This document shows, one piece after another, positions 1-64,000 of a stretch of DNA of 64,000 bases. Positions within the stretch are counted from its first letter, which is position 1; each line of letters starts with the position of its first letter. The DNA is taken from the IMG/VR virus record IMGVR_UViG_3300044614_002195, positions 1 through 64,000 of that record. The stretch is one strand, 5' to 3'. The notes under the pieces were generated by a model. It did not search any database and was not told the origin of the DNA. It worked only from the letters and a program-made list of their open reading frames with translations. This DNA is from a virus. The position numbers and the translations under genes were made by a program.

Positions 1-1
1 C

Positions 2-1000
2 GATGTTCAAGACCCTAACATCACAACTATCCCTCCTGGGTTATGGGATTTAAATTTCTGGGCTAGCAGCACAGCTAATTATAACAATCAAACTATCGTG
101 CAGGTCAAAGCCTATGTTTATAATGGCACAACACTGGGCGCGCCTTTTGCTACTTCTGATGAGTTGTTCATCTATGATCCCAGTGTTGTTGCTCAATACA
201 CAGCAAATCTTGTAGTTGGAGCAGGAGTAACAATAACATCCAGCGATCGTATTTATATCGAGATATGGGCTAAGGGGTCATCTAACAACTACACACTCAC
301 TCTTAAATTTGGGGCAGGTACTCCCACACATCTTCATACAACTATTCCTAGTGTAAGTGGTACAGGGATCGTGAAAGTTGAAAACGGTATTTTTAAAACG
401 CCTGCTTCACTTATTGCTGATGCAGACATTGCTACAAATGCAGCTATAGCCATTAGTAAAGTTAATTTAGATTATTTTAACTTGTCGATGAATGTGCCTG
501 TTGGTGCGTTAGAAACTATTCCTCGAAATCGTGGGTTTTCTACTTGGGCTACAATTAGTGGGCAAATATTTTTTACAATGTTTACACCCATACAAGATAT
601 TGAAGTTAACTATGTAAGCTTTTTGACTGGAAACGCTGCTGCTGTCACTACAAACGTGACTGTGGGAATTTATTCTTATAATGACTCAACCGGAGATGCA
701 ACAAAATTGGTTGAAACAGCTAATCTTTCTGGAAATATAACGCAAAACGCGCTTAATTTAAAACCAATATCATATGTAAAGTTAATGGGTGGTAATCGTT
801 ATGCCCTAAGTTTTTTTGTGGTCGGGTCAACGCTACCAAACCTTGCCGGATATGCTAGCGCATATGCGCCAGTTAATGATGTTTCTCCTGTTATTGCAAA
901 AAAGACAGTTTTAACAACATATACATCACTTCCTGCATCGGTTAATTTAAGTGCCGCAGGATCAACGACAGGGAATGTATTTTGGGCGAGGCTGTCGTAA
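2..1000 (+). CDS. tail fibre or receptor-binding protein, C-terminal part (5' partial)
   Basis: The reading frame is open from base 2, well before the first possible start (GTG at 98), so the gene begins upstream of the window and 332 C-terminal residues are visible. The sequence is rich in Thr, Asn, Gly and Val with a short spacer of the type 'DADIATNAAIAISK', a motif common in the shafts of phage tail fibres, followed by a beta-rich C-terminal domain of about 180 residues that ends in 'WARLS'. No membrane segment and no chaperone-type autoprotease motif is seen. Assignment as a fibre or other adhesin rests on composition and that spacer, not on a named domain. Confidence 0.6.
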   Translation, partial: DVQDPNITTIPPGLWDLNFWASSTANYNNQTIVQVKAYVYNGTTLGAPFATSDELFIYDPSVVAQYTANLVVGAGVTITSSDRIYIEIWAKGSSNNYTLTLKFGAGTPTHLHTTIPSVSGTGIVKVENGIFKTPASLIADADIATNAAIAISKVNLDYFNLSMNVPVGALETIPRNRGFSTWATISGQIFFTMFTPIQDIEVNYVSFLTGNAAAVTTNVTVGIYSYNDSTGDATKLVETANLSGNITQNALNLKPISYVKLMGGNRYALSFFVVGSTLPNLAGYASAYAPVNDVSPVIAKKTVLTTYTSLPASVNLSAAGSTTGNVFWARLS

Positions 1001-1011
1001 GCTTAATTTAA

Positions 1012-1020
1012 TGGTATAAT
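1012..1020 (+). promoter_or_regulatory. extended -10 promoter (TGGTATAAT)
   Basis: TGGTATAAT matches the extended -10 form TGnTATAAT; no convincing -35 lies 17 nt upstream. It sits just after the stop of the fibre gene. The -10 ends 8 nt before the ATG at 1029, so transcription starting about 7 nt downstream of the -10 would give a nearly leaderless mRNA. Confidence 0.6.
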
Positions 1021-1028
1021 ATATTGAT

Positions 1029-1178
1029 ATGGAAAAAACTATTAATAGGGTTAAAATTTTACCTGATGTAAATCTTCCGCTGGTAAGCGATGAAGTTATG
1101 CAGCAGCTAAAAAAATCTACCCAAAAAGTAGACAAAGTTTTAAGTACGCTAAAACGTGCTTTTACCGTTAAGAAATAA
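1029..1178 (+). CDS. small hypothetical protein, 49 aa
   Basis: ATG at 1029 directly follows the TGGTATAAT promoter, and the TAA stop overlaps the ATG of the Nudix gene (TAATG at 1176-1180), which indicates translational coupling. The product is lysine-rich with a predicted helix in its second half ('MQQLKKSTQKVDKVLSTLKRA' region). No family is recognised. It is supported by the fit between promoter and stop/start overlap rather than by homology. Confidence 0.6.
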   Translation: MEKTINRVKILPDVNLPLVSDEVMQQLKKSTQKVDKVLSTLKRAFTVKK

Positions 1179-1837
1179 TGAGTCTTTTATCAGACAATAT
1201 AATCAAGCTGGCAAAATCGCTTGAATTAAAGCGTCTGATTGAGGCTAAAAAGAAGTCGGATAATAACGACTATGCTGGTAAGAATAAAATACTAGCCGAC
1301 CTGTTTCAAAAGAGTCCTAAACAATTTAAGGTGGATTCTGAGTTAGAGGGCGGAAAGTATGTAGGCATAACTCACAAGCCTTCGGGGTTTCAAATACACG
1401 CTCCCAGGATGCTTGTTCCTGTAGGCATAGAAAACAAAATGAAAAAAGCAGAGTTTCCAAAACAGGAAAGAGTCAGAGTAATTATTCCCTATAAAGGGCA
1501 ATATCTTTTAGAAAGATTGTCTAATCCTAAATGGAAAGATAATTTTGGTAAGAGGAGATTTATTGGTGGAGGTATTGAGGGAAATGAAACTCCTCAGCAG
1601 GCCGCAAGTAGAGAGCTAAAGGAAGAGCTTGGCGTAACTGTCAAGCCTGGCAGATTTAAATATGTTGGTGTGGACCCAGAGAGTGGACATCATTACCTAA
1701 GACTGCCAAAGCATGACATTGCTCCAGGCAAGTATAAAGCTTCAGTAGGTTCAGATCCTTTCATTAACCTAGAACCTGGTCTACCTCATGGAGAGGACTA
1801 TATCGGACCAAATATCAAAACATTAAAAAAGCATTGA
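1178..1837 (+). CDS. Nudix hydrolase with N-terminal extension
   Basis: 219 aa. Residues 131-153 contain a complete Nudix box, G-x5-E-x7-R-E-L-x-E-E-x-G-V, the Mg-binding catalytic motif of enzymes that cleave nucleoside diphosphates linked to another moiety. The Nudix domain spans roughly residues 98-200. The first 95 residues are an unusual Lys-rich extension ('DNIIKLAKSLELKRLIE' near the start) of unknown role. Substrate cannot be read from the sequence; mutated nucleotides, NAD derivatives or RNA caps are all possible in this family. The start is fixed by a TAATG overlap with the preceding small gene. Confidence 0.85.
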   Translation: MSLLSDNIIKLAKSLELKRLIEAKKKSDNNDYAGKNKILADLFQKSPKQFKVDSELEGGKYVGITHKPSGFQIHAPRMLVPVGIENKMKKAEFPKQERVRVIIPYKGQYLLERLSNPKWKDNFGKRRFIGGGIEGNETPQQAASRELKEELGVTVKPGRFKYVGVDPESGHHYLRLPKHDIAPGKYKASVGSDPFINLEPGLPHGEDYIGPNIKTLKKH

Positions 1838-1842
1838 TATTT

Positions 1843-1848
1843 TATAAT
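1843..1848 (+). promoter_or_regulatory. -10-like element TATAAT
   Basis: TATAAT just after the Nudix stop codon, 21 nt upstream of the ATG at 1870. It lacks the TG extension and has no clear -35, so it is a weaker candidate than the others in this region. Confidence 0.35.
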
Positions 1849-1869
1849 GCTATTGGCATAGTTAGTCTT

Positions 1870-2049
1870 ATGAAAATCACTTCAGTAAAAGAAGTATTTA
1901 AAGACCACAGAGATGACATACATTTTGTCATCGAGAGTGCTCTTGGTAAGACGATGACTAAGGCAATAGCAGATACTCTAGGTTTAAGAAAAGTAAACAA
2001 AGTAAAAAAAATTTATGATAACTGGGTTAAAGAACGAACAAATAGATAA
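1870..2049 (+). CDS. small hypothetical protein, 59 aa
   Basis: I chose the ATG at 1870 ('MKITSVKEVF') over an upstream in-frame start that would overlap the Nudix gene. The product is basic and predicted helical, ending in 'KKIYDNWVKERTNR'. Its 3' end overlaps the next gene by 35 nt. No family is recognised. The second half ('ALGKTMTKAIADTLGLRKVNKVKK') is compatible with a small helix-turn-helix, but this is only an impression. Confidence 0.5.
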   Translation: MKITSVKEVFKDHRDDIHFVIESALGKTMTKAIADTLGLRKVNKVKKIYDNWVKERTNR

Positions 2050-2626
2050 GCTCATAGATTTTGGTAATAAGTGGACAGCCGTTGGTTTAAGTACAGAACC
2101 TGTGGATATTTTTAGAGCTATGGACGCCGTCAAACTTGCATACAAATATGCGGGTTTAAATCCTCCAAAGATTTTTCTTGGGCCTTTCCATAATCCTATC
2201 GAATGTGCAAAAGCGCAGATCGTGGTTAAAAAACTTCCTAAAGATACCGATTGGGAAAAAATTGAAGTTTTGGATATCATGGAGGGAACTGAGTTTACTC
2301 TTGAAGAAATTGAGGACGCTGTTAGCGAGCAGCTGCACGGCTACCATGACAGCGAATGGTTATGCTACTACGACTTCATAAGAAACATACACGAAGATCT
2401 TTATGAGCTAGATACACTCAAGGGTATGATGGATGTGGCCAAGAATGTAGGCTGGTGGGCAGCTTACGATAAAGTGGCGTTTATTCAGGATCGACCTTTG
2501 GAGTTGCATTTTGACGAAAACGGAGAATTGCACAACTCTGATGGTCCGGCGATTAAATGGCGGGGAGAAGATAGAAGTTACGACATCTATTGTATTCATG
2601 GAGAGTTACAGCCTCCTCCAGAATAG
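2015..2626 (+). CDS. DUF6745-like hypothetical protein
   Basis: 203 aa. The last 60 residues read as a short module 'GWWAAYDKVAFIQDRPLEL', then 'GELHNSDGPAIKW' and 'IHGELQPP'. This is the pattern of the DUF6745-type proteins (W-W near an 'RP' turn, L-H-x-x-D-G-P-A, then H-G-x-x-x-P), which are often found in phages and polymorphic loci and have no known function. The N-terminal 140 residues are helical and contain no recognised domain. The gene overlaps its upstream neighbour by 35 nt in another frame. Confidence 0.55.
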   Translation: MITGLKNEQIDKLIDFGNKWTAVGLSTEPVDIFRAMDAVKLAYKYAGLNPPKIFLGPFHNPIECAKAQIVVKKLPKDTDWEKIEVLDIMEGTEFTLEEIEDAVSEQLHGYHDSEWLCYYDFIRNIHEDLYELDTLKGMMDVAKNVGWWAAYDKVAFIQDRPLELHFDENGELHNSDGPAIKWRGEDRSYDIYCIHGELQPPPE

Positions 2627-2649
2627 ACCATATCGGTAAGGTCAACAAA

Positions 2650-2964
2650 ATGGTCCTGGCAAAGCATTTTGCCGTACGTCTGACTGACGTTAAAGGGAAC
2701 AAGTATATTAACAACATGTACGACTATCCAGAAATCAGCAATTACGAAGACAGAGAGTTTTGCGGATTAGCCGCAATTCAAAAAAATTTAACTTGGGCGT
2801 TATCTCTTCCAGGCGATCCAGACTTCAAGGAGCTCTGCACATTTGTGAAAAACACACAAAGCTGTGAAGGCATCATTGAACAAATCCGCAAAAGTTACAA
2901 CGACCCAGACTCACTGGCAAAAATTAAATCTGCCGTTGAGTGTATGCTGAAAGAGACATCCTAG
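2650..2964 (+). CDS. hypothetical protein, 104 aa
   Basis: The ATG at 2650 ('MVLAKHFAVRL') is preferred over an in-frame non-ATG start at 2590 inside the preceding gene; GGTAAGG upstream may act as a weak ribosome-binding site. The protein mixes a beta-rich N-terminus with a helical C-terminus ('IIEQIRKSYNDPDSLAKIK'). No family is recognised. It is the last gene before a terminator. Confidence 0.55.
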   Translation: MVLAKHFAVRLTDVKGNKYINNMYDYPEISNYEDREFCGLAAIQKNLTWALSLPGDPDFKELCTFVKNTQSCEGIIEQIRKSYNDPDSLAKIKSAVECMLKETS

Positions 2965-2969
2965 TATGG

Positions 2970-3003
2970 GAGCAAAAAGGGCAGGTGTGGCTGCTCTTTT
3001 TTT
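2970..3003 (+). terminator. rho-independent terminator with trailing AGCTATCAG
   Basis: GAGCA (2970-2974) pairs with TGCTC (2992-2996), followed by seven Ts to 3003. Immediately after the T-run comes AGCTATCAG (3004-3012), a sequence that recurs after three other terminators in the first 9 kb. Confidence 0.7.
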
Positions 3004-3029
3004 AGCTATCAGCCTCCATTTGTTTATAG

Positions 3030-3035
3030 TATAAT
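3030..3035 (+). promoter_or_regulatory. -10 element TATAAT of the phoH gene
   Basis: TATAGTATAAT; the -10 hexamer ends 6 nt before the ATG at 3042, so initiation at the usual distance would fall on the A of the start codon and give a leaderless transcript. No Shine-Dalgarno is present. Confidence 0.55.
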
Positions 3036-3041
3036 AAGCTT

Positions 3042-3818
3042 ATGGATAAATCTAAAGTTGCCTCGAAAAAGAAACCCAAGGATCAGCCAAGAAAAGACAC
3101 TAGCCCTAAAGTGTATCAGAGAGAAAAGATAGACTTTGATCTTCATATCAGAGAGCTTCCCTGGACTGAAAAACAAAAAGCGCTTATAGATCTTGGAGGA
3201 AGTAGAGATTGCAGAATTATATTCTTGGCAGGTCCTGCGGGCAGCAGCAAGACCCTAAGCGCTGTTAGGATTGGCTTAGAACTTCTTAACCAAAAGAAAG
3301 TTAGCGATCTTGTATTTGTTAGAGCAGCTGTAGAAAGTGCAGACTCTAAGCTAGGCTTTCTTCCTGGAGACATTGCAGGAAAATACGAGCCTTATATGGG
3401 TCCGTTTGAAGACAAAATTGAGGAGCTTCTTCCTGCCGGAGAAGTTAAGCGCCTCAAAGGAGAAGGCAGGTTCATTTACCAGCCTATTAACTTTGTGCGT
3501 GGAGCCAGCTGGACGGCTAGGTGTGTGATTATAGATGAATGTCAGAATATGACTATCAACGAGATACAAACACTACTTACCCGTATTGGTAAGTTTACCA
3601 GGATGATTCTTTGTGCTGATAGTGCTCAGAGCGATCTACCTAAAGCCAAGCAGGGAGGCTTTGATAAGTGCTTACACATGTTTAATACAGAACACGCAGA
3701 GAAGATGGGCATTTATAGTCTAGCTTTCACTAACGAAGATATTATGCGAAGCGAACTCTGTAAGTTCATTGTGCAAACCTTCGAAGATAATCATAACGTA
3801 TTACATCCTCAGCACTAG
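3042..3818 (+). CDS. phoH: PhoH-family ATPase
   Basis: 258 aa, the usual length for phage PhoH proteins. Walker A 'GPAGSSKT' lies at residues 64-71 and Walker B 'CVIIDECQN' near residue 165; both are followed by the expected family context ('GSRDCRIIFLAG', 'LTRIGKFTRMILCADSAQ'). PhoH proteins are P-loop NTPases related to the helicase core of RNA-processing enzymes; they are very frequent in large phages and their role there is unsettled. The first 30 residues are a Lys-rich tail. The gene has its own promoter and no leader. Confidence 0.92.
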   Translation: MDKSKVASKKKPKDQPRKDTSPKVYQREKIDFDLHIRELPWTEKQKALIDLGGSRDCRIIFLAGPAGSSKTLSAVRIGLELLNQKKVSDLVFVRAAVESADSKLGFLPGDIAGKYEPYMGPFEDKIEELLPAGEVKRLKGEGRFIYQPINFVRGASWTARCVIIDECQNMTINEIQTLLTRIGKFTRMILCADSAQSDLPKAKQGGFDKCLHMFNTEHAEKMGIYSLAFTNEDIMRSELCKFIVQTFEDNHNVLHPQH

Positions 3819-3819
3819 T

Positions 3820-3921
3820 ATGAAAACACTTGGATATATTTTTATGGGTTTGGGTGTCATTATGGGCAGCGCAGTAGGCACGCTGGTGGCTTTAATTATG
3901 CTAGTCAGAATATTTTTCTAA
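3820..3921 (+). CDS. single-pass membrane miniprotein, 33 aa
   Basis: ATG at 3820 lies immediately after the phoH stop and the TAA overlaps the next ATG (TAATG at 3919-3923). Almost the whole product is one hydrophobic segment with small residues ('LGVIMGSAVGTLVALIML'), a likely transmembrane helix. The tight coupling on both sides supports expression. The function is unknown; small membrane proteins of this kind in phages can be holin-like, but there is no lysis cassette next to it. Confidence 0.55.
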   Translation: MKTLGYIFMGLGVIMGSAVGTLVALIMLVRIFF

Positions 3922-4532
3922 TGAAGAGAGATCTGTGCATATTTGCGATATTTGCCTTCATTTGTCTGAGTGATATATTCCCAGGGCAGCATGAAGATGA
4001 TTCGTACATTATACGCAGAATATATTTGGATGTGCTGGGTGTTGTGCCTCTACCTCATGAGATAGACTGGTATTGTGTATATAACGACAACGGCTACAAT
4101 ATGGCTGTAGAATGGGTGTTGGCCAGACCTAGAGATAAGTGGACTCAGGGCTGGGAACATATGAGCGCAGAAGATATTAAAAAAACTTTGATGTCTCATA
4201 ATTATAAGCACTTTAAAAAAATGCCGCTAAGCAGAGAGCAGTTGAACAGGCAGCTGTGCTATATAGCAGGAGAAGAGTACACCGGAGACTATGCAGTCGT
4301 CGTAAAAGCTAGAAGCAAGCTAATCAAATATGCGCTAGAGGCTACAGATAGCGATGTAGACGCAATAGATCATCTTGCCTATCAGTTGATGAGTAGAGTG
4401 ACCAACATGAGTGAAGCTAATTATCTTAAAGGTAAGCTAAAAGATTATAAGCTTTCGCTTAAAACAGAACAACTCGCCTGGGAGTGTATCCTAGACGAGT
4501 TGTTAGGGTTTGAGGATGTTAGAAATAGATAG
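3921..4532 (+). CDS. secreted or membrane-anchored protein with DUF1549-like motif
   Basis: 203 aa. Residues 4-22 form a hydrophobic signal-like segment ('CIFAIFAFICLSDIFPG'). The next 40 residues, including 'YIIRRIYLDVLGVVPLPHEI', closely follow the opening of the DUF1549 domain (RRxYLDLxGxxPTxEE), a domain typical of Planctomycetes and Verrucomicrobia surface proteins. The remainder is helical with no known domain. The start overlaps the miniprotein stop. The DUF1549 link is pattern recognition by eye and could be convergent. Confidence 0.5.
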   Translation: MKRDLCIFAIFAFICLSDIFPGQHEDDSYIIRRIYLDVLGVVPLPHEIDWYCVYNDNGYNMAVEWVLARPRDKWTQGWEHMSAEDIKKTLMSHNYKHFKKMPLSREQLNRQLCYIAGEEYTGDYAVVVKARSKLIKYALEATDSDVDAIDHLAYQLMSRVTNMSEANYLKGKLKDYKLSLKTEQLAWECILDELLGFEDVRNR

Positions 4533-4766
4533 TTAAGCGTAAGCTAAAAGTGTGTTCGGATTTTTCATATCTAGAATACCGTGAGCATTATATAGCACTA
4601 CTGGTTTGATGTTGTGTGTTTTAGACTGCACGGATCCTGGGATTTCTGTAGGTAAAGAAGTCTTTGGCAGAGAATCAGATATATTTACAACTGCCGCAAT
4701 TAAAGGCTGCACGCCCATATAATTGCTTACTTGCGGGGAGGTTACAGAAATAGGTGGAATAGACAT
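4533..4766 (-). CDS. hypothetical protein, 77 aa
   Basis: The gene converges on its neighbour and its stop lies next to the stop of the plus-strand gene (4532/4533). Upstream on the minus strand is the AT-rich sequence 'TATTTGATAATATAT', a possible -10 region. The product is rich in Pro, Ser, Thr and Val and predicted beta-rich. No family is recognised. Confidence 0.45.
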   Translation of the reverse strand: MSIPPISVTSPQVSNYMGVQPLIAAVVNISDSLPKTSLPTEIPGSVQSKTHNIKPVVLYNAHGILDMKNPNTLLAYA

Positions 4767-4805
4767 CTAGATATATTATCAAATATATTAATAGCGTCAA
4801 CAACC

Positions 4806-5096
4806 TCAAGTGTTCATTACAGAATTGTTAGGGCCACTCATCTTTCCTCTTCTCTTTTGCTCTTCTTTTACTTTATCTAATTCAACTGGGGTTAATACCC
4901 GCTCTAAAGAAGAGTCTACTATGGGGCTGTCCAGATCTACTGACAACTCTTTGATTTCACTCACAGGGGCACCGCTTACAGGGTCAGCCTGATATAACTG
5001 TACTCGCTCATTCTCGCCGTCAGGGATTATACGCTGTTCTAGTATTTCAATAGGGTCAGGAACTACAGAGATAGTTAACCCAGAATCGCTAGTTAC
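4806..5096 (-). CDS. -1 frame extension of the membrane coiled-coil protein
   Basis: Directly beyond the 0-frame stop of the 291-aa membrane protein, the -1 frame is open for 96 codons and fills the interval down to the neighbouring gene. There is no ATG near its beginning; the only ATGs are close to its end. It would be read by slippage on A AAA AAG (5102-5096), adding a charged, Pro-containing tail that ends 'MSGPNNSVMNT' and giving a 387-residue fusion. The alternative is a single-base error in the nine-A run, in which case this is simply the C-terminus of one continuous gene. Confidence 0.65.
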   Translation of the reverse strand, partial: VTSDSGLTISVVPDPIEILEQRIIPDGENERVQLYQADPVSGAPVSEIKELSVDLDSPIVDSSLERVLTPVELDKVKEEQKRRGKMSGPNNSVMNT

Positions 5097-5968
5097 TTTT
5101 TTTTTAAGCTAACCTCATTCTCATGCGGGATTATTTGCTGCGCTGCTTGCGGCGTATTAACCCCTTCGAATTCGACGGGTTTAAGACTAGCAATATAGGC
5201 TGCTTCTTCCTGTTCTTTCTTTTCTCTTCTAGCTTCCAATAGCTTATTCCAAGCTAATACAAGAGTTACTGCGAGAGGATCGAATACAAAGATTAGCGCA
5301 AATATAAAATACCTCACTGCCTCGTCTACAGTAGATCCTGTAGCCGCAGCGATAAACTTAAACGAGCCCACATCTGTAGTAGTATTCATACCTATCTTTA
5401 ATTCAGATATATCCTTCTCAATTTCAATGATTCTTTCTCTGTCTTTAGCCAGTGATTCTTCTTTCTGTTTAATTTCAAGGTTGGCTTCTTCGATAGCCTT
5501 GTATGCCTGCTCTCTAGGAGCCTTATAGTTTCCAGCATCTTTAACTCGCTGCTCCTGATCTTGTCTCAGCGTGGTGAGACTTTTGATTCGTTCGCTATAT
5601 TCAGCTACGCCAGTTTCAATAGCTGTCTTTTCTGTAGTTAAAGCTTCAATCTTACTTTCAAAAGTACCTACAGTCGCAGAGTGCACCTGGTAGGCTCCTG
5701 TGAGGAAGCCGAAGATACCTAGGCTAGTAACTCCCATAAGAGTGAGTACAGCAACACAAAGATATGTCTTCAGCAGGAAGCTGATATGCTTCCAATAGGT
5801 ATGCAGGAAACTGGCTGCGACCAGCTTACCTATCTCAAGGCTGCTGGCCATAATCCCGATTGCCAGACTGCTTCCAGAGAACAGAACAATAAGCCCCTTG
5901 ATGCTGAAGAAGGCTGCGCACCCAGCCACAAACAAAGCACTAAAAGCGACAAGTATAATGAATAGCAT
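5093..5968 (-). CDS. multi-pass membrane protein with coiled coil
   Basis: 291 aa in the 0 frame. Hydrophobic segments are seen at about residues 1-20, 25-45 and 65-90, followed by a charged coiled coil (about 100-195, with heptad-like E/K-rich repeats) and another hydrophobic stretch near 215-240 ('YFIFALIFVFDPLAVTLVLAW'-type). The 'SLEIGKLVAASFLHTYWK' segment is of a type seen in membrane proteins of marine and cyanobacterial myoviruses of unknown function. The 0 frame ends in Lys-Lys-Lys-stop within a poly-A slippery site, so a longer form is likely. A divergent promoter region separates it from the next gene. Confidence 0.75.
   Translation of the reverse strand: MLFIILVAFSALFVAGCAAFFSIKGLIVLFSGSSLAIGIMASSLEIGKLVAASFLHTYWKHISFLLKTYLCVAVLTLMGVTSLGIFGFLTGAYQVHSATVGTFESKIEALTTEKTAIETGVAEYSERIKSLTTLRQDQEQRVKDAGNYKAPREQAYKAIEEANLEIKQKEESLAKDRERIIEIEKDISELKIGMNTTTDVGSFKFIAAATGSTVDEAVRYFIFALIFVFDPLAVTLVLAWNKLLEARREKKEQEEAAYIASLKPVEFEGVNTPQAAQQIIPHENEVSLKKK
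5096..5116 (-). promoter_or_regulatory. programmed -1 frameshift site (GAGG-N10-A AAA AAG)
   Basis: On the minus strand GAGG (5116-5113) is followed by exactly 10 nt and then A AAA AAG (5102-5096) with UAA next. A AAA AAG is the heptamer of E. coli dnaX, where a Shine-Dalgarno-like sequence 10 nt upstream stimulates slippage. A weak 5-bp hairpin (AACTA/TAGTT) lies shortly downstream. Confidence 0.65.
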
Positions 5969-6063
5969 ACTACTATTATAATACTATTATTTTTTAGTGT
6001 ATACACTAATTATACCCCCTCCCTGAAGCTTGGCTCTCACCACAGCATAATTAATAGGTTTTA

Positions 6064-6072
6064 TGGTATAAT
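6064..6072 (+). promoter_or_regulatory. extended -10 promoter (TGGTATAAT)
   Basis: TGGTATAAT followed by ATTATGAAGGCTA, a block of 22 nt that is repeated with one end difference at 8427. It would give a leader of roughly 28 nt for the gene at 6107. No -35 is evident. Confidence 0.65.
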
Positions 6073-6106
6073 ATTATGAAGGCTAGTTGGCCTTTCAATT
6101 AACCAA

Positions 6107-6445
6107 ATGAAAATATCAGAAAAAAAGATTGCGGTGGTCGTATGTAAGCAAAAAAGTACGTTTGATAACGTCTTTGATACGGGAGAGTATGAAGACGTTG
6201 TATCATACCATGGTGATTTGGATATACCCATTGAAGAGGTGATGAACATGCTAAATCACTTAAAGAAAAACCCTAGAATCGCCGCACAGGGCGCGGAGTT
6301 TGATCAGTTGGTTGTGATATTGGATGATTACTATTATCCCAAAATGTCGCCGATGATGAAGCTCACGCCAGAAATGGGGCCGGTGGCATTTGGTCGCTGG
6401 AATAGTAAAAAGCGGAAGTTTGTAAAAACAGGATACCTAGCGTAA
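6107..6445 (+). CDS. hypothetical protein, 112 aa
   Basis: ATG at 6107 follows the promoter at 6064 with an AT-rich leader and no Shine-Dalgarno. The protein begins with a beta strand ('KKIAVVVCKQ') and has an acidic middle and a basic end ('WNSKKRKFVKTGYLA'). No family is recognised. It forms a single-gene transcription unit: its own promoter upstream and a strong terminator 5 nt after the stop. Confidence 0.6.
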   Translation: MKISEKKIAVVVCKQKSTFDNVFDTGEYEDVVSYHGDLDIPIEEVMNMLNHLKKNPRIAAQGAEFDQLVVILDDYYYPKMSPMMKLTPEMGPVAFGRWNSKKRKFVKTGYLA

Positions 6446-6449
6446 CACT

Positions 6450-6491
6450 AAAGAGCGCACCGGGCAGTACCTATTACTGTCGCTCTTTTTT
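6450..6491 (+). terminator. two-stem terminator with trailing AGCTGTTAG
   Basis: AAAGAGCG (6450-6457) pairs with CGCTCTTT (6481-6488), and inside it CAGTA (6465-6469) pairs with TACTG (6475-6479). The T-run ends at 6491 and is followed by AGCTGTTAG (6492-6500), a variant of the motif that trails other terminators. Confidence 0.8.
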
Positions 6492-6594
6492 AGCTGTTAG
6501 TTACTTTCTATACCCCTCCCTACCCCCCCCGCATATAACTAGCTACTCTTGTGGTATATTAATATGAATCAGAGTTTGTAGCTATAATATAGCT

Positions 6595-6718
6595 GCAGGG
6601 CTGACTCCGGCTGACTGCGAGGCTGTTAACTCGTCGCAATGTGCCGAAAGGCACTGAAGACACAACCGATTGGTTTGTCGTAGGGGAGTAGGTGATTCGA
6701 AGCATCTGCTCCCCTATC
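6595..6718 (+). ncRNA. candidate structured RNA in a 323-nt gene-free interval
   Basis: The interval 6446-6768 holds no ORF worth calling. After a TATAAT at 6583-6588 there are three hairpins in a row. GTGCC-GAAA-GGCAC (6641-6654) has a GNRA tetraloop. GACA(C)AACC pairs with GGTTTGTC (6659-6679) with one bulged C. A 14-bp stem with GU pairs (6681-6694 with 6703-6716) has an 8-nt loop. The 5' part has two copies of GGCTGACT (6600-6607 and 6610-6617 region). No T-run follows the last stem, so it is not a terminator. It may be an independent small RNA or a structured 5' UTR of the gene at 6769. It is not a tRNA that I can fold. Confidence 0.5.
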
Positions 6719-6768
6719 TTCTATATAAGATACAGTGTTATTAGGACCTCTAGGAGAACAGTTCAGTT

Positions 6769-6972
6769 ATGGATAAAATATTCTTTGGTACCAAAATAGT
6801 TGGCGAAGATGGTGAGACGAAGGGTTACTTCAAGTCTCCCACAGATGCTCTTGCAGCCCAGAACAGCCACTGGAGCTTTGAGGGCGCAATAATGCCTTAC
6901 AGTGTCTTAGTCGACTCAGATGAGTCCAGCATTCGGAGAAATGCGGTCGGTCAAGTTATTGGAGCTTGGTAG
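6769..6972 (+). CDS. hypothetical protein, 67 aa
   Basis: ATG at 6769 is preceded by AGGAG (ribosome-binding site, about 14 nt upstream) and by the structured region described above. The product is short, acidic and without membrane segments ('MDKIFFGTKIVGEDGE' start, 'GQVIGAW' end). No family is recognised. It is followed by a strong terminator, so this is another single-gene unit. Confidence 0.6.
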   Translation: MDKIFFGTKIVGEDGETKGYFKSPTDALAAQNSHWSFEGAIMPYSVLVDSDESSIRRNAVGQVIGAW

Positions 6973-7018
6973 AGGATGCGCCAATCGTGGCGCCAAAATC
7001 TACTGGAGTTGGTAGTTC

Positions 7019-7061
7019 ATGCGCACATCAGGGTTCTATTTCTTGGTGTGCGCATTTTTTT
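7019..7061 (+). terminator. strong rho-independent terminator with trailing AGCTATCAG
   Basis: A perfect 9-bp stem, ATGCGCACA (7019-7027) with TGTGCGCAT (7047-7055), is followed by a T-run to 7061 and then AGCTATCAG (7062-7070). The T-run and motif are identical over 16 nt to the site at 2997-3012. Confidence 0.9.
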
Positions 7062-7150
7062 AGCTATCAGACAAAAAGGAAAGCTGGCCTGGATTTCTCC
7101 AGACCAGCTGTCTCGTTCGCAACAACACAACACGACTCTACTAAAAAGAA

Positions 7151-7564
7151 CTATATACAATCATGAAGAATTGTAGGGTTCACAATCTCAAGATGCAATA
7201 CAGGAAAACCTAAATCTGGATTATAGTCTATTTTTGCTCTGACTACGCAAGTTAATTCGATATCTCCAACAAAAACCTTTGTGTCTTCAGCTCTTTGCGC
7301 AGGCATGAACACTATGTTGCTTTTGTCCGTTTCTGGTAAGTCGTTGTACATTAAAGGATGCGTAGCCTGTACGGAGTTGTCGATTTGTTTTTGACTTGCA
7401 CACTGCGTGTTTGTCGGCAAAGGGATATTCTTAATAGCCTCAACAATTTTAGCTACATCATTGAATTTACTCATAATCTCTGACTGTACACCTTCTACAT
7501 TTTTTTGTATCTTTTGCACGTCTAACAATTTAAGTATGTTTTTTAAATCTGCAGCGTCACTCAT
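7151..7564 (-). CDS. hypothetical protein, 137 aa
   Basis: ATG at 7564. The N-terminal half is helical ('ADLKNILKLLDVQKIQKNV', 'MSKFNDVAKIVEAIKNI'), with a linker and a beta-rich C-terminal half ('VFVGDIELTCVVRAKI', 'FPVLHLEIVNP'). It lies 88 nt downstream of the BPL_N-like gene on the same strand and may share its transcript. No family is recognised. Confidence 0.55.
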   Translation of the reverse strand: MSDAADLKNILKLLDVQKIQKNVEGVQSEIMSKFNDVAKIVEAIKNIPLPTNTQCASQKQIDNSVQATHPLMYNDLPETDKSNIVFMPAQRAEDTKVFVGDIELTCVVRAKIDYNPDLGFPVLHLEIVNPTILHDCI

Positions 7565-7652
7565 AATTAATATCTATTTGATTTTGTTTGCTTTAAATCT
7601 GAGAGCTAACTTAGCTCAGCCTCATTAGATTTAAATATAGACGGTAGACCTC

Positions 7653-8351
7653 CTAGTGCAACAACTTTTTTAAAAAATCTAAAACCAATTGATGCTGTAT
7701 GCAATCCAGCCATCTGTTTTTGATTTTTGGTTGCACATAGAACCACCACTTTTGCGCTTCTGGGTGAGGACCTATAATGCCTACATTTCCTAGTCCGTTT
7801 TTCTGTATCAATGCGGCGGCGTCACCGTTTTGATATGTAGCTATAATGTCTCCTGATATTTTTCGGCTAAATAAAGATGGAACAAATGCTGTGCCGTCGT
7901 GGAAGTACATACTTTTTTCTTCATCATACCAGCTGACTGTTACAATCGCCCTTTTTTCATGCTTAATAGTAGAGTCTTTTCTTTTTACGTATTGCACTGC
8001 TCTTGTGTTTTTTGAAAGTAAATTAAAGTAGTTTCTGTCTGCAAAATAAGCACCCATACATATGCCGAGATAATTGCCGCCTTCGTGGATATATTCCTGC
8101 AGGTCTTTCTTGATGCTTTTTAAATTAGATTTTTTAAACTTAGATGCGTCACCTGTTCCTCCTGGAATAACCAAACAGTCTGCAGAATATAACAATTCAG
8201 CTGTAAGTTCTTTTTTAGGTAAACTGCTAGGGCCTACAAGCGTGGTAGTATATTCTCCTGATTTGTCCAATACATCCCTTAAACCGTCTGCACAGTCAAT
8301 ACTGCACATAGGGTTTTCAACATATATAAGTATGCTTTTCTTTTTGGACAT
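7653..8351 (-). CDS. BPL_N-like (glutamine amidotransferase-fold) protein
   Basis: 232 aa. The features of the biotin-protein-ligase N-terminal domain family (a class I glutamine amidotransferase-like fold) are in order: an N-terminal 'ILIYVENP', 'DCLVIPGGTGD' near residue 65, the nucleophile-elbow sequence 'LGICMGAYFA' with Cys98, and 'IIGPHPEAQKWW' near residue 197. No biotin-ligase catalytic domain is attached, as in the free-standing bacterial members (COG4285-like). Their reaction is not established. It is an unusual cargo for a phage. It is transcribed divergently from the small gene at 8474. Confidence 0.75.
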   Translation of the reverse strand: MSKKKSILIYVENPMCSIDCADGLRDVLDKSGEYTTTLVGPSSLPKKELTAELLYSADCLVIPGGTGDASKFKKSNLKSIKKDLQEYIHEGGNYLGICMGAYFADRNYFNLLSKNTRAVQYVKRKDSTIKHEKRAIVTVSWYDEEKSMYFHDGTAFVPSLFSRKISGDIIATYQNGDAAALIQKNGLGNVGIIGPHPEAQKWWFYVQPKIKNRWLDCIQHQLVLDFLKKLLH

Positions 8352-8426
8352 ACCTTACTATACACCAATATCCTCTCCAGGTAAAAAGAATATAATTATT
8401 GCGCTTTATGCAAATTGCATTAATTT

Positions 8427-8435
8427 TGGTATAAT
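8427..8435 (+). promoter_or_regulatory. extended -10 promoter (TGGTATAAT), copy of the 6064 site
   Basis: TGGTATAAT followed by ATTATGAAGGCTA as at 6064. It drives the 58-aa gene at 8474 with a leader of about 32 nt. Confidence 0.65.
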
Positions 8436-8473
8436 ATTATGAAGGCTAAATAGCTTTTAAATAAACCCACAAA

Positions 8474-8650
8474 ATGAAACCTCATTGGTATAAACCAAAG
8501 CCAGAACCGCTCTTGGCGCCAACTCCGCCAGGTGCTAGCAGAATGACTGCAGTGAAGATAATGACCTCTGCTCCTGATATAGAGAAAAGCTATAGAAATA
8601 TAGATATAAGAGGTCCGCTTAAACCTGCAAGGATCAGTAAGTCTAAATAA
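8474..8650 (+). CDS. small hypothetical protein, 58 aa
   Basis: ATG at 8474 lies downstream of the promoter at 8427 and the stop at 8650 is 4 nt before a terminator hairpin. The product is basic and proline-rich ('HWYKPKPEPLLAPTPPG' near the start, 'KPARISKSK' at the end) and probably unstructured. No family is recognised. Promoter, ORF and terminator form a compact one-gene cassette like those at 6107 and 6769. Confidence 0.55.
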   Translation: MKPHWYKPKPEPLLAPTPPGASRMTAVKIMTSAPDIEKSYRNIDIRGPLKPARISKSK

Positions 8651-8654
8651 AATA

Positions 8655-8691
8655 TCCCGGCCCCTACAAGGGGCCGGGAATTTCTTTTTTT
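8655..8691 (+). terminator. strong rho-independent terminator with trailing AGCTATTAG
   Basis: The stem TCCCGGCCCC (8655-8664) with GGGGCCGGGA (8670-8679) is 10 bp and GC-rich with a 5-nt loop, then a T-run to 8691 and AGCTATTAG (8692-8700). It lies between the plus-strand cassette and the 3' end of nrdA on the other strand. Confidence 0.9.
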
Positions 8692-8706
8692 AGCTATTAG
8701 CTAACG

Positions 8707-10356
8707 CTACGACTGACAATTTTGGCAACTCATTATATTCCTGGCTAATTCTTGGGCCGGATTAGCGCTGCGCTGGTAATACAAGCTTTTTACACCCATC
8801 TCCCAGGCAAACAGAATTAGTTCATTAACATCTTTAGGTTTAGTGTCTGGAGGGATCATTAGGTTTAAACTCTGGGCTTGATCAATATACTTTTGACGTT
8901 GTCCTGCCTGGATGACAATCTCTTTTTGACTAATTTCTCCAAAAGTCTTAAACACATCTTTTTCTTCTTGAGACAAGAAATCTAGATGCTGCACACTTCC
9001 CCCTTTTACAAGGATACTCTTCCATGTCTCCTGATTATCTTTATCTTTGGTTTTCAGCAAGGCCTGCAAGTGGTTATTCTTGTATGTAAATTTTCCTTTG
9101 GCTAGATCTTTGACAAAATAGTTACTGTTCAAAGGTTCAATACTCGGAGAAACCTGACCAAGAATAAACGAGCTGCTGGTTGTAGGGGCGACTGCAAGGG
9201 TAGTGACGTTTCTTCTACCATACCCTTTCAGTATAGGTGCTTCGCCATATTTGTCTGCGAGGCTCATGGTAGCTTTGTCTGCCCTATCTCTGATAAGCTT
9301 CCATATCTCTACGTTTAAAAACTTAGCCTCCATAGACTCCCACGCAATCATTTTACTTTGGAGTAAAGAGTGCCATCCTAGTACTCCAACACCAAGCGCA
9401 CGCTGGTTTATAGCAAATCTTCTGGGAGCCTCCATATACTGCATGCCTTTTGTTTTATCTATAAACTCAGTCATTACAGCGTCCAGGAAATAGACCATTG
9501 TTTCTACCGCATCTGTATCTTTCCAATTGTCATAATTTTCAAGATTTAAAGAAGATAGGTTACATACGAAAGACTCATCTTCGCTATTTGACAAAGCTAT
9601 CTCGCTGCAAAGATTGCTATTTTTAATTTTAAGATTTCTATCCTTGTACACCTGAGGAGCCTGCGCGTTCATAGTGTCGATAAACACAATATACGGATAG
9701 CCTGTCTCAAACTTTTTCTTGATTGCAAGGCTCCATATTTTGCGCTTATCTTTATCGCCGTCACGCATAGCTTTAAGCCAAGCGTCTGTAACAGTAATTC
9801 CAAAGCTAAGATCTTGTATGCTGTTGCCTTCAGACTTAAGTTTTAAAAACTCTTCTATATCAGGATGCTCTATCGGAAGATATGCAGCAAAACTACCTCT
9901 ACGTACATTCCCTTGACTTACCACACTCATCAGTTTATCGAACAACTCCATAAAATGTACTGCACCTGTGCTTTCTCCTCCTGAACTGATACTTGCGCCT
10001 CTGCCTCTTACGTCTCCAAAATACGCACTCGTGCCTCCACCATGTTTGGTCATAATGGCTACTTCACTGGCCTTAGTCATGATGCCTTCCATAGTGTCAG
10101 GTACATAGCTTCCAAAGCAGCTGATGGGTAATCCGCGCTTTCTTCCAAAGTTGCTCCATACTGGAGAACTTAAAGAATAGAACCCGCGACTCATATAATC
10201 TTCAAACTTATCAGCAAAGCCAGTTATACCTAGCAGCTGCTCTGCAGAATCAGCAATATCTCGGATTCTATGCTCTGCTGTTTCGCCTTCTAGAAGGTAG
10301 CCGCGCTCTAAGAACTTTCTAGAGTCCTTGTTCAACCAATAGTATTTTTCAGTCAT
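8707..10356 (-). CDS. nrdA: class I ribonucleoside-diphosphate reductase, alpha subunit
   Basis: 549 aa. It reduces ribonucleotides to deoxyribonucleotides for phage DNA synthesis, with NrdB supplying the radical. Active-site residues are present: Cys80 ('LPISCFGS'), the triad in 'NLCSEI' (Asn248, Cys250, Glu252), Cys265 ('VCNLSSLNL'), the tyrosine pair Tyr526-Tyr527 of the radical path, and the C-terminal redox pair Cys544/Cys547. It is much shorter than E. coli NrdA and has no N-terminal ATP-cone, so overall activity control by dATP is probably lost, a common phage adaptation. It begins 4 nt after the nrdB stop on the same transcript. Confidence 0.96.
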   Translation of the reverse strand: MTEKYYWLNKDSRKFLERGYLLEGETAEHRIRDIADSAEQLLGITGFADKFEDYMSRGFYSLSSPVWSNFGRKRGLPISCFGSYVPDTMEGIMTKASEVAIMTKHGGGTSAYFGDVRGRGASISSGGESTGAVHFMELFDKLMSVVSQGNVRRGSFAAYLPIEHPDIEEFLKLKSEGNSIQDLSFGITVTDAWLKAMRDGDKDKRKIWSLAIKKKFETGYPYIVFIDTMNAQAPQVYKDRNLKIKNSNLCSEIALSNSEDESFVCNLSSLNLENYDNWKDTDAVETMVYFLDAVMTEFIDKTKGMQYMEAPRRFAINQRALGVGVLGWHSLLQSKMIAWESMEAKFLNVEIWKLIRDRADKATMSLADKYGEAPILKGYGRRNVTTLAVAPTTSSSFILGQVSPSIEPLNSNYFVKDLAKGKFTYKNNHLQALLKTKDKDNQETWKSILVKGGSVQHLDFLSQEEKDVFKTFGEISQKEIVIQAGQRQKYIDQAQSLNLMIPPDTKPKDVNELILFAWEMGVKSLYYQRSANPAQELARNIMSCQNCQS

Positions 10357-10359
10357 AAT

Positions 10360-11331
10360 TTAAAACAGGTCGTCTTCGCTAAATGATTGGTTTTTCTTGC
10401 TATACTCGACTGGGCGAGAGTGAAAGAAATCCGTCATGTTATTACCTAACAGTTCTTCTTCAAACCACAAGCTGTCTTTTAGAATTTCTTCGTTTACTTC
10501 AAAAGGTTTTGTAAACCCTATCTGCTGCATAGACTCGTTTATCCTGTTTTTAATAAACTCTTTCAGGATATTTGCGCTAAGTCCTTTCTCTTGTATACCG
10601 TTGACCATCCAGTCAATGATTTTGCTCTCAGATTCAAAAGCTGACTTTGCCTCGTCAACAATACGCTCTTCAAGTTCACTGTCAAATAGCTCAGGGTATT
10701 CTTCACGGATAGTATTCACTATCTTGATACCTACAAGAGCATGTATTGCCTCTTCATTCCTGGTGTACTTGACTTGCTGGTCAGTATCTTTAAGTACGTT
10801 CTTGAATCTAGCAAACCAGTTGATTACATAAAACTGACTGAATAGAGAGACGTTCTCTACGAACAAGGTAAACAAAATCAAAGCGTACAGATATTGCTTT
10901 TTGCTGTCCTTGTAAAACTTATGTGTGTACTTCCTGAGATACTTAACACGTCCTTGAATCCATTCTAACTTTAGATTCTCTTCAAAGACATCCTCAAGCC
11001 CAAGAACAGAGAGTAAACGCTCATAAGCGCTATTGTGTATAACTTCCACGTTAGCCATTACATAGCCTAGGTCTTGTAGGGACGGATGTGGAAGGTTATC
11101 TCCGAGCTTTGCCCAAAATGTTTTAACAGCTACCTCTATCTGCCCGATAGCTGAAAGGGTGCGGACAATAATCTCTCTTTCTTTATCTGAAAGATTTACT
11201 TTGAACTGCTGAATATCTGATTTAAAAGAAAACTCTTTATCCGTCCAGAAGCCGTTATGCATGGCTTCTATAAAAGACTCAGTCCAAGGATATTTGTTTG
11301 GTTTTCTGGAAATTTGTTCTTCAAATATCAT
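10360..11331 (-). CDS. nrdB: class I ribonucleotide reductase, beta subunit
   Basis: 323 aa ferritin-like subunit. The metal and radical site is visible as 'EVIHNSAY' (Glu96, His99, Tyr103) and 'EEAIH' in the second half. The first metal ligand appears to be Glu66 ('QIEVAVKTFW') where E. coli NrdB has Asp84. The tyrosine is retained, so it is not the Phe-type of Chlamydia. It is the first gene of an nrdB-nrdA pair with a 3-nt gap. A TATAGC-like sequence lies upstream on the minus strand. Confidence 0.95.
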   Translation of the reverse strand: MIFEEQISRKPNKYPWTESFIEAMHNGFWTDKEFSFKSDIQQFKVNLSDKEREIIVRTLSAIGQIEVAVKTFWAKLGDNLPHPSLQDLGYVMANVEVIHNSAYERLLSVLGLEDVFEENLKLEWIQGRVKYLRKYTHKFYKDSKKQYLYALILFTLFVENVSLFSQFYVINWFARFKNVLKDTDQQVKYTRNEEAIHALVGIKIVNTIREEYPELFDSELEERIVDEAKSAFESESKIIDWMVNGIQEKGLSANILKEFIKNRINESMQQIGFTKPFEVNEEILKDSLWFEEELLGNNMTDFFHSRPVEYSKKNQSFSEDDLF

Positions 11332-11376
11332 ATACTTTTTTGGTTAAGGGTTAATAAGCTATACTACCAAAAACAA

Positions 11377-11406
11377 TGGTATTATGAGAGCGAATTAACA
11401 TCGCTC
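11377..11406 (+). promoter_or_regulatory. orphan extended -10 (TGGTATTAT) with hairpin
   Basis: TGGTATTAT (11377-11385) is followed at once by an inverted repeat GAGCG (11388-11392) / CGCTC (11402-11406). It points into the 3' end of the amidase gene on the opposite strand; no plus-strand gene with a good start follows. It could drive an antisense transcript or act as an operator for nrdB. Confidence 0.3.
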
Positions 11407-11434
11407 AACGCAGATTTATAGCTTGCCTTTTGTA

Positions 11435-12100
11435 CTACCCTACAAGCGTAATTCCATTAGAAGAAATTTTATCTAGGCACCAAGAGGAAAGGGGCAAACT
11501 TCTAGAGTCTCTGTTTAAATTTGCGCACGAAACTACACTGGAGGAGCAAACAGAATCCTCATTAAAACTTGTAGTGTTTTTACTCATGGTAAGACTCATA
11601 TCGTTACGTGTACAGATATCTTTGATAAGCTCTACTGTGGCGTCTATTTGAGCTTCCTCGAAATCAGCCCAGTGTTCATACCCCTTAAATTTCATTTCAA
11701 ATACTTTACCCTGGTACATATTGTAAGGTTTGTTAAAACCAAAAGCATAGTATTTATTATTTTCTTTTTCTAAATAAGACTCGTTAGCCAAGAAAATTGC
11801 GATGGTACTTTTATTGAAATCAGCAAATTTCCTTCCTGCTCCTACATGATTGGACCAGAGTTCTTCTTCAAAGCATTTATATATAGTGCCGTCTCGGCCT
11901 ACTACATAGTGCCCTGCACGTTTATCTGCCATAATGTTCCAGTTTTTCATTAAATAAGTTTCATCTTTTTGATCTGCAGTAAAAGTGTACTTTGTTCTTG
12001 AGAAAGAACTATGCAAAACGATGTTTGTCTTTTTTGTAATCCCTGGCACGTAGGCCTTTACACTCAAAGGATAATTATTGATTTTTTCTAAGTATTTCAT
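11435..12100 (-). CDS. N-acetylmuramoyl-L-alanine amidase-like (Amidase_2/PGRP fold)
   Basis: 221 aa. The zinc amidase fold is recognisable from 'TNIVLHSSFS' (first metal His), 'GHYVVGRDGTIYKCFEEELWSNHVG' (split across residues 65-90; second motif) and 'KSTIAIFLANES'. The enzyme would cut the amide between MurNAc and the stem peptide, as an endolysin or a virion-associated lysin. In the C-terminal region the usual His-x-x-N motif reads 'VVSCANLNRDSRS', so the third zinc ligand may be Cys or be lost. No cell-wall-binding domain or signal peptide is present. It overlaps the dCMP deaminase gene by 26 nt. A 73-codon plus-strand ORF over its 3' end (11430-11651) is treated as a shadow. Confidence 0.8.
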   Translation of the reverse strand: MKYLEKINNYPLSVKAYVPGITKKTNIVLHSSFSRTKYTFTADQKDETYLMKNWNIMADKRAGHYVVGRDGTIYKCFEEELWSNHVGAGRKFADFNKSTIAIFLANESYLEKENNKYYAFGFNKPYNMYQGKVFEMKFKGYEHWADFEEAQIDATVELIKDICTRNDMSLTMSKNTTSFNEDSVCSSSVVSCANLNRDSRSLPLSSWCLDKISSNGITLVG

Positions 12101-12521
12101 CTGATAATGTTAGTTGGCGTATGACTATTTTAAGACTAGCTGCTCTGGTTAAGGATGAGCAATCTTTATCGTATATTTGATCATATATAACTTCCTTCAC
12201 ACCATACTCATCAATCATGTCCAGACATTTACGACATGGCAACATGGTCACATAAAGATAGTGCACTTCACCAGGCTGGGTATATTTAAGGCAGTTGTAT
12301 TCTGCATGCAAGACTAAAGGTCTTCTAGCATCTCTGTCAGACCAATCTATTTCCAGACCAGGTAAAGCGCCGTTGTAGCCTGTAGCTACGGTAGAGTGGT
12401 CAGATCTAAAGGCAGCTGCTCCTACTATAACATACGGATCTGGCGATCTTTGTGCGGCAGTGTGCGCCAATAGCATGCCGTACTCATCCCAAGTTGGGCG
12501 TTTTCTTTCTGTCGTATTCAT
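12075..12521 (-). CDS. deoxycytidylate (dCMP) deaminase
   Basis: 148 aa. The zinc-dependent deaminase signature is complete: His72-Ala-Glu74 ('LHAEYNCLKY') and 'PCRKC' with Cys96 and Cys99. It converts dCMP to dUMP and feeds thymidylate synthesis, working with the nearby ribonucleotide reductase to raise the dNTP supply. 'GYNGALPGLE' is the expected substrate-loop region. The gene lies between a small hypothetical gene (7 nt upstream) and the amidase (26-nt overlap). Confidence 0.92.
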   Translation of the reverse strand: MNTTERKRPTWDEYGMLLAHTAAQRSPDPYVIVGAAAFRSDHSTVATGYNGALPGLEIDWSDRDARRPLVLHAEYNCLKYTQPGEVHYLYVTMLPCRKCLDMIDEYGVKEVIYDQIYDKDCSSLTRAASLKIVIRQLTLSDEILRKNQ

Positions 12522-12527
12522 GAAGAG

Positions 12528-12740
12528 TTAAGCTAGCACGTCAAAAGCTTCTCTGCAAAGTCTTTTTAACATACCCTCTACTTCTTCATCCTTAAGCCTT
12601 TCAAAGTTTTTATAGGCAACCCGCTCACCGTCAAACGTAGACTTTAAAACACAAGAACCATCGTAAACGATTGTTATCTCATCTGTATCCGTGTTATAAT
12701 CAAATTCAAAAGTCATCTGTTCTTGTTGTATTTTTAGCAA
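12528..12740 (-). CDS. hypothetical protein, 70 aa
   Basis: ATG at 12740, transcribed divergently from the RNA polymerase beta fragment at 12762 with only 21 nt between the starts. It has a beta-rich acidic N-terminal half ('FEFDYNTDTDEITIVYDG') and a helical C-terminal half. No family is recognised. It is the first gene of the dCMP deaminase-amidase cluster. Confidence 0.6.
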   Translation of the reverse strand: MLKIQQEQMTFEFDYNTDTDEITIVYDGSCVLKSTFDGERVAYKNFERLKDEEVEGMLKRLCREAFDVLA

Positions 12741-12761
12741 CTAATCACTAATATAACTAAT

Positions 12762-13454
12762 ATGGCTACTACAAAACAAGAAAAAATAAATAAGCTTAAA
12801 GAATATTTTAAAAACATGAAGTTAGACGCGTCCGTCATGGGTAGAACCCTAGGAAGTCCGACTACTTTTGTAACTCCGCAAATAATGCTAGATGCGTCGG
12901 CTAAACTTTTAAAAATATATGGTCGACAGGCAGATCCAGACGATAGAGACAATCTTGTTTTCTCAAAGTTTATGGGTCCTGAGGACCATGTGAAAGAGCA
13001 TATTGAACATGATGCAGGAAAAATTCAATTTAAAGCTAAAAGCAAACTAAGACAAAAAAGAAACCTCTCCTGGCTACATGCAGGGTTCTTTTCTCCTCAA
13101 GTAAAGTCTGTTTTTGTGGGAAATGCACTGAGTCAGAATATTGAGGGAGTAAATCCTATGGAGCAATATATGCTGGCTCACAAGGTCACTAAGATGGGTG
13201 AAGGCGGGATAGGTTCTACGCAAGCAATCCCAGAAACTTCTCGCGAGGTTAACGAATCACAGTTTGGGCTTCTTGACCCTATCCAGACAGTAGAAGCAAA
13301 CACCATCGGGGTAGTAAATTTTTTCGTTAACAACACGAGGAAAGGCGCTGACGGAAAGCTTTATCGCCAGGTAATTGACAATGCTACAAATAAGCCTGTA
13401 TGGATTGATCATCAAGAGTTCCTTTCTTCTACGATTGAGATTCCTGAGTATTAG
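12762..13454 (+). CDS. RNA polymerase beta subunit, central fragment (fork / Rif region)
   Basis: 230 aa. Residues from about 45 to 225 follow bacterial RpoB from roughly E. coli residue 400 to 610: 'DDRDNLVFSKF' for DDIDHLGNRRI, 'LSQNIEGVNPMEQY' for LSQFMDQNNPLSEI, 'KMGEGGIGS' for ALGPGG, 'PIQTVEANTIG' for PIETPEGPNIG, and 'GKLYRQVID' for ETPYRKV. This is the rifampicin-pocket and fork-loop region beside the active site. It stands alone on the plus strand between two minus-strand clusters, with TATAAC 4 nt before its ATG. Its 3' end overlaps a convergent gene by 26 nt. It would have to assemble with the three other RNA polymerase fragments. Confidence 0.85.
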   Translation: MATTKQEKINKLKEYFKNMKLDASVMGRTLGSPTTFVTPQIMLDASAKLLKIYGRQADPDDRDNLVFSKFMGPEDHVKEHIEHDAGKIQFKAKSKLRQKRNLSWLHAGFFSPQVKSVFVGNALSQNIEGVNPMEQYMLAHKVTKMGEGGIGSTQAIPETSREVNESQFGLLDPIQTVEANTIGVVNFFVNNTRKGADGKLYRQVIDNATNKPVWIDHQEFLSSTIEIPEY

Positions 13455-13884
13455 AGGCAGACCATTTTTGCGTCGGGCATTGTTCGTTTGCTAGCCAAGG
13501 CTTTATATTACTCTCACCAGATAGCACGCAGTGACCTATGTTGGGAGATCTCTCATGACTATCCCAGAACGAGCAACCTTTACAGGCAGTAATGCGACTC
13601 AAGCAATCTTCTTTTTTAACTACAGGGAAGCCTAATATTGCCCAACGGAAAACTGACAGCTCGTAGTTATTTTTTAATGAGTTTAATGAAACTATATCTG
13701 TAGCTGCAGGAGTAGAAACATTGCTAGCTTCTAAAACCTCTAATAGTTTTTCTCTAGATACACTGAGTTCGGTCCTCTGTTCGTTCCACTCACCGTTTTT
13801 TTCAATCTCATTAACAGTGTTTGATGCAGTTTTTGAATAGTTTTGCAAGTCTTTCGAGGTGAATACAATTTTTTCGTTTTGCAT
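13429..13884 (-). CDS. zinc-cluster protein, 151 aa
   Basis: The C-terminal 60 residues carry a four-cysteine pattern 'RITACKGCSFWD', then 'GHCVLSG' and 'NEQCPTQKW', likely one zinc site. The N-terminal 90 residues are helical with no known domain. The next gene upstream ends its middle part with the same R-x-x-x-C-K-G-C ... C-P-x-x-K-W signature, so the two are related in that module. Function is unknown. It overlaps the beta fragment tail-to-tail. Confidence 0.6.
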   Translation of the reverse strand: MQNEKIVFTSKDLQNYSKTASNTVNEIEKNGEWNEQRTELSVSREKLLEVLEASNVSTPAATDIVSLNSLKNNYELSVFRWAILGFPVVKKEDCLSRITACKGCSFWDSHERSPNIGHCVLSGESNIKPWLANEQCPTQKWSASNTQESQS

Positions 13885-13903
13885 AATTTAAAGTCTGTAG
13901 TGT

Positions 13904-14785
13904 TTAAGAAAAAACTAAAAGTTCTTCTTCTTCTTGATAATAGTCTGTAATCCGAGTATTTAATTTTTTAATCTCTTCTTCAAGAATTTGTCTCACAGTA
14001 GGCATGTTTTCATGAATTAAAACTAAAAAATTAGAGTATTGGTTATTTAAATATTCTAAGTTATTAGGAGTTTTAAAATGTTCTATGTTTTCTATGGTTA
14101 GAGTTAAATCAGGTATGTTTCTTAGTTTATTAATAACTAGTAAATCTTTAAATTTAAGAGCAACTACGCAAAAATTAACAATGTCTTCTTCTGTTGTCTC
14201 ATACTGTTCTTTCACCGCATCCTCTTCCCGCCATTTACCTACAGGACATTTTTCATTAGCTATGTTTAATTTATACTTGATGGAGCACCCGCATTTCAAG
14301 CACTGACCTGTACCTGCGAAGGCTTCAATTTTAAAATATTCGCAACCTTTACACAGTTCTAACCTTTTTTGATACTCATTTTCATTTGTGCTGCGTGCTT
14401 GATTTACAGGTATTTTTTTTAACTTTGCCTTTAAATTTTTTACTGTATTGTATATAGCTACTGAGTCATCCTTATCGGGGTCTGGTAAAAATCCTGAGAA
14501 AGGTGCCTGCTTTGGTTGTATAGATTTTTTTTGCTCTACATTTTTTAAAAAGCCTGCCCACGAAGAAGCTAATAAATCTTTTACTTTAGGATCTTCATCT
14601 AATCTTTTTTTCCAATAGCTAAATAAAGCATTTTCTTTTCTCCTATGCATTCTGTGAAATGCTCCATCTAGCAGGTATAAATCTCTTTTATCTGCACGTT
14701 CTTTAATAGTCATGGCGTACATGACTATTTCTAGTTTTTCATATTCTGACAATTTGTTTAATTCTTCTAAAGTAAAATTGTACAT
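13904..14785 (-). CDS. zinc-cluster protein, 293 aa
   Basis: I take the ATG at 14785 ('MYNFTLEELNK'), since a longer frame would overlap the Cys-rich miniprotein gene. The module 'RLELCKGCEYF', 'GQCLKCGCSIKYK' and 'NEKCPVGKW' lies in the middle third (about residues 150-190) and gives five or six cysteines for one zinc ribbon. This C-x-x-C ... C-x-x-C-G-C ... C-P-x-x-K-W pattern is common in proteins of large phages, without known function. The flanks are helical and Lys/Glu-rich. Confidence 0.6.
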   Translation of the reverse strand: MYNFTLEELNKLSEYEKLEIVMYAMTIKERADKRDLYLLDGAFHRMHRRKENALFSYWKKRLDEDPKVKDLLASSWAGFLKNVEQKKSIQPKQAPFSGFLPDPDKDDSVAIYNTVKNLKAKLKKIPVNQARSTNENEYQKRLELCKGCEYFKIEAFAGTGQCLKCGCSIKYKLNIANEKCPVGKWREEDAVKEQYETTEEDIVNFCVVALKFKDLLVINKLRNIPDLTLTIENIEHFKTPNNLEYLNNQYSNFLVLIHENMPTVRQILEEEIKKLNTRITDYYQEEEELLVFS

Positions 14786-14799
14786 ATATAGCTTAATTT

Positions 14800-15021
14800 T
14801 TAATCGTCGTTGCAAGGTGTGTAGACGCAAGAGCAATTTGGACCATTCGGACTATAATCTCCAGGACAGCAGCAGCATTTTGCTCCACTTTTACAATTAC
14901 CGCATGCACAGCCAGTTTCTCCTCCGCAACATTCAGTGGCGGCAGCTGTACCGCACTCACATCCTTTTAATCCACCTCCAGTACAATTACACTCACAGTT
15001 AGATCCTTCGCCTCCCAGCAT
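14800..15021 (-). CDS. cysteine-rich miniprotein (17 Cys in 73 aa)
   Basis: It fits exactly between two minus-strand genes (stop at 14800, next start at 14785). It has 17 cysteines in 73 residues, mostly as Cys-x-Cys, Cys-Cys and one run of four ('AKCCCCPGDY'), with Gly-rich spacers. The pattern is metallothionein-like or that of a disulfide-crosslinked structural peptide. Its position next to a collagen-like fibre gene is compatible with a virion or surface role. No named family is assigned. Confidence 0.6.
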   Translation of the reverse strand: MLGGEGSNCECNCTGGGLKGCECGTAAATECCGGETGCACGNCKSGAKCCCCPGDYSPNGPNCSCVYTPCNDD

Positions 15022-15039
15022 AATTAAATAATTTGTATA

Positions 15040-16569
15040 TTAACCTATGTCTATTCCTGCTCCCGTCCATTCTGGGGAGTTACCGACGATTAACTCACCA
15101 TCTAGACCACTGCTGCCTCCGCTGCTACCGCAACCACTTTCTAAAGTTACATTACTTACATAAGTAAAACTGCTTGTACTTGTACCTCCAGAGCAGTATT
15201 GCATAGACTCTGTGTCTACTTGGAGAGTAAGTCCATCTGCTACGCATCCAATATAGTCGTATATTGCCTGTATTGTGCCATCTAACGACGACCATCCTGC
15301 ATTTACACTAGCTTTCAGCTGAGAAAGGTGTCCTGCAGCTTGAGCTATCCATTGGTAGATGTTCTCAAACGCCGGCTTTAAACTAGCTATTGATCGCTCT
15401 GCGGATTGAAGAGACGACCAGAGATTTTCGCTGTCTTTCCATAGTGAATCGACGTTGTCTAAAGCCCTGACTGCGTCCCAGGAGGCATCTTCGGCGACTG
15501 CTTGAGCTTGAGCTGCCGCAGTGGCCGATGCTGATGCTTCCGCCTTAGCCTCTGCTGCTGCACTAGCCGCTGCTCTTGCTTCTGCATAAGCGTCAGCTGC
15601 TGCACTGGCCGCTGCAAATGCTTCTGCATAAGCATCAGCCGCTGCCTGTGCTGCGGCGTTAATGGCTGCCCATACGTCCGCAAATGCCGACGCGGAAGCC
15701 TCCGCCCATGCGGAGGCAGAGGCGCTTGCATTGCTTCCTGGACACGTAGACGTGGCCTTGCAATTCCAGCAACCGTTCCCTGTGCTTGCGCCTGGGATAT
15801 AACTGTCAGTTTCACTTGCGTGCGCTGCGTCCCATGCTGCGGCTGCGGCGGGATCAGATGGACGTTGGTTGCCAAAGCGGTCAGTTCCCATTACGTATTT
15901 GCATCCCCCTCCTCCGCCTCCGCCGGAATTACATGAACTGCAATCCAATACCGCGCCATCTTTTCCGTCTACCCCATCCTTGCCGTCCTTGCCGTCTTCG
16001 CCGTCTTTTCCATCTTTACCATCGACCCCGTTTGCGCCTGCGAGTCCTTGAGGCCCCTCTGCGCCATCTACTCCATCTCTCCCAATACCGTCTACTCCAT
16101 CTCTCCCATCAATGCCATCTCTCCCATTAACTCCGTCTATACCATCTTTTCCGTTTATACCGTCTACCCCGTTTGCTCCATTGATTCCACTGACGCATGG
16201 AACATATCCAGACAGGGTTAAACTGCAGGTGTTATCTCCAGTCATTCCGTTGTAGCGTAGAGATAAATTGCCTCCACAAACACTGACAGCATTATATATA
16301 GCTAATCTTTCGCAAGCTTTCGGTATTATTTGAGGAATATCTATCGTGGGAGGTAAAGGTATAATATCAGGGAAATTATACGTGCAACCTACGTCAAGTG
16401 GAACCAGAGGTATAGGCGTAACCGGCGGAATTACGCTTGGAGGAAGAGGACAGTCAGGCTTTTGCTCTTCTGGAGACGTGGGGAGATAGCTTACAAAAAA
16501 CTTTTGATCCCAATCTCCTTCAGGAGGTTTACCTAAATGCAAACTGTTGAGATCAATTTTATTGGGCAT
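15040..16569 (-). CDS. collagen-like fibre protein with alanine-rich helical domain
   Basis: 509 aa. After a Pro-rich N-terminus (about 1-85), residues near 130-205 form Gly-X-Y triplets of the 'GKDGEDGKDGKDGVDGKDG' kind with one register break. Then come a Cys/Gly linker ('CSSCNSGGGGGGGCK'), an alanine/serine-rich stretch of about 90 residues (near 270-360, with Trp and Tyr at intervals) likely to form a long helix or coiled coil, and a Ser/Gly-rich C-terminus. This is the make-up of a trimeric phage fibre. Strand-long shadow ORFs over the repeat are ignored. It overlaps the next gene's stop by one base. Confidence 0.8.
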   Translation of the reverse strand: MPNKIDLNSLHLGKPPEGDWDQKFFVSYLPTSPEEQKPDCPLPPSVIPPVTPIPLVPLDVGCTYNFPDIIPLPPTIDIPQIIPKACERLAIYNAVSVCGGNLSLRYNGMTGDNTCSLTLSGYVPCVSGINGANGVDGINGKDGIDGVNGRDGIDGRDGVDGIGRDGVDGAEGPQGLAGANGVDGKDGKDGEDGKDGKDGVDGKDGAVLDCSSCNSGGGGGGGCKYVMGTDRFGNQRPSDPAAAAAWDAAHASETDSYIPGASTGNGCWNCKATSTCPGSNASASASAWAEASASAFADVWAAINAAAQAAADAYAEAFAAASAAADAYAEARAAASAAAEAKAEASASATAAAQAQAVAEDASWDAVRALDNVDSLWKDSENLWSSLQSAERSIASLKPAFENIYQWIAQAAGHLSQLKASVNAGWSSLDGTIQAIYDYIGCVADGLTLQVDTESMQYCSGGTSTSSFTYVSNVTLESGCGSSGGSSGLDGELIVGNSPEWTGAGIDIG

Positions 16570-16907
16570 TAGAGTACCTTGTTAAAAATAGCGTAAAAAA
16601 ATAAAGTCAGAGGTCCTACTATGAAATGTAAAAAAGAACCAAACCAGAGAGCTGAAAAAGCTCCACACCAAAAGCTCAAGCATACAGGGCAAGATACAAG
16701 CCTAACTAAAAACATATCCTTGTAATACTCATGCAAAAAACTGCTATAGTTACCACCATAGCCTTCTAGGTTTAACTTGTTATATTCTTTTAATCTGAAC
16801 AGTACAGGTATCTTTAGCAGATTGAAGTACTCTGCCACCGCATCTGTTCTAAACCATATAAGAATAAAATAAGCTGCCACAAAGGCTATGGTGATAATCG
16901 TGAACAT
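16569..16907 (-). CDS. membrane protein, DUF1360-like motif
   Basis: 112 aa. A first transmembrane helix lies at residues 1-20 ('TIITIAFVAAYFILIWF') and one or two more at 70-112. The sequence 'VSCPVCLSFWCGAF' near residue 75 matches the C-P-x-C-x-S-F-W signature of DUF1360-type phage and bacterial membrane proteins. The function is unknown. It is translationally close to the fibre gene: stop and start share a base at 16569. Confidence 0.6.
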   Translation of the reverse strand: MFTIITIAFVAAYFILIWFRTDAVAEYFNLLKIPVLFRLKEYNKLNLEGYGGNYSSFLHEYYKDMFLVRLVSCPVCLSFWCGAFSALWFGSFLHFIVGPLTLFFYAIFNKVL

Positions 16908-16909
16908 AA

Positions 16910-17200
16910 TTATTTCAATTTATCTAGCTCAATAATTTTTTGGTACAACTCAGTCAGCATGTTTTTTTGAGCTGTGGTAGCGATCCGCATAGACTGTAAT
17001 TGCTGTAATTGATCTGAACCTGAGCGAAATCTTACTTCAAGTTCTTCAAGATTTTTTGACGCTTGCTTAAGAGCATCAGCGATAATCACCAGAGAAATGT
17101 GGGGATTATTAGGAAGTGTTTCTGCGTACAGCGGAAGCTCAATTTTATCTTCTGGCACAACAGCTGTCTGCGCTTCTTTATTTTCTTCAGTTGATTCCAT
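16910..17200 (-). CDS. hypothetical coiled-coil protein, 96 aa
   Basis: It has an acidic N-terminus followed by a helical, Gln/Leu-rich stretch ('EELEVRFRSGSDQLQQLQSM', 'LTELYQKIIELDKLK') likely to be a coiled coil. It sits 2 nt before the membrane protein gene and 5 nt after a 55-codon gene, so it is part of one operon. No family is recognised. Confidence 0.6.
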   Translation of the reverse strand: MESTEENKEAQTAVVPEDKIELPLYAETLPNNPHISLVIIADALKQASKNLEELEVRFRSGSDQLQQLQSMRIATTAQKNMLTELYQKIIELDKLK

Positions 17201-17205
17201 AGTAG

Positions 17206-17373
17206 TTATTCTATTTCGTTGTTATCTGTAAGCAAGTCTTTAATTTCTGCTTGAATTCTTTTTACTTCTTCGTTGTGGGCTTTAACCACGTCACGTTTGT
17301 TTTTTTTAGCTATCTCCAACTCAATTACAAGGTTGTAGATCTTTTGTTCTTTTGTTGTTTGTTGTTCAGGCAT
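17206..17373 (-). CDS. small coiled-coil protein, 55 aa
   Basis: ATG at 17373, TAA at 17208-17206, 5 nt before the next ATG. The product starts MPEQQTTKEQKIYN and is an almost uninterrupted charged helix (Lys/Glu/Asn-rich, Leu/Ile at heptad spacing). The size and close spacing argue for a real gene, coupled to the following coiled-coil gene. Upstream on the minus strand are TTGATC and TATGTT with 17 nt between them, a plausible promoter. Confidence 0.55.
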   Translation of the reverse strand: MPEQQTTKEQKIYNLVIELEIAKKNKRDVVKAHNEEVKRIQAEIKDLLTDNNEIE

Positions 17374-17390
17374 AGTGACTTATTGTTTGA

Positions 17391-17406
17391 TTGAGCTTGT
17401 GCTCAA
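17391..17406. repeat. inverted repeat TTGAGC-N4-GCTCAA
   Basis: A perfect 6-bp palindrome with a 4-nt spacer lies 18 nt upstream of the 55-aa gene, in its probable 5' leader. It could be an operator or a small leader hairpin. Confidence 0.35.
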
Positions 17407-17453
17407 GTAAAAACATACTACAGGTAAAAAAGAGGATCAAGCGATTTTTGCAC

Positions 17454-17481
17454 AAAAAAAGACGCAGCTTTTGGCTGCGCC
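17454..17481 (-). terminator. rho-independent terminator of the collagen-like tail gene
   Basis: On the minus strand GGCGCAGC pairs with GCTGCGTC (one GU pair) around a CAAAA loop, followed by seven Ts (17460-17454). It lies about 30 nt after the stop of the gene at 17510-18079. Confidence 0.8.
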
Positions 17482-17509
17482 TCTTTTTATTCTAGCTAGC
17501 TGTTTAAGC

Positions 17510-18079
17510 TTATGCTCCAGTTGCGCCTGTTGCTCCGGCAGCTCCCGAAGGACCAGCGACACCAGTTGCTCCAGTTGCGCCTGTACTTGTTCCAGTTGCT
17601 CCGGTTGCGCCGGTTGCGCCGATGTTTTCATCGCCAGAAGCTGTGCCTGCAGTAACGCTTACACCGGTAGTTACGGTGATCTTGAGGCGGTCGCCCTGAT
17701 CGTCGGATGTTTCGCCTTCGGCCAGCCCGGAAACAGGACCCACTCTGCCTGTACCACGCACGTACTCAATTACATAACTGATTTTTGCGTGTTGTGTAGC
17801 TCTGAGTGTCAAGGTCCCAGAAACGTCTGTTCCTGGATAGACGTAGAGCTCAGCAGGGTTCGTGGTATGTACGATGACTGTTGCGCGAATGATGTCCCTA
17901 GAAGGAACGTCAGCAAAAACAATAGTGTCTCCGCTTTCGTACTCGTCTGTGTTGATTACTCCATAGCTGATTTGCAACTTTTCGTAACGGCTGCTCTTGA
18001 GTCCACCGATGCTTGTTTCGCCTTCAGGCATTTCACTCTCAGGACGTTCGTATTTTTGGATATGTACTAGATTTGGCAT
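17510..18079 (-). CDS. structural protein with collagen-like GAT-repeat C-terminus
   Basis: 189 aa. The N-terminal 140 residues are beta-rich ('ATVIVHTTNPAELYVYPGTD', 'TLTLRATQHAKISYVIEYV'). The last 40 consist of Gly-Ala-Thr type Gly-X-Y triplets with an interruption. This combination is common in phage fibre or head-decoration proteins. It is a monocistronic unit: a 138-nt gap upstream and a terminator downstream. Confidence 0.65.
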   Translation of the reverse strand: MPNLVHIQKYERPESEMPEGETSIGGLKSSRYEKLQISYGVINTDEYESGDTIVFADVPSRDIIRATVIVHTTNPAELYVYPGTDVSGTLTLRATQHAKISYVIEYVRGTGRVGPVSGLAEGETSDDQGDRLKITVTTGVSVTAGTASGDENIGATGATGATGTSTGATGATGVAGPSGAAGATGATGA

Positions 18080-18217
18080 ATTAGTTTATTTTTATTTAGT
18101 TGTTTTTGTTTTTAACAACAGAAAGTCAGGATGCAACAGGAACATTGTTCCCAGAGGATCGAGGATCTACTCCATTGCTAAAAGTATTATTACCTAGGGT
18201 AAAAGTTTTTGCAAGAG

Positions 18218-18625
18218 TTAAATCCAGAATGGATAGCCTACCCTATTAGGTCTAGGCTCCATCCTATAGTCTACGAAAAGTTCCTCGTCTTCAGGTATAT
18301 GCCTATTTGCGACAATCACACGATCTCTGACAATCCAATCGCAATTAGGTTCTCTTGAATGGTTTATGAATGAAAACTTAGAATACTTGTCGTTGGTTAG
18401 GCAGTACTCATTATCTAGCATAACATAGGCATTTCTAGAAATCTGCTCTTCTGTAAGATCAGCGTATTTCATTTTATACCAGCTGGATGGAAAAAGGTTG
18501 TAGTCAACAACAACGTCGCCAGGCTCAAAAGCTCTTGATGAGAACAACCCAAAGCCTTCTACGTGAGACTTTTTTACGTATGTTTCTGGTCCGTTATCTT
18601 CTTCAACTCGAATTATAAGACTCAT
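18218..18625 (-). CDS. SET-domain protein (putative lysine methyltransferase)
   Basis: 135 aa, essentially a bare SET domain. The SAM- and substrate-site motifs are in order: 'SHVEGFGLFSSRAF' (G-x-G at 24-26), 'FINHSREPNC' (Asn88-His89-Ser90, Pro-Asn-Cys 93-95) and 'EELFVDY' ending in Tyr120, the usual catalytic tyrosine. There are no pre-SET or post-SET cysteines. SET enzymes methylate protein lysines and are rare in bacteriophages; the known viral example is the chlorella virus enzyme. The gene lies 62 nt downstream of the RNA polymerase beta-N fragment on the same strand, so the two may be co-expressed. Its target is unknown. Confidence 0.87.
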   Translation of the reverse strand: MSLIIRVEEDNGPETYVKKSHVEGFGLFSSRAFEPGDVVVDYNLFPSSWYKMKYADLTEEQISRNAYVMLDNEYCLTNDKYSKFSFINHSREPNCDWIVRDRVIVANRHIPEDEELFVDYRMEPRPNRVGYPFWI

Positions 18626-18687
18626 AGAGAATAGTTATTATAAGCTACGTCTACAGCATTTCACTAAAAAAGTTCAGTTTTTTTAGG

Positions 18688-19353
18688 CTAATCTCCACCG
18701 ATTAGAATGCCGTACAGCTTGTCTACCTCGTCCCCCGTGTACTGACTTCTATTAGCGTTGTAAATTTTTTCTCCCCAAGCCTGCTTGATACTCATATCTA
18801 AAAGTCCAAGGTCTTTTAGAAGACCATAAAGACGAATTTGAGAATTTTTTATCATCAGTACAAAAAGTTGTTTTTCAGGTAGAAATAATATACGTCCAGA
18901 CTGTCCTGTTCTAGCCTCTGGATTGATGTGAGATTCTGGAATTCCGTCTTGTCTGATCCTGGAATATACACCTGGTAGAAGTCTTTGTTGATTAAGACTC
19001 TCATACTCAGAGCCATTATAAATCACAGTATTATGATTCGTTACATAAGGAATGTGTGCAATCGTTGTAGACTTAGACTCTAGCACTTTACCGGATGCTT
19101 TATGTATAAGATCTACTGTTCCCTTCAAAGGTACTGTAAGGTCTTTCTTTTCGAGTACAGCTTTTTTCTGTGTTGCTGTAGTGATCGTAGGTGCATCTAT
19201 CTTTAGATTTTTAGCCTGCAGTTTAAAATCCTGAGTCTCAATAGCATTTATTTTTTTACCAAAAGAATCTATCGCGGTATCAAATAGCATCTTCCTCAAT
19301 CCGACAGGATCAAAGAAAGGTCTAGTGTTACTTGGAGGATTAGTTGGTTGCAT
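18688..19353 (-). CDS. RNA polymerase beta subunit, N-terminal fragment
   Basis: 221 aa. Residues from about 70 to 195 follow RpoB from roughly E. coli residue 85 to 235: 'LTVPLKGTVDLI' (protrusion), 'IAHIPYVTNHNTVIYNGSEY' for [20 protein letters not shown], 'LLPGVYSR' for RSPGVFFD, then 'GRILFLPEK' and 'QIRLYGLLKDLG' for the start of the lobe. Most of the lobe that should follow is missing here and does not reappear in the central fragment. The gene overlaps its upstream neighbour by 14 nt. It is on the strand opposite to the other three RNA polymerase fragments. Confidence 0.8.
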   Translation of the reverse strand: MQPTNPPSNTRPFFDPVGLRKMLFDTAIDSFGKKINAIETQDFKLQAKNLKIDAPTITTATQKKAVLEKKDLTVPLKGTVDLIHKASGKVLESKSTTIAHIPYVTNHNTVIYNGSEYESLNQQRLLPGVYSRIRQDGIPESHINPEARTGQSGRILFLPEKQLFVLMIKNSQIRLYGLLKDLGLLDMSIKQAWGEKIYNANRSQYTGDEVDKLYGILIGGD

Positions 19354-19558
19354 GCTTGTTTAATTTTGCTTTTACAGCTCTAGTAATATTTATCCAGGTC
19401 GTATGGTACTCTTCAGAATTTTGGAAGTCTTCTAGAGAAAGAGAGATATCAAAAGATTCTCCAGGGTAAGCAATCTTGTCATCAGCTCCTCCAATCTCCT
19501 CCATAAATGCGCCTTTTATGTTTATTGATGGTATATAGATTTGTTTATTGGCTGCCAT
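19340..19558 (-). CDS. hypothetical protein, 72 aa
   Basis: It ends 14 nt inside the beta-N gene, so the two are probably coupled. It is acidic and Ile/Ser-rich ('IYIPSINIKGAF', 'SFDISLSLEDFQN') and mostly beta in its first half. No family is recognised. Because of the coupling, a role as a small partner of the RNA polymerase is conceivable but unsupported by sequence. Confidence 0.5.
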   Translation of the reverse strand: MAANKQIYIPSINIKGAFMEEIGGADDKIAYPGESFDISLSLEDFQNSEEYHTTWINITRAVKAKLNKHATN

Positions 19559-19601
19559 AATTTATCTTAAAATAAATGGTCAGCCTGTTTAAAGCAAGCA
19601 A

Positions 19602-20258
19602 TTACGATTGTTCTTTTAAAAGCTTTTCAAGATAGGCTTTGTTTTCTTCTTTGTTAAGCATCTCTGCCATTTCTGGGTACTTAGAAACGAGTTCTATTTT
19701 TTTACTGTCATCAGGGGATGTTGCTGTGTGTGCTTGCTGCGGAACAGACACAGAGTCGATCACTTTATTAGCTAATCTCATTTGAGCTGCCCTAGCTAAT
19801 GCGTCTGTGACCAGATCTGCCTTTTTAGCTAGTTCTCCTGTTTTCTTAAAATTGTCCACAAAACCTTCGCCCATGTTTGGGGAAGACAATGAACCCACTT
19901 CTCCTGGAGACATATCAAAGATAGTTTTGGGCTTTGCTAGGTTTACGTTTATAATAGGTCTCAAGCCTCCAGGTTGTGCTGAGTGAGATAATCCTCCAAA
20001 TCTGTTATTCAACATCGACGGAAGTAAATTACCAGCTACAGGAGCAAGCCCCTCCATACCTTTTTCAACATACCCAACACCTTTTGATGTTAAATAATTT
20101 GCTCCTGCGCCTGCGGCTGTAAGTCCTCCGCCTACAAGAAGAGGTCTAGCTAGCTTGCCTGCGCCTGCAGCTATAGGGCTAAGTATCTTACCCAAATTTG
20201 CCTTTTTTTGAAAGCTGTCGTCTATACCCTTCGATAGTTCTGTCCAATCAAGTTTCAT
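19602..20258 (-). CDS. glycine-zipper virion-type protein, 218 aa
   Basis: I take the ATG at 20258 ('MKLDWTELSKGI'), just after the upstream stop, over an in-frame start inside that gene. Residues 20-60 contain Gly/Ala-rich segments ('ILSPIAAGAGKLARPLLVGG', 'TAAGAGANYL'), a glycine zipper able to insert in membranes. The rest is helical. Several such proteins follow one another here, in the manner of phage internal or ejection proteins. Confidence 0.55.
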   Translation of the reverse strand: MKLDWTELSKGIDDSFQKKANLGKILSPIAAGAGKLARPLLVGGGLTAAGAGANYLTSKGVGYVEKGMEGLAPVAGNLLPSMLNNRFGGLSHSAQPGGLRPIINVNLAKPKTIFDMSPGEVGSLSSPNMGEGFVDNFKKTGELAKKADLVTDALARAAQMRLANKVIDSVSVPQQAHTATSPDDSKKIELVSKYPEMAEMLNKEENKAYLEKLLKEQS

Positions 20259-20259
20259 A

Positions 20260-21261
20260 TTAAGCGTAAGGTTCAAGCTCAACTCTGGTAGGCAGAGACT
20301 CACTCATATACTTCTCAGGCTCTTCACGCATCTTCTTTCTAAGGAGATATGTGAGATACGCTCCGCCTGCAGCTGTACCTACAAGACCAGTTGCGGCAGC
20401 ATCCATTGCTGGCTGGAATGGTTTTTTGGCTACACCTAAAGTATCTGAGAGTAATCTCTTGATGGCGCCTTCCTCAATCTCAGGCTCTTGAAAATCTGCA
20501 GTTTTACCAAATAACGTTGTGTGAGCTATACCGTTACAGAAAGCATCTACGCAAGGAGTTTCAATTTCAGCTGAACCTGTTTTAATTCTGGATAATGTGT
20601 TGATGTACTCCTTCTGTGCATCCATCAATTCTTTATGAATTCTGGCACGCTCTTGCATATAATAGTCTCTTTTAGCGTTATTAAAGCCTTCCTGTCCTCC
20701 TGAAAGCATACGTAAAGGTTCGTTGCTAGTTCTGAATGCCCTGGCAAATAACCCAGGTGAATCTCCATAACTTTCAGTACTTGCCATCTTCTCTGAGTCA
20801 TTATCAAGAGCTAGACGTAAGTTTCGCTGTTTAATTTTTTCATTGATGAGCGCATCAAGCAAAGCTCCTCCACCGAGACCTGCGGCCGCCCCAAGCAATC
20901 CTCCTTGCATAGTTCTTTTTGCGCCATGCAGAAAACCTCTTGATTGGTTTCGTAAAGCTGATCCTGCTCCCCCTCCTGCAATTCCGCCAAGTAATGCGAG
21001 CGGAGCTTTCGTCACATTGACGTCTTCACTGCTTTCGTTATCTTGAGCCATTTTATCTCTAACAGGAAGCATGCTTACAGGAACAGGGATTCTCAATGTG
21101 CCGTCGTCCTTGAACATCTCCTGTCTTTCTAGCAGCTTTCTTTTTTCCTGCTCTTTTGCCAACTGAAGGGCACTAAATAAACTTCTACCAAAAAGCTGAG
21201 ACGCTTCTTGAGTTTCTTCTGGAGATAAAGGTAGTGGTGTGGAGGCTTTTTTATGTTGCAT
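20260..21261 (-). CDS. glycine-zipper virion-type protein, 333 aa
   Basis: A Gln/Glu-rich helical N-terminus is followed by a Gly/Ala-rich segment near residues 88-140 ('LLGGIAGGGAGSALRN', 'GGLLGAAAGLGGGALLDALI') and a second hydrophobic Gly/Ala segment near 290-310 ('AATGLVGTAAGGAYLTYLL'). The pattern suggests a membrane-active structural protein. No family is recognised. The genes before and after are spaced by 1-6 nt, which indicates one operon. Confidence 0.55.
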   Translation of the reverse strand: MQHKKASTPLPLSPEETQEASQLFGRSLFSALQLAKEQEKRKLLERQEMFKDDGTLRIPVPVSMLPVRDKMAQDNESSEDVNVTKAPLALLGGIAGGGAGSALRNQSRGFLHGAKRTMQGGLLGAAAGLGGGALLDALINEKIKQRNLRLALDNDSEKMASTESYGDSPGLFARAFRTSNEPLRMLSGGQEGFNNAKRDYYMQERARIHKELMDAQKEYINTLSRIKTGSAEIETPCVDAFCNGIAHTTLFGKTADFQEPEIEEGAIKRLLSDTLGVAKKPFQPAMDAAATGLVGTAAGGAYLTYLLRKKMREEPEKYMSESLPTRVELEPYA

Positions 21262-21267
21262 AATCTT

Positions 21268-21636
21268 TTATTTTTTTTCTTTTTTACTTCCGTAGATTAT
21301 AAACACTCTGAAGTTTCCCTGAGGGGTCCAGGTGTCTTTCCATAGCGTAATCATATAATTCTTATTGTTCATGAGCTCATTGAGCATGTCCTGATCTTTT
21401 TGCTGCTCTGGATCTAGGATGATGTTTTTGAAAACATAATCATCCATCTCCTGGGCTTTAGGTCTCTTCTTGATTCCCTTAGCCATCTCATAAGCATCAA
21501 TTACCGCTTCAGGATCAAATCCCTTGTTGGTAACTTCGTTACGCACATTTCTTTTTTTGCCTGTAATAGACAGGTCGTAGGCGCTTGCACCAAAATCAAA
21601 ATGTTCTGTAGCTCTAACTTCTTTAAATGAATCCAT
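21268..21636 (-). CDS. hypothetical protein, 122 aa
   Basis: The ATG at 21636 ('MDSFKEVRATEHF') is preferred to one at 21699 that would overlap the neighbour by 77 nt; the chosen start overlaps by 14. The sequence is charged and ends in a short beta-rich region ('NYMITLWKDTW', 'FRVFIIYGSKKEKK'). No membrane segment and no known family. It belongs to the operon of virion-type proteins. Confidence 0.55.
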   Translation of the reverse strand: MDSFKEVRATEHFDFGASAYDLSITGKKRNVRNEVTNKGFDPEAVIDAYEMAKGIKKRPKAQEMDDYVFKNIILDPEQQKDQDMLNELMNNKNYMITLWKDTWTPQGNFRVFIIYGSKKEKK

Positions 21637-21982
21637 GTTCTTTTTTAAGGTTTTCTGTGATACGTCTGACCATGTTAATCTTCTCGCGCTCGCGATCAAG
21701 AGCTTTGTTCACCTCATGCACCGATTTGTCCATCTCATCTAGAGTCAATCCTCCCAAGGCTCCTCCTGTGAGTGTTGTCTTGAATGCAAATTCTGGAAGT
21801 GACCCTGCAGCACCCATAAAATTTCCAGCTATATTGGAAGTTGCTTCGGCTACCTTATAAACTCCTTCACCTGTATTAATAGTTTGTAAAGCCTGTTCAA
21901 ATTCTTCAATAGATGAACCCTGCTTGCTAAGTTCTTCGGCAAGCATGCTCTTGATAGCTTTTGCGTATTTTGTCATTTCCAT
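21623..21982 (-). CDS. hypothetical virion-type protein, 119 aa
   Basis: Starts MEMTKYAKAIKSMLAEEL, a helical N-terminus like those of neighbouring putative virion proteins. The middle has a moderately hydrophobic Gly/Ala segment ('IAGNFMGAAGSLPEFAF', 'TLTGGALGGLTL'), and the C-terminus is a charged helix. The start is 2 nt from the stop of the preceding gene. Confidence 0.55.
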   Translation of the reverse strand: MEMTKYAKAIKSMLAEELSKQGSSIEEFEQALQTINTGEGVYKVAEATSNIAGNFMGAAGSLPEFAFKTTLTGGALGGLTLDEMDKSVHEVNKALDREREKINMVRRITENLKKEHGFI

Positions 21983-21984
21983 AC

Positions 21985-22356
21985 TTATATTTTAATTTTT
22001 ATTGTATCTTTGTTGCTATTATAGCTTGAAAATGTCTCAGGGTCATGAAATAAATCATAAACAGCTCGACCAAGACCAAACCCAGCCATAGTCACTAGCA
22101 TCTGTGCAGGCTTTGACATTTTCTCAAAGTTACCTACAGATCTTATCAGTGCTCCTCCTGCAGCTCCAGAGAGCAAGCTATTAAAAGTTTTTGGGTTATC
22201 AAGCATAGCCAATACCGACTGCTTTTTATTTTCGTCAAGCCCATGATCGTTGTTGATGATTTTTGAGAGCACAGAAGCGTTGCTCTGTAATACATCCATT
22301 CCATACATCTTTACACCATATGGAGATATTGCGTTTGGGCTATAGGTGTTTTGCAT
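21985..22356 (-). CDS. hypothetical virion-type protein, 123 aa
   Basis: Contains a Gly/Ala-rich segment ('SLLSGAAGGALIRSVG') and a hydrophobic one ('QMLVTMAGFGLGRAVYDLF'), again of the glycine-zipper type, between polar ends. It is spaced by 2-3 nt from both neighbours. No family is recognised. Confidence 0.5.
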   Translation of the reverse strand: MQNTYSPNAISPYGVKMYGMDVLQSNASVLSKIINNDHGLDENKKQSVLAMLDNPKTFNSLLSGAAGGALIRSVGNFEKMSKPAQMLVTMAGFGLGRAVYDLFHDPETFSSYNSNKDTIKIKI

Positions 22357-22359
22357 AAA

Positions 22360-23340
22360 TTATTTTGCCATGATAGCGGAGCTTGCAACCACTGGAGCAA
22401 CTGCTCCGGCTAGAGGCCAAACTAAAGAATCTGTTCTAGCTCGTGGGTCAATCATGCGCTCATGTACGCGCTCAGGATTAATTTTGTCTCTAATGTCATT
22501 AAAAATTTTTGCACCTATAAGAGAGCGTGCAATGGAGGTTATAGGTTTTTCGCTCATCGAGCTAATCATCCCTTTTCCAAACTCTCCAATACTGCTGAGC
22601 CCAGCGTTTATACTGTTAGCTGCGTCTGTAGCATCATTGAATATACCTCCATTTGAAGAAAGATCAAAGGCTTGTTTTATTGCATCCTGGCCACCTGATA
22701 TTAATGACGCAGTGTCTATAAGCACAGAGTTCACCTGAGGGTGTTCTTCTTCTTTTACGCTCTCAGGAGCGACTGCTGGCGCAACTTGCGTCGGACTGCC
22801 TGACTCCATGGCTTTCAGTTTTGCTATAAATTTTTTGGAGGGGCTATACCTCCAGTTCTGTCCCCCTTCATGCTGCAGCATAAATGTAGGGTTATCTCCT
22901 CCTGTTGCCAGTGTCATATAAATGTTGTCTGGACTGCTTCTATGAATTTGGGCTGTACCTTTACTCAAAGCGTCGTTCTCAAAGTTAAGAATGTTGTCGT
23001 CAGTCATCCTCGAAACTCTAGAGTCTTCTGACGGATATTGCTCAGGAAAACCTCCAAAGCTGTACACAAGATTTCCATCACTAAGCTTCAAGCCATCTTT
23101 AGTTCTAACATATCTCCATTTAGCCTGTCTGCTGATGTTAGGAAGAATGTTTTCGTTTACAGGCATGCTACTGAGGTCTGTAGCCGCTTTCTTTTCTTTT
23201 TTACTTTTTTTAGGTCTGCAGCTGTCTTCAGAGTATGGCTCTTTTCCAGGTACAGTCTCATAACCCTCCCAGCATCTTGCCTGCTTCTGTAGTTCTTCAT
23301 GTACGCCTAGATAGAAGGCTGGAAGGTATATTTGTTGCAT
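22360..23340 (-). CDS. hypothetical virion-type protein, 326 aa
   Basis: The N-terminus has a short cysteine-bearing motif 'RCWEGYETVPGKEPYS' followed by a Lys-rich tract; this motif is frequent at the N-terminus of large-phage proteins of unknown function. The middle is polar and the C-terminal 130 residues include Ala/Gly-rich segments ('LVWPLAGAVAPVVASSAIM'). It lies 2 nt after the 685-aa gene on the minus strand. Confidence 0.5.
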   Translation of the reverse strand: MQQIYLPAFYLGVHEELQKQARCWEGYETVPGKEPYSEDSCRPKKSKKEKKAATDLSSMPVNENILPNISRQAKWRYVRTKDGLKLSDGNLVYSFGGFPEQYPSEDSRVSRMTDDNILNFENDALSKGTAQIHRSSPDNIYMTLATGGDNPTFMLQHEGGQNWRYSPSKKFIAKLKAMESGSPTQVAPAVAPESVKEEEHPQVNSVLIDTASLISGGQDAIKQAFDLSSNGGIFNDATDAANSINAGLSSIGEFGKGMISSMSEKPITSIARSLIGAKIFNDIRDKINPERVHERMIDPRARTDSLVWPLAGAVAPVVASSAIMAK

Positions 23341-23342
23341 AG

Positions 23343-25400
23343 CTATTGGCGGTTATAGTAGGCCTGTATAGGGTGAATCTGATTTTCTCCTACACCATAC
23401 GGATCTTTCCATTTGTTCATCATTTCAGGAAGATATTTATGCCCTGCGATGCCTCCAAGTACAGGAGCAGCTATACCCATTAGACCTGAGTCCATACCCA
23501 TTTCTCTAGCAATTAGTGAGGCCAGAATTGCTCCTCCTATTCCACCTGTAGCCTGATTGCTCATAATTGGAAGGGCTCTATGTCTGTCTACTGGGAGACC
23601 ATATTTATCCTGCTCTCCAGCACCTCCTCCTAGAATCTTTTTACCTGCCCACATTCCTCCTAATGCCAGTGGCACGCCTCCGGCTACGAGTGCTCCGCCT
23701 GGTCCAAGTGTGCCTGCAAGCCCTCCTATTCCTGCGCCTACGCCTGCACCAGCAAGCGATCCAAGAGGACCACCTAGCATTCCTGCAGTTCCACCAATCA
23801 TTGCACCTGTTCCTGCGGCTGATAATCCTTTACCTGGAGTCCATCTAAAGGCTCCGGTGTCAATTGGACTTCCTGCAGCCCCTTCACCTGTCATTATATT
23901 GCTGAACGGCACAGCGCTACCAGGATTATTCACATAGTCCTTCGCCCAGTCTCTTGTTTTTGCCAAGCGTCCCGCGTCAGGAGCATGCACACCTTTTCCT
24001 GCCGCCCAGCCTGGAGATTTCATACCCTGAACAACATTAGGATCTAGATTAAGATCTTTACCTATAGCCGACCAATTGTTTTTGCTGATATCTCTTAATT
24101 TAGAGTGAGCTTTAGCTCCTTGTGCTCCTCCTAGTCTTGCCTGCTCTTCCAGCTTTGCGATATGAGATTGAATTGCGTTGGTGCCTACACGATTTAACTG
24201 CTGACCTGCTCTCCCTTTTGCTCCTGCAGATATTTGGTCTAGCATGTCTTTAACTTCTCTGCTGGCTCCAGGACCTATTTGATTTCTCAGGCTTTCAGCC
24301 ATGTTCAATGTTCGCGCCCCTGAAAGATTAGCAGGCATAGTCTGGTCTGTCAGTATGGAGCCAGGAAGCTTGCCTTTTCCCTTGGTCATAATACCTCCAA
24401 GAGATCTGTCAGTAGCGGCTCTAGACAGATAGTCTTTGGTGGCGTTGCTTCCCTGCCATAGAGTTTTGGCTGCGGTAGGTACAGTTTTGCCCATGTGCTT
24501 CCACATCTTGGGGCTGAAAATCATTCTACCCACATCATAGACAGAGCCTGCTTCTTTTACGATTCCGTCGATGAAATCTTCTGAGGCTCCTTCTTTTTGA
24601 AGCGTATCCTTGATTCCCTCCCAAACAACCTGTGCCTCATCGTGAGCTGCCTTGTTGAACGCTTCTGCCGACTTTGTAATTCTGTCAATGTACTCGTCAG
24701 AATAGCCTGCATCTGTAGATGCTGACATCTTTTTAAGCTCCTGGTTTAGATATTGAAGATAGTCCTCTTCGCTGCTCTTGCACATTCCGTCCCTGCATCC
24801 GAAAGCTTGCGAGGCTGGTACAAAGTTGGGGTTTTTCTGTCCTCCGAAACCTGGCTCGGCCTGAGTTCTCAAGTTCGGTCTCTGATGATCAAATACTGGA
24901 GGAGCTACAAATCTGCTCTGCTGGGGCTGACCTTGAGGGGCGAGAGGAATGTATGGAGTTTTGGCCGCAGGCTTGGGTTGAACCACAGGAGCCGGCATGT
25001 TTGGGTTTGCTCTTGCGATCTGTTCTCTCAAAGCCTGCATCTGTGCCTGCTGATAGACAGGATTGTTCTCCATTCTGTTTTGAAATTGAGCTCCCATCTG
25101 CCCTGCCTGCTGATTGAACTGATTCTTCTGCTGAGGAGAAATCTGGGGATTTGAAGCTTTTTGCTGAAGGTTTGAGATCTGCTGTGCTTGCGGATCCTTG
25201 TGCTGCATCATTACCTGCTCTGCTGGAGACGGAGCTCCTGACTTCTTCTCTAGCTCTTTGAACACTCCCAGACAGAAGCTCTCGCTGAAGCCTAGCTCTT
25301 TTGCGACTTTTTTGAACTCGGCTACTTTCTCTGGATTTGTTGTGTCCAGACTCTTGAGCATCTGAGGATTTATTTTTGGAAGGTTTCCTGGTAGAGACAT
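23343..25400 (-). CDS. large glycine-zipper virion or ejection-type protein, 685 aa
   Basis: Residues 60-200 are Gln/Asn/Pro-rich and probably unstructured. There follow a Cys pair ('FGCRDGMC'), helical regions, and a C-terminal 150-residue segment with long glycine zippers ('GAMIGGTAGMLGGPLGSLAG', 'GVGAGIGGLAGTLGPGGALV'). Such C-termini are typical of phage proteins that insert into the host envelope on infection. The first 512 nt overlap the 3' end of the upstream 608-codon ORF in another frame of the same strand. Confidence 0.6.
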   Translation of the reverse strand: MSLPGNLPKINPQMLKSLDTTNPEKVAEFKKVAKELGFSESFCLGVFKELEKKSGAPSPAEQVMMQHKDPQAQQISNLQQKASNPQISPQQKNQFNQQAGQMGAQFQNRMENNPVYQQAQMQALREQIARANPNMPAPVVQPKPAAKTPYIPLAPQGQPQQSRFVAPPVFDHQRPNLRTQAEPGFGGQKNPNFVPASQAFGCRDGMCKSSEEDYLQYLNQELKKMSASTDAGYSDEYIDRITKSAEAFNKAAHDEAQVVWEGIKDTLQKEGASEDFIDGIVKEAGSVYDVGRMIFSPKMWKHMGKTVPTAAKTLWQGSNATKDYLSRAATDRSLGGIMTKGKGKLPGSILTDQTMPANLSGARTLNMAESLRNQIGPGASREVKDMLDQISAGAKGRAGQQLNRVGTNAIQSHIAKLEEQARLGGAQGAKAHSKLRDISKNNWSAIGKDLNLDPNVVQGMKSPGWAAGKGVHAPDAGRLAKTRDWAKDYVNNPGSAVPFSNIMTGEGAAGSPIDTGAFRWTPGKGLSAAGTGAMIGGTAGMLGGPLGSLAGAGVGAGIGGLAGTLGPGGALVAGGVPLALGGMWAGKKILGGGAGEQDKYGLPVDRHRALPIMSNQATGGIGGAILASLIAREMGMDSGLMGIAAPVLGGIAGHKYLPEMMNKWKDPYGVGENQIHPIQAYYNRQ

Positions 25401-26715
25401 AGGTTTTGGAATTTTCTTTTTTAATTGTATTTGACTTCTTCCTCTTTTGCAACAACGGATGTTTGTAAAGAGAGGTATCGTTTCTCTCTGGAATGTAGGA
25501 GGAGTTGAACCTTCTAACTCCTTTGAGTCCGTTAGCCTCTTCAGCTTTAAACAGCCAGACCAGGTTGTGATAGCATTCTACAGTCTTCTGATTGAGCTCT
25601 CTGATGTTGTGCTCGTTGATTTCTCTCAGATAGTTCTCTGCAAGGCTATATGCCCTGAACAGATAGCCTACGCTGTGTTCTATGTCCTTGAACTTGCCAG
25701 CCCTTCTAGGAACCAGCGTATCGTCCTTTTCATATCTTTCCAGGCTCATCTCTCTGTCAGAGTATACTGAGTTGAACTCTTTCTCGATAGCTTCTACCTC
25801 TAGAGATTCTTGAACATGATTGCTTTTTTCTATAAAGACTATGCTGTGGGTATGAGGACGGTATTCTGACTTCAGGATAGAATCTACACTGATTTCGTTG
25901 CTGTATAGATAGCTGAGAATCTTTTTCTTTTTATTTACCAGCTTGCCTAGATAGCCTGTGTTCTCTCTGAAGAAAGAGTGAATCCTTCTTTTGCTCTCGA
26001 TAGGATCATCTTTACTAATTTTTCTATAAGACTCGTCACTTCTGATTACCAACTGATAGGCAACCAATCCAGCTTTGAAGAGTTTTTCAACATCATAGCT
26101 TCTGTTGAACTTGTATAGACTGTGCATACAGGACTTGGCATCAATAGTACGATTTCCACAAGAGCTAGTGTTAAAGTCCCCTTTTATATAGTTACCATCC
26201 TTATCATAGTAGCCAGGAGCTCTTAGATTGCTTCTTACAGAGTCGTTAGGGGTATTTAGGATGTTGTTCATGTCACATCCAAGATTTAGCAGTAGATGAG
26301 CTTCAAGATTTTTAGTTTTTAAACCATACCTGTTACTGTTGCTTTTAAAGTCACTCATAACAAGCATACGAAAGGTCACCTGTTCATCTTTAGTGAGTTT
26401 AGACCAGTTAGAGATATAGTCGTCAGGAGATAGCCAGTTAATGTCATAGCGCCCCGAGATCAACCCAGATGATGTTATAGAGCTACGAGAACTGCTAAAG
26501 AGAGAGTGAGACTCTTTAAAAGCTTCTATGTGCTTCTCCCTAGGCTTAGCCACCTCCTGCTTAAACTCAAACCTGTTATCGTAAGTATCACAAGAGTACT
26601 TTGCTTGATCTCTATCTTCCCCGTGGTCGACTTGAGACTCAGCTAAAAATTCTGATAGTGAGAGTTTGCCTGCTAGCATTGATTCGATGATGTGTACGTT
26701 TAGATCGCTAGTCAA
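24889..26715 (-). CDS. putative HUH-type replication/nicking protein with overlapping tail
   Basis: 608 codons. Residues 1-430 look like a real protein: 'SEYRPHTHSIVFIEK' near residue 285 resembles the His-rich motif 2 of rolling-circle Rep and HUH endonucleases, 'VGYLFRAYSLAENY' is a possible tyrosine motif, and 'GVRRFNSSYIPE' follows. The middle residue of H-T-H is not hydrophobic, so the match is imperfect. From about residue 438 the frame runs into the next gene and becomes Ser/Arg-rich low complexity, as expected of an out-of-frame reading. A stop codon may have been lost, or the overlap may be genuine. A divergent promoter region separates it from the gene at 26857. Confidence 0.4.
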   Translation of the reverse strand: MTSDLNVHIIESMLAGKLSLSEFLAESQVDHGEDRDQAKYSCDTYDNRFEFKQEVAKPREKHIEAFKESHSLFSSSRSSITSSGLISGRYDINWLSPDDYISNWSKLTKDEQVTFRMLVMSDFKSNSNRYGLKTKNLEAHLLLNLGCDMNNILNTPNDSVRSNLRAPGYYDKDGNYIKGDFNTSSCGNRTIDAKSCMHSLYKFNRSYDVEKLFKAGLVAYQLVIRSDESYRKISKDDPIESKRRIHSFFRENTGYLGKLVNKKKKILSYLYSNEISVDSILKSEYRPHTHSIVFIEKSNHVQESLEVEAIEKEFNSVYSDREMSLERYEKDDTLVPRRAGKFKDIEHSVGYLFRAYSLAENYLREINEHNIRELNQKTVECYHNLVWLFKAEEANGLKGVRRFNSSYIPERNDTSLYKHPLLQKRKKSNTIKKENSKTYVSTRKPSKNKSSDAQESGHNKSRESSRVQKSRKRARLQRELLSGSVQRAREEVRSSVSSRAGNDAAQGSASTADLKPSAKSFKSPDFSSAEESVQSAGRADGSSISKQNGEQSCLSAGTDAGFERTDRKSKPKHAGSCGSTQACGQNSIHSSRPSRSAPAEQICSSSSI

Positions 26716-26856
26716 TGGTGTTTCTTAGCGTTATTACGAGAGTCATTGAGAGAGGAAGGAAGAGACACTATATAAGTATATACCTGTGTTTGGACCCTGC
26801 GGAGGCTTTGGTTGCTTTTTAAGAGTAAACATTATATAATTTCTACTACCCGACCT

Positions 26857-27159
26857 ATGCGCGACATCGAAAAAATAAAAGCCATCACTATACGCGGTAA
26901 AAGATACAACTTTGTTGTAAAGAAGCTTAAGGCCGCCAGAGGGCTGACCGAGCATCCGGACACCAAGAATAAGACAGTCTACATAGACTCCAGGGAAAGG
27001 GGCAAGGAATTACTTGCTACTTTGATCGACGAATTCTTTCATTGCGCTATATGGGAGGTACAAAACGATATAGTGGATCAGATATCCGACGACATGGCAG
27101 ATGCTCTCTGGAGGTGTGGGTTGAGGTTTAAAGACGAAGAAGATTCTAAGGAAGGTTGA
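26857..27159 (+). CDS. zincin-like protein with degenerate HExxH, 100 aa
   Basis: The ATG at 26857 ('MRDIEKIKAITIRG') is preferred over a TTG 45 nt upstream. TATATAAT lies about 20 nt before it. 'LLATLIDEFFHCAIWEV' followed by 'SDDMADALWRCGLRF' matches small phage proteins with a metallopeptidase-like 'LIHELLHAxxxDLSE...ADALWRLGY' pattern, but the first His of HExxH is replaced by Asp (D-E-F-F-H), so catalysis is doubtful. It is the first gene of the long plus-strand cluster, 31 nt before the RNA polymerase fusion gene. Confidence 0.5.
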   Translation: MRDIEKIKAITIRGKRYNFVVKKLKAARGLTEHPDTKNKTVYIDSRERGKELLATLIDEFFHCAIWEVQNDIVDQISDDMADALWRCGLRFKDEEDSKEG

Positions 27160-27190
27160 TATTTGTTTTGATGTAGCGTAACATCTAGCT

Positions 27191-30184
27191 ATGACCGGTA
27201 AAAATTTTAAGTATGTTTTAGAAAGTGGAAAACTTAAAAAAGTTTCCTCTAGCGTAAAGGCCAAGTATAGGATTGCGGACCCTTCCGAGTTTTTTAGTCC
27301 TGTTACAAATCTTATTCCAGGACTTAGCTCTGTTTCCGGTGCTCGTGTACTTATCGGAGATAAGTCGTCTGTTCAGGCGATGACGCTTGTTAATAGAGAG
27401 GCCCCACTAGTTCAGTCATCACCTAAAGGAAACGTAGCGAGTTTCAACAAGCAGTTTAGTAGCTTTGTGAGTGTGTCGTCCAGAGTGGCAGGTAAAGTTA
27501 CTAAAATAGATGAAGAACATATCACGATTAAAGATATCGTCGGCAAAGAGCATCAGCACGATATTTACCATAACTATATAGTAGGTAGGGATAGTCACAT
27601 CCATCACACACCTGCGGTAAAAGTTGGAGACAAAGTCGAGGTAGGTCAACTTCTCGCCACTTCAAACCATTCTGATAATAAGGGCACACTCGCGATAGGT
27701 ATGAATTTAAAAACCGCGATCATGCCGTTTAGATCTCTGAACTTTGAAGACGCCTTGGTTATATCAGAGACTGCTGCAAAAAAGTTAGAAGGCGAACAAT
27801 TGATGCCTATCAGGATGGAAATAGCCAGAGGCATATCTACAGACAAGGACAGATATATTTCTCTTTTTCCTAATAAGTTTTATAATGATCAATTGGCGAA
27901 TATAGACTCAAACGGGGTGGTAAAAAGAGGCGTGGTATTAAAACATGGCGACCCTGTGATATTAGCTTTTCAGCCAAAAACTTTAAAATCTTTAGATATA
28001 CAATTAGGTAAATTGGCGAAGGTAATTAGAAATGCTTTTTCAGATATATCTAATACCTGGAGTTATGAATATGACGGAGAGGTGACTGACGTGGCAGTTA
28101 CAAGCAAGCTCATAACGGTTACAGTGAAAACAAAAAGACCCATGAGTCATGCAGACAAACTTAATATGCCCTTCGGGGCAAAAGGAGTTGTGTCCATTGC
28201 TCCGGACACGCAAATGCCTCAGGGTGAAGACGGAAAGCCTGTAGATGTACTACTTAATACCATGAGTATTACCTCACGCGTGGCTCCTGGTCTTGTGAGC
28301 GCCATGAGCTTAGGTAAACTTGCAGAGAAAAAGGGTAAAGCCATTAACATGACAGGCTTTACTGAAGGCTCGGCAGTTCAAAAAGTGTCAGATGTTTTGA
28401 AGAAAAATAATATAAAAGATACCGAAAAACTATATGATCCTATATCAGGAAAACATATTGAAGTACTTACCGGTCCTTTATATTTTAATAGACTACATCA
28501 TATTGCCGAGGATAAGATTTCCACAAGGTCTGCAGCTACCTCTTATGATATTAATATGCAGCCCTCAAAAGCAGGGTCTGAAGAAAAAGCAAAAAGAATA
28601 GGTAATTTAGCTACAACAGTAGCATTATCTAACGATGCTAAAGCTGTGCTGAAGGATATCGCTACAGTTAGAGCGACAAAGAACGACGACTTCTGGACTG
28701 CGATCAAACTAGGACATACACCTCCACCTCCTAAAGTACCTTTTATTTTCGATAAATTTCTAGGACACCTACGAGGAGCTGGAGTCAATGTACAACAAGA
28801 AGGTTCAAAGTTCCATATTCTTCCTCAGACAGACAAAGACATTGAAGCTATGTCTAAAGGGGAAATTAAAGAGCCTTTAACTTATAAGCTTAAAAAAGAC
28901 GAGCTAGTACATGAGGACGACGGGCTATTTGATCCTACCCTGGTAGGTATACACGGGGATCAATATAATCACATAGTTTTGCAGCATAGCATTCCTAATC
29001 CTATGGCCGAGGAGCATATAAGGAAGCTTCTGAAATTAACTAAAGTTAATTATGATAAAGCTATAGTCTCAGGAAAGCTTGAGAAAGATCTAAAAGCTAT
29101 TGATATCGAGAATAAGATAGTTGAGTTGAAGAAAATTATCTCCTCAGATAAAAAATCAGGAAGAGATGATGCTGTAAAAGCTTTAAGCTTTTTAACTATG
29201 CTTAAACAGAACAATCTTAAGTTATCAGATATGATGCTTACTAAAGTGCCTGTTATTCCTGCGCAATATAGACCGGTAATGGTGCAAGGAGATCAGACAT
29301 TAACAGCAGATGTTAATGAACTTTATAAAGATCTTATGCTGGTAAATAGATCTCTGGGAGAAGCCAAAGATATGCCTGAAGTTGCAGCTGAGCATATAGA
29401 AACAGCTAAGCAACAAGTTTATGACGGAGTTAAGGCTGTCTATGGTTTGGGTGATCCGATTAGACAAAAGAGTATAGAAAAAAGCTATAAAGGACTATTA
29501 GCTTCTGCCTTAGGTTTACAGGGAGGGTCAGCCAAAGAATCAATGTTCCAGGCAAAGGTGGTAAACAAACCAATTGATCTTGTTGGAAGAGCTGTATTGT
29601 TGCCAGACTCAAAACTTGATCTTAACCAGGCAAGCATTCCTCAGCAGGTAGCCTGGGATATATACTCTCCTTTCATCATTAGAAGAATGGTGCGTCAAGG
29701 AATTCCGGCAACTAAAGCCAGAGAGTATCTTGAGAACAAACATCCTCTTGCATCCGCAGCTCTACAAGAAGAGATGCTGGACAGACCAGGGATAGTTACA
29801 CGCGACCCTCAGGTATCTAAATATAACTTCCAAGGGATGTATCTAAAGATCAATCCTGACCCTAAAGATTTTTCAATTAAACTAAATCCTCTAGTGTTTA
29901 AAGGCTATGGAGGAGATTGTGACGGCGATCAGCTTAACGTACAACTCCCCGCTTCAGATGACGCAAAAGAAGAAATTAAAGAAAAGCTGCTGCCTGAAAA
30001 AAACCTAATATATCATAGGTCGTTTTCACCTATATACACACCAGCAAACGAGTCCGCTACAGGACTATTTGCTGCCAGTTACGAAGATAATAAAAATAAA
30101 CCTACAAAATATAACTCCGCCCAGGAAGTTGTTCGAGATTTTTTAGCGGGAAAACTTGATCTAGGTGATAGGGTTGAGTTATAA
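27191..30184 (+). CDS. RNA polymerase fusion: beta C-terminal part + beta-prime N-terminal part
   Basis: 997 aa. Residues 1-480 follow RpoB from about E. coli residue 640 to its end: 'LIPGLSSVSGARVLIG', 'GMNLKTAIMPF' and 'NFEDALVISE', 'ADKLNMPFGAKGVVS' with both active-site lysines (Lys323, Lys331, spaced 8 apart as K1065/K1073), 'HHIAEDKISTRS', and 'AIKLGHTPPPPKVPF' near the beta C-terminus. From about 490, RpoC begins: 'DGLFDPTLVG', 'VIPAQYRPVM', 'VGRAVLLPDSKLDL' and the catalytic 'GGDCDGDQL' (Asp909, 911, 913) in place of NADFDGD. The flap and the N-terminal zinc domain are deleted. It ends just before the TTVGR region where the next RNA polymerase gene starts. Confidence 0.97.
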   Translation: MTGKNFKYVLESGKLKKVSSSVKAKYRIADPSEFFSPVTNLIPGLSSVSGARVLIGDKSSVQAMTLVNREAPLVQSSPKGNVASFNKQFSSFVSVSSRVAGKVTKIDEEHITIKDIVGKEHQHDIYHNYIVGRDSHIHHTPAVKVGDKVEVGQLLATSNHSDNKGTLAIGMNLKTAIMPFRSLNFEDALVISETAAKKLEGEQLMPIRMEIARGISTDKDRYISLFPNKFYNDQLANIDSNGVVKRGVVLKHGDPVILAFQPKTLKSLDIQLGKLAKVIRNAFSDISNTWSYEYDGEVTDVAVTSKLITVTVKTKRPMSHADKLNMPFGAKGVVSIAPDTQMPQGEDGKPVDVLLNTMSITSRVAPGLVSAMSLGKLAEKKGKAINMTGFTEGSAVQKVSDVLKKNNIKDTEKLYDPISGKHIEVLTGPLYFNRLHHIAEDKISTRSAATSYDINMQPSKAGSEEKAKRIGNLATTVALSNDAKAVLKDIATVRATKNDDFWTAIKLGHTPPPPKVPFIFDKFLGHLRGAGVNVQQEGSKFHILPQTDKDIEAMSKGEIKEPLTYKLKKDELVHEDDGLFDPTLVGIHGDQYNHIVLQHSIPNPMAEEHIRKLLKLTKVNYDKAIVSGKLEKDLKAIDIENKIVELKKIISSDKKSGRDDAVKALSFLTMLKQNNLKLSDMMLTKVPVIPAQYRPVMVQGDQTLTADVNELYKDLMLVNRSLGEAKDMPEVAAEHIETAKQQVYDGVKAVYGLGDPIRQKSIEKSYKGLLASALGLQGGSAKESMFQAKVVNKPIDLVGRAVLLPDSKLDLNQASIPQQVAWDIYSPFIIRRMVRQGIPATKAREYLENKHPLASAALQEEMLDRPGIVTRDPQVSKYNFQGMYLKINPDPKDFSIKLNPLVFKGYGGDCDGDQLNVQLPASDDAKEEIKEKLLPEKNLIYHRSFSPIYTPANESATGLFAASYEDNKNKPTKYNSAQEVVRDFLAGKLDLGDRVEL

Positions 30185-30243
30185 GTTTATTTACCGACAA
30201 CACAGGTAAAACAATAGTCTTTATTTTTATATTATTCCAGGTT

Positions 30244-30444
30244 ATGCTAGATGAAAATATATGGTTGCAATTAAGCGACGATGAAAAGTTTGCTGAATTG
30301 GAAGCATATCTAGACGAAGTTATAACTATTGATAGCGGAAAGCATGCCTTAAGTAATTCCAGAGAACAGGGCAAGTTAACTGCTATAAAAAAAGAGCTAC
30401 AAGAGAAAATTTTTAAAATAATAGAACTAGAGAACGCAATATGA
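30244..30444 (+). CDS. hypothetical protein, 66 aa
   Basis: Lies between the two beta-prime genes. It is acidic and helical ('LSDDEKFAELEAYLDEVI', 'LTAIKKELQEKIFKIIELE'), with no recognised family. Its stop overlaps the next start by 4 nt (ATGA), so it is coupled to the Gln-rich gene. Confidence 0.55.
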   Translation: MLDENIWLQLSDDEKFAELEAYLDEVITIDSGKHALSNSREQGKLTAIKKELQEKIFKIIELENAI

Positions 30445-31367
30445 AAATCGCTGAATTAATGCAGTCGTATGACGCAATAGCTAAAAATCGTAACTACCCA
30501 GTCAAAACTGCTTTTGTGGCTAATCCTAATGTTCCTCCTCCTCAGCCAGGACAGCCTGTACAGCAGGCATTACCAGCTGGACAGCAAGACCCTAACCAGC
30601 AAGCAATGCAGCAACAGCAGGCAGCCCCACAACAACCTGTTCCACAGCAGGCTCCTGCACCGCAAGCGGCACCTCAAGATCCTAGCCAACAGACAATGCA
30701 GCAGTCTCCACCTGCCCAGCAGACCCAGGGAGACTCAAACGGTAACGGCACATTAATGGACGAAGTCATGAGTGCCGCCCAACAACTTCCACCTGAAGCC
30801 CAACAGCAGGTCGCACCCATACTTCAGCAGCTACAGCAAATGCCCGCAGATCAGAGAGAACAGCAGTTAATGCAAATTTTATCAGAGATTTCAGGGCAGC
30901 AGCAGCCTCAAGAACAAGCGCAGCCTCAACCCCAACCTCAACCCCAACCTCAACAAGATCAAGGCATGGTGGCTCAAGCGGCAGATGATATGATGATGCA
31001 GGCACCGCAGCAGGATCCCACGATGGAAGCCCAGCCCATGGACCCTCAGCAGCAGGCATCAGACGACGCAGCTCAGGCCGAAAATTCAGCAATAGAAGCC
31101 AAGAACGAGTTAGATAACGTAAGAGTATCTCTATCGGTAAGAGAACTTTTAGACCTGGTAGGCAAAGGTTCCGCCACAGCGTCATTATTAAAAGTTAAAC
31201 AACTAGCCGACACCCATCAGCAAAAGATGGAACAGACTAGACAAAAGGCCGAAAGCGATCAGCAAAAAGCTCAAGCAGACCAAGAGCAGCAGCAACAGCA
31301 GCAGCAACAAGGATTGATGGGTGACGGAGGTATATATTCAGCCCCTATGGGTGGTGCACCTCAATAA
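30441..31367 (+). CDS. Gln/Pro-rich low-complexity protein, 308 aa
   Basis: After a structured-looking N-terminus ('MKIAELMQSYDAIAKNRNYP'), residues 35-215 are dominated by Gln and Pro, including a 'QPQPQPQPQ' tract. The C-terminal 90 residues form a charged helix ('SVRELLDLVGKGSATASLLK') and end in another Gln run. It is probably disordered. Its setting between the two RNA polymerase genes and its coupled start make it part of that operon. Function is unknown; a scaffold-like or internal virion role is possible. Confidence 0.6.
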   Translation: MKIAELMQSYDAIAKNRNYPVKTAFVANPNVPPPQPGQPVQQALPAGQQDPNQQAMQQQQAAPQQPVPQQAPAPQAAPQDPSQQTMQQSPPAQQTQGDSNGNGTLMDEVMSAAQQLPPEAQQQVAPILQQLQQMPADQREQQLMQILSEISGQQQPQEQAQPQPQPQPQPQQDQGMVAQAADDMMMQAPQQDPTMEAQPMDPQQQASDDAAQAENSAIEAKNELDNVRVSLSVRELLDLVGKGSATASLLKVKQLADTHQQKMEQTRQKAESDQQKAQADQEQQQQQQQQGLMGDGGIYSAPMGGAPQ

Positions 31368-31377
31368 TTTTAAACAT

Positions 31378-31788
31378 ATGCCAGACTTTACAAAACTTGC
31401 AGCCTACCTGGACTCTTTTTCAAAAGAAAGTCCAGACTATGATACAGCTCAATATATAAAGTCAAAGATAGCTGCAGACCTTAAGGACACTAATACCGTA
31501 AACAACGGAGAAGATGCAGAGCTGGACGACAATGATGTAACCATGAGTACACCTGAGCAGCAAACTCAGGAAAACCAAGAAGGTGAAGAAATGCACGGAG
31601 CCTTCAAAGAGCTAGATGTCATGAATCAGCTTAAAGAAGAAAAAGAAGAAGTTAAGCTGCCCGGACAAAAAGACGAAAATGGAAATACCAAATTAGACGT
31701 ATCTACCGAAGAAACTTTCGGAGACAATGTTTTGAATCGTAAAAGCGCTTCACTCTTTGAAGTAATAAAACAAAAGCTTAAAAAATAA
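31378..31788 (+). CDS. acidic hypothetical protein, 136 aa
   Basis: The ATG at 31378 ('MPDFTKLAAYLDSF') falls just after the stop of the Gln-rich gene. The TAA stop overlaps the ATG of the beta-prime C-terminal gene (TAATG at 31786-31790), so the two are coupled. The protein is strongly acidic, Glu/Asn/Gln-rich and probably disordered in the middle, with a short C-terminal helix ('SLFEVIKQKLKK'). No family is recognised. Confidence 0.6.
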   Translation: MPDFTKLAAYLDSFSKESPDYDTAQYIKSKIAADLKDTNTVNNGEDAELDDNDVTMSTPEQQTQENQEGEEMHGAFKELDVMNQLKEEKEEVKLPGQKDENGNTKLDVSTEETFGDNVLNRKSASLFEVIKQKLKK

Positions 31789-33641
31789 TGGCTACAACTA
31801 CAGTAGGGAGAGTTCTTTTAAAGTTTTTTACTCCCCCTCAATTCCATAGTTTGATAGACGGCCTTGTCTTGGATAAAAAGGGTATATCTAAGCTTTTTGC
31901 TGAAATAGCAGAAAAGGCGCCTGACGAATACAGCAAGATTGCTTCAGAATTAACTCGTCTAGGATTTGAGATAGCCACGAGGCAAGGCACATCCATAACT
32001 TTAAAAGACCTAATTTCTCCAATAGATAAAGAAAAGGTATGGAAAGACTTTGAGAGTTATAAAGAAAAAATAGAAGCTTCGTCGGATACTCAGCAGGTCA
32101 AAGACCATAAAATATTTGATAAGTATAATCAAATGATGTCTGACATTGAAAAAGACATTCTTGATAAAGGACTAACTGAGAACAAATCTTTGGCTAAAAT
32201 TATTCTAGCAGGGTCTAGAGGTTCACCTGCACAGTATAGAGGAACTATAGCCACTCAAGGTTTTGTGGTGGATGCAGAAGGCAAGCCTAAGATGGATATT
32301 CCAATTAAAAGCTCTTATGCTGAAGGTTTATCCCTGCCTGAATATCTGGCTACTTCTTTTGGTACACGTACTGGAGAAGTCTTGAAAAAGATATCCGTTG
32401 CTCAAGGCGGCTACGGGTCAAAGCAATTCGCCAGGGCACTTATGCCTTTACAGGTCGTAGAAAACGATTGCGAGACGCTAAACGGGATTACCGTATCTGT
32501 AAGCGACAAGGAATCAGCAGGAGCATATTTAGCAAAGGCTGTTGAAAACTATAACAGGAACAATGAAGTAACTTTTAAAATGCTTAATGATCTTAATAAT
32601 AAGAACATTAAGTCTATAGTCATAAGATCCCCGATGACCTGCCAATCTAACAAGAAGCATCATTCAGGCGGATTGTGCCAGATGTGTGTAGGTAAAAGAG
32701 AAAAAGGTCTTGCAGCTTTAGATAGCTATATAGGCCTGGTGGCAGGTACGGCTGTAGCTGAACCTTTGACCGAAAGCGCCATGAAAGCAAGACATGGTGG
32801 AGGTGCTGCGACATCACTAGCGGGGAGTCATTTAGGTTTTAAACTAATTAATCAGTTAGCTAACATTCCTAAGACATTTGTAGGTAAAGCCCCTCTAGCT
32901 CAAGAAGATGGATTTGTAACTGCGTTAGAACCTGCGGCAGCTGGAGGATTTTTTATCTCGGTAAATAATCACGAGCATTATATAGGCATTGATCAGCAGC
33001 CTACAGTTAAACTTGGTGATCGCGTAGAACAAGGACAGGTACTCAGTTCAGGTCTGGTAGATCCCAGAGAAGCTGTTAAATATAGAGGTATAGGAGACGG
33101 TAGAAAGTATTATATGGAGGCCATGAAGAAAGCCTTCGACGATAGTGGTCTAGGAGTTAATAGAAGAAATTTTGAGCTTATAGCCAAAGCAGCCATAGAT
33201 CATGTAAAGATCACAGACCCTGAAGGTATCGGAGATTATCTTCCAGATCAGGTTGTATCATATTCAGCTATAGAGAAAGACTATACACCTAGAGCAGACT
33301 CTAAAATGCTTAGAGTAGATTTGGCTTATGGTAAGTATTTAGAGAAGCCTGAAATGCATTACACTATAGGTACAAGAATAACTACAGGTGTTATTAAAGA
33401 TTTAAAAGATCATGAGATCGAGGCAATCCTTGTTAACGATAATGAACCTAATTTTGAGCCTACAATGGTGAGGCTTGTAGATATTCCAGAACATCATGAC
33501 GATTGGATGCATGTACTTAACAGTACAAATCTAGCGAAAAGGTTCGTCAATATGGTTAACAGAGGGTCAACATCCGACACAAAGGGCCCAAGTCCAATTC
33601 CAGGTTTGGCCTACGGTGTAGGCTTCGGTCAAAAAGATTAA
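31788..33641 (+). CDS. RNA polymerase beta-prime subunit, C-terminal part
   Basis: 617 aa. It starts exactly where the fusion protein stops in RpoC terms ('TTTVGRVLLKFFTP' for TTVGRAILWMIVP). It then carries 'AGSRGSPAQYRG' and 'YAEGLSLPEYLATSFGTRTG' (bridge-helix region), 'VVENDCETLNGI', and the trigger-loop segment 'EPLTESAMKARHGGGAA' for EPGTQLTMRTFHIGGAAS. Cys228, Cys285, Cys297 and Cys300 match the second zinc site of bacterial beta-prime. The C-terminal 270 residues are a shortened jaw and clamp region with 'VNRRNFELIAKAA' for VNDRHFEVIVRQM. No lineage-specific insertion is seen. Confidence 0.97.
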   Translation: MATTTVGRVLLKFFTPPQFHSLIDGLVLDKKGISKLFAEIAEKAPDEYSKIASELTRLGFEIATRQGTSITLKDLISPIDKEKVWKDFESYKEKIEASSDTQQVKDHKIFDKYNQMMSDIEKDILDKGLTENKSLAKIILAGSRGSPAQYRGTIATQGFVVDAEGKPKMDIPIKSSYAEGLSLPEYLATSFGTRTGEVLKKISVAQGGYGSKQFARALMPLQVVENDCETLNGITVSVSDKESAGAYLAKAVENYNRNNEVTFKMLNDLNNKNIKSIVIRSPMTCQSNKKHHSGGLCQMCVGKREKGLAALDSYIGLVAGTAVAEPLTESAMKARHGGGAATSLAGSHLGFKLINQLANIPKTFVGKAPLAQEDGFVTALEPAAAGGFFISVNNHEHYIGIDQQPTVKLGDRVEQGQVLSSGLVDPREAVKYRGIGDGRKYYMEAMKKAFDDSGLGVNRRNFELIAKAAIDHVKITDPEGIGDYLPDQVVSYSAIEKDYTPRADSKMLRVDLAYGKYLEKPEMHYTIGTRITTGVIKDLKDHEIEAILVNDNEPNFEPTMVRLVDIPEHHDDWMHVLNSTNLAKRFVNMVNRGSTSDTKGPSPIPGLAYGVGFGQKD

Positions 33642-33664
33642 CTTACGCTAATGTGAGAAGGTTC

Positions 33665-33693
33665 TTGATATACAAGAAGAAAATTCATAAAAT
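33665..33693 (+). promoter_or_regulatory. sigma70-like promoter before the 736-aa gene
   Basis: TTGATA (33665-33670), 17-nt spacer, TAAAAT (33688-33693), 22 nt before the ATG at 33715. It lies in the 73-nt gap after the beta-prime gene and probably restarts transcription for the virion cluster. Confidence 0.5.
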
Positions 33694-33714
33694 AAGTTAA
33701 ATATCGATATTATT

Positions 33715-35925
33715 ATGCGCAAAACAAATTTAAATAAAGCGGCTGCAGATGATCAAATTGAAGGAGCATTCTTCCAGCTGGCTTATCAGCGCCTGCAAGA
33801 TACTCTTAAAAAACTTATCCCATATCTCGTAGGTTTTGAGATTGTTAAAAAGAACGAGGATAATACAAAAGCTTTAGGTGTTTTTGGTTTTAGGTCCGAC
33901 GGAGGACAAATTCTTTTCGTTCCTGCCTTTTTTGTGGATGGTAAAGTAAAGCCATTGGACCTCCTATATAGTAAAAATAACGAGCAGTTCTATCCGTTAA
34001 ACGAAGATTTTGCTGAAATGTTTGTTAAGGAAGAAATGCTTGGACTAGGAGACAACTCCAAGGAAAACAGATCTGACATCATGCGTGATGCTACTCAGGG
34101 AGACTACAGACAAATGTCTGTACCTCCTCGTACAGGACGTTACGCAATAGCCTCTGTTATTGACTATGTTAAAGACGCAGGAGAGCCCACAAAGAAAGCA
34201 TTTACAGATCTAATTGAGAAAGACGCAGAGTTCTGCGAATCTCTGTTACGCTTTTATCCTCTAGAAAAAGTAGCCGAAGCTATTTCCCTTGAAGACGGCA
34301 AAGAATACCGCAAGTCCGATCAGGCAGCCAAGAAGATTGAATTGGTTAAACTTAAAGATAAGGGTAAGGTTAAAAAGCTTACAGATTCACAAAAAAAGAC
34401 CCTGCTAACCCAGGGTTATGTGATTGTAGACGATCGCGCCGCAAATGAGAAATCTACTTTTGGTGCTGTTGATTATCTTAAAAAGTTCATTAATCCTCCT
34501 GAGTCTGGCTTTTATTCTTATGTAACTAAACTAGGTGGCCTTCGCTACGGTCTTATCCTGGTGAGACCAAAGCAGCTCCAGCAGGATTTTGCCACTGACG
34601 ACGTACTTGTTTTAGATATCGAGTCCAAAGACGGCTCGACCTATATCAAAGATCACAAGCAGGTTTTTGTTAAAGATCAGATTAGAGTGCAGGACTATAG
34701 TGCTGTACATAAAATGATGGTGGACGCTGCTGAAGGTAAACCTGGGTATTCTAACGTTTACGTATTAATTAATGAAAATTTAAAGGCCACGCAGCCCTTC
34801 AGAATTAATGCAAATTTTAAAGACGCTTCAGGAATTCGCAGAATTGCAGTAGAGCCGCATAGCATATGGGCAGACTCATGCTGCGACGAAAAGGGAGGCG
34901 TAAAAGACAGACCAGGAAGCATTCATGATCTACCTAGAGGCAACTTCTACAACCACCCCAAGAAAGCTAGAGAAGTACATCTTGTCATGACCAAGAGACA
35001 AGGTGATCGCCTAGACTATCAGGATAATACCATTTACGTTCCTGCAGGATTTAAACTATTAAAGATTACTCCAGCATGCTGCTTTCCCGGCTGGAGAGAA
35101 ACAGGCTTCTCCGGCAATGAAAACGACGGAGACGCTAAAGCTCACGAACAAAAGCTTAGAGGTGAACCTGGCACACCGGGGAAACTGCACGCAATGCTGG
35201 AAGATAAAAACGTCTTCCCTATGACTGTACACACCAACGGCAGTGAATACTTCGTAGACATCAAGGGAGCAAAGAAAAAATACGAAGATCCGATTAAAGC
35301 TAAAATAGCGATGGTCATGGATATCGGACTAGACGAAAAGGCAGCAGAAGATCTACTGGATAGCCTGGTCCCAGGGTTTTCCAAAAAGGGGCACTTGAAG
35401 ATGGCCTATACAGGAGACATTTATCCTCAGCCTTTTGAAGAGCAGCCATACACCAACGAGTTTGGACAAAGTACGTATGTGGGTGTAGGACAGGAGAACA
35501 CACTGCCGACCCTGGATAGCTATGTTGGAAATCCTACCCGTCAAGATCTTGGCACAATGCCTGAGGTTAAGGGTATCGACCCTAGATACGTGCAACAAGC
35601 TATACAATTAGCCCAAAACGGACAAAAGGAAATTTTCGACACTCAAATGATTGGCGCTTTAGCCAAGTACGTTTCTGTGGGAGATAAAATTTCCGAGTAT
35701 TTACCATCTATGGTTGAGGCGATGGATAGACTTGGAAGAATCCTGTTTTTATTGCACTGGGAAACAGACAAGTTTAAAGAGATGTACGGCCGAGGGGATC
35801 TACCTGAGTTGGTAGAATTAGTGACTAGTGTTCTTAAGAATATTGGAGACCTGATCATTTTCTTGAAGCGGAAATCTCCCGAGTTGTCAATTAACATGAC
35901 CCAAACGGAAAGCACAGAAATTTAA
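33715..35925 (+). CDS. large virion-type hypothetical protein, 736 aa
   Basis: Acidic/basic mixed protein without membrane segments. The N-terminal 150 residues ('QIEGAFFQLAYQRLQDTLKK', 'ALGVFGFRSDGGQILFVPAF') look like a compact domain. The middle contains two Cys clusters ('DSCCDEKG', 'TPACCFPGW'), and the C-terminus is helical ('MVEAMDRLGRILFLLHWE', ending 'SINMTQTESTEI'). It sits between the RNA polymerase and the putative head genes. Portal and terminase motifs were looked for and not seen. A packaged internal protein is my best guess from size and context only. Confidence 0.5.
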   Translation: MRKTNLNKAAADDQIEGAFFQLAYQRLQDTLKKLIPYLVGFEIVKKNEDNTKALGVFGFRSDGGQILFVPAFFVDGKVKPLDLLYSKNNEQFYPLNEDFAEMFVKEEMLGLGDNSKENRSDIMRDATQGDYRQMSVPPRTGRYAIASVIDYVKDAGEPTKKAFTDLIEKDAEFCESLLRFYPLEKVAEAISLEDGKEYRKSDQAAKKIELVKLKDKGKVKKLTDSQKKTLLTQGYVIVDDRAANEKSTFGAVDYLKKFINPPESGFYSYVTKLGGLRYGLILVRPKQLQQDFATDDVLVLDIESKDGSTYIKDHKQVFVKDQIRVQDYSAVHKMMVDAAEGKPGYSNVYVLINENLKATQPFRINANFKDASGIRRIAVEPHSIWADSCCDEKGGVKDRPGSIHDLPRGNFYNHPKKAREVHLVMTKRQGDRLDYQDNTIYVPAGFKLLKITPACCFPGWRETGFSGNENDGDAKAHEQKLRGEPGTPGKLHAMLEDKNVFPMTVHTNGSEYFVDIKGAKKKYEDPIKAKIAMVMDIGLDEKAAEDLLDSLVPGFSKKGHLKMAYTGDIYPQPFEEQPYTNEFGQSTYVGVGQENTLPTLDSYVGNPTRQDLGTMPEVKGIDPRYVQQAIQLAQNGQKEIFDTQMIGALAKYVSVGDKISEYLPSMVEAMDRLGRILFLLHWETDKFKEMYGRGDLPELVELVTSVLKNIGDLIIFLKRKSPELSINMTQTESTEI

Positions 35926-35937
35926 GCTTTTCTGATT

Positions 35938-36882
35938 ATGGCGGAGCAGCAAAACACCTCATATTTAGAGAGGTTAGCCGCATTGAAGTTGTTGCGTGAA
36001 AACATGTATTACGCACAACCCTCTAGGTATGCGGCAACTGATTTTGCTGACGATTTACCAGGGCCACTTAGAGCTGTTGCACCTAACATAGGTGAGATAG
36101 CTCCTTCTATGGCGATTATTTCAAAAGACCCTGAGGAAAGGAAAAGTCAAATTCGTGAAGCCATAAATAGAATCAAACAAACAGGCAACGCTTCTACTAA
36201 CCTAGGTAAAGAGATTTTACATAACGTTAAAGACATGGGACTCGGCGCCATAGCCCCTGGGCTTGCACTAGCCACTGCCTTTAATTTAATGGGTTTTAGA
36301 TCGCCTGTAGCAAAACTTAAATCAGGTAAAAAAGTATGGAGATCCCCAGCAACTCCAATAGAAAATATTAAAAAGCTATTTAATAAGCCTGGTTACGCTA
36401 AAGAAATTGCAAAAGAAAGTGGAAAGGAAGCACTGACTGGTGCAGGAATCGCAGCTATATCCGCAGGAGCATATCCCATTTTCGCAAGAGCCACAAAACC
36501 TTCAGATAAAGCACTGAGTGAAGCCGCAAGCGTAATACAAGATCAGCCCAACCTCAGCGCTATTCCAGCCTCTGAGTATATGAGTATTATGCGTAAGAGT
36601 AAAGAAGACGCCGGCTCTCCAATCTCTCAAAAAATAAAAGCCATAGCACAGGGGACAGGAATAGGTGCAGGGGTTGGAGCAGCAGCCGCACTAGCCCCTA
36701 GCGCTTTAAAGGTACTTGCACTAGCCGCAAGGAATGCCATAACTAGAAGACCAATATCCGCCGATATGGGTGGAATAATTAAAAAAGATCTACCTAGAGA
36801 CTTGAGTCTCGGCAGCATTACCGGCGGAGCGCTAGGAGCAGCGGCAGGACCGTTTACAGAAAAGCTACCAGAAAATGAATAA
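35938..36882 (+). CDS. glycine-zipper virion-type protein, 314 aa
   Basis: Three Gly/Ala-rich hydrophobic segments: near residues 95-125 ('DMGLGAIAPGLALATAFNLM'), 160-180 ('LTGAGIAAISAGAYPIF') and 235-265 ('GTGIGAGVGAAAALAPSALK'), with a fourth short one at the end. It resembles the minus-strand glycine-zipper proteins at 19.6-25.4 kb in composition. The start is 12 nt after the preceding stop and its end overlaps the next gene by 8 nt. Confidence 0.55.
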   Translation: MAEQQNTSYLERLAALKLLRENMYYAQPSRYAATDFADDLPGPLRAVAPNIGEIAPSMAIISKDPEERKSQIREAINRIKQTGNASTNLGKEILHNVKDMGLGAIAPGLALATAFNLMGFRSPVAKLKSGKKVWRSPATPIENIKKLFNKPGYAKEIAKESGKEALTGAGIAAISAGAYPIFARATKPSDKALSEAASVIQDQPNLSAIPASEYMSIMRKSKEDAGSPISQKIKAIAQGTGIGAGVGAAAALAPSALKVLALAARNAITRRPISADMGGIIKKDLPRDLSLGSITGGALGAAAGPFTEKLPENE

Positions 36883-37960
36883 GCTTAAGACTATTAGACT
36901 TAATCAGGTAGGCTCATTTTATAATTTTCCTAACTGGCGTTATCTTGTTTACCTAGAGCCTCACAGAGCAAATTTGGCCTACTGTAAAAGAAAACCAAAA
37001 GATGGTGCTAGATGTCTCCTAAGATACCTTAAAGACCATGAAGAAATATCAGAAAGGTCTGTGGTTTCCTTTTCATTTACTCCGAAGTTTTCAAAAGCGA
37101 TAGAAAAGTTAAACATAAAGCAAAAAGACACGTTCTATAAGTTGTTTAACAAAAAGTTAAAAATGCAGGGAGATAAAAAGGTATTCACTTCTTCATATAG
37201 AGAAGAGCACGTAGAGGTATGGAACGGTAAGTATATAGCTCTCGTACAAGACGTACCTCTTAAAGAATTTTTATACCACGTAACAAATATCAAGTACTCA
37301 AAAGATTTTGATTTTGCTGTAAAGTTTAGAAACTCACCAGAACACCAGCGCAATTTCTGCGTGATAGGTTACTGTATTTTCGCAGGGTTATCTGACGCGG
37401 TTATTGCTCACAGATATAAGCTATACCCCAAACAGGTAAAGGCCTTACGTGAGCTTTTCTTTGATTTCACAAATGCTCCCACTGACGTTGTCGCTAGGGC
37501 AGCGTATTTCACGCAACTCACAGACAATAACATTATCAATGACGTAGATAGGAGATATTTTAAAATTATTGGCGCCCTAGGAGAGCTAGGCCTAAAGGCT
37601 GAGGCTGATCCTTCAAGTCTAACAATAGACGAAAAAGAAAGGCTCAATTCCTATCTAGCGGACTCTATGCTGGATAATGTTACCTCTTTATACTTTAGTA
37701 TTGAAGATAAAAAAGACGCTTTAGCTTATAATGGTGTAATCAATAACCTAGCGTCATTCTTCATCAAGAAAGAAGAAATAAATTATTTTAGATCAAAAGT
37801 CAGGAATCTAGATGCTAGTACCGCTAGGATTGTTAACGAACGCACAGATTACACTACAGGAATACAAGAGGAGGATATATTGGCAATGGAAATGATCACC
37901 AAGCTGGCCTTGAAGGAAAATCCTCCTCCAGAATATAAAGTAATTACTGAATTGAAATAA
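36875..37960 (+). CDS. hypothetical protein with possible helix-turn-helix, 361 aa
   Basis: Overlaps the preceding gene by 8 nt. Near residues 165-200, 'CIFAGLSDAVIAHRYKLYPK' followed by 'ALRELFFDFTNAP' resembles the 'A-xx-L-x-x-x-xx-V-x-x-Y-x-x-L-F-F-D-V' pattern of phage proteins with a homeodomain-like helix-turn-helix that count or bind DNA. The N-terminus is basic ('YCKRKPKDGARCLLRYLKDH'). The rest is helical. DNA binding is plausible; identity (for example small terminase) is not established. Confidence 0.45.
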   Translation: MNKLKTIRLNQVGSFYNFPNWRYLVYLEPHRANLAYCKRKPKDGARCLLRYLKDHEEISERSVVSFSFTPKFSKAIEKLNIKQKDTFYKLFNKKLKMQGDKKVFTSSYREEHVEVWNGKYIALVQDVPLKEFLYHVTNIKYSKDFDFAVKFRNSPEHQRNFCVIGYCIFAGLSDAVIAHRYKLYPKQVKALRELFFDFTNAPTDVVARAAYFTQLTDNNIINDVDRRYFKIIGALGELGLKAEADPSSLTIDEKERLNSYLADSMLDNVTSLYFSIEDKKDALAYNGVINNLASFFIKKEEINYFRSKVRNLDASTARIVNERTDYTTGIQEEDILAMEMITKLALKENPPPEYKVITELK

Positions 37961-37971
37961 TTTTAAAATGA

Positions 37972-37980
37972 TGGTATAAC
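37972..37980 (+). promoter_or_regulatory. extended -10 promoter (TGGTATAAC)
   Basis: TGGTATAAC in the 33-nt gap before the ATG at 37994; the mRNA would have a leader of about 6 nt and no Shine-Dalgarno. Confidence 0.5.
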
Positions 37981-37993
37981 TGTAAACAATCAT

Positions 37994-39490
37994 ATGGACG
38001 AGCCTAACATTCTAATCAAAACAGCCCTAAGCGAAGCAGTGCAAAAGGTAAATGCCGGCATGTCTCCTACCGAGGCGCTAAAGAAAGTCGCAGAAGACTT
38101 GGACCTTAACCCCAATTATATTCAAAGAACCGGAGAAGCCTTGAACGTAGCTTTAAACTACAAGCATTTTAAGACAGCTTCAGACAGATCCACAGATTTT
38201 GAAATTGCAGACATCTCTAAAGCAATTCAAGACGCATTCACATTCACAGAAAAAACGGCAGCAGAAAAAATATCTGAGCGTTTCTCTGTAGCTGAAACAA
38301 ACGAGCATATTTTTAACTATAATAGAGCTCTTAGTAATCCCATGTACAAAAGAGCGTTTTTAGAAATTGCTAATGCTCCTGAAGTAAATGAAAGCTATCC
38401 AACAACTTTTAATACTGTCTACGAAAAGTCTGCAAATTATATTCAAAGCCTAAACAAGCAGGCAGAAGAAGCTGAAGTGGCTAGAGTTGAAGCAGAGTTT
38501 GAACTGAATGCAAAGTTTTCAGAGCTTTCAGACGCTTTTAGAAAAGACGCAGGATATAGAACATCTTTTGACGAGTTTGAATCACAGGTTTTCTCTAAGT
38601 ATGGACAAGCGGCTTTACCTTATCTAGATCTTTTACACAAGACTGCAGCCCAGCACGAAGAAAGAGGCGTTCACGATTCTGGCTATATTATGTTTGAGCA
38701 GTGCAAGGAAGCTCAAATGTTTGAAGGCTTAATGTCCGCAGCCAGCCAATGGACTGCAGCCACAAAGACAGCAGAAGAAATTTCAGAAAATTTAAATTTC
38801 GAAAAAGCTTATCTCAAAGACTCCTGCAGACTTCTAGGCAAGCAGTCAGCAACTAAATGCTGCGGAAAATGTACAGGAGAGTGTAAGTGTGGTAGTTCTT
38901 GCTCTTGTCAAAAAAGTGAAGACGCCGACAAAGAAAAGAGTGCAGAAGAATCCGTCCAGCCTCATATTGAAGCGGATCCTGTCCTTGAAGAGATTAAAAA
39001 AAAAGCTTCAGATGAAAGCTACAAAATAGCTAAAGACTATACTAAAGACCCTGTCCTGAAAGAAGCCATGGAAAAAGAGGCTTTTTTGGGTCTGGGAAAA
39101 TCCACTGGATTTGGGGGACTTATTAGCGAGCACGTTTCTGAAGCTTTTTCCGCAGGCTTTAAACCGCATAATACTGCACCCAAACCTAACATGACTTTAG
39201 ATAATATGGAGCGCAAGCTCTTATTACAAGAGCTCATGATGACAGATCCTATTTTGTCAAAAATAAACCCAGCCAGAGTCGCTAGAGCCTTTGAACAACT
39301 TCTGAGGTTATCTCCAGAAATCTCAAAAGAAAAAGAGGTCGTCAGGGCAGAATTAAGAGCCATGGTATCGTCACAGGCGTTAAGTAAGTTTGATGCAGAT
39401 CTTATGGCTAAAACAGATGTAGGAATGCTAAAGCGTCGAATAGCTACACAAAACTTTAACTCAGGTCATATGGACACCTTTAGAATATAA
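37994..39490 (+). CDS. virion-type protein with cysteine cluster, 498 aa
   Basis: Mostly helical and acidic. Residues near 295-312 hold a dense cysteine cluster ('CCGKCTGECKCGSSCSC', nine Cys in 17 residues), which could bind metal or crosslink. The surrounding sequence is Glu/Lys/Ala-rich ('AEEAEVARVEAEFELNAKF'). The N-terminus ('ILIKTALSEAVQKVNAGM', 'SPTEALKKVAEDL') resembles the Ala-helix motifs of other putative virion proteins here. It is preceded by its own promoter. No family is recognised. Confidence 0.5.
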   Translation: MDEPNILIKTALSEAVQKVNAGMSPTEALKKVAEDLDLNPNYIQRTGEALNVALNYKHFKTASDRSTDFEIADISKAIQDAFTFTEKTAAEKISERFSVAETNEHIFNYNRALSNPMYKRAFLEIANAPEVNESYPTTFNTVYEKSANYIQSLNKQAEEAEVARVEAEFELNAKFSELSDAFRKDAGYRTSFDEFESQVFSKYGQAALPYLDLLHKTAAQHEERGVHDSGYIMFEQCKEAQMFEGLMSAASQWTAATKTAEEISENLNFEKAYLKDSCRLLGKQSATKCCGKCTGECKCGSSCSCQKSEDADKEKSAEESVQPHIEADPVLEEIKKKASDESYKIAKDYTKDPVLKEAMEKEAFLGLGKSTGFGGLISEHVSEAFSAGFKPHNTAPKPNMTLDNMERKLLLQELMMTDPILSKINPARVARAFEQLLRLSPEISKEKEVVRAELRAMVSSQALSKFDADLMAKTDVGMLKRRIATQNFNSGHMDTFRI

Positions 39491-39494
39491 TAAT

Positions 39495-39872
39495 ATGCCA
39501 GCACTATTAAAAATCAAAAGAGCTATAGATAACGACGTTTTTAAACTAACGTTTTCGCTAGACATCAATTCTTTACCTGAAAGCGATAAAGAGCTTATTA
39601 GGAAATTTGGCGAGCCTCAGATCAACATTGGTGGAGAATATCTACCAGAAACAGATAATACTTTTTCTCTTCCAGATAAATTTTTAAGAGTAAGATCAGA
39701 TTTACCATACACTCAGGAGTTTGATGCAAAATCGAATCTCCTTGGATTTGCTTCTACCGAAGCGCAGGCTTACGCATTTCAAGCTGAGTTTATCTCCAGA
39801 TACACTGACGCTTTTTTAACACTCAGGAGTAACGCAGATACCTTTACAGGTGAAACAGTTGAAAATATTTAA
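39495..39872 (+). CDS. hypothetical protein, 125 aa
   Basis: Starts 4 nt after the previous stop without a Shine-Dalgarno (AATAATATG). It has an alpha/beta mixture, no membrane segment, and begins 'PALLKIKRAIDNDVFKLTF'. No family is recognised. The gene order places it in the head module upstream of the protease candidate. Confidence 0.5.
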   Translation: MPALLKIKRAIDNDVFKLTFSLDINSLPESDKELIRKFGEPQINIGGEYLPETDNTFSLPDKFLRVRSDLPYTQEFDAKSNLLGFASTEAQAYAFQAEFISRYTDAFLTLRSNADTFTGETVENI

Positions 39873-39877
39873 TACTT

Positions 39878-40255
39878 ATGGATGCTAGTATTCTTGAAAA
39901 TTCTTTTATAGCTGGTATGCAAAAAAGGGCTGAACAATTAGGTTTGGAAAAAGAAGCCTTCATGCCTTTCTTTATGCAAAATATTGCACCTATGTTCGGT
40001 GGAGCTGTAGCACAGCATTACGCAGCTCGAGGAATAAAAAATCTAGCAAAAAGAAAATTAGCAAAAGGAGTAAAGCCAGGGCTAATTACCCGCGCAGCCA
40101 GGAAAGCTCATGGACTTTTAGAAGCAAAAGGAATTCAAGGACCTTTAGCACAGACAGGCTTAATGATGGGGTCGTCCATGGCAGTTGAACCTGTTTTTAG
40201 CGCAATAAACAAAAAATTATACCCCGATGCACAAGAGCAGGAATACATGCAGTAA
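39878..40255 (+). CDS. small virion-type protein with FxxG-A-G motif, 125 aa
   Basis: Residues 8-27 read 'SFIAGMQKRAEQLGLEKEAF', a near match to the pattern [FY]xxG(phi)xxxAxxxG(phi)xxxxA that recurs in at least four other places in this cluster. The middle is basic ('KRKLAKGVKPGLITRAARK') and a hydrophobic segment follows ('TGLMMGSSMAVEPVF'). No family is recognised. Confidence 0.5.
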   Translation: MDASILENSFIAGMQKRAEQLGLEKEAFMPFFMQNIAPMFGGAVAQHYAARGIKNLAKRKLAKGVKPGLITRAARKAHGLLEAKGIQGPLAQTGLMMGSSMAVEPVFSAINKKLYPDAQEQEYMQ

Positions 40256-40273
40256 GTTTAGCCACTGATTTAT

Positions 40274-42595
40274 ATGGAAAATAAATTTAAAAATATCAAT
40301 GAACTGCAGCGATTAGTTATGCAGAAAGCAGCAGGCGCGGAGTTAAACCGTTATTATGACGCAGCCAATGACGAGAATGCAAAGATTGGGTTACCTCAGA
40401 CAGGCAAGTTACCTGCAAGGGTCAGAGCAAAAAACCCAGCAAAAGCACGCATACCAGTCACCCAAGCTGCAGCACCAACTCCCGCGCCGGCCCCTGCACC
40501 AGCTCCTGCACCCGCGCCAGCCCCTGCACCAGCTCCTGCACCCGCGCCAGCCCCTGCACCTTCAGCAGCTACAAGCAGCGCAGCAAAGCCTAGACGCACC
40601 CAAGCAAGGAATAAACCGAGCGGAGCTTCACAAGCAATGCCTCCGGCGGCTCAATTTGAACAAAGAATGCTATCCAGGGGAGGCAAGGCAGCGTTAGGAC
40701 TTGGAGCAATGCAGGGCGCTTATGATCTATGGAACGCAGACGATAAAGTCGAGGGATTAGGTCAGGCTGTCGGAGATGTACTTCCAGGAGCAGCGATGTA
40801 TGGATTAACTAGACCAGGTACCGGAGCAGGCGCATCCAATATGGCCGGACGCGCAGGCAAAGCCTTAAGTAATTTATCACAACGTACAGGCTTAACGGAA
40901 ATGGCGAAGGATATAAATCAAAATGCTATAGCTCCAGCGATGAAGAAAATCACCCCAAGCCTTCAGGCGGCAGGGCAGACCATTAGAAATAAAATGCCTG
41001 CAGGAGCATCAACTGTCGCAAATAAAATTATGCCTAATCTAGGTAGAGCTGCAGGCTTTCTCGGAAAGAGATTAATTCCGGGACTTGGCGCAGGTATGTC
41101 CGGCGCCTCAGCTGTCAGTAGATGGAAAGAAGGCGACCGCCTCGGCGCATTAATGGACGCCGGACTGGGGGCAGCAAGCTTTATTCCAGGAGTAGGAGGA
41201 GCTGTAAATTTAGCAGGCTCAGGATTAATGGGACTTAGAGACAGTTATAGAAATAAAAATGCACCAACTCAAGAATTACCCAAAACTGGAGCATTCAACC
41301 TATACAAGCACGCCATATCGAATTTTAGGCGAGATATAGAAGATCCGTCTACAGGATATAATTCTGACTTACATCAAGCCATAGCGCCTATGGTTTCGCC
41401 AAATGTTCAAAATTTACCTGCAGGCTCTCCAGACGCAAAAAGAATTAGCGGGCTACAGGGAGATTTAAGAAAAGGCCTTGTAGGCCTTGAGTATCTAACA
41501 GGATTAAAGAAGAATACTGGCGAATCTTTTTATGACGAACATCCAGCTGAGGCAGTAGTAACCGATTTGCTAGGCAATTCCCCATTGATCGGCGCTGGGG
41601 TAGCTGGAGGAGGAATTGGATTAAATTATTTAAGACAGGCAAAAAACATGAGGATGACACAACCCTCAGCTATGTCTAGAGAGGGAAATATACAGGACCC
41701 TAGCAACTCTGCAAATCTCTTAGATCCTGCTAAAGGAAATTTACGAGCAGATGTTGGTCGTGTTTTCGGTGATGAAGAAAATGTTACTGCACGCTTAAAG
41801 ATATTAGATAGACTCAATAAGAATGCACCAGATAAAGGTTTCGAAAAACAATATCAACGTTTGGCTGACGCAAAAGCAGCTATAGAAAGAAAGAACAGTC
41901 AGATTTTAAACGAGCTTAATTCAAGCCTGGAATCTTCAAAAATCAGTGAAAAAGATATCAAGCGAATACAGACTAGAATTAATGCAATTGAAAAAGCTCA
42001 AGCTCACCAGACTGGGGCTATAGATAAGGATATAAAGGCTTTACTCACAAAGGCAAAAAGCTCTAGAGGGGCCTCAGCTTTACCTGAATACGCTAATTTT
42101 CATGAGTCTCTTCAAAAAGCAAATCGCCAGGGAGGACTTAAGAATTACATAGGAGAGGGTCTTCACGATTATCTCGGAGACGGAGAAATTGCTAGCTGGA
42201 TTAAGAAAAATATTCTTCCCGGAAGAGATCAAGCTATAGGAGATCTTCTTGAAAGGCATAAGTTGACAGGACAAAACCCTCATTTCGATGACATGCTCAT
42301 CAAGGATATTATAAGAGAAAACAAAGGAGGAGCACCACTTCATCCTGGGTTTAACGAAACAACCTTAAGGCGTATAGCCGACCCTGAGCACCAGTCTTCA
42401 GGATTGAGAAGAAGCTTTAGCAAGATGAAACTTCCTCTAGCTGCCGGCGCAGGGATTGCAGCAGGAGGCACAGGGCTTTATTATCTGCTCAAAGCAATAC
42501 AGAATCAAATGCATCCGAAAGAAAAAACCGATGAGTGGAAGAGAACTCTCTTAAAAGCTCGCGGAGATTTTGACGCAGCAAATAGAATAGGATAA
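40274..42595 (+). CDS. large virion-type protein with Pro-Ala repeat and glycine zippers, 773 aa
   Basis: Residues 66-98 are a Pro-Ala repeat encoded by 30-bp tandem repeats, probably a stiff linker. They are followed by basic and Ala/Gly-rich segments ('GRAAGFLGKRLIPGLGAGMS', 'DAGLGAASFIPGVGGAVNLA') and a helical middle with coiled-coil character. A further hydrophobic glycine segment lies close to the C-terminus ('LAAGAGIAAGGTGLYYLL'). The layout is similar to the 685-aa minus-strand protein and suggests an internal or membrane-penetrating virion protein. Confidence 0.55.
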   Translation: MENKFKNINELQRLVMQKAAGAELNRYYDAANDENAKIGLPQTGKLPARVRAKNPAKARIPVTQAAAPTPAPAPAPAPAPAPAPAPAPAPAPAPAPSAATSSAAKPRRTQARNKPSGASQAMPPAAQFEQRMLSRGGKAALGLGAMQGAYDLWNADDKVEGLGQAVGDVLPGAAMYGLTRPGTGAGASNMAGRAGKALSNLSQRTGLTEMAKDINQNAIAPAMKKITPSLQAAGQTIRNKMPAGASTVANKIMPNLGRAAGFLGKRLIPGLGAGMSGASAVSRWKEGDRLGALMDAGLGAASFIPGVGGAVNLAGSGLMGLRDSYRNKNAPTQELPKTGAFNLYKHAISNFRRDIEDPSTGYNSDLHQAIAPMVSPNVQNLPAGSPDAKRISGLQGDLRKGLVGLEYLTGLKKNTGESFYDEHPAEAVVTDLLGNSPLIGAGVAGGGIGLNYLRQAKNMRMTQPSAMSREGNIQDPSNSANLLDPAKGNLRADVGRVFGDEENVTARLKILDRLNKNAPDKGFEKQYQRLADAKAAIERKNSQILNELNSSLESSKISEKDIKRIQTRINAIEKAQAHQTGAIDKDIKALLTKAKSSRGASALPEYANFHESLQKANRQGGLKNYIGEGLHDYLGDGEIASWIKKNILPGRDQAIGDLLERHKLTGQNPHFDDMLIKDIIRENKGGAPLHPGFNETTLRRIADPEHQSSGLRRSFSKMKLPLAAGAGIAAGGTGLYYLLKAIQNQMHPKEKTDEWKRTLLKARGDFDAANRIG
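40471..40560. repeat. 30-bp tandem repeat (Pro-Ala linker)
   Basis: The 30-bp unit beginning AGCTCCTGCACCCGCGCCAG is present in two exact copies (40501-40530, 40531-40560) with a degenerate copy at 40471-40500. It is much more GC-rich than its surroundings and encodes the Pro-Ala run. Confidence 0.85.
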
Positions 42596-42599
42596 CTAT

Positions 42600-44051
42600 A
42601 TGTACAAAGGCTTAATTAAATTTAGCAATACAAACGACTGGAATTGGGATGTGGAGCCCGTACAGCTTATCCGAAGCAGTAACACATTAACTAAAGCAGG
42701 CGCTGATAACTCTGAGTTAAAAACAGAAAAAACAGCCGGACAGACGGATGTTCTTGTGATCGCGCTTGGAGCCTACGAAGGAACAGGAGCAAATAGAAAT
42801 GGTGACATCTTCAAAGAAGCGTCATGCAAAGCACACTATAAAACTTTTGTTAAGTCAGGAAGCAAACGCAGTGATGGATCGTATGATGGCAGAGCAGTAA
42901 ATAGACATCATAAAAATAAGCCTGAAGATCCTAAATTTGGTAATATCAAAGCAGCTTCGTATAACGATAAAATGAAGCGCATTGAGCTAGTTATCGGCCT
43001 TGATAACGATAAATGTGCAGAAGAAATCCAAAAGCTAGCGGAAGGAAAACAGATTAATGTGAGCATGGCGGCCAAGGTTGCCTACGACAAATGCACCTGG
43101 TGCGGACACAATGCAAAAACAGACAACGATCGTTGTAAGCATATCCCAAAAGAACTTGGAGAAATCAACAAGCAGGGTGAAATGTGTAGCATGGATAACA
43201 TCGACCCTAAATGGTTTGAAATCTCTATAGTAGGCAGACCGGCAGATAGAATAGGTATGTCTCTCAAACTTGCTTCAGACAATAACTATATTAAAACAGC
43301 TAGTGATTACCGCGAAATGTACCCAGGATTTGTCGCACCTGCAGACGAAGAGCAGTTTTTAACTATTTCAAAATATGCCTCTGAAAAGAGAAGTCTTGTT
43401 AAAAAATTGGCCGCGCTAGAAAAGCATATTGATGCTGTGATGACTGGAGGACCTAAAAACTCTAAAGATAAATACCTGAAAGAGCATAGGTCTAAAATAA
43501 AGCACTCGGATAATATTTCTGAAGACACTATCGACGAGCTTAGAAATTTCGAACCTTCCAAGCTATTAAGAGCTTTAGCTGATAACGGAATTGTTTTTTC
43601 TCCTGAAGATTTTGTGAAATACCTATTCGGGAGCAGCAAATTCAAAGGATCTTCGTCAGACATGTTTAGCAAGATAAAGGATCATTTACCTTTGATGTTT
43701 TCTGACGCTGAAGATGATGGAGATGATGGAGATGATGTTGTTAACGAGGAAAAGTATGAACCTTCAAGTTCTGATGTAATACCCAAGGAATTATCCTCTC
43801 TAGTAAAAAAGCTTTTTGATGGTCACTCTATGTTTGACTCTCCAGCACATGGAAGAATTATGCGAATCACTATAGTCAAACGTATTCCAAAAGAACGAGC
43901 GCATGAGGATAAGGAGATCTCAAAAGAGGCAGCGATTAAGACGTTAGCTAAGCAATATGCTGCTTATAAACTCGCGGCCTTACGTTATATGGATGAGCAA
44001 AATAAGCTCGACGAAGATACAATGCTTAATATTTTAATGCAGAACAGATAA
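42600..44051 (+). CDS. putative prohead (capsid maturation) protease
   Basis: 483 aa. The N-terminal 240 residues follow phage head-maturation protease-like proteins: 'GAYEGTGANRNGDIF', 'VNRHHKNKPEDPKFGNIKAA', 'KRIELVIGLDN', 'QINVSMAAKV' and 'WFEISIVGRPADR'. The conserved His (about residue 100) and Ser ('VSMAAK') are candidates for the catalytic pair of the T4 gp21/S78-like fold. A 'CTWCGHNAKTDNDRCKH' zinc-like knuckle is inserted. The C-terminal half is helical and acidic and may be a fused scaffold or core part. It lies directly upstream of scaffold-like and capsid genes, the expected position. Confidence 0.55.
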   Translation: MYKGLIKFSNTNDWNWDVEPVQLIRSSNTLTKAGADNSELKTEKTAGQTDVLVIALGAYEGTGANRNGDIFKEASCKAHYKTFVKSGSKRSDGSYDGRAVNRHHKNKPEDPKFGNIKAASYNDKMKRIELVIGLDNDKCAEEIQKLAEGKQINVSMAAKVAYDKCTWCGHNAKTDNDRCKHIPKELGEINKQGEMCSMDNIDPKWFEISIVGRPADRIGMSLKLASDNNYIKTASDYREMYPGFVAPADEEQFLTISKYASEKRSLVKKLAALEKHIDAVMTGGPKNSKDKYLKEHRSKIKHSDNISEDTIDELRNFEPSKLLRALADNGIVFSPEDFVKYLFGSSKFKGSSSDMFSKIKDHLPLMFSDAEDDGDDGDDVVNEEKYEPSSSDVIPKELSSLVKKLFDGHSMFDSPAHGRIMRITIVKRIPKERAHEDKEISKEAAIKTLAKQYAAYKLAALRYMDEQNKLDEDTMLNILMQNR

Positions 44052-44103
44052 AAAACACTTGGAACAAACAAAGAAGTAAGTTAACATTTAAAAAATATAA
44101 ATT

Positions 44104-45228
44104 ATGTCAAACAACTACATGAAAACACTGGCCGCCTCTTTTCTGAGAGCTAAATTAGCAGCACAAACTCCAGAAGAAAAGATGCATGAACAAGCTGAAA
44201 CCCCTGAGCAAGAGCAACTCGAGCACGCTGCAGGAGGCTATGAAGAAGGTGGCGAACTTCCAGGCAACGAAGCTCACGAAGAAATGGAAACACCTGAGGC
44301 TGAAAGCCTAGAGCATGCTCCTGGCGGCTATGAAGAAGGCGGCGAAGAAATGCCTGCAGGAAACCCCGACGAGGACGCTCATCTTGATCAGATGTTATCG
44401 CAGCTATCTCCAGAAGAATTAGATCAACTCGCTGAGCAGCTTGCAGGCGAAATGCAGGGTGGTGGAGTAGCTGGACCTGGAGCTGAAGGCGAAGACGTCG
44501 GAGAACTTGCTCAAGCCATCGAGCAGCATTTAGCACAAAATCCAGAAGCAGCAGTACCCCAAGCAGAGCCACAAAAAATGGCAGCTCTAGAATTTGTTAA
44601 GTCCGCCTCATACATCGAAGGATTTTTAAATCAGGCAATTGAAAGAGGTGTAAGTGTCAAGCAGGCTGTGGATATGTATGACCAGTCTCTTACAAACACG
44701 ATTCAAGCACTTAAACAGGCAGAGTTGAAAGGTAATCAGCATAAATTAGATGTTGATCACGACGGTAAGATCGAAGCAGAAGATCTTAAAAAGCTTAGAG
44801 AAGGGAAAAAAGCTAAAACAGCTGAAGAATTAAGAGAAGAAATTAAGACTGCTGCCTACTACGAAGGCGTAATTGAAAGAGCCAGAGAATACGGATTTTC
44901 TGACTACGAGGCTGTTAATTTTGTTAAGCAAGCAGCAACCAAAGGTTTTAGCCAATACGGCTCAAAGGGACAAAAAGGAAGTATGTTTGCTAAGAAAGCT
45001 AAAACACAAGCTAAAACACAAGCTAAAACACAAGCTAAACCACAAGCTAAAACAAAAGATGCGCCAAAAGCCTCCCAACCAACTTCATCTTACGATAGAC
45101 TAAAGCAAGATGCTGCAGCAATGAAGAACAAGGCAGTAAAGTACGTCAAAGATAATCCAATTAAATCTACAATAGCTGGAGCAGGCGCAGCAGGTTTAGC
45201 TGGAGGTTACCTGAGCAGCAAAGATTAA
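44104..45228 (+). CDS. acidic scaffold-like virion protein with EF-hand motif, 374 aa
   Basis: The first 150 residues are Glu/Gln-rich with two copies of an 'ETPE-LEHA-GGYEEGGE' module. Two [FY]xxG(phi)xxxAxxxG(phi)xxxxA helices follow ('SYIEGFLNQAIERGVSVKQA' and 'AYYEGVIERAREYGFSDYEA'). Between them residues 216-227 form 'DVDHDGKIEAED', a canonical D-x-D-x-D-G-x-I-x-x-x-D calcium-binding loop. Near the C-terminus is a Lys-Thr-Gln-Ala tandem repeat, then a short Gly/Ala hydrophobic segment. A scaffolding or internal core role is inferred from composition and position. Confidence 0.55.
   Translation: MSNNYMKTLAASFLRAKLAAQTPEEKMHEQAETPEQEQLEHAAGGYEEGGELPGNEAHEEMETPEAESLEHAPGGYEEGGEEMPAGNPDEDAHLDQMLSQLSPEELDQLAEQLAGEMQGGGVAGPGAEGEDVGELAQAIEQHLAQNPEAAVPQAEPQKMAALEFVKSASYIEGFLNQAIERGVSVKQAVDMYDQSLTNTIQALKQAELKGNQHKLDVDHDGKIEAEDLKKLREGKKAKTAEELREEIKTAAYYEGVIERAREYGFSDYEAVNFVKQAATKGFSQYGSKGQKGSMFAKKAKTQAKTQAKTQAKPQAKTKDAPKASQPTSSYDRLKQDAAAMKNKAVKYVKDNPIKSTIAGAGAAGLAGGYLSSKD
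45000..45053. repeat. 12-bp tandem repeat (Lys-Thr-Gln-Ala)
   Basis: About four copies of ACACAAGCTAAA with one substitution, encoding a basic low-complexity tract in an otherwise acidic protein. Confidence 0.8.
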
Positions 45229-45303
45229 TAATTACTAATTTAACTATTTACAAACAACTAAAACTGAAATAAAATCTAAAACAATAGGAGTAATCAAAAA
45301 TAT

Positions 45304-46221
45304 ATGGCTAAACTAACAAAACATGCAGAAGTACTTAACCAATTACATACCATGGTTAAGAAGCAGGCTGAAGAAGCTCAGAAGAATATTTCCGGCGTCC
45401 CCGGCGGAGATGTCAAATCTGTAAGCGTCAGCGATGAGCACGAAACAACAAATAAGAATTCGGTGGGTCCAGAGAATGTAGCTCAGGGATATCATCAAAA
45501 GCCATCAGAAGATTCTTCTAAACCTCTTGCAAACGCTAAAAGCGCCAGTGAGTTAGGTACAGAAATTTTAGACATTATCCGCAAGCAGGCTGAAGCTCAG
45601 GACAGCGTCACTGGCGCACCTGGCGACGTGAAGTCCGAAAGCGTTGGCGACAATCAGGAAAAAGTGGACAAGAACAGCGTCAAGCCTGAAAATAACAAGC
45701 AGGACTATGAGCAGAAGGCATCCACAGACGAATCAAAGCCATTAGCTTCAGCAAAAAAGGCAGAAGTTGAAGAGCTTGCAGCCAAAGTTGCCTCTTACGA
45801 ATTGGGTCGCCAGTTTTGTGCAGCACTTTTAAAGGCCGCTGGAGAAGACCAGAGACAAGATGAAGCAGAACTCATGAAGCAGGCAGGCCGCAGGGATTTT
45901 GATCTTTTAATCTCTGAAGCTGCTGAAAGTCTTGAGGCTCAAGCCGAAGAAGAGGAGCAGGTCAAGCAGGCAGAACAGGCAGGCGCCACTTATTTTGACG
46001 AATTACTCAAGGAAGCTGCACTACAGGAAGCTGCCGAAGAAAACAAGCAGCTCAAGAGTAAGCTTGCTGAATACGAGCAGTTCGTTAAAGAAGCTCAGGC
46101 TCAGCAGGAAGCAGCAGAATATCAACAGGCCTTTGAACAGCAGCAGGTCAAACTTGCAGAGTCAGTAGCAGCTACAGTTCTCGAAAGACTGAAGAGCGAA
46201 ATGGCTCAGCCTGCACAGTAA
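45304..46221 (+). CDS. scaffold-like protein with duplicated N-terminal module, 305 aa
   Basis: A clear AGGAG lies upstream, rare in this genome. Residues about 22-75 and 98-150 are two diverged copies of one module ('PGGDVKSVSVSD', 'KNSVGPENVAQGY', 'SKPLANAKSA' against 'PGDVKSESVGD', 'KNSVKPENNKQDY', 'SKPLASAKKA'). The C-terminal half is a long Ala/Glu/Gln helix that is probably a coiled coil. The position between the protease and capsid genes and the composition fit a scaffolding protein; the duplicated SKPLA(N/S)AK could be protease processing sites, which is inference. Confidence 0.55.
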   Translation: MAKLTKHAEVLNQLHTMVKKQAEEAQKNISGVPGGDVKSVSVSDEHETTNKNSVGPENVAQGYHQKPSEDSSKPLANAKSASELGTEILDIIRKQAEAQDSVTGAPGDVKSESVGDNQEKVDKNSVKPENNKQDYEQKASTDESKPLASAKKAEVEELAAKVASYELGRQFCAALLKAAGEDQRQDEAELMKQAGRRDFDLLISEAAESLEAQAEEEEQVKQAEQAGATYFDELLKEAALQEAAEENKQLKSKLAEYEQFVKEAQAQQEAAEYQQAFEQQQVKLAESVAATVLERLKSEMAQPAQ

Positions 46222-46233
46222 TTTAAGCTTGTC

Positions 46234-46389
46234 ATGCCTGCTGACTCTCTAGATCCAATTTCTATAGAGCAGCAGGCATTGAACGCCTTAGATTATTTAA
46301 GTGACGAAGATAAGAGTAAGGTTCTCAAATACATTGAGAGCCTTATACAACTACAATCACCATCAAATGACAAAACAAGCGCTATATAA
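46234..46389 (+). CDS. small hypothetical protein, 51 aa
   Basis: ATG at 46234, 12 nt after the scaffold-like gene; it overlaps the next gene by 23 nt. It is an acidic helix ('ALNAL', 'EDKSKVLKYIESLIQLQ') with no recognised family. It fills the only gap in this part of the head cluster. Confidence 0.5.
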   Translation: MPADSLDPISIEQQALNALDYLSDEDKSKVLKYIESLIQLQSPSNDKTSAI

Positions 46390-46762
46390 AGTAGAAGAAT
46401 TTGTTAAGGTTGCTCTTGATGAGATTTCTGATCTTCAACAAAAGCTAGCGCAACAAAAAACAAAGCAGGCAGAGCAACAAGCTGAACTCGATAAGAATTT
46501 AGACACGGCACTTAAAAAGGCTGCAGCTGCAATGTATAGCTCTGATTTTATTAATGATGAAGAAGAAAAATCTTTGTTCATTAAAAAAGCAAAAGAAGAC
46601 TCATGCTATCTAGCTAAAGTTGTAGAACGTGTTTGCCAGGCCGCAGATGTCGCATATATGGGTAAGTCGGCCAGCGTTAAATCCAGCAGCCAATCCGAAG
46701 ATCCTGTTATGCGTAGAGCTTTTGGATACGATCAAAATTACAGTCTTTTAGACGACGAATAA
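46367..46762 (+). CDS. hypothetical helical protein, 131 aa
   Basis: The ATG at 46367 ('MTKQALYKVEEF') is preferred over one 66 nt upstream, because the small gene before it then has room. The product is helical with a Gln/Lys-rich stretch ('QQKLAQQKTKQAEQQAELDK'). No family is recognised. It is in the head module. Confidence 0.55.
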   Translation: MTKQALYKVEEFVKVALDEISDLQQKLAQQKTKQAEQQAELDKNLDTALKKAAAAMYSSDFINDEEEKSLFIKKAKEDSCYLAKVVERVCQAADVAYMGKSASVKSSSQSEDPVMRRAFGYDQNYSLLDDE

Positions 46763-46766
46763 TATT

Positions 46767-47111
46767 ATGAATAACTATTTCTTGGTAGGCTTTTTAAAAA
46801 GAGCAGAACAGCATGGTATAGATAGAGATACTGCGATTAGACTTCACGAAAAATACGCAGGGCCTATCGAAGACTTTAAATCCATGCAATCTCCAGGAAT
46901 GCAGGTCACAGCACCTACACCAGCGGTAGGCACATTATCTACAGGGTCTACAGGTACAGTAGGTAAACCTGTCGTAAGAAAATCCACTAGCGTAGCACCA
47001 GGTACAGTCTCCGCAGGTACAGCAACCGCCACCCCAGGCTTAAGATCCGGAGTAGCAGGTATGCAGGGAGGACTGGACAATTTAAAAAACTTTTTCGGAT
47101 TAGGCAAATAG
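46767..47111 (+). CDS. small virion-type protein with FxxG-A-G motif, 114 aa
   Basis: Residues 4-24 ('YFLVGFLKRAEQHGIDRDTA') are a full match to the recurring helical motif of this cluster. The remaining 85 residues are Thr/Gly/Ser/Pro-rich and probably disordered, ending in 'LKNFFGLGK'. It is the last gene before the promoter of the decoration-capsid pair. Confidence 0.5.
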   Translation: MNNYFLVGFLKRAEQHGIDRDTAIRLHEKYAGPIEDFKSMQSPGMQVTAPTPAVGTLSTGSTGTVGKPVVRKSTSVAPGTVSAGTATATPGLRSGVAGMQGGLDNLKNFFGLGK

Positions 47112-47129
47112 TCTAATCTAAAAATATTG

Positions 47130-47158
47130 TTGACTCATAAGTATTTTTTTACGACAAT
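47130..47158 (+). promoter_or_regulatory. promoter of the decoration-capsid genes
   Basis: TTGACT (47130-47135), 17-nt spacer, GACAAT (47153-47158), in a 157-nt intergenic gap. A leader of about 100 nt follows with an A-rich stretch and AGGAG before the ATG at 47269. This is the longest leader in the virion cluster and precedes what should be its most expressed genes. Confidence 0.45.
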
Positions 47159-47268
47159 ATTAATATAACTTTTCAGCGGAACATTTCTGATGCGGTCTTG
47201 AACGACGCTCGGGGTAGGAAGCAACCAAACAAAAAACAAACTAAACAAAAATAGGAGAAAAACTTAAT

Positions 47269-47712
47269 ATGATTAATTTCAAAAAAGGTCCCGCTCTCAG
47301 TTTGCATCAAGTAAACTATATCGGTGCCGCAAAAACAAATGAAGGTGTAGTTGCAGGAATGGTTGTTGAAATCGACCCTACAACTAAACAAGTGGTTAAA
47401 GCCACTATCGGTTCAGGCGAAACCACAGGATTATACGGATTTGCAATCAACAACCAGTCCTCTGGAGATGTGATTGAGTCCGGCAAAATCGGAGTTTATG
47501 CCCTCGATGGCGCATCCGTGGTTGAAACAGATCAAGTCCTTGAAACCATTAACGGAACAAATTTCCCGATTGGGGCATTGGTTTCTGCTTCAGGTGGAAA
47601 AGTGACTAAGGATGTTGTCGGCAAAGCCATCGGTCAGGTCGAAGGCTTCCGCGATATCCCGAGAGGTTCCGAGCCTTCCGTGAAGGTGCTCGGCGTTAAA
47701 CTCTTCAGCTAA
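47269..47712 (+). CDS. head decoration-like protein, 147 aa
   Basis: It has a strong AGGAG ribosome-binding site and is followed 26 nt later by the major capsid gene, again with AGGAG. The protein is a small beta-rich domain of the decoration-protein kind ('VNYIGAAKTNEGVVAGMVVE', 'IGVYALDGASVVETDQ', 'KAIGQVEGFRDIPRG'). It shares with the capsid gene a shift to GC-ending codons. The identification rests on composition and position directly before the capsid gene. Confidence 0.55.
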   Translation: MINFKKGPALSLHQVNYIGAAKTNEGVVAGMVVEIDPTTKQVVKATIGSGETTGLYGFAINNQSSGDVIESGKIGVYALDGASVVETDQVLETINGTNFPIGALVSASGGKVTKDVVGKAIGQVEGFRDIPRGSEPSVKVLGVKLFS

Positions 47713-47738
47713 TCTAACCAGGAGAAAAAATTAAATAT

Positions 47739-48698
47739 ATGGAAAAAATCGCAAATCAAAGAGTTTTCAACGATACGTTCGTTGAAATGGTTAAAGCTGG
47801 CGAAGAGAAGAAGGCAGCAGTGTCTGCACAGTCCTTCACCCGCAACAAGCTTCGTGAAGAAAGCTTCACGGAAAAGATTATCACCCCTATCGACATCAGC
47901 AATGATGACCTCGACAAGGCCCAGAATCCTGAGATGCTTGTTAAGTGGAATGATCGTGAGCCTGATACTGCACCTGCAGTGACAATCCCATTGGGTGTTG
48001 TTCCTGACATGTTCCAGTTCTCTGGTACGCGTTATCCTTCCTACTTCACTCGTATCACGAGCCCGAAGTTCAACAAGGACATCGATCAGCTCCGTAGCTA
48101 CGACTACGACATTCGTGCAATCATGCTCGAATTGAGTACCAAGGACATCGCGACCGAAATCGACACACGCTTCATGGAGCGCGTGGATAGCATCATCGGT
48201 CCAGTTAACGCAGCTAACACCCTCAACGGCCTCGAGCTCCCACAGAATGTCACCATTAGCGGTGGTATTACCCGTGAGAACGTCGCAGAAGCATTCAAGG
48301 TCATTCAGCGCTTGAAGGTGCCGTTTGGTCCTTCCCAGCCTGATGGCGGCGAAAGCAAGGGCGTTATGCTCATGAACAACGTCACTGCGCAGGACTTCGT
48401 CAAGATGAGCCGTAGTGAAGTTGGCGGCGATCTCGCACAGGAAATGTTCGTCAGCGGTCTTCCTTCCAAGACTCTCTTGGGGGTTAAGCCGATCTATACG
48501 ATCAAGCGCGATCTCGTGCCTGATGGCGTTATCTATCTGTTCTCTTCCGAAGAATTCTTCGGCAAGTACTACAGATTGCAGCCATTGACAGTGTTCATGA
48601 AGAACGAAGCTTACTTCCTCGAGTACTTCCAGTACATGAACCTCTCGCTCGCAATCGGTAACGTTAAGGGTGTTGTCCGCGTGGACTTCAACGCTTAA
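47739..48698 (+). CDS. major capsid protein (HK97-fold type)
   Basis: 319 aa with a strong AGGAG ribosome-binding site. The N-terminal arm is helical ('RVFNDTFVEMVKAGEEKKAA'), then 'FTEKIITPIDISNDDLDK', a long spine-helix candidate ('YDYDIRAIMLELSTKDIATE') and a C-terminal beta-rich P-domain ('GVKPIYTIKRDLVPDGVIYL', 'YRLQPLTVFMKNEAYFLEYF'). The codon usage is strikingly different from the neighbours, with many CGT, CTC, GTC and ATC codons, as expected for the most highly translated gene. A strong terminator follows 27 nt later. The assignment follows from position, size and expression signals. Confidence 0.8.
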   Translation: MEKIANQRVFNDTFVEMVKAGEEKKAAVSAQSFTRNKLREESFTEKIITPIDISNDDLDKAQNPEMLVKWNDREPDTAPAVTIPLGVVPDMFQFSGTRYPSYFTRITSPKFNKDIDQLRSYDYDIRAIMLELSTKDIATEIDTRFMERVDSIIGPVNAANTLNGLELPQNVTISGGITRENVAEAFKVIQRLKVPFGPSQPDGGESKGVMLMNNVTAQDFVKMSRSEVGGDLAQEMFVSGLPSKTLLGVKPIYTIKRDLVPDGVIYLFSSEEFFGKYYRLQPLTVFMKNEAYFLEYFQYMNLSLAIGNVKGVVRVDFNA

Positions 48699-48724
48699 TC
48701 TAAACTAGAGCTAGTGATTTAATG

Positions 48725-48754
48725 AGGGGACCCTTTAACCGGGGTCCCCTTTTT
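48725..48754 (+). terminator. rho-independent terminator after the capsid gene
   Basis: AGGGGACCC (48725-48733) pairs with GGGTCCCCT (48742-48750) around an 8-nt loop, with Ts to 48754. It separates capsid from neck and tail transcription. Confidence 0.92.
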
Positions 48755-48793
48755 AATGCCTACATGCCGCTTGATATATAGTGATATTATATC

Positions 48794-48799
48794 TATAAT
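48794..48799 (+). promoter_or_regulatory. -10 element TATAAT, near-leaderless start
   Basis: TATAAT ends 7 nt before the ATG at 48807, so the transcript would begin about one base before the start codon. It restarts transcription after the capsid terminator. Confidence 0.5.
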
Positions 48800-48806
48800 A
48801 GCTTTT

Positions 48807-49055
48807 ATGAACGAAAATATCCTTACAGAGTTTTTTAGCTTTCTAGATAAATCAGCGACTCTTAAAGCTGCGAACGAGGAAATAGGTACAAATCCTCCGC
48901 CACTACCTACAGGCAAAGAACCTAGGCACTCAGCTGTAGATCAGGTTAACAATACACAAGCCCCAGGATTAAATAATCCAAGCCATGGTGGAGCAGGAGG
49001 AATGCCCTTAAAAGCTCCAGCACTTAAACCTGTATCTTGGAATAAACCTTCATAG
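48807..49055 (+). CDS. small virion-type protein, 82 aa
   Basis: The ATG at 48807 ('MNENILTEFFSFLDKSATLK') fits the promoter at 48794; the longer in-frame start at 48756 would precede the transcript. The protein has a helical N-terminus, then a Pro/Asn/Gly-rich disordered part. No family is recognised. Confidence 0.5.
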   Translation: MNENILTEFFSFLDKSATLKAANEEIGTNPPPLPTGKEPRHSAVDQVNNTQAPGLNNPSHGGAGGMPLKAPALKPVSWNKPS

Positions 49056-49057
49056 TA

Positions 49058-49504
49058 ATGGCTACTCCTATACTAACAAGCGAAGAAGTCAGACTCTTCC
49101 TACAGGATAGAACTGAATTGAATCCTCTATTATTGGGTATAAGATTTACACCTGAAATGATAGAGCAGGCGATGATTAATACGGTAGACTATTATAATCT
49201 AATGAATCCTCCTACAGGAGAAATGCATGCATTAGAAACGTTTCCGTACAGATCACTATTACTTCTAGGTACAGCTTCATATCTACTTAGATCAGGAGCA
49301 ATAAACGAAGCAGCCAATTCGTTATCATATGCCGCAGACGGCATTCAAGTTAACGACAAGGATAAAGCTCAAATATTTATGTCTTTATCTCAAAATCTGC
49401 AGCAAGACTTCAAAGAGTTAGCCCAGCAGATAAAGATGAATCACAACATTAGTCAGATTTACGGAGTCAAGCATTCAGAGTATATCTACAGAAGAAGATA
49501 CTAA
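49058..49504 (+). CDS. neck / head-completion-type protein, 148 aa
   Basis: The mixed helical sequence begins 'ATPILTSEEVRLFLQDRTEL', with 'PEMIEQAMINTVDYYNLMNP' and a hydrophobic helix 'LLLLGTASYLLRSG', the profile of head-tail connector proteins in large phages. Position just after the capsid gene and before the sheath supports this. It shares a base with the next gene (stop/start at 49504). Confidence 0.5.
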   Translation: MATPILTSEEVRLFLQDRTELNPLLLGIRFTPEMIEQAMINTVDYYNLMNPPTGEMHALETFPYRSLLLLGTASYLLRSGAINEAANSLSYAADGIQVNDKDKAQIFMSLSQNLQQDFKELAQQIKMNHNISQIYGVKHSEYIYRRRY

Positions 49505-49710
49505 TGGACATACAACCTAAAAAAACGCTGGCGGATAATATTGCGCAGTTAAACACTGTTTTGTCTCAGCTGCCAAGCACGGCAGGATTTCAAAAGAATT
49601 TCAAAGCTAAGTTAAAATTCTTGCAGTTAAAGAGAACAGCCAAGCATTGGATAGACGCAGTGACTGGAGCACATCATAGTAAGCATAAAGCAGATCAGCA
49701 GCCTCATTAG
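49504..49710 (+). CDS. small basic hypothetical protein, 68 aa
   Basis: It starts on the last base of the preceding stop (TAATG) and ends 1 nt before the next start. It is basic and helical ('KNFKAKLKFLQLKRTAKHWI'), ending His/Gln-rich. No family is recognised. Confidence 0.5.
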   Translation: MDIQPKKTLADNIAQLNTVLSQLPSTAGFQKNFKAKLKFLQLKRTAKHWIDAVTGAHHSKHKADQQPH

Positions 49711-49711
49711 C

Positions 49712-50539
49712 ATGTCCACTATTAATAAAGTGTTTAGTAAACTAGTAGTTATCCCAGATTGGGGAGAAGGACACTTTATACAGTGGGAGCTAGATACCTT
49801 TTTTAAAGGACTAAGACCGTACAATTTTTCTTTAGAGATTTCTGAAACTATAGATTTTTCAGAAATAGTCGCAGTTAAAGAAAATCTTGGAGATGTGTTT
49901 TTTACTAGAGACACGACAAACATCAAACAAAACTGGGGCCCCAACCATACATATCGTGTAGTTTTAAATACAGCTGACGGTAAGCGATATGCTTCTCACC
50001 CTATGACTTTTGGCAGTGCTCCGCAGGAAAAACAAAAGTATGCAATGGCCGCCGAAATTATTAGAAAAGAAATACTGATGTGTAGATATGCAGGCACATC
50101 TGGCTGGCTTTTAAAAAGAAAAGGCTATAGCGCTAAAAATAAAAAAACATTAAGCCGTAACATAGACCCTGTTTCAGGTATACCTATAGCAGATACAGCT
50201 TATGAGGATTATGGAGTAGGTATAGATGGGGGCTATTTTGATCCTGTACCTTGTGCTTTTTATGCAGACGCAAACAGTCAGGATAAACAATTAGACCCTA
50301 GCGGCCTTGGCGTTAAAGAAAACTATTCATCAGCTGTAAGGTCTCCTGGATATCCTTTAATTGATGTGCGTGATATTATCTGCTCAGCCGACGGAGGACA
50401 AAGATATAGTGTGCAGAGCAAAAACGATAAACAGTTACCAGGCAGCAATATAACAATACTGCAGAAGCTTACATTAAATCTGATTCCTCCATCCGATACA
50501 ATTTATTCAATAGCTATACCTCTTCCGTTATATGTCTGA
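49712..50539 (+). CDS. putative neck or tail-connector protein, 275 aa
   Basis: Beta-rich protein with a Trp/Asp-rich start ('VVIPDWGEGHFIQWELDTFF') and a conserved-looking central segment 'AGTSGWLLKRKG' followed by 'GGYFDPVPC'. In comparable positions of other large myoviruses a protein of this size and fold type joins head to tail. The end overlaps the next gene by 8 nt. I found no named family. Confidence 0.45.
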   Translation: MSTINKVFSKLVVIPDWGEGHFIQWELDTFFKGLRPYNFSLEISETIDFSEIVAVKENLGDVFFTRDTTNIKQNWGPNHTYRVVLNTADGKRYASHPMTFGSAPQEKQKYAMAAEIIRKEILMCRYAGTSGWLLKRKGYSAKNKKTLSRNIDPVSGIPIADTAYEDYGVGIDGGYFDPVPCAFYADANSQDKQLDPSGLGVKENYSSAVRSPGYPLIDVRDIICSADGGQRYSVQSKNDKQLPGSNITILQKLTLNLIPPSDTIYSIAIPLPLYV

Positions 50540-51254
50540 CGCTAATCACGATAATAATTATAATCAGAGAGAGTTGACTACTTGTGACGAGGAGTTTATT
50601 TCGCATACCTCAGCATATAGAAGAGAACAGGACGCAAAAGACGAGCGCGAGATGGTATTAACTCCGTGGACGGTTCAAAATATATGCTACGAGGTTATAA
50701 AAAATTATATGATTGCAAATCCTCCTCAAAAGCAAGGATATAGATTTGCTCAAACATACGACCCAGACGATTTAAAAACCGGAATTGCTCTTGAAATTGC
50801 TTTTGCCTACAAAGATACAGTAATTCAAAAAAGGCCTGCAATATATGTGGGGAGAGGCGAAGTGAACTACCAATTTCCTACAATCAATCAGACTATGGGA
50901 GGAAACTCGAAAGAATCTGAGAAAAACAGATTTGGTATGGGGCAGATGCCTATAAATATTTCAATCGTAGCTACAAACGTAGGTTTTGCAGAACAATTAA
51001 CAGACTATATATCTAAAGTATTTTTTAACTACCAAGAAATAATTAAAAATGATTTCTGTATACGTCAATTAAAGCTAGTAAGTATAAGCCCACCTAGCTT
51101 ATACTTAGAAAGTAAAGATCACATAGCTATAACCATTATGCTTTTAGCCACGTTTGATTTAACGGCGGTTATCAGAGGAGATGACTTAAAGCTAAAAACC
51201 GTAGCATACACAATATTTACAAATTGCCTGAACGGCACAGTATTTCATCAGTAA
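50532..51254 (+). CDS. putative tail terminator/completion protein, 240 aa
   Basis: Alpha/beta protein with an acidic N-terminus and 'LTPWTVQNICYEVIKNYMI', 'GRGEVNYQFPTINQ', 'INISIVATNVGFAEQLTDYI' and 'HIAITIMLLATFDLTAVI' strands. The size and placement directly upstream of the sheath gene are those of tail-completion proteins. It overlaps the previous gene by 8 nt. Confidence 0.45.
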   Translation: MSDANHDNNYNQRELTTCDEEFISHTSAYRREQDAKDEREMVLTPWTVQNICYEVIKNYMIANPPQKQGYRFAQTYDPDDLKTGIALEIAFAYKDTVIQKRPAIYVGRGEVNYQFPTINQTMGGNSKESEKNRFGMGQMPINISIVATNVGFAEQLTDYISKVFFNYQEIIKNDFCIRQLKLVSISPPSLYLESKDHIAITIMLLATFDLTAVIRGDDLKLKTVAYTIFTNCLNGTVFHQ

Positions 51255-51338
51255 AAATCAAAAATAGTTGCAACACTAAAAAAATTCAGTTAAACTTATA
51301 TAGTATAAATCAAAAAAAATACACAGGAGAAATAAAAT

Positions 51339-54300
51339 ATGTACATCACACCTAGAGTCTTAATTCAACAGGAATTCGCACAAGTCGCAGTATACAGGGA
51401 ATTCCCAATGCCTGCTTTCATTATTGGGCCACATTATGGGTTGACCCGTTATAATGTAAGTAGTGAAAAGCCTAATACGATTTTAAACTCCCTTGATGGA
51501 GAACTGCTCACTTCGGGCAATTCTTACATTGCTGACCAGGATACGCGCTACAGCTTTTCAAATATTAAGCCTGGAGGAGAAGTAGATCACACCTTCACTA
51601 AGGTTTATGCGGAAGGTGTCGAAGCCCAGTACTTCCCTAACGAAGATTTAGGTTCTGACGACATCGCATTTTTGGATGCCGTAGAATTAATCGAAGGACC
51701 TGTAGGTAAGCCTTACGCCAACAAAGTCAGATTTTCAAATTTGATTCTTAAGACAGAAAACGGTTACGATCGCTCTGAGTACTTCTCAAACCGCGACGTA
51801 AATGTTGGCGATTTGATTAACATTACAGATGATCTCGGCAATACTCTCAAGGCCAGAATCACTGATCTGGTTGCCGAAACGTCAGACACAGATGTCAGCT
51901 TGGCTTCAGAAATTGCTGAAGTTAAGTACGACGGCAACGACGGAGTAACCAACGGCACGAGAACGTTTGTCTCCGCTAGCGCAGACTTTGCGGCCTCCGA
52001 AGTGGTTGGGCAGTACATCACAATCTATCATATCGAAAATACTCCAGGAGTATTTAAGATTTTAGCTTGCACAGACAATCATACGCTTGTGCTTGATAAG
52101 GTGGCGCCCTCCCACTCCAATCGCGCATGGTCAATAGGAGGCGTATATAACGATGTAAACAATACGGCCTGGCAGTCCTCGAGTTACAACAGCGCTCCTG
52201 TCAGTATAGGCACAACTAACGCAACCGTTGTTGTTGATAATGTATCTGAGGCTTATGTAGGCTACGCAGCCAAAGGAATTGTAACTGACACCTATACCGC
52301 GACAGTCACAACTTCCGGTAACGCGACCACCGCGCGTTTCTCGGTTTCTTCGGCAAACGGAGCATTCTCGACAAAGACAGACCTGTCTCTTGATGACCTG
52401 TTCCTTAGCCTTGATGAAGCAAACGGCAACGCTGCTGGTATTGAATTCACCGAAGCCGAAGGAGCAACACTAGCTTTCGCCAAGGGGAACTCCTGGTCTA
52501 TCGGTCAGTTCATTGCTGCCGTTGAGCCTACAAATCCAACAACTGACGGAGAATACACCGGCACAGTAGACGCCACATATACAATCCGAGTAGATCGTGG
52601 CGGCGCTTTCTTTGACGGAAGCAATGCAGCTACCTGCGCCAGAATTACCATCAATTCGTCCAGCGTGGATGCATCTACGACAATTCTTCCCCGCATCGAC
52701 ACTTCATTCAATGTTGGAAGTCATGGTGTGACTGCTATGTTTGAGTCCGCCACGAATAACGGGGGTTTAATTGTAGGGGACACGTACTACATCCCAGTTA
52801 GATCAGCAAGATTAGGCGCAGTTAGAATTGTAGAGCTTTCCGAGGCCCTGCCACAGGTCACACTGGAAGCAGCCTCATCACTCACAGTCACACTGGCAAT
52901 CCATCAGGCAAGCATCAACATTCCGGAAATGCGTAGCCTTGTGGATGATTCGGTTAACTGGAGTCAGGAAGAAAACTACATCACCATTAATGCAGGAATT
53001 ACTTCCTATAACTCTTCCTTGCTAAGCTCTACATTAGAGCCTGCAAGATTACCGATTAACAGCGCTAAGCTTTTTGCGGAGCACAGAGACTTGTTACAGG
53101 ACTACGTAAATGCTATTGATGACGTGAGAAGCCTTGCAGATGTGGAGCGTAAGTTGGGAACAATTCATCCTGATAACCCATTAGCGCAGGGTGTATATGA
53201 CGCTGTCCTCAACGCCGCAAACGCTATCGTTTACTTCATCGCAGTAGAGACCGATGACTTAAGTGGTTATGCGAAGAGCATAAAGATCTCTGAAAAGAGC
53301 GATAAGGTTTACAGCTTTGTGCCTATGACCTTCGACAGAACAATTCAGGATGCCGTGGTGTCACATGTGAATGCCTACAGTACACCTGAGGTTGGTCGCT
53401 GGAGAATTTGCTGGCTTGCCGCTAAGGACGAGCCCACCAGATTAATATACGACCTCAAGGAAGACGGTAGCGACTACCAGGCCACAATCACAGACGACAC
53501 GGCTGTTTCAGGTACACAGAATAAACTTGTCACAATTCAAGGAGCTAAATTTATTGAAGACGGCGTACGTCCAAATGACACACTCAGAATTAACTTCAGG
53601 CTCCGCGCGGACGGTAAGCGTACATATGACGAGTATGTTGTTGACCGTGTGAGAACAAACACAACTTTAGTATTAACGAGGAGCTTAGCCACACCTATCA
53701 GCTCGCCTGTTAAAGCTCAAGTTGTGCGTAACTTCACTAAGTCCGAAAGGGCAACAAACATCGCATACACTGCAGGAGAGTACAATAATCGTCGTGTGCG
53801 TATGGTGTTCCCTGATACCTATAAGTATGGAGGGGTTGTGAAGCAGGGTTATTTTGCAGCCGCAGGATTAGCAGGATTACGCTCCGGCGTGGTACCTCAC
53901 CAGGGTCTCACAAACTCTGAGTTCCTTGGAGCTGACGATTTAACTAAGGTGGTAATAGACTTCACTGCGGATGACCTCAATACAATCGCAGAGCAGGGTG
54001 TGTGGGTTATTACCCAAGAAGTGATTGGAGCTACCCCATATGTAAGACACCAGCTTACAACCGACGAGCGTAGCTTAAATACCTCGGAAGATTCTATCAC
54101 AACAAACGTCGATAACATCAGCTACGCGCTCAAGCACACGCTGACTCCGTTTATTGGCAGATACAACATAAATGACGACAACTTGCTCGCCGTTTATGCT
54201 GCTGTTGTCAAAGAATTAACATTCAGAGCCTCTAGTACTAGAACCATCAGAGCAGGTAACCAGCTCACAAGCTTTACGCCTGCAGACGATATTCTTCTAT

Positions 54301-54401
54301 TACAAGTCAATCCTACCTATAAGGACAGGATTGATGTAGAAGTCAGGCTCAATGTTCCATATCCCTTGAACTTCATTAACTTGAAATTGATAGTGGAGTA
54401 A
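51339..54401 (+). CDS. tail sheath protein
   Basis: 1020 aa with an AGGAG ribosome-binding site and TATAGTATAAA upstream. The C-terminal 150 residues carry the sheath signature: 'GLRSGVVPHQGLTN', 'LNTIAEQGVWVITQEVIG', 'PYVRHQLTTDE' and a closing strand-rich domain ('IDVEVRLNVPYPLNFINLKL'). The N-terminus ('YITPRVLIQQEFAQV') is the usual handshake arm. The long middle (about residues 130-560), rich in Thr, Ala, Asp and Val, consists of inserted beta domains exposed on the sheath. The gene shows more GC-ending codons than its neighbours, as for the capsid. It shows that the tail is contractile. Confidence 0.85.
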   Translation: MYITPRVLIQQEFAQVAVYREFPMPAFIIGPHYGLTRYNVSSEKPNTILNSLDGELLTSGNSYIADQDTRYSFSNIKPGGEVDHTFTKVYAEGVEAQYFPNEDLGSDDIAFLDAVELIEGPVGKPYANKVRFSNLILKTENGYDRSEYFSNRDVNVGDLINITDDLGNTLKARITDLVAETSDTDVSLASEIAEVKYDGNDGVTNGTRTFVSASADFAASEVVGQYITIYHIENTPGVFKILACTDNHTLVLDKVAPSHSNRAWSIGGVYNDVNNTAWQSSSYNSAPVSIGTTNATVVVDNVSEAYVGYAAKGIVTDTYTATVTTSGNATTARFSVSSANGAFSTKTDLSLDDLFLSLDEANGNAAGIEFTEAEGATLAFAKGNSWSIGQFIAAVEPTNPTTDGEYTGTVDATYTIRVDRGGAFFDGSNAATCARITINSSSVDASTTILPRIDTSFNVGSHGVTAMFESATNNGGLIVGDTYYIPVRSARLGAVRIVELSEALPQVTLEAASSLTVTLAIHQASINIPEMRSLVDDSVNWSQEENYITINAGITSYNSSLLSSTLEPARLPINSAKLFAEHRDLLQDYVNAIDDVRSLADVERKLGTIHPDNPLAQGVYDAVLNAANAIVYFIAVETDDLSGYAKSIKISEKSDKVYSFVPMTFDRTIQDAVVSHVNAYSTPEVGRWRICWLAAKDEPTRLIYDLKEDGSDYQATITDDTAVSGTQNKLVTIQGAKFIEDGVRPNDTLRINFRLRADGKRTYDEYVVDRVRTNTTLVLTRSLATPISSPVKAQVVRNFTKSERATNIAYTAGEYNNRRVRMVFPDTYKYGGVVKQGYFAAAGLAGLRSGVVPHQGLTNSEFLGADDLTKVVIDFTADDLNTIAEQGVWVITQEVIGATPYVRHQLTTDERSLNTSEDSITTNVDNISYALKHTLTPFIGRYNINDDNLLAVYAAVVKELTFRASSTRTIRAGNQLTSFTPADDILLLQVNPTYKDRIDVEVRLNVPYPLNFINLKLIVE

Positions 54402-54405
54402 ACAT

Positions 54406-54639
54406 ATGACCTCCTTTTCAGCAGGGTTCATAGCTGAAGCCGCAGTAATGGGGTTGTCCTCTTCGGAGGCAACCCAGTTACTTAAAAGAGCTGCAGAATA
54501 TCCAGGGATGGAGCAATTAACATCTCATGAGCACAACACTGAAGAAGACCCTTCCTCCATGGATGTGTTAAAAGAACTTCTACAGCAGGACATGATAAAC
54601 AAAAATTTTGGTGGGTATAAACACAAAATTAATATCTAA
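54406..54639 (+). CDS. small virion-type protein with FxxG-A-G motif, 77 aa
   Basis: The N-terminal residues 3-23 ('SFSAGFIAEAAVMGLSSSEA') match the motif [FY]xxG(phi)xxxAxxxG(phi)xxxxA seen in head proteins of this cluster. The remainder is polar with a basic end ('NFGGYKHKINI'). It starts 4 nt after the sheath gene and its stop overlaps the next ATG. Confidence 0.5.
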   Translation: MTSFSAGFIAEAAVMGLSSSEATQLLKRAAEYPGMEQLTSHEHNTEEDPSSMDVLKELLQQDMINKNFGGYKHKINI

Positions 54640-54842
54640 TGAAAGTAGTAGTCACAGGCGATTTCAGAGAGCCTATCTTGCTTGATACAGATAAAGCCAC
54701 AGGTCTTTTAATATTCTCTGACGAAGGCAGGCCTAATGTAATATATAGGATAGTCGGAAAAGGAAGAGCCTGGGTTAGATATACTAAAGGCGAAGATGAA
54801 AATTTTGACGAAGTAGCAAAATCTCTAGGACTATTAAAATAA
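54639..54842 (+). CDS. small hypothetical protein, 67 aa
   Basis: It overlaps the preceding stop (TAATG). Beta-rich start ('MKVVVTGDFREPILLD'), then 'VIYRIVGKGRAWVRYTKG' and an acidic helical end. No family is recognised. It lies between sheath and tube. Confidence 0.5.
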   Translation: MKVVVTGDFREPILLDTDKATGLLIFSDEGRPNVIYRIVGKGRAWVRYTKGEDENFDEVAKSLGLLK

Positions 54843-54853
54843 AACTAATACCG

Positions 54854-54882
54854 TTGCATTTAAATAGTAAAAGAGCTATAAT
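54854..54882 (+). promoter_or_regulatory. sigma70-like promoter of the tail tube gene
   Basis: TTGCAT (54854-54859), 17-nt spacer, TATAAT (54877-54882), 32 nt before the ATG at 54915. This is the best -35/-10 pair in the window. Confidence 0.6.
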
Positions 54883-54914
54883 ATTAACATCAACAACAAA
54901 CCTAATAAAAACAT

Positions 54915-55337
54915 ATGGCAGATTTATATAAACATCAACACGCAACAGCAATAGCGCCATTTACGACAGACAAGTGCGCCATAAATTGGGGAGGACCTGT
55001 TTTCGCAGCAAACCAGGTATCTGTATCCTATACGCAGCAGGTGCAACGCAGACGTACTATTGGAAATAAAAACGTTATGCTCTGGGCAAATTTACCTAGC
55101 GGTCAGATTACTATAGCTAGAATGATGGGAGAAAACTCGAAAGAGATTTACAGTAAAAATGGCTGGAACATGTGTACCCCTACAGATATCACGCTTGAAA
55201 CAAAAGGCTGCAAAGGCTCAGTTAAATTTACAGCCAAAGATTGTCTTGTTGTCAATTATCAGATACAGCTTGAAACAGAAGGATTGACTGTTATCGATAA
55301 TCTTACTGTCGAATTCCTTGAGTTATCCCAAGGGTAA
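54915..55337 (+). CDS. putative tail tube protein, 140 aa
   Basis: Beta-rich protein with the spacing expected of a tube subunit: 'TDKCAINWGGPVFAANQVSV', 'GNKNVMLWANLPSGQITIAR', 'LETKGCKGSVKFTAKDCLVV' and a final pair of strands ending 'LTVEFLELSQG'. It lies downstream of the sheath with its own promoter and a terminator-like hairpin after it, as expected of an abundant structural protein. The similarly sized protein at 63274 may be a paralogous tube-like component. Confidence 0.6.
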   Translation: MADLYKHQHATAIAPFTTDKCAINWGGPVFAANQVSVSYTQQVQRRRTIGNKNVMLWANLPSGQITIARMMGENSKEIYSKNGWNMCTPTDITLETKGCKGSVKFTAKDCLVVNYQIQLETEGLTVIDNLTVEFLELSQG

Positions 55338-55375
55338 TTCTGAAGTACTTCTAGTATATTTCCTTGCAACAATAG

Positions 55376-55402
55376 CCCTAGCCTTATATATTGAGGCTAG
55401 GG
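55376..55402 (+). terminator. hairpin after the tail tube gene
   Basis: CCCTAGCCT (55376-55384) pairs with AGGCTAGGG (55394-55402), 9 bp perfect, loop of 9 nt, followed by a broken T-run (TTATTTATT). The ATG of the next gene is at 55412, so the hairpin either attenuates transcription or sits in the start region of that gene. Confidence 0.65.
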
Positions 55403-55411
55403 TTATTTATT

Positions 55412-57760
55412 ATGTATATTAGAGAATATCAATCTGCAGACGTTTTTACTGCTGTCGTAATCACTAACAACGCAGGCACAGGAATAGTAAGTGTAATCAG
55501 GGAGTCTTATGGTGGAGCGGAAGCCGACTTTGGCTTTGAAATGCAAGGTATCCCATTAGGTTCGACTATTGCCACCTATCTAGGCTTTAAAGAATCATGT
55601 TTACCTCAACCAGGCTCTAGAGTGGTATGCATCAAATTTGCTTCGACTCATTGCTATATTATAGGCGTAATTCCTGAGGAAGCTGTCGGAGGCGAAGCTA
55701 TACCTTTAAGATCTATGCTGGGAGCCGGAGACGCGTCAAACGACTCTGCGAACAACCAAGGAATTACAGATAGAATAAGTATAGTAACAGACTTACAGAA
55801 ACCTTCCGACGTAGTTGATGGTGAGCACGTAGTCAGTAATGAGTTTGGCGTTTTACTTGGGTTATACCAACAGCTAGCCAATTTAAAAGGCTCTGAGCTA
55901 GCGCAAATTCAATGCTTCCTGTTGGATGATTTGGTTAGAGTTGTAAGCCATAATTTTCAACATTACACAGCTCTAGGCGAGTATAATATATATCACGACG
56001 GTAAAAAAATAATGGCCGAGTTCGGTGCCACGCATTTACCGAAAGAATCTTACGGAGCCACGGACTCTCCAACATTTCAAACAGACGAAGGCGCCTCTAA
56101 AGATGACTCTAAAGATCATTATAAGATAGAGGGAGACGAGCGCTTAAAGGCAATAGAAAGATTTAAGATTTTCCTGGGAGGGCTAGGAGATTTCCTTCAT
56201 ATTTTTCTAGTAAAACCTGCTGAAGAAGCCAGAAAACTAGACCCAGGATCTAGCGTAAGCGAGCCTGATAGAGGTCTCTTTAATATGCATGTGGGTACAG
56301 ATGGGGGACTACATTTAAGAAGCCTAAAGGAAGTATTTATTGAAAAAACTAATTGGATCAGGGTGCCTATCAGAAAAGCTGCTCCTGATGACCCAAAAGG
56401 AGATGATGCTGGGGAATTAAACTACGAAAAAAAGAAAAAATTTGAATTTGATGACTCAGTTAAATATCTAGACAACCCTTTTGCTTACAGCTTACAGCTT
56501 AAAGACTATGTAGCTTATGTTAACGAAAAACTAGGCTATCAGAATTTTAAAACACACGAAAAAGATTTCGACGTAAACGACAGTATAGGTAAAGAGAAAA
56601 AAATACCCGAAATAGACGAAATTGATGAGGAAACTAAATTAAATTTATCTGAGTATAAACTACGCACAGCGGGCATATATCTGATGCCTAATGGCGGTAT
56701 CACGATCAGAGACGCATGGAACTCCTCTATTGTTCTAGAGGGCGGAAACATCTATTTACAGCCAGCCAAAGATCTCATGTCTCTACCTTTAAGACATGAT
56801 ATAGTTAAAGCTGGAGGCTCTGTAAGTATTGCAAGTAGAAAGCACATGGATTTATCATCTACCGATGAAGGTATTAGATTAAAGGCTGAGAAATCAGCAT
56901 ACATCTACAGCAATAAAGGTGGAATTGTACTGGAATCTGCAGGAAACGAAGACACTCCAGGCACCCCAGAAGAGGAAGCACTGGAGTATGTGGGAGGTAT
57001 AGTACTCAAATCGGCTTTAGGTATATACAACTACGCAGCTGGAAATATATTGAATTATACTGTTAAAGACTTTTACATAGAAGCCACAGAGGCACTATAT
57101 GCAGTAGGTTCAAATGTGGTTCTTTTTGGCAAGAAAGGCTTTCTTGTGCTTGCAAAGAAAGGCTTTGATTTAATAAGTAAAACAACCACAACTTTAATGA
57201 GTGTAGGTAATGCAATGTTTGGCGGAATAGGCGCCACTTCTTTAGGAATGAAAGACCAAAAGCTAGGAATCAAAGCAACTCCAAAATTTGGGTGGCTAGA
57301 CGGAAAACCTCCCGAAGGTGTTGTAAACTTTCAAAGCTACTACGACGGTTATGAGGCAGATAAACAAATGAATGAGACCTTCGACTCTCTCCTTAAGTTT
57401 ACTGTGTTTGAGGAAAAACAAAAGTTTGAAGACTTAAAGTTTAGATTTTTAAAATCTCTAAAATACAACTTATCGGACGAGGAAGATTGTATAGTTGGGT
57501 CGCTAGCCCAGCAAGACGACCTAGTAAGTAATGCATTGAAACTTGAGACTTGGACTGAAAAAGAAGTAAATGAAACCATGCCTTTTCCAGGCAAAGAAAA
57601 AGGAGAAAAATATTACTTTTCTCCAGGCAAACTAACTAACCTAGAGAAAAGCCCTGACGACAAAGACCTTATTAACAAGGCGGACTCGAAAGAAAAAATG
57701 GAAGATAAAGCCAAAAAGGTTTCGTTATTTACAGAATATAAAGTACAAAAATCAAGTTAA
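55412..57760 (+). CDS. putative baseplate hub/spike-type protein, 782 aa
   Basis: The ATG at 55412 ('MYIREYQSADVFTAVV') is preferred over an upstream start inside the hairpin. An N-terminal OB-fold-like region ('GTGIVSVIRESYGGAEADFG', 'LPQPGSRVVCIKFASTHCYI' and 'IIGVIPEE') resembles the gp5/VgrG/gpV type. Acidic helical regions follow, then a C-terminal part with beta-helix-like repeats ('IYLMPNGGITIRD', 'GNIYLQP', 'GGIVLES', 'GGIVLKSA'). This layout and the place before the tail chaperones and tape measure suggest the spike. The identification is tentative. Confidence 0.45.
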   Translation: MYIREYQSADVFTAVVITNNAGTGIVSVIRESYGGAEADFGFEMQGIPLGSTIATYLGFKESCLPQPGSRVVCIKFASTHCYIIGVIPEEAVGGEAIPLRSMLGAGDASNDSANNQGITDRISIVTDLQKPSDVVDGEHVVSNEFGVLLGLYQQLANLKGSELAQIQCFLLDDLVRVVSHNFQHYTALGEYNIYHDGKKIMAEFGATHLPKESYGATDSPTFQTDEGASKDDSKDHYKIEGDERLKAIERFKIFLGGLGDFLHIFLVKPAEEARKLDPGSSVSEPDRGLFNMHVGTDGGLHLRSLKEVFIEKTNWIRVPIRKAAPDDPKGDDAGELNYEKKKKFEFDDSVKYLDNPFAYSLQLKDYVAYVNEKLGYQNFKTHEKDFDVNDSIGKEKKIPEIDEIDEETKLNLSEYKLRTAGIYLMPNGGITIRDAWNSSIVLEGGNIYLQPAKDLMSLPLRHDIVKAGGSVSIASRKHMDLSSTDEGIRLKAEKSAYIYSNKGGIVLESAGNEDTPGTPEEEALEYVGGIVLKSALGIYNYAAGNILNYTVKDFYIEATEALYAVGSNVVLFGKKGFLVLAKKGFDLISKTTTTLMSVGNAMFGGIGATSLGMKDQKLGIKATPKFGWLDGKPPEGVVNFQSYYDGYEADKQMNETFDSLLKFTVFEEKQKFEDLKFRFLKSLKYNLSDEEDCIVGSLAQQDDLVSNALKLETWTEKEVNETMPFPGKEKGEKYYFSPGKLTNLEKSPDDKDLINKADSKEKMEDKAKKVSLFTEYKVQKSS

Positions 57761-57811
57761 GCTCGACAAGAACAATAAAATTTAGTCAAATCATTAAACC
57801 ACAAATAAAAT

Positions 57812-58327
57812 ATGGAAGAAACACAGCCATTCAATCAATCTATAGAAATGAATCCAGAACCTCCTAAGCAGGATTTAATTACCCCAGAAGACAAGGAAAG
57901 GTTCTTTAAAAGTATTCTAGCAAATACACCTTACGAAGAAACTATCAGTCTGTTTGACGGGCAGATGAAAGTACGCTTTAGAGCCATGAGTGTTAAAGAA
58001 AACAACGACGTGGTTGAACAGATTATCCAAGATAAAAAAAATGGTATGGCTGCCGATAATGACGCGTACTTCATCACCATTTCAACTTACAGACTAGCTA
58101 CGTCGCTTGTATCTATAGATGACAAGGAGTATTCAAGCGTCACTAAAGACAATTTTTCTGAAACGACAGAAAAAGATACATATATTCTAGCGAGAGCAAG
58201 GCCCATGCAAGCCTGGGCCACACCAAAGCTGTCCTTATTCTTGGATGCCTTTCAAAAATTTGAGGCAAAATTAGTTAAACTAACTAATGAGGTGCAGACT
58301 GCAAATTTTTGGAAAGCCAGCGCGTAA
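57812..58327 (+). CDS. tail assembly chaperone, 0-frame product (gpG-like)
   Basis: 171 aa, helical and acidic ('YEETISLFDGQMKVRFRAM', 'VVEQIIQDKKNG'), immediately before the tape measure. In long-tailed phages this position is held by a chaperone made in two forms through a -1 frameshift (gpG and gpGT of lambda). Here the overlapping downstream ORF and a perfect slippery heptamer at 58303 reproduce that arrangement. Like those proteins it should bind the tape measure during tail assembly and be absent from the mature virion. Confidence 0.75.
   Translation: MEETQPFNQSIEMNPEPPKQDLITPEDKERFFKSILANTPYEETISLFDGQMKVRFRAMSVKENNDVVEQIIQDKKNGMAADNDAYFITISTYRLATSLVSIDDKEYSSVTKDNFSETTEKDTYILARARPMQAWATPKLSLFLDAFQKFEAKLVKLTNEVQTANFWKASA
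58289..58309 (+). promoter_or_regulatory. programmed -1 frameshift site (GAGG-N10-A AAT TTT)
   Basis: In the 0 frame the sequence is GCA AAT TTT TGG; the heptamer A AAT TTT (58303-58309) has the X XXY YYZ form. GAGG lies at 58289-58292, exactly 10 nt upstream. The -1 frame continues as TTG GAA AGC into the downstream ORF, while the 0 frame stops at 58327. Confidence 0.8.
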
Positions 58328-58680
58328 AATGCCTTACTGAAGGTTATCTGCGTGGCTGGCTAAATTTTGAATATCCTCTCAACACGTCTAAATTAAGAGA
58401 AGATCTTATTTTAGACTATATTGAGGAAGATAGGCTATTTCAACTACTACAGCACAAGCTGTTCATGGAAACAGTTATTAGAAGCTCCCCAGGACCTGGG
58501 GCAAAAACGTTAGATCCTATATTCGAAGTGTCTAGATCGCTTATAGGATTAAAATTGCCTTCTGCGCTACCAGCAGATAAAATAAAGAAAGCTGGCAGTG
58601 CAGGAGGTTCAAATAAACCCCTCACACCTGAAGAAATTGAAGAATATAAAGCTTTACTAAAAGAGTTAAATAAAAAATAA
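58309..58680 (+). CDS. tail assembly chaperone, -1 frame extension (T-like part of gpGT)
   Basis: The 123-codon open frame overlaps the 3' end of the upstream gene by 19 nt and has no proper start near its beginning; the first ATG is 50 codons in. It is expected to be made only as a fusion of about 289 aa after slippage at 58303-58309. It is helical with a Pro/Gly-rich linker ('PGPGAKTLDP') and an acidic helix at its end ('TPEEIEEYKALLKELNK'). Its stop directly abuts the tape measure ATG. Confidence 0.75.
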   Translation: MESQRVKCLTEGYLRGWLNFEYPLNTSKLREDLILDYIEEDRLFQLLQHKLFMETVIRSSPGPGAKTLDPIFEVSRSLIGLKLPSALPADKIKKAGSAGGSNKPLTPEEIEEYKALLKELNKK

Positions 58681-61600
58681 ATGAACGAGTACGGGGATCA
58701 AGTAGGCAGTTTTAGACCATACGGAGCGTTTTCCGAGTATCACAGTATGGGCAGAAACTACGGTGATCCCCGATTAAACATGCTAGGGCAGGTTTTGTTT
58801 GGGCATGCTTACATACCTAAACCAGAAAGCGGGCAAAGCGCATATGACGCCTTTCTTCAAAAAGAAAGATCTATGCATTTTATGAATTTGCAAAAAAGCC
58901 AGTTTGCAAATAACCCTTTTTTTCAATCTATAGGTGTAGGCAAAGATAACAAATTTTTAAAAAGCTTTGGCATGGCAGCTTCGCCGGACAGTACCATCAG
59001 CAGGTTCATGTCACCAATGATGGGAGGAAATCCGATGGCCGCGTCAATGGGTATATACGCTAGCATGGCAGGAGCTGGAGGGATGGGTAATTTTGGAAGA
59101 ATTAGTAGCATTTCTGAGGAAGAAACAGAATCAGTCATGCAGAACATAGCTAGCGAGTTTTATAAAACCCAGAAATACGAAGGCCCTGAAGGTTATAGGG
59201 AAAAACTCAAAAATAAAACTGCCGATTTTCTATCAGATCAATTAAAAACAGGACCTGCCGGCGAGAGATTTCTTCAAGACTTAGGTATAAAAGTAGAAAA
59301 GGATAAAAATGGCAAAGTTACACAAGAAACTAAAGACAGAATACGGAGATTTGATGTAACAGGTACCGAAAGCGATATAGCTCAGGAAGACGTTAAGTCC
59401 ACGGTATCTTCAAATATTAAAGCGGATATTGATAAAGCTATAAAAGAAAGCGATAGTAAAACAAAGAAGGCTCTTGATGAGCGTATTAAAAAGCAGATCT
59501 TGGCGCATGGAGTCGCAGCAGCAGACGAAATAGAAGAAGCCGCCAAAGATACTAGCGGAGTCAAGCTTAAGGAATTAGTTTCCAGGTACGACAGTAAGGG
59601 CGAAGTAAGAACAGGAAAAGAAAGCCAGGCGGCGCGAGAAGAAATAGCCAAAGATTTAGGCACCAGTATAGCTGGCCTTAAAAAAGCCGAAAAGAACTAC
59701 TCCGAGGCTTTAAGTCCTCCAGAAGTCGAGGCCGAAAAACGATCCGACAAGCCCTCCGAAACAACCAGGAAGCTAGTAAACCCTGAAGGAGAAAAACAAG
59801 AAAAAGAGTCCTTTTTTTCGAGGTTTTTAAAAGGATTTACAAAAGAAAAAACAACACAACCAATTGAGCAATCTGCAAAATACGATCCTCTGAAGCAGGA
59901 GGTTGCGCTAGAACAAAGACCTAACGCAGCTACAAAACTTACAAGCCCTTCTGGAGAGCAAAAACAGACTCAAGAGCAATCTGCAAAATACGATACTCTA
60001 AGGTTTGATAAAGATGGTGTATCCCTTGAAGCCTACGGCTCAGGAATTAAAGAGCAATTAACACAGATAAGAAAAGCCAAAGAACTCGGCTTACTCCCAA
60101 AAGAATCGAATGATTTTAATTTCACAGGATACCAGCTTACTGATAAAGAATTAAAACCTATTTTACCTGATGAAAATAGATCTAAGCTTAAGTCTGTATT
60201 GGCTGCCAGGCAGGCTGCAGCGATGATGACCGGAGACACTCAAGAGCTAGAAAAGATTCAAGCGGAGACAAAAGATGTTCTTGAAAAATATCCGAACATA
60301 AAACCAGAAACGGGAACATCCAATCAGCCTAACCAACCCAACCAACCTAACCAACCTAACCAACCCAACCAACCTAACCAACCCAACCAACCTAACCAAC
60401 CCAACCAACCTAACCAACCTAACCAACCTAACCAGGCAAATCGTAAAGCTTTAGAAGATGCTGCACAAGAAAGGAAAAAAGCTAGCTCAGAGGTAGCCAA
60501 GAAGCTTTTAGGTATAGGTGTACCTGAACAAAAGATTAAAGAAATAACATCAGAAGATGGAATCATATCTACGGATAAAGCTGAAGACTTGCTAGACTTC
60601 TATAAAAAAGGAGGTGTAGCTAAGGAAAATACAGGGACAGACGCAAAAAAAATAAGAGACAGTATCGAAGCGCAGAGCTATCTAGCTAACGAGATAGACA
60701 ATTTGGCCAGAGACGTAGATACAGCCAAAGATAGTAAGACTAAAAACATAGCGCAAAAAAGTCTAAAAAATAAACTGCAGAGCCAGCTCGGGTATGCCAG
60801 CAATCAATACCAGGACCTTTTAGATTCCGACGGAAATGTAGATACAGCTAAGGCTAGAAAATATGCAGAAGGAGCTAGAAGTTTAAATCCACTGCAGAGA
60901 GATTTCATGGACGCGCAAAACAAGGCGGACAGATATAATGGGATTAATTTTCAAAATACCCGAGGCTATAAAATAGAAGACTATACAAGTGCTTTCCAAA
61001 AAGCTTCAGAACTTAGAGCTCTAGGTGAAAAGAAATATGCAGATCCAGGGCAGACGGCAAAAGATTTCCAAAAAAATGCAGGGCAGTTCATGGATGCTGC
61101 AAAATCTTTATTTGGAGATAAGTCAGGTGCTGAATTAGTTGAAAGCGCCAGTAAGTTGGTAGGAAAAGATAAATTAGACCTTTCCTCCGCAAAAGGTACA
61201 AGCGAGATAAGCGAGCTGCTCAGAAAGGCAAAGGCAACCGCAAGAGTTGCAAATATGAGCTTGAGTACAATGTTTTCAATCATTGACGCAACTACGGACC
61301 TTGTCAGAAATAATCCTCAGTTGCAGTACATGAGCCAGGCAAGTGTTTCCAACATGGCCTTAAAGTCTATTGAAACTGCCGCAGATCTAGGATCCTCAAT
61401 GGGGGCCGCAGACTACAGAAAACTGGGAGGAGCTCAAGGAATAGCAACTACGGAAGCACAGGAAAATTTAAATTTTGCACAGTCTGAAAAGGGAGGAGCC
61501 ATAGCTGCCTTTATGCTAGCAGGCAAAGGAGTAGACGTGGACCCTCTTACAGGTAAGGACGCTTCAGATAGGATTAAAGATATGTTTGAAGCAGGCGAAT

Positions 61601-63267
61601 TGGACGCTAGAAGCATATATTCAGGAAAAGGATTGGATAAGGTGGCAAAAGAGTTAAAGACAAATATAGCTAGAGTACACACTATTGCGGGTGACGAAAT
61701 AATGCAGCAAGAGGCATTCAAAGACACCAAAATTTCTGACACTATCATGCAAGGCAACAAGAGAGATCGAGTTAACGATTTCTTTACATTAAATGAACAG
61801 CAGGGAGAGCTCTCAAAAGCTGTAGAGCAAGTTAAGGACGCTCAAGGTAATGTACAGTACGATGAGAATGGTAACGTCAAGACTAGGACTGTATATAAAA
61901 ACACTAAAAACAAAGAAGAAACTATAAAGAGGTTCAAAGAAGCCTACGCTAAAGGAGAGAGTATCAGCGACTTCTTTCAAAGAGAGTTTATTACAGGAAA
62001 TACAGGCAACGCTGACGCACAAACCGCAGCCAGACAAAGCAGACTGGCAATCATGGAGGAGATGCTGAACTCGGTCAGGTCCGAACCTGAAAAAGAGCGC
62101 GTTAAAAAGAGGATAAAGGCAGAGGCGGACGCACAAGAGGTAACGTCGAAAAGATTCAGCGCCATACAGGCCCCGGTGGTAACTCAAGCCATCAACGCAT
62201 TCATGCAGGGCAAAGTTGATGGAAATTTGACAGAAGCTTTAACAGGTATATTTGCGATTAAAGGAGAAGACGACGTCAGAGCAGAGCCTTTAAAAAATGC
62301 ACAAAAAGCAATGGAAAGTGCAGCCTCAAAAGTTCAAAAAAATGTAGGCACGCAGCAGGATTTAATTAGAGGAACGGATGTCACTAAAGACATTAATGAT
62401 ATAGTACAAGCAAGAAAAGATGCCGCATTTGCCGAGGGCGACATGGCGCAGGCTTCAAAATTAGGCAATGTAACAAAAGAAGAACTAGAGAACCTTGTAA
62501 ATACCGGCGGAGCTTTAAAAGCAGATCCAAACCTAGACACTGCAGAAAAGCGCAGAGATAGACTAAGCCAGCTTAGAGAAGAAGCTAAAGGAGGGTTTAA
62601 GGGAAGCAGCAAAGAGCAGGCCAGAATTAAAAAAGACATGCTTAAGGCTCTCGAAGCTCATGAGAAGCTAGGTACTCTTGATATCGATGAGGCATTTAAA
62701 GCCGCCAATAGCGGTACGGTTTCTGGTGTATTGGCTGGCGAAGCTATAGCTCACACTGAAACAGAAAAGAAAAAATTACTGCAGGCGTCTAAAAACGAAA
62801 AAGTTAAGACCATGAGTGAAACCCTGACAGAGCAGGCAGGCAGGGTACAGGGAGAATCTTCGGAAGAAATCAAGAAGGCTAGAGAATTCTATATACAGAA
62901 ATATGGAAAAAAGGACGCAGACTCAAAAATGCTTGAGGATTTCACAAAAAGAGGCAAGGAAGGAGACGAGCAAAACGATAAAGATAACTATTTTAGACAA
63001 AAAGAAGTTCAGGAAAAATTAAAAGACACCGGCAAAAAGGGCAAGGGAATGCGCGATTTGAGTGACATATTGACTAACACTCAAGATCAAATACAGGGAG
63101 AAAAAGACAGACTATCAGCGTCAGGCGGAGGAAAAGGGCCAGGAGACGGAGGAGCAGCAGGACTAAATGCAACCATGGAAAAAATAGCGACCATGTTAAG
63201 TGCAGACTCCGGCCTAGGTGGACAATTAGGTCAGCTAGTCATTGCTCTACAGCAACTCAAAAACTAA
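58681..63267 (+). CDS. tape measure protein
   Basis: 1528 aa, the longest ORF, right after the chaperone pair. It is overwhelmingly helical and Lys/Glu/Ala-rich, with coiled-coil stretches over most of residues 150-1480, a Gly/Met-rich N-terminal segment ('MGIYASMAGAGGMGNFG'), and a Gln-Pro-Asn repeat near residues 548-585. At about 0.15 nm per residue it would specify a tail of the order of 230 nm, if the whole protein is extended. No lytic domain or obvious transmembrane segment is seen. The start is fixed by the upstream stop at 58680. Confidence 0.85.
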   Translation: MNEYGDQVGSFRPYGAFSEYHSMGRNYGDPRLNMLGQVLFGHAYIPKPESGQSAYDAFLQKERSMHFMNLQKSQFANNPFFQSIGVGKDNKFLKSFGMAASPDSTISRFMSPMMGGNPMAASMGIYASMAGAGGMGNFGRISSISEEETESVMQNIASEFYKTQKYEGPEGYREKLKNKTADFLSDQLKTGPAGERFLQDLGIKVEKDKNGKVTQETKDRIRRFDVTGTESDIAQEDVKSTVSSNIKADIDKAIKESDSKTKKALDERIKKQILAHGVAAADEIEEAAKDTSGVKLKELVSRYDSKGEVRTGKESQAAREEIAKDLGTSIAGLKKAEKNYSEALSPPEVEAEKRSDKPSETTRKLVNPEGEKQEKESFFSRFLKGFTKEKTTQPIEQSAKYDPLKQEVALEQRPNAATKLTSPSGEQKQTQEQSAKYDTLRFDKDGVSLEAYGSGIKEQLTQIRKAKELGLLPKESNDFNFTGYQLTDKELKPILPDENRSKLKSVLAARQAAAMMTGDTQELEKIQAETKDVLEKYPNIKPETGTSNQPNQPNQPNQPNQPNQPNQPNQPNQPNQPNQPNQPNQANRKALEDAAQERKKASSEVAKKLLGIGVPEQKIKEITSEDGIISTDKAEDLLDFYKKGGVAKENTGTDAKKIRDSIEAQSYLANEIDNLARDVDTAKDSKTKNIAQKSLKNKLQSQLGYASNQYQDLLDSDGNVDTAKARKYAEGARSLNPLQRDFMDAQNKADRYNGINFQNTRGYKIEDYTSAFQKASELRALGEKKYADPGQTAKDFQKNAGQFMDAAKSLFGDKSGAELVESASKLVGKDKLDLSSAKGTSEISELLRKAKATARVANMSLSTMFSIIDATTDLVRNNPQLQYMSQASVSNMALKSIETAADLGSSMGAADYRKLGGAQGIATTEAQENLNFAQSEKGGAIAAFMLAGKGVDVDPLTGKDASDRIKDMFEAGELDARSIYSGKGLDKVAKELKTNIARVHTIAGDEIMQQEAFKDTKISDTIMQGNKRDRVNDFFTLNEQQGELSKAVEQVKDAQGNVQYDENGNVKTRTVYKNTKNKEETIKRFKEAYAKGESISDFFQREFITGNTGNADAQTAARQSRLAIMEEMLNSVRSEPEKERVKKRIKAEADAQEVTSKRFSAIQAPVVTQAINAFMQGKVDGNLTEALTGIFAIKGEDDVRAEPLKNAQKAMESAASKVQKNVGTQQDLIRGTDVTKDINDIVQARKDAAFAEGDMAQASKLGNVTKEELENLVNTGGALKADPNLDTAEKRRDRLSQLREEAKGGFKGSSKEQARIKKDMLKALEAHEKLGTLDIDEAFKAANSGTVSGVLAGEAIAHTETEKKKLLQASKNEKVKTMSETLTEQAGRVQGESSEEIKKAREFYIQKYGKKDADSKMLEDFTKRGKEGDEQNDKDNYFRQKEVQEKLKDTGKKGKGMRDLSDILTNTQDQIQGEKDRLSASGGGKGPGDGGAAGLNATMEKIATMLSADSGLGGQLGQLVIALQQLKN
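60322..60435. repeat. 9-bp tandem repeat (Asn-Gln-Pro)n in the tape measure gene
   Basis: About 12 copies of AACCAACCT / AACCAACCC encode an uninterrupted Asn-Gln-Pro repeat. Adjacent copies alternate between CCT and CCC for Pro, which suggests growth by duplication of 18- or 27-bp units. Confidence 0.9.
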
Positions 63268-63273
63268 CAACAT

Positions 63274-63717
63274 ATGTCAGCATACCTAGCAACATCAACA
63301 AAGAATGACCTCTATAAATCTGGAGGCACAGCAGATCATTTAATTAAAATATCCGGAGTAGACGATATCGTGGGCGAGGAAGGCTTGGCCATTTACAATA
63401 CAATCACAGGTAAAATAAATGACACCCTGCAGTACTTCTTAACTTACGACGACGTAATTAAAGTTGTGTGGTTTGGCAAGGGTGTAGGCTCTATCACAGC
63501 AGAAGGCACAATGTTTTCAGATTGTGACGGAGATATTCCAGGCATAAATAAATTCCATTCAGCTATATCAGGCTTGAGAGGTACCGTGTCTTCAGCCACA
63601 ATAGGCAGTCTACATTTTGATGTGATGATCACGGACGCCAGCGTATCTGTTTCCGGCGATCCTGACACATTGGCAAACTTTCAGATCACCATGGCCGTCC
63701 TCAACCATAACATGTAA
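63274..63717 (+). CDS. tail tube-like or baseplate-initiator protein, 147 aa
   Basis: It is the first gene after the tape measure. The beta-rich protein ('TADHLIKISGVDDIVGEEGL', 'VIKVVWFGKGVGSITAEGTM', 'LHFDVMITDASVSVSGD') has the size and strand pattern of tube-like proteins, and in other myoviruses a tube-like or LysM-type baseplate protein is encoded at this place. No named family is assigned. Confidence 0.45.
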   Translation: MSAYLATSTKNDLYKSGGTADHLIKISGVDDIVGEEGLAIYNTITGKINDTLQYFLTYDDVIKVVWFGKGVGSITAEGTMFSDCDGDIPGINKFHSAISGLRGTVSSATIGSLHFDVMITDASVSVSGDPDTLANFQITMAVLNHNM

Positions 63718-63722
63718 AACCT

Positions 63723-64000
63723 ATGGTAAATCATTTTGCTACATTATTGATAAATCTAGACCTTAAGGAATTTAACGCCTTACGTGAGCGCTATCTACTT
63801 GCTGATAATTCTGATTTATTATTATTAGCTCAAAGTAATAACGATAGAAGTTATAAAATAGCGCTAGGCGATTATTACACAGAATTAGAATATATGGATA
63901 AGGTGAGTCTGTATATTAATAGAAAGTTTAAAAAAGTAGCACTGCCAGAACCCTTGACCAAATTTTATGAAATGCTTTTTCCAGCCGAAGCATCATTTCA
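63723..64000 (+). CDS. tail/baseplate-region protein, 3' partial
   Basis: It starts at ATG 63723 and is open to the end of the window (92 complete codons). It is helical ('LLINLDLKEFNALRERYLLA'), with 'LGDYYTELEYMDKVSLYINR' and 'EPLTKFYEMLFP'. Position after the tape measure and the tube-like gene places it in the baseplate region. No family is recognised. Confidence 0.5.
   Translation, partial: MVNHFATLLINLDLKEFNALRERYLLADNSDLLLLAQSNNDRSYKIALGDYYTELEYMDKVSLYINRKFKKVALPEPLTKFYEMLFPAEASF

What the first reader, a model, noticed from the sequence alone, without database searches (positions are those of the whole stretch)
12762..33641. Phage RNA polymerase split over four ORFs on both strands, with beta in three pieces
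Four ORFs reproduce bacterial RpoB and RpoC in order: beta-N (18688-19353, minus), beta fork/Rif region (12762-13454, plus), beta-C fused to beta-prime-N (27191-30184), beta-prime-C (31788-33641). The break between the third and fourth is nearly seamless: one ends past DxDGD, the next starts at TTVGR. Known phiKZ/AR9-type phage polymerases have beta and beta-prime each cut in two and never joined; rpoB-rpoC fusion is known from Helicobacter and Wolbachia. A three-way beta split combined with a beta-C/beta-prime-N fusion is, to my knowledge, not described. The sum is about 2065 residues.
Basis: partly seen in the sequence, partly recalled or inferred. Interest (0 to 1): 0.95.

Follow-up and report, generated by a model that had tools for sequence, protein, structure and literature searches.

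The report
Phage RNA polymerase in four pieces
A family of large phages joined the two big subunits of a bacterial-type RNA polymerase into one protein, and the lineage in this window later broke its polymerase into four separately encoded proteins, a natural experiment in how a transcription enzyme can be cut and reassembled.

Summary
Four ORFs (221, 230, 997 and 617 aa) tile E. coli beta 1 to beta-prime 1379 in order, without overlap or internal loss at the beta joints. Catalytic residues are intact. It is not an assembly accident: the pieces recur in the same order and strands in 12 IMG/VR contigs from 12 dataset numbers, under strong purifying selection. The record holds no second copy of beta-N, beta-mid or the beta catalytic barrel. 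No alpha or omega gene was found; a sigma-like gene was.

The beta-C/beta-prime-N fusion is not peculiar to this phage. Salmonella phage Arash and Vibrio phage D69 carry beta plus beta-prime-N as one 1525-1527 aa chain, and many IMG/VR viruses carry all of beta and beta-prime as one chain of about 2000 aa. In trees rooted on bacteria the four-ORF clade nests among phages with intact fused beta (100/100); placing it outside them is rejected (AU p = 0.003). So beta was fused first, then cut twice. Whether beta-prime was ancestrally whole or cut is unresolved (p = 0.41).

Arash virions contain both homologues, so this is probably a virion-packaged, alpha-less polymerase. Assembly and activity are inferred. 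A new variant of a known kind.

The parts
18688..19353 (-). beta-N subunit, 221 aa, E. coli beta 1 to about 374 without the insert 225-349; motif NTVIYNGSEYESLNQQRLLPGVY at 18964-19032
12762..13454 (+). beta-mid subunit, 230 aa, E. coli beta about 375-621; Rif/fork region at 13119-13208
27191..30184 (+). beta-C fused to beta-prime-N, 997 aa; both catalytic barrels in one chain
28151..28189 (+). beta barrel motif ADKLNMPFGAKGV with the two catalytic lysines (E. coli K1065, K1073)
28781..28867 (+). beta/beta-prime fusion joint: GVNVQQEG (beta end) straight into SKFHILPQTDKDIEAMSKGEI (beta-prime start)
29312..29458 (+). region aligned to the beta-prime clamp helices, the sigma-docking region of bacterial polymerase
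   Evidence: docking role from established knowledge
29909..29929 (+). active-site motif GGDCDGD (E. coli NADFDGD); N458 position is G
31788..33641 (+). beta-prime-C subunit, 617 aa; bridge helix 32319-32441, trigger-loop M/H 32772-32804, zinc cysteines kept
33715..35925 (+). homologue of Arash gp218, a virion protein; same order after beta-prime-C as in Arash and D69, which supports placement in the virion gene block

Best explanation
The four proteins are the large-subunit core of one phage-encoded, bacterial-type RNA polymerase without alpha and omega. The 997-aa protein carries both catalytic barrels; beta-N and beta-mid supply the protrusion/lobe remnant and the fork/Rif wall, and the 617-aa protein supplies bridge helix, trigger loop and zinc site. 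Shown: homology, colinear tiling, intact catalytic residues, conservation and purifying selection, single copy in the record, nesting among phages with fused beta. Inferred: the pieces assemble non-covalently into an active enzyme, it works with a phage-encoded sigma-like factor (213-aa ORF near position 140 kb), it is packaged in the virion for early transcription as in Arash, and it resists rifampicin (D516E, H526L, R529K, S531T). Evolution: beta joined to beta-prime-N first; in this lineage the chain was then cut at two variable-length linkers and the small pieces were moved, one of them inverted.
For: Tiling and joints; catalytic residues; same order and strands of all three beta pieces in 12 contigs; dN/dS 0.054 for beta-mid and 0.070 for beta-N, with pN/pS of 0.16-0.23 in all four genes; one copy of beta-N, beta-mid and beta barrel in the record; fused homologues in Arash, D69 and 70-odd IMG/VR loci; corrected tree with 100/100 for the four-ORF clade, its joint clade with the two-ORF sister group, and the multi-ORF clade; AU p = 0.003 against a position outside all fused phages; Arash virion mass spectrometry with gp206 the most detected protein, gp216 and sigma gp10 also present (PMC10585845); no alpha in 16 of 16 records, no omega in this record, sigma region 2 matches in 11 of 16. 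Active split E. coli polymerase is reported (PMC7483510 citing Severinov 1996).
Against: No biochemistry or proteomics for this clade. beta-N and beta-mid lie in separate places, far from the rest, so stoichiometry is unexplained. The beta-mid model was poor (pLDDT 62). The G at beta-prime N458 could alter sugar selection. The own sigma match is below Pfam's cutoff, though PHROGs calls it a sigma factor at 5e-12. The record may be incomplete, so alpha and omega are not proven absent.
Confidence: 0.85

Rival explanations
1. The split is ancestral: this lineage keeps a primitive multi-piece polymerase, and the fused phages joined the pieces later.
For: Multi-piece polymerases exist in phiKZ-type phages, and PMC7824862 argues they are early forms.
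Against: The four-ORF clade nests inside the fused-beta phages with 100/100 support; placing it outside all of them is rejected, AU p = 0.003. It would also need several independent fusions at the same joints.
Confidence: 0.05
2. beta-N and beta-mid are decaying fragments, and the phage uses host beta or no own polymerase.
For: Small ORFs, scattered, one inverted.
Against: No internal stops and dN/dS near 0.05-0.07 in sets of 17 and 12 sequences; single-copy in the record; no gap between the beta pieces.
Confidence: 0.03
3. Assembly artefact of one metagenome contig.
For: The window comes from an IMG/VR record.
Against: Same order and strands in 12 contigs bearing 12 different dataset numbers, at about 57-78% amino-acid identity in beta-N.
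Confidence: 0.01
4. The pieces are separate genes but are joined again after translation, by trans-splicing inteins or the like.
For: Inteins sit in polymerase genes of relatives, including the sister lineage L146/L152.
Against: The four proteins have no extra sequence at their ends, and the cuts lie in variable linkers, whereas the one intein placed to the residue sits at the beta active site.
Confidence: 0.03
5. beta-N and beta-mid act on their own, for example as decoys that bind host polymerase or sigma, and are not in the phage enzyme.
For: They are encoded apart from the catalytic genes.
Against: The 997-aa protein lacks exactly these parts, and relatives carry them covalently in the same chain.
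Confidence: 0.03

Closest known systems
Salmonella phage Arash gp206/gp216 (PMC10585845)
   Same: Colinear homologues of all four pieces; about 30% identity overall; beta joined to beta-prime-N; beta-prime cut at the corresponding site; sigma factor gene; both proteins found in virions
   Different: beta is whole and in one chain with beta-prime-N (2 polypeptides instead of 4). The passages I read call gp206 simply beta and gp216 beta-prime, and the word fusion does not occur in the text
Vibrio phages D69, D181, D148 (GenBank)
   Same: Same two-chain layout as Arash (layout checked in D69 only)
   Different: D69 gene annotated hypothetical; beta not cut
mReC phages (Weinheimer and Aylward 2020, PMC7481178)
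   Same: Tailed-phage contigs with bacterial-like beta and beta-prime in a deep separate clade; probably overlapping with this family
   Different: Fusion is mentioned only for crAssphage; their filter (NADxDGD motif, at least 800 aa, both COGs) would miss this clade
phiKZ/AR9 virion and non-virion polymerases (PMC7598289, PMC7824862)
   Same: Alpha- and omega-less polymerase in 4-5 polypeptides; beta-prime cut after the catalytic barrel
   Different: beta and beta-prime parts are on separate polypeptides, no sigma, two polymerases per phage; here one beta barrel gene per record. Whether the beta cuts coincide was not tested
Helicobacter/Wolbachia fused rpoB-rpoC
   Same: beta joined to beta-prime in gene order (established knowledge; reference listed in PMC7483510)
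   Different: Cellular, whole, with alpha and omega

Membership tests
Double-barrel (cellular-type) RNA polymerase | beta-prime DxDGD triad and beta barrel lysines | tested here: met
Double-barrel (cellular-type) RNA polymerase | bridge helix, trigger-loop M932/H936, beta-prime C-terminal zinc cysteines | tested here: met
Double-barrel (cellular-type) RNA polymerase | alpha and omega subunits (bacterial core) | tested here: not met
   no match in own record, alpha absent in 16 of 16 records; record may be incomplete
Arash-type phage polymerase | colinear homology over beta and beta-prime with beta-C joined to beta-prime-N | tested here: met
Arash-type phage polymerase | beta in one piece | tested here: not met
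   beta in three ORFs
phiKZ/AR9-type multisubunit polymerase | beta and beta-prime parts never on one polypeptide | tested here: not met
   997-aa fusion
phiKZ/AR9-type multisubunit polymerase | two polymerases (virion and non-virion) per genome | tested here: not met
   one beta barrel gene in own record and in 14 of 15 others; L152's gene is broken in two; records may be incomplete
phiKZ/AR9-type multisubunit polymerase | sequence closer to phiKZ/AR9 chains than to bacterial ones | tested here: not met
   none of the 60 listed PDB matches is labelled as a phage chain; a direct tree with phiKZ/AR9 was not made
mReC phages | NADxDGD motif and both subunits of at least 800 aa | tested here: not met
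   motif is GGDCDGD
mReC phages | falls in the mReC clade of the RNAP tree | not testable with these tools
   their sequence list (supplement) was not available
Virion RNA polymerase | present in the virion | not testable with these tools
   reported only for Arash homologues

The most novel reading that the evidence does not exclude
A phage family holds natural single-polypeptide bacterial-type polymerases (whole beta and beta-prime in one chain of about 2000 aa, no alpha found), and within it this clade has dismantled the fused enzyme into four trans-assembling subunits encoded on both strands and packaged in the virion. Subunit number of a cellular-type RNA polymerase would then be freely evolvable in both directions.
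Probability: 0.5. Interest if true: 0.88.

Novelty: new variant of a known kind. Interest (0 to 1): 0.76.

Why it matters
It gives a graded natural series (one, two, three and four ORFs) of the same bacterial-type polymerase, showing where it tolerates cuts and that fusion can be followed by re-fragmentation. This makes two open questions testable: how phage polymerases assemble without alpha, and whether split phage polymerases are primitive (as argued for phiKZ phages) or derived. In this family the beta split is derived.

Tried and rejected
and the trees used E. coli beta-prime and beta in the wrong order; one search is discarded and the tree was redone correctly. The first impression that single-chain forms are ancestral did not survive: AU p = 0.41. 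L152 looked like a different three-piece form, but it has an intein at the catalytic lysine motif and a short frameshift after it, so it is treated as a two-ORF polymerase with an intein, possibly with a sequence error. AlphaFold of beta-mid was of low confidence and not used. MCP family PF07068, meant to test mReC kinship, rang nowhere and is uninformative; terminase PF03237 rang in 3 of 16 records. PHROGs found almost nothing beside the single-chain genes (one weak portal hit), so their viral nature rests on the IMG/VR classification, shared layout and a genome scan that found only two MAG contigs. Literature searches with fusion terms gave no description of such enzymes.

Full report
What is there. 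The four ORFs exist as described. Placed in the order 18688-19353(-), 12762-13454(+), 27191-30184(+), 31788-33641(+), they give 2065 residues that align end to end with E. coli beta and beta-prime: beta 1-374, 375-621, 622 to beta-prime 550, and beta-prime 569-1379. Stretches absent relative to E. coli are beta 225-306 and 315-349, 936-1046, 1126-1179, and beta-prime 63-88 (the N-terminal zinc ribbon), 141-181 and 942-1128; several fall in E. coli's known lineage-specific inserts. The fusion joint runs from the last conserved beta segment (GVNVQQEG) straight into the first beta-prime segment (SKFHILPQTDKDIEAMSKGEI).

Is it RNA polymerase, and functional? Pfam, PHROGs and PDB comparisons support beta-mid, the fusion and beta-prime-C. 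beta-N is weak as a single sequence but matches the N-terminus of Arash gp206 at 3e-18, and its model (pLDDT 88.9) finds RpoB as its 50 best PDB matches. The catalytic aspartates, both beta lysines, R1106, beta-prime R352, R425, R731, trigger-loop M932/H936 and the four zinc cysteines are kept. dN/dS is 0.054 for beta-mid and 0.070 for beta-N on unsaturated pairs, and pN/pS is similar (0.16-0.23) in all four genes, with no internal stops. The record has one copy each of beta-N, beta-mid and the beta barrel, and no alpha or omega match.

Conservation. Scans of IMG/VR with each piece found relatives mostly at about 57-88% identity. All three beta pieces occur together in the order mid(+), N(-), C/beta-prime-N(+) in 12 contigs with 12 different dataset numbers. 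A contig identical to the window in beta-N and beta-mid is not counted.

Relatives. Salmonella phage Arash gp206 (1525 aa) and Vibrio phage D69 (1527 aa) contain beta-N, beta-mid, beta-C and beta-prime-N in one chain, with beta-prime-C in a second gene. A wider scan returned 189 stretches encoding relatives; among the 77 loci kept, the commonest form is one ORF of about 1900-2170 aa with all of beta and beta-prime, longer (2550-3777 aa, counting L133) where there are insertions, which carry intein or LAGLIDADG motifs in the three cases tested. Others have two ORFs, or three with an extra cut in beta-prime. The scan of 84,980 bacterial and archaeal genomes found only two MAG contigs with such a gene, so it appears essentially viral.

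Direction of evolution. In the corrected tree (40 rows, 1992 columns, rooted on three bacteria) the multi-ORF clade, the four-ORF clade, and the clade that joins the latter to its sister group (L126, L146, L152) have 100/100 support. Forcing all other phages into one clade, with the four-ORF clade outside, is rejected at AU p = 0.003. Hence the two cuts in beta happened after beta had been joined to beta-prime-N. Whether beta-prime was ancestrally whole or already cut is open (AU p = 0.41). All three cuts lie in linkers of variable length in the relatives.

Function. In Arash virions gp206 is the protein with most spectra (3516), gp216 has 1210, and a sigma factor (gp10) is present; the authors also note the alternative that these proteins are carried over from infected cells. 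In the window, beta-prime-C is followed by a homologue of the Arash virion protein gp218 and then by homologues of a further Arash structural protein and the major capsid protein. The record has a sigma-like 213-aa ORF near 140 kb, 11 of 16 records have a sigma region 2 match, and 0 of 16 have alpha. The region aligned to the beta-prime clamp helices is kept. I therefore infer an alpha-less, sigma-using, virion-packaged polymerase assembled from four chains. That E. coli polymerase remains active when split between modules is reported. Rif-pocket replacements (D516E, H526L, R529K, S531T) predict rifampicin resistance.

Comparison with the literature. phiKZ-type polymerases are multi-piece and lack alpha, but their beta and beta-prime parts are on separate polypeptides and they have no sigma. 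The mReC phages (PMC7481178) are the nearest published group; their filter would exclude this clade, and their text mentions fusion only for crAssphage. The Arash paper does not use the word fusion. I found no description of the fused or the four-piece form, within a library that lacks most subscription journals.

Noticed in passing
window 18218-18625 (-): A 135-aa SET-domain protein (Pfam 4e-15), a fold typical of protein lysine methyltransferases, sits directly beside the beta-N gene.
   Followed up: no
window 15040-16569 (-) and 17510-18079 (-): Collagen-like repeat proteins between beta-mid and beta-N; the second match is weak.
   Followed up: no
L133 6827-18157; L120; L099; L146; L152: Polymerase genes with insertions carrying intein or LAGLIDADG motifs; L133 is one ORF of 3777 aa with several insertions. 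The L152 insertion sits in the beta catalytic lysine motif.
   Followed up: partly
window 29909-29929 and relatives: beta-prime N458, which contacts the sugar of the incoming nucleotide, is G in the four-ORF clade and A in several two- and three-ORF relatives including Arash, but N in 28 of 36 single-chain forms; ribose selection may be altered.
   Followed up: partly
L132, L133: Two bacterial MAGs (Deltaproteobacteria, Eisenbacteria) contain such polymerase contigs, probably phage contigs binned with hosts; a hint at host groups.
   Followed up: no
phages collection OR844998, OR849902, MT836236 and others: Several GenBank 'phage' records carry rpoB and rpoC that look like ordinary bacterial genes (two were put in the tree and group with E. 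coli); probably bacterial contamination.
   Followed up: partly

Follow-up and report, generated by a model that had tools for sequence, protein, structure and literature searches.

A SET-domain gene that lies beside an RNA polymerase subunit gene in a phage raises two questions: whether the encoded protein is an active methyltransferase and whether the polymerase, or some other protein of the infected cell, is its substrate. The gene is found in the window analyzed here (64,000 nt, positions 1 to 64,000 of the IMG/VR virus record IMGVR_UViG_3300044614_002195), where the SET gene and its motifs are located as follows.

18218..18625, minus strand: SET-domain protein, 135 aa, predicted protein-lysine methyltransferase (Pfam PF00856, AF2, Foldseek)
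18548..18556, minus strand: G24-F-G26, cofactor-binding motif (G26 in 23/23 and G24 in 22/23 phage SETs)
18341..18364, minus strand: N88-H89-S90-R-E-P93-N94-C95 motif (N88 and H89 in 23/23; pairs with NHSCAPNC of KMT2D)
18266..18268, minus strand: Y120, presumed catalytic tyrosine (22/23 phage SETs; pairs with the last Tyr in ELTYDY of KMT2D)
18221..18265, minus strand: C-terminal flank R121–I135 (RxEPRPNR...PxWI), kept among phage SETs; the model has low confidence from residue 127 onward

An intact SET gene in a large phage

The minus-strand reading frame starts with ATG and has no internal stop. The Pfam model PF00856 matches its product with an E-value of 4.3e-15 and 56.5 bits (cut-off 22.4), residues 24–120 spanning model positions 1–104 of 105. 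The motifs GFG (24–26), NHSREPNC (88–95), and D119-Y120 are all present, and in the whole virus record (198,289 bp) this gene is the single SET match. The Cys clusters of the zinc-binding pre-SET and post-SET regions are absent from the protein, in which the only cysteines are C75 and C95. The original prediction, a phage-encoded bare SET domain in which every key motif (GFG, NHSxxPNC, Tyr120) is present, is thus correct. Since one copy with 99% identity, another with 69%, and more than 20 further viral homologs exist, the gene does not occur by chance. On the sequence evidence, a large uncultured phage carries a small, intact gene for a SET-type protein methyltransferase of predicted activity.

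Fold, conservation, and predicted activity

The AlphaFold2 model of the window SET (24 aligned sequences) has a pLDDT of 83.2 and a pTM of 0.74, with the last nine residues unreliable. In a Foldseek search with this model, the best 50 matches are all SET proteins or complexes, and they include MLL1/3/4, SETD8, SET7/9, and vSET. Sequence searches of the PDB give KMT2D, with E-values of 1.6e-7 for the single window SET and 2.5e-14 for a profile of the phage SETs; the profile also matches KMT2C and EZH2 and, partially, the vSET of PBCV-1 (1.5e-6).

Residues S20, G26, N88, H89, E115, and D119 are unchanged across 23 phage SETs, and Tyr120 is replaced (by F) in one divergent copy only (L017). The core residues are therefore kept in 22–23 of the 23 sequences, and the drift of motifs among relatives, named beforehand as an observation that would speak against activity, is not seen. 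For most comparable (non-saturated) pairs of phage SETs, dN/dS lies between 0.08 and 0.24; a close pair (L035/L037) has a value of 0.67. The conserved catalytic residues and the usually low dN/dS suggest that the window SET most likely has protein-lysine methyltransferase activity, as predicted from sequence and model. SET-fold enzymes can lose activity.

Two phage copies depart from the common form. The divergent copy belongs to a second phage SET type, present in a relative of the window phage (G009, 70368–70652) away from the beta-N gene; its NHSxxPNC motif reads NHSDKPTA and Phe stands in place of the catalytic Tyr. In a T4-like phage (L127, 4986–5389), the SET is split into two overlapping ORFs (a frameshift or a sequencing error).

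Comparison with known SET proteins

Like the window SET, the vSET of PBCV-1 (1n3j/3kma) is a small, bare viral SET, and the model aligns with it at a TM-score of 0.78 over vSET (rmsd 2.8). However, the identity in the structural alignment is 20% and the sequence match is only partial. In addition, vSET is a chlorovirus histone H3K27 methyltransferase acting on algal histones, whereas the window SET would act in a bacterial cell. A phage-encoded histone-like substrate was considered and rejected, since there is no HU-family nucleoid protein in the virus record. By sequence and fold, the best PDB matches are the SET domains of KMT2/MLL and KMT5A/SETD8, but the identities are about 20–26% and the window SET is without the pre-SET/post-SET zinc cluster.

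Databases already contain annotated SET proteins from uncultured Caudovirales (A0A6J5L8Y2 and others) and from giant viruses. Among isolates, tblastn retrieves SETs from five cyanophage records, including Synechococcus phages S-B05 and S-B43, and ORF62 of Stenotrophomonas phage Ps15 is annotated as SET (PMC9025141). The phage proteins among these are, like the window SET, from tailed phages, but they are not recovered by tblastn with the window SET, and the S-B05 copy falls outside its clade. Searches of 50,697 phage records by tblastn gave no match with the window SET, and neither the divergent L017 copy nor the SETs of Shewanella and of L042 had a match in the phage records. The expected great rarity of phage SETs is therefore borne out among isolates (the five cyanophage records and Ps15 ORF62) and fails among the contigs of uncultured phages. 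When the literature was searched for a functionally studied phage SET, only a one-line annotation was found, and a review of jumbo phages does not mention SET (PMC7824862). Thus, phage SETs are already annotated; we have not found a description of the present clade or of its movement between phage lineages. To our knowledge, protein lysine methylation by phages is unstudied.

The phage RNA polymerase

The RNA polymerase genes of the window are located as follows.

18688..19353, minus strand: RNA polymerase beta, N-terminal part (beta-N), 221 aa, upstream neighbor of SET (from comparison with Arash)
27191..30184, plus strand: C-terminal part of RNA polymerase beta fused to the N-terminal part of beta', 997 aa
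31788..33641, plus strand: C-terminal part of RNA polymerase beta', 617 aa

The upstream neighbor of SET aligns at 32% identity with the beta/beta' protein of Salmonella phage Arash (1525 aa) over residues 36–222 of the latter (E 1e-20). Its sole Pfam match, Tim44, is below threshold and was rejected, since the direct comparison with Arash gives RNA polymerase beta. The identity of the beta-N gene is thereby confirmed, as is the spacing first noted, with SET 62 nt downstream on the same strand (gap 18626–18687). The polymerase of the window phage is in three pieces, the beta-N part being on the opposite strand and about 8 kb away from the others; in the Arash protein, a stretch of about 270 residues separates the parts that correspond to pieces one and two, and this stretch is not located in the window phage. 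The lineage is uncultured, the nearest isolates being Salmonella phage Arash and Vibrio phages D69, D148, and D181, with identities of 30%–32% for the polymerase and 26%–29% for the capsid. The polymerase is present in Arash and D69, and no SET was found in those two phages.

A phage-specific clade with variable positions

An HMM search and a phylogeny of SET domains, the checks proposed with the original prediction, agree with its assignment: PF00856 is over its cut-off and the phage SETs fall into a single clade (100/99 support), with members on more than 20 viral contigs. The positions of the gene differ among them. SET follows beta-N in the window and in L031, L040, L036, L038, and L039; in the last three, the frames of beta-N and SET overlap, so that the two are probably cotranslated there. 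Other carriers have the gene near those for ribonucleotide reductase, which in the window are located as follows.

8707..10356, minus strand: nrdA (ribonucleotide reductase alpha, NrdE-prime), SET neighbor in several related phages
10360..11331, minus strand: nrdB (ribonucleotide reductase beta)

In L032, which shares genes with the window phage at up to 90% identity, SET lies between nrdB and nrdA. It is the next gene after nrdA in L041–L043 and in L126 (T4-like); L115 and L116 have it two genes past nrdA, and L118 has it immediately behind a thioredoxin-like ORF. In two phages with the polymerase of this lineage (G017, with locus L041, and G817), SET is far off beside nrdA. The records of three related phages with the same polymerase (G005, G007, and G010) contain no SET. 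The slot after beta-N in other relatives is empty or filled by other ORFs. In G005, it holds a 241-aa ORF (L023, 773–1495, minus strand) without Pfam or PHROG match.

SET is also found in T4-like phages (L033–L035, L037, L126, and L127), assigned on the basis of a T4-type DNA polymerase, tail sheath, gp46, a UvsW-type helicase, and rIIA. There, it adjoins a metallophosphoesterase gene in L033, L034, and L037 (in L035, none is directly beside it), and in L127 it is flanked by recombination and polymerase genes. No multisubunit polymerase was detected in the T4-like contigs of 111.6 kb and 96 kb, which are fragments. In the tree, the T4-like SETs nest inside the diversity of the SETs from the polymerase lineage, a pattern that suggests exchange of the gene between lineages of phages. 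The six SETs linked to beta-N do not group together in the tree, but their monophyly is not rejected (p-AU 0.075). Ribonucleotide reductase is the SET neighbor that recurs across lineages, nrdA and nrdB being common to both phage lineages with 75%–79% identity. No partner or substrate gene traveling with the phage SET was found.

Linkage or co-occurrence of SET with the phage RNA polymerase is thus not conserved. From positions and tree, the clade is a phage-specific family that appears to move between unrelated phages as accessory cargo, and SET is for that reason probably not tied to the adjacent polymerase gene. Accessory cargo fits the observed positions; a dedicated polymerase modifier does not.

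Closest bacterial relatives

The view that SET enzymes are mainly eukaryotic, the bacterial ones being mostly acquired, does not agree with the genomes sampled. The phage SET profile matches 76/396 Bacteroidota and 55/399 Pseudomonadota species (14%–19%, each sample including one genome picked for having SET), mostly in other SET subfamilies, and the phage clade is nearest to a bacterial subfamily. A scan of genome contigs with a three-row alignment gave no bacterial relatives; a six-row alignment found them. The closest bacterial subfamily has an hhalign score of 146, two other bacterial SET groups reaching 99 and 94, and every phage SET scores best against its HMM, with the phage SETs forming their own clade. 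The subfamily is patchy over five phyla (Shewanella, Marinobacter/Ferrimonas, Alteromonas, Campylobacterota including Sulfurovum, Bacteroidales, Gemmatimonadota, and Eggerthellaceae).

Of the subfamily loci, 17 lie on contigs that extend far enough to show the next gene, and in all 17 the gene after SET encodes a protein of 420–480 aa with two predicted C-terminal membrane helices (2TM). This partner is absent at about 20 other bacterial SET loci. The two genes form an undescribed bacterial unit (L044–L062, for example L049, 4929–6797). No partner has a Pfam or NCBIfam match over cut-off; one has a weak match to SLATT_5, a 2TM effector (E 0.0058). PADLOC gave no defense-model match for SET, which was thereby rejected as a known defense protein, and the neighbors of the pair resemble housekeeping genes, not defense islands. 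The bacterial and phage proteins share the motifs K-x-S-[YF]-INHSR and DYRxE and a bare SET core. However, their identity is 23%–36% and the phage copies are solo: no relative of the partner was found at the phage SET loci tested or in a scan of the viral collection.

Proposed function

Sequence, structural model, conservation, and the mobility of the gene together make it probable that SET is a SAM-dependent lysine methyltransferase serving as an accessory host-takeover or counter-defense factor, most likely on a host protein and independently of the polymerase. The gene product would be a compact, self-contained protein-lysine N-methyltransferase, made during infection, that would methylate one or more lysines of a protein present in the infected cell and would act alone. 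Against this reading count the broken SET of L127, the dN/dS of 0.67 for the pair L035/L037, the lack of a partner or substrate gene traveling with SET, and the fragmentary state of the T4-like contigs; the target could also be a phage rather than a host protein. Selection keeps this compact SET clade functional, and the gene has passed among phage lineages that are unrelated. This implies that bacterial cells offer a useful target, and finding that target would reveal a new route of phage action on hosts.

That the substrate is the RNA polymerase of the phage itself, be it beta-N or a different subunit, and that its methylation tunes phage transcription appears very improbable. In favor of this, SET directly follows beta-N in the same orientation in six records, with overlapping frames in three of them. 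But the slot is variable, relatives with the same polymerase either are without SET or have it far off beside nrdA, Arash and D69 have a polymerase and no SET, T4-like phages carry SET on contigs (fragments) without detectable multisubunit polymerase, and the six beta-N-linked copies do not group in the tree, even if the test is short of rejecting such a group. The gene order from which the polymerase had been proposed as a substrate therefore does not sustain that proposal. Ribonucleotide reductase, or another protein of nucleotide metabolism from phage or host, is a target that we regard as improbable, despite the proximity of SET to nrdA, nrdB, or a thioredoxin-like ORF in several arrangements and in two phage lineages. 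Roughly half of the distinct SET loci lie away from nrd genes, and the linkage may only reflect a shared ride in one exchanged region. We know of no precedent for methylation of ribonucleotide reductase by a SET enzyme, which also counts against it.

Modification of a virion protein or another phage protein is improbable to the same degree: the genes downstream in the window (17510–18079 and 15040–16569) encode collagen-repeat tail-like proteins, which would be candidate substrates, but SET moves independently of them. Another reading concerns the bacterial pair. The phage SET, as an orphan relative, might counter or mimic the pair and neutralize it, for example by methylating the membrane partner, in the manner of an orphan antitoxin or a decoy enzyme. 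The profile proximity of the phage SETs to that subfamily, the strict association of the partner with it, its patchy distribution, and the weak SLATT_5 match are consistent with this; the low identity between phage and bacterial SETs, the lack of a PADLOC match, the housekeeping-like neighborhood, and the partner's lack of a Pfam or NCBIfam match over cut-off weigh against it, and we hold it to be unlikely. If true, it would imply an arms race between phages and bacteria based on lysine methylation, and the pair is a concrete candidate target to test. A host protein, modified independently of the polymerase, is the target that we favor.

A structured RNA element beside the SET slot

Just downstream of the SET gene, at the edge of the variable slot, there is an RNA element that was not listed beforehand.

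18100..18190, minus strand: conserved structured RNA element, leader of gene 17510–18079

The element is strongly covarying. It forms a three-way junction with 24 pairs, 7 of them with compensatory changes, and 95% of the cells in the alignment are paired, versus 35%–51% when the alignment is slid. Rfam has no match for it. A promoter-like site (18214–18186) accompanies it. The element is present also in kin of the window phage without SET, and the covariance model finds it in G017 and G817, both left out of model building.
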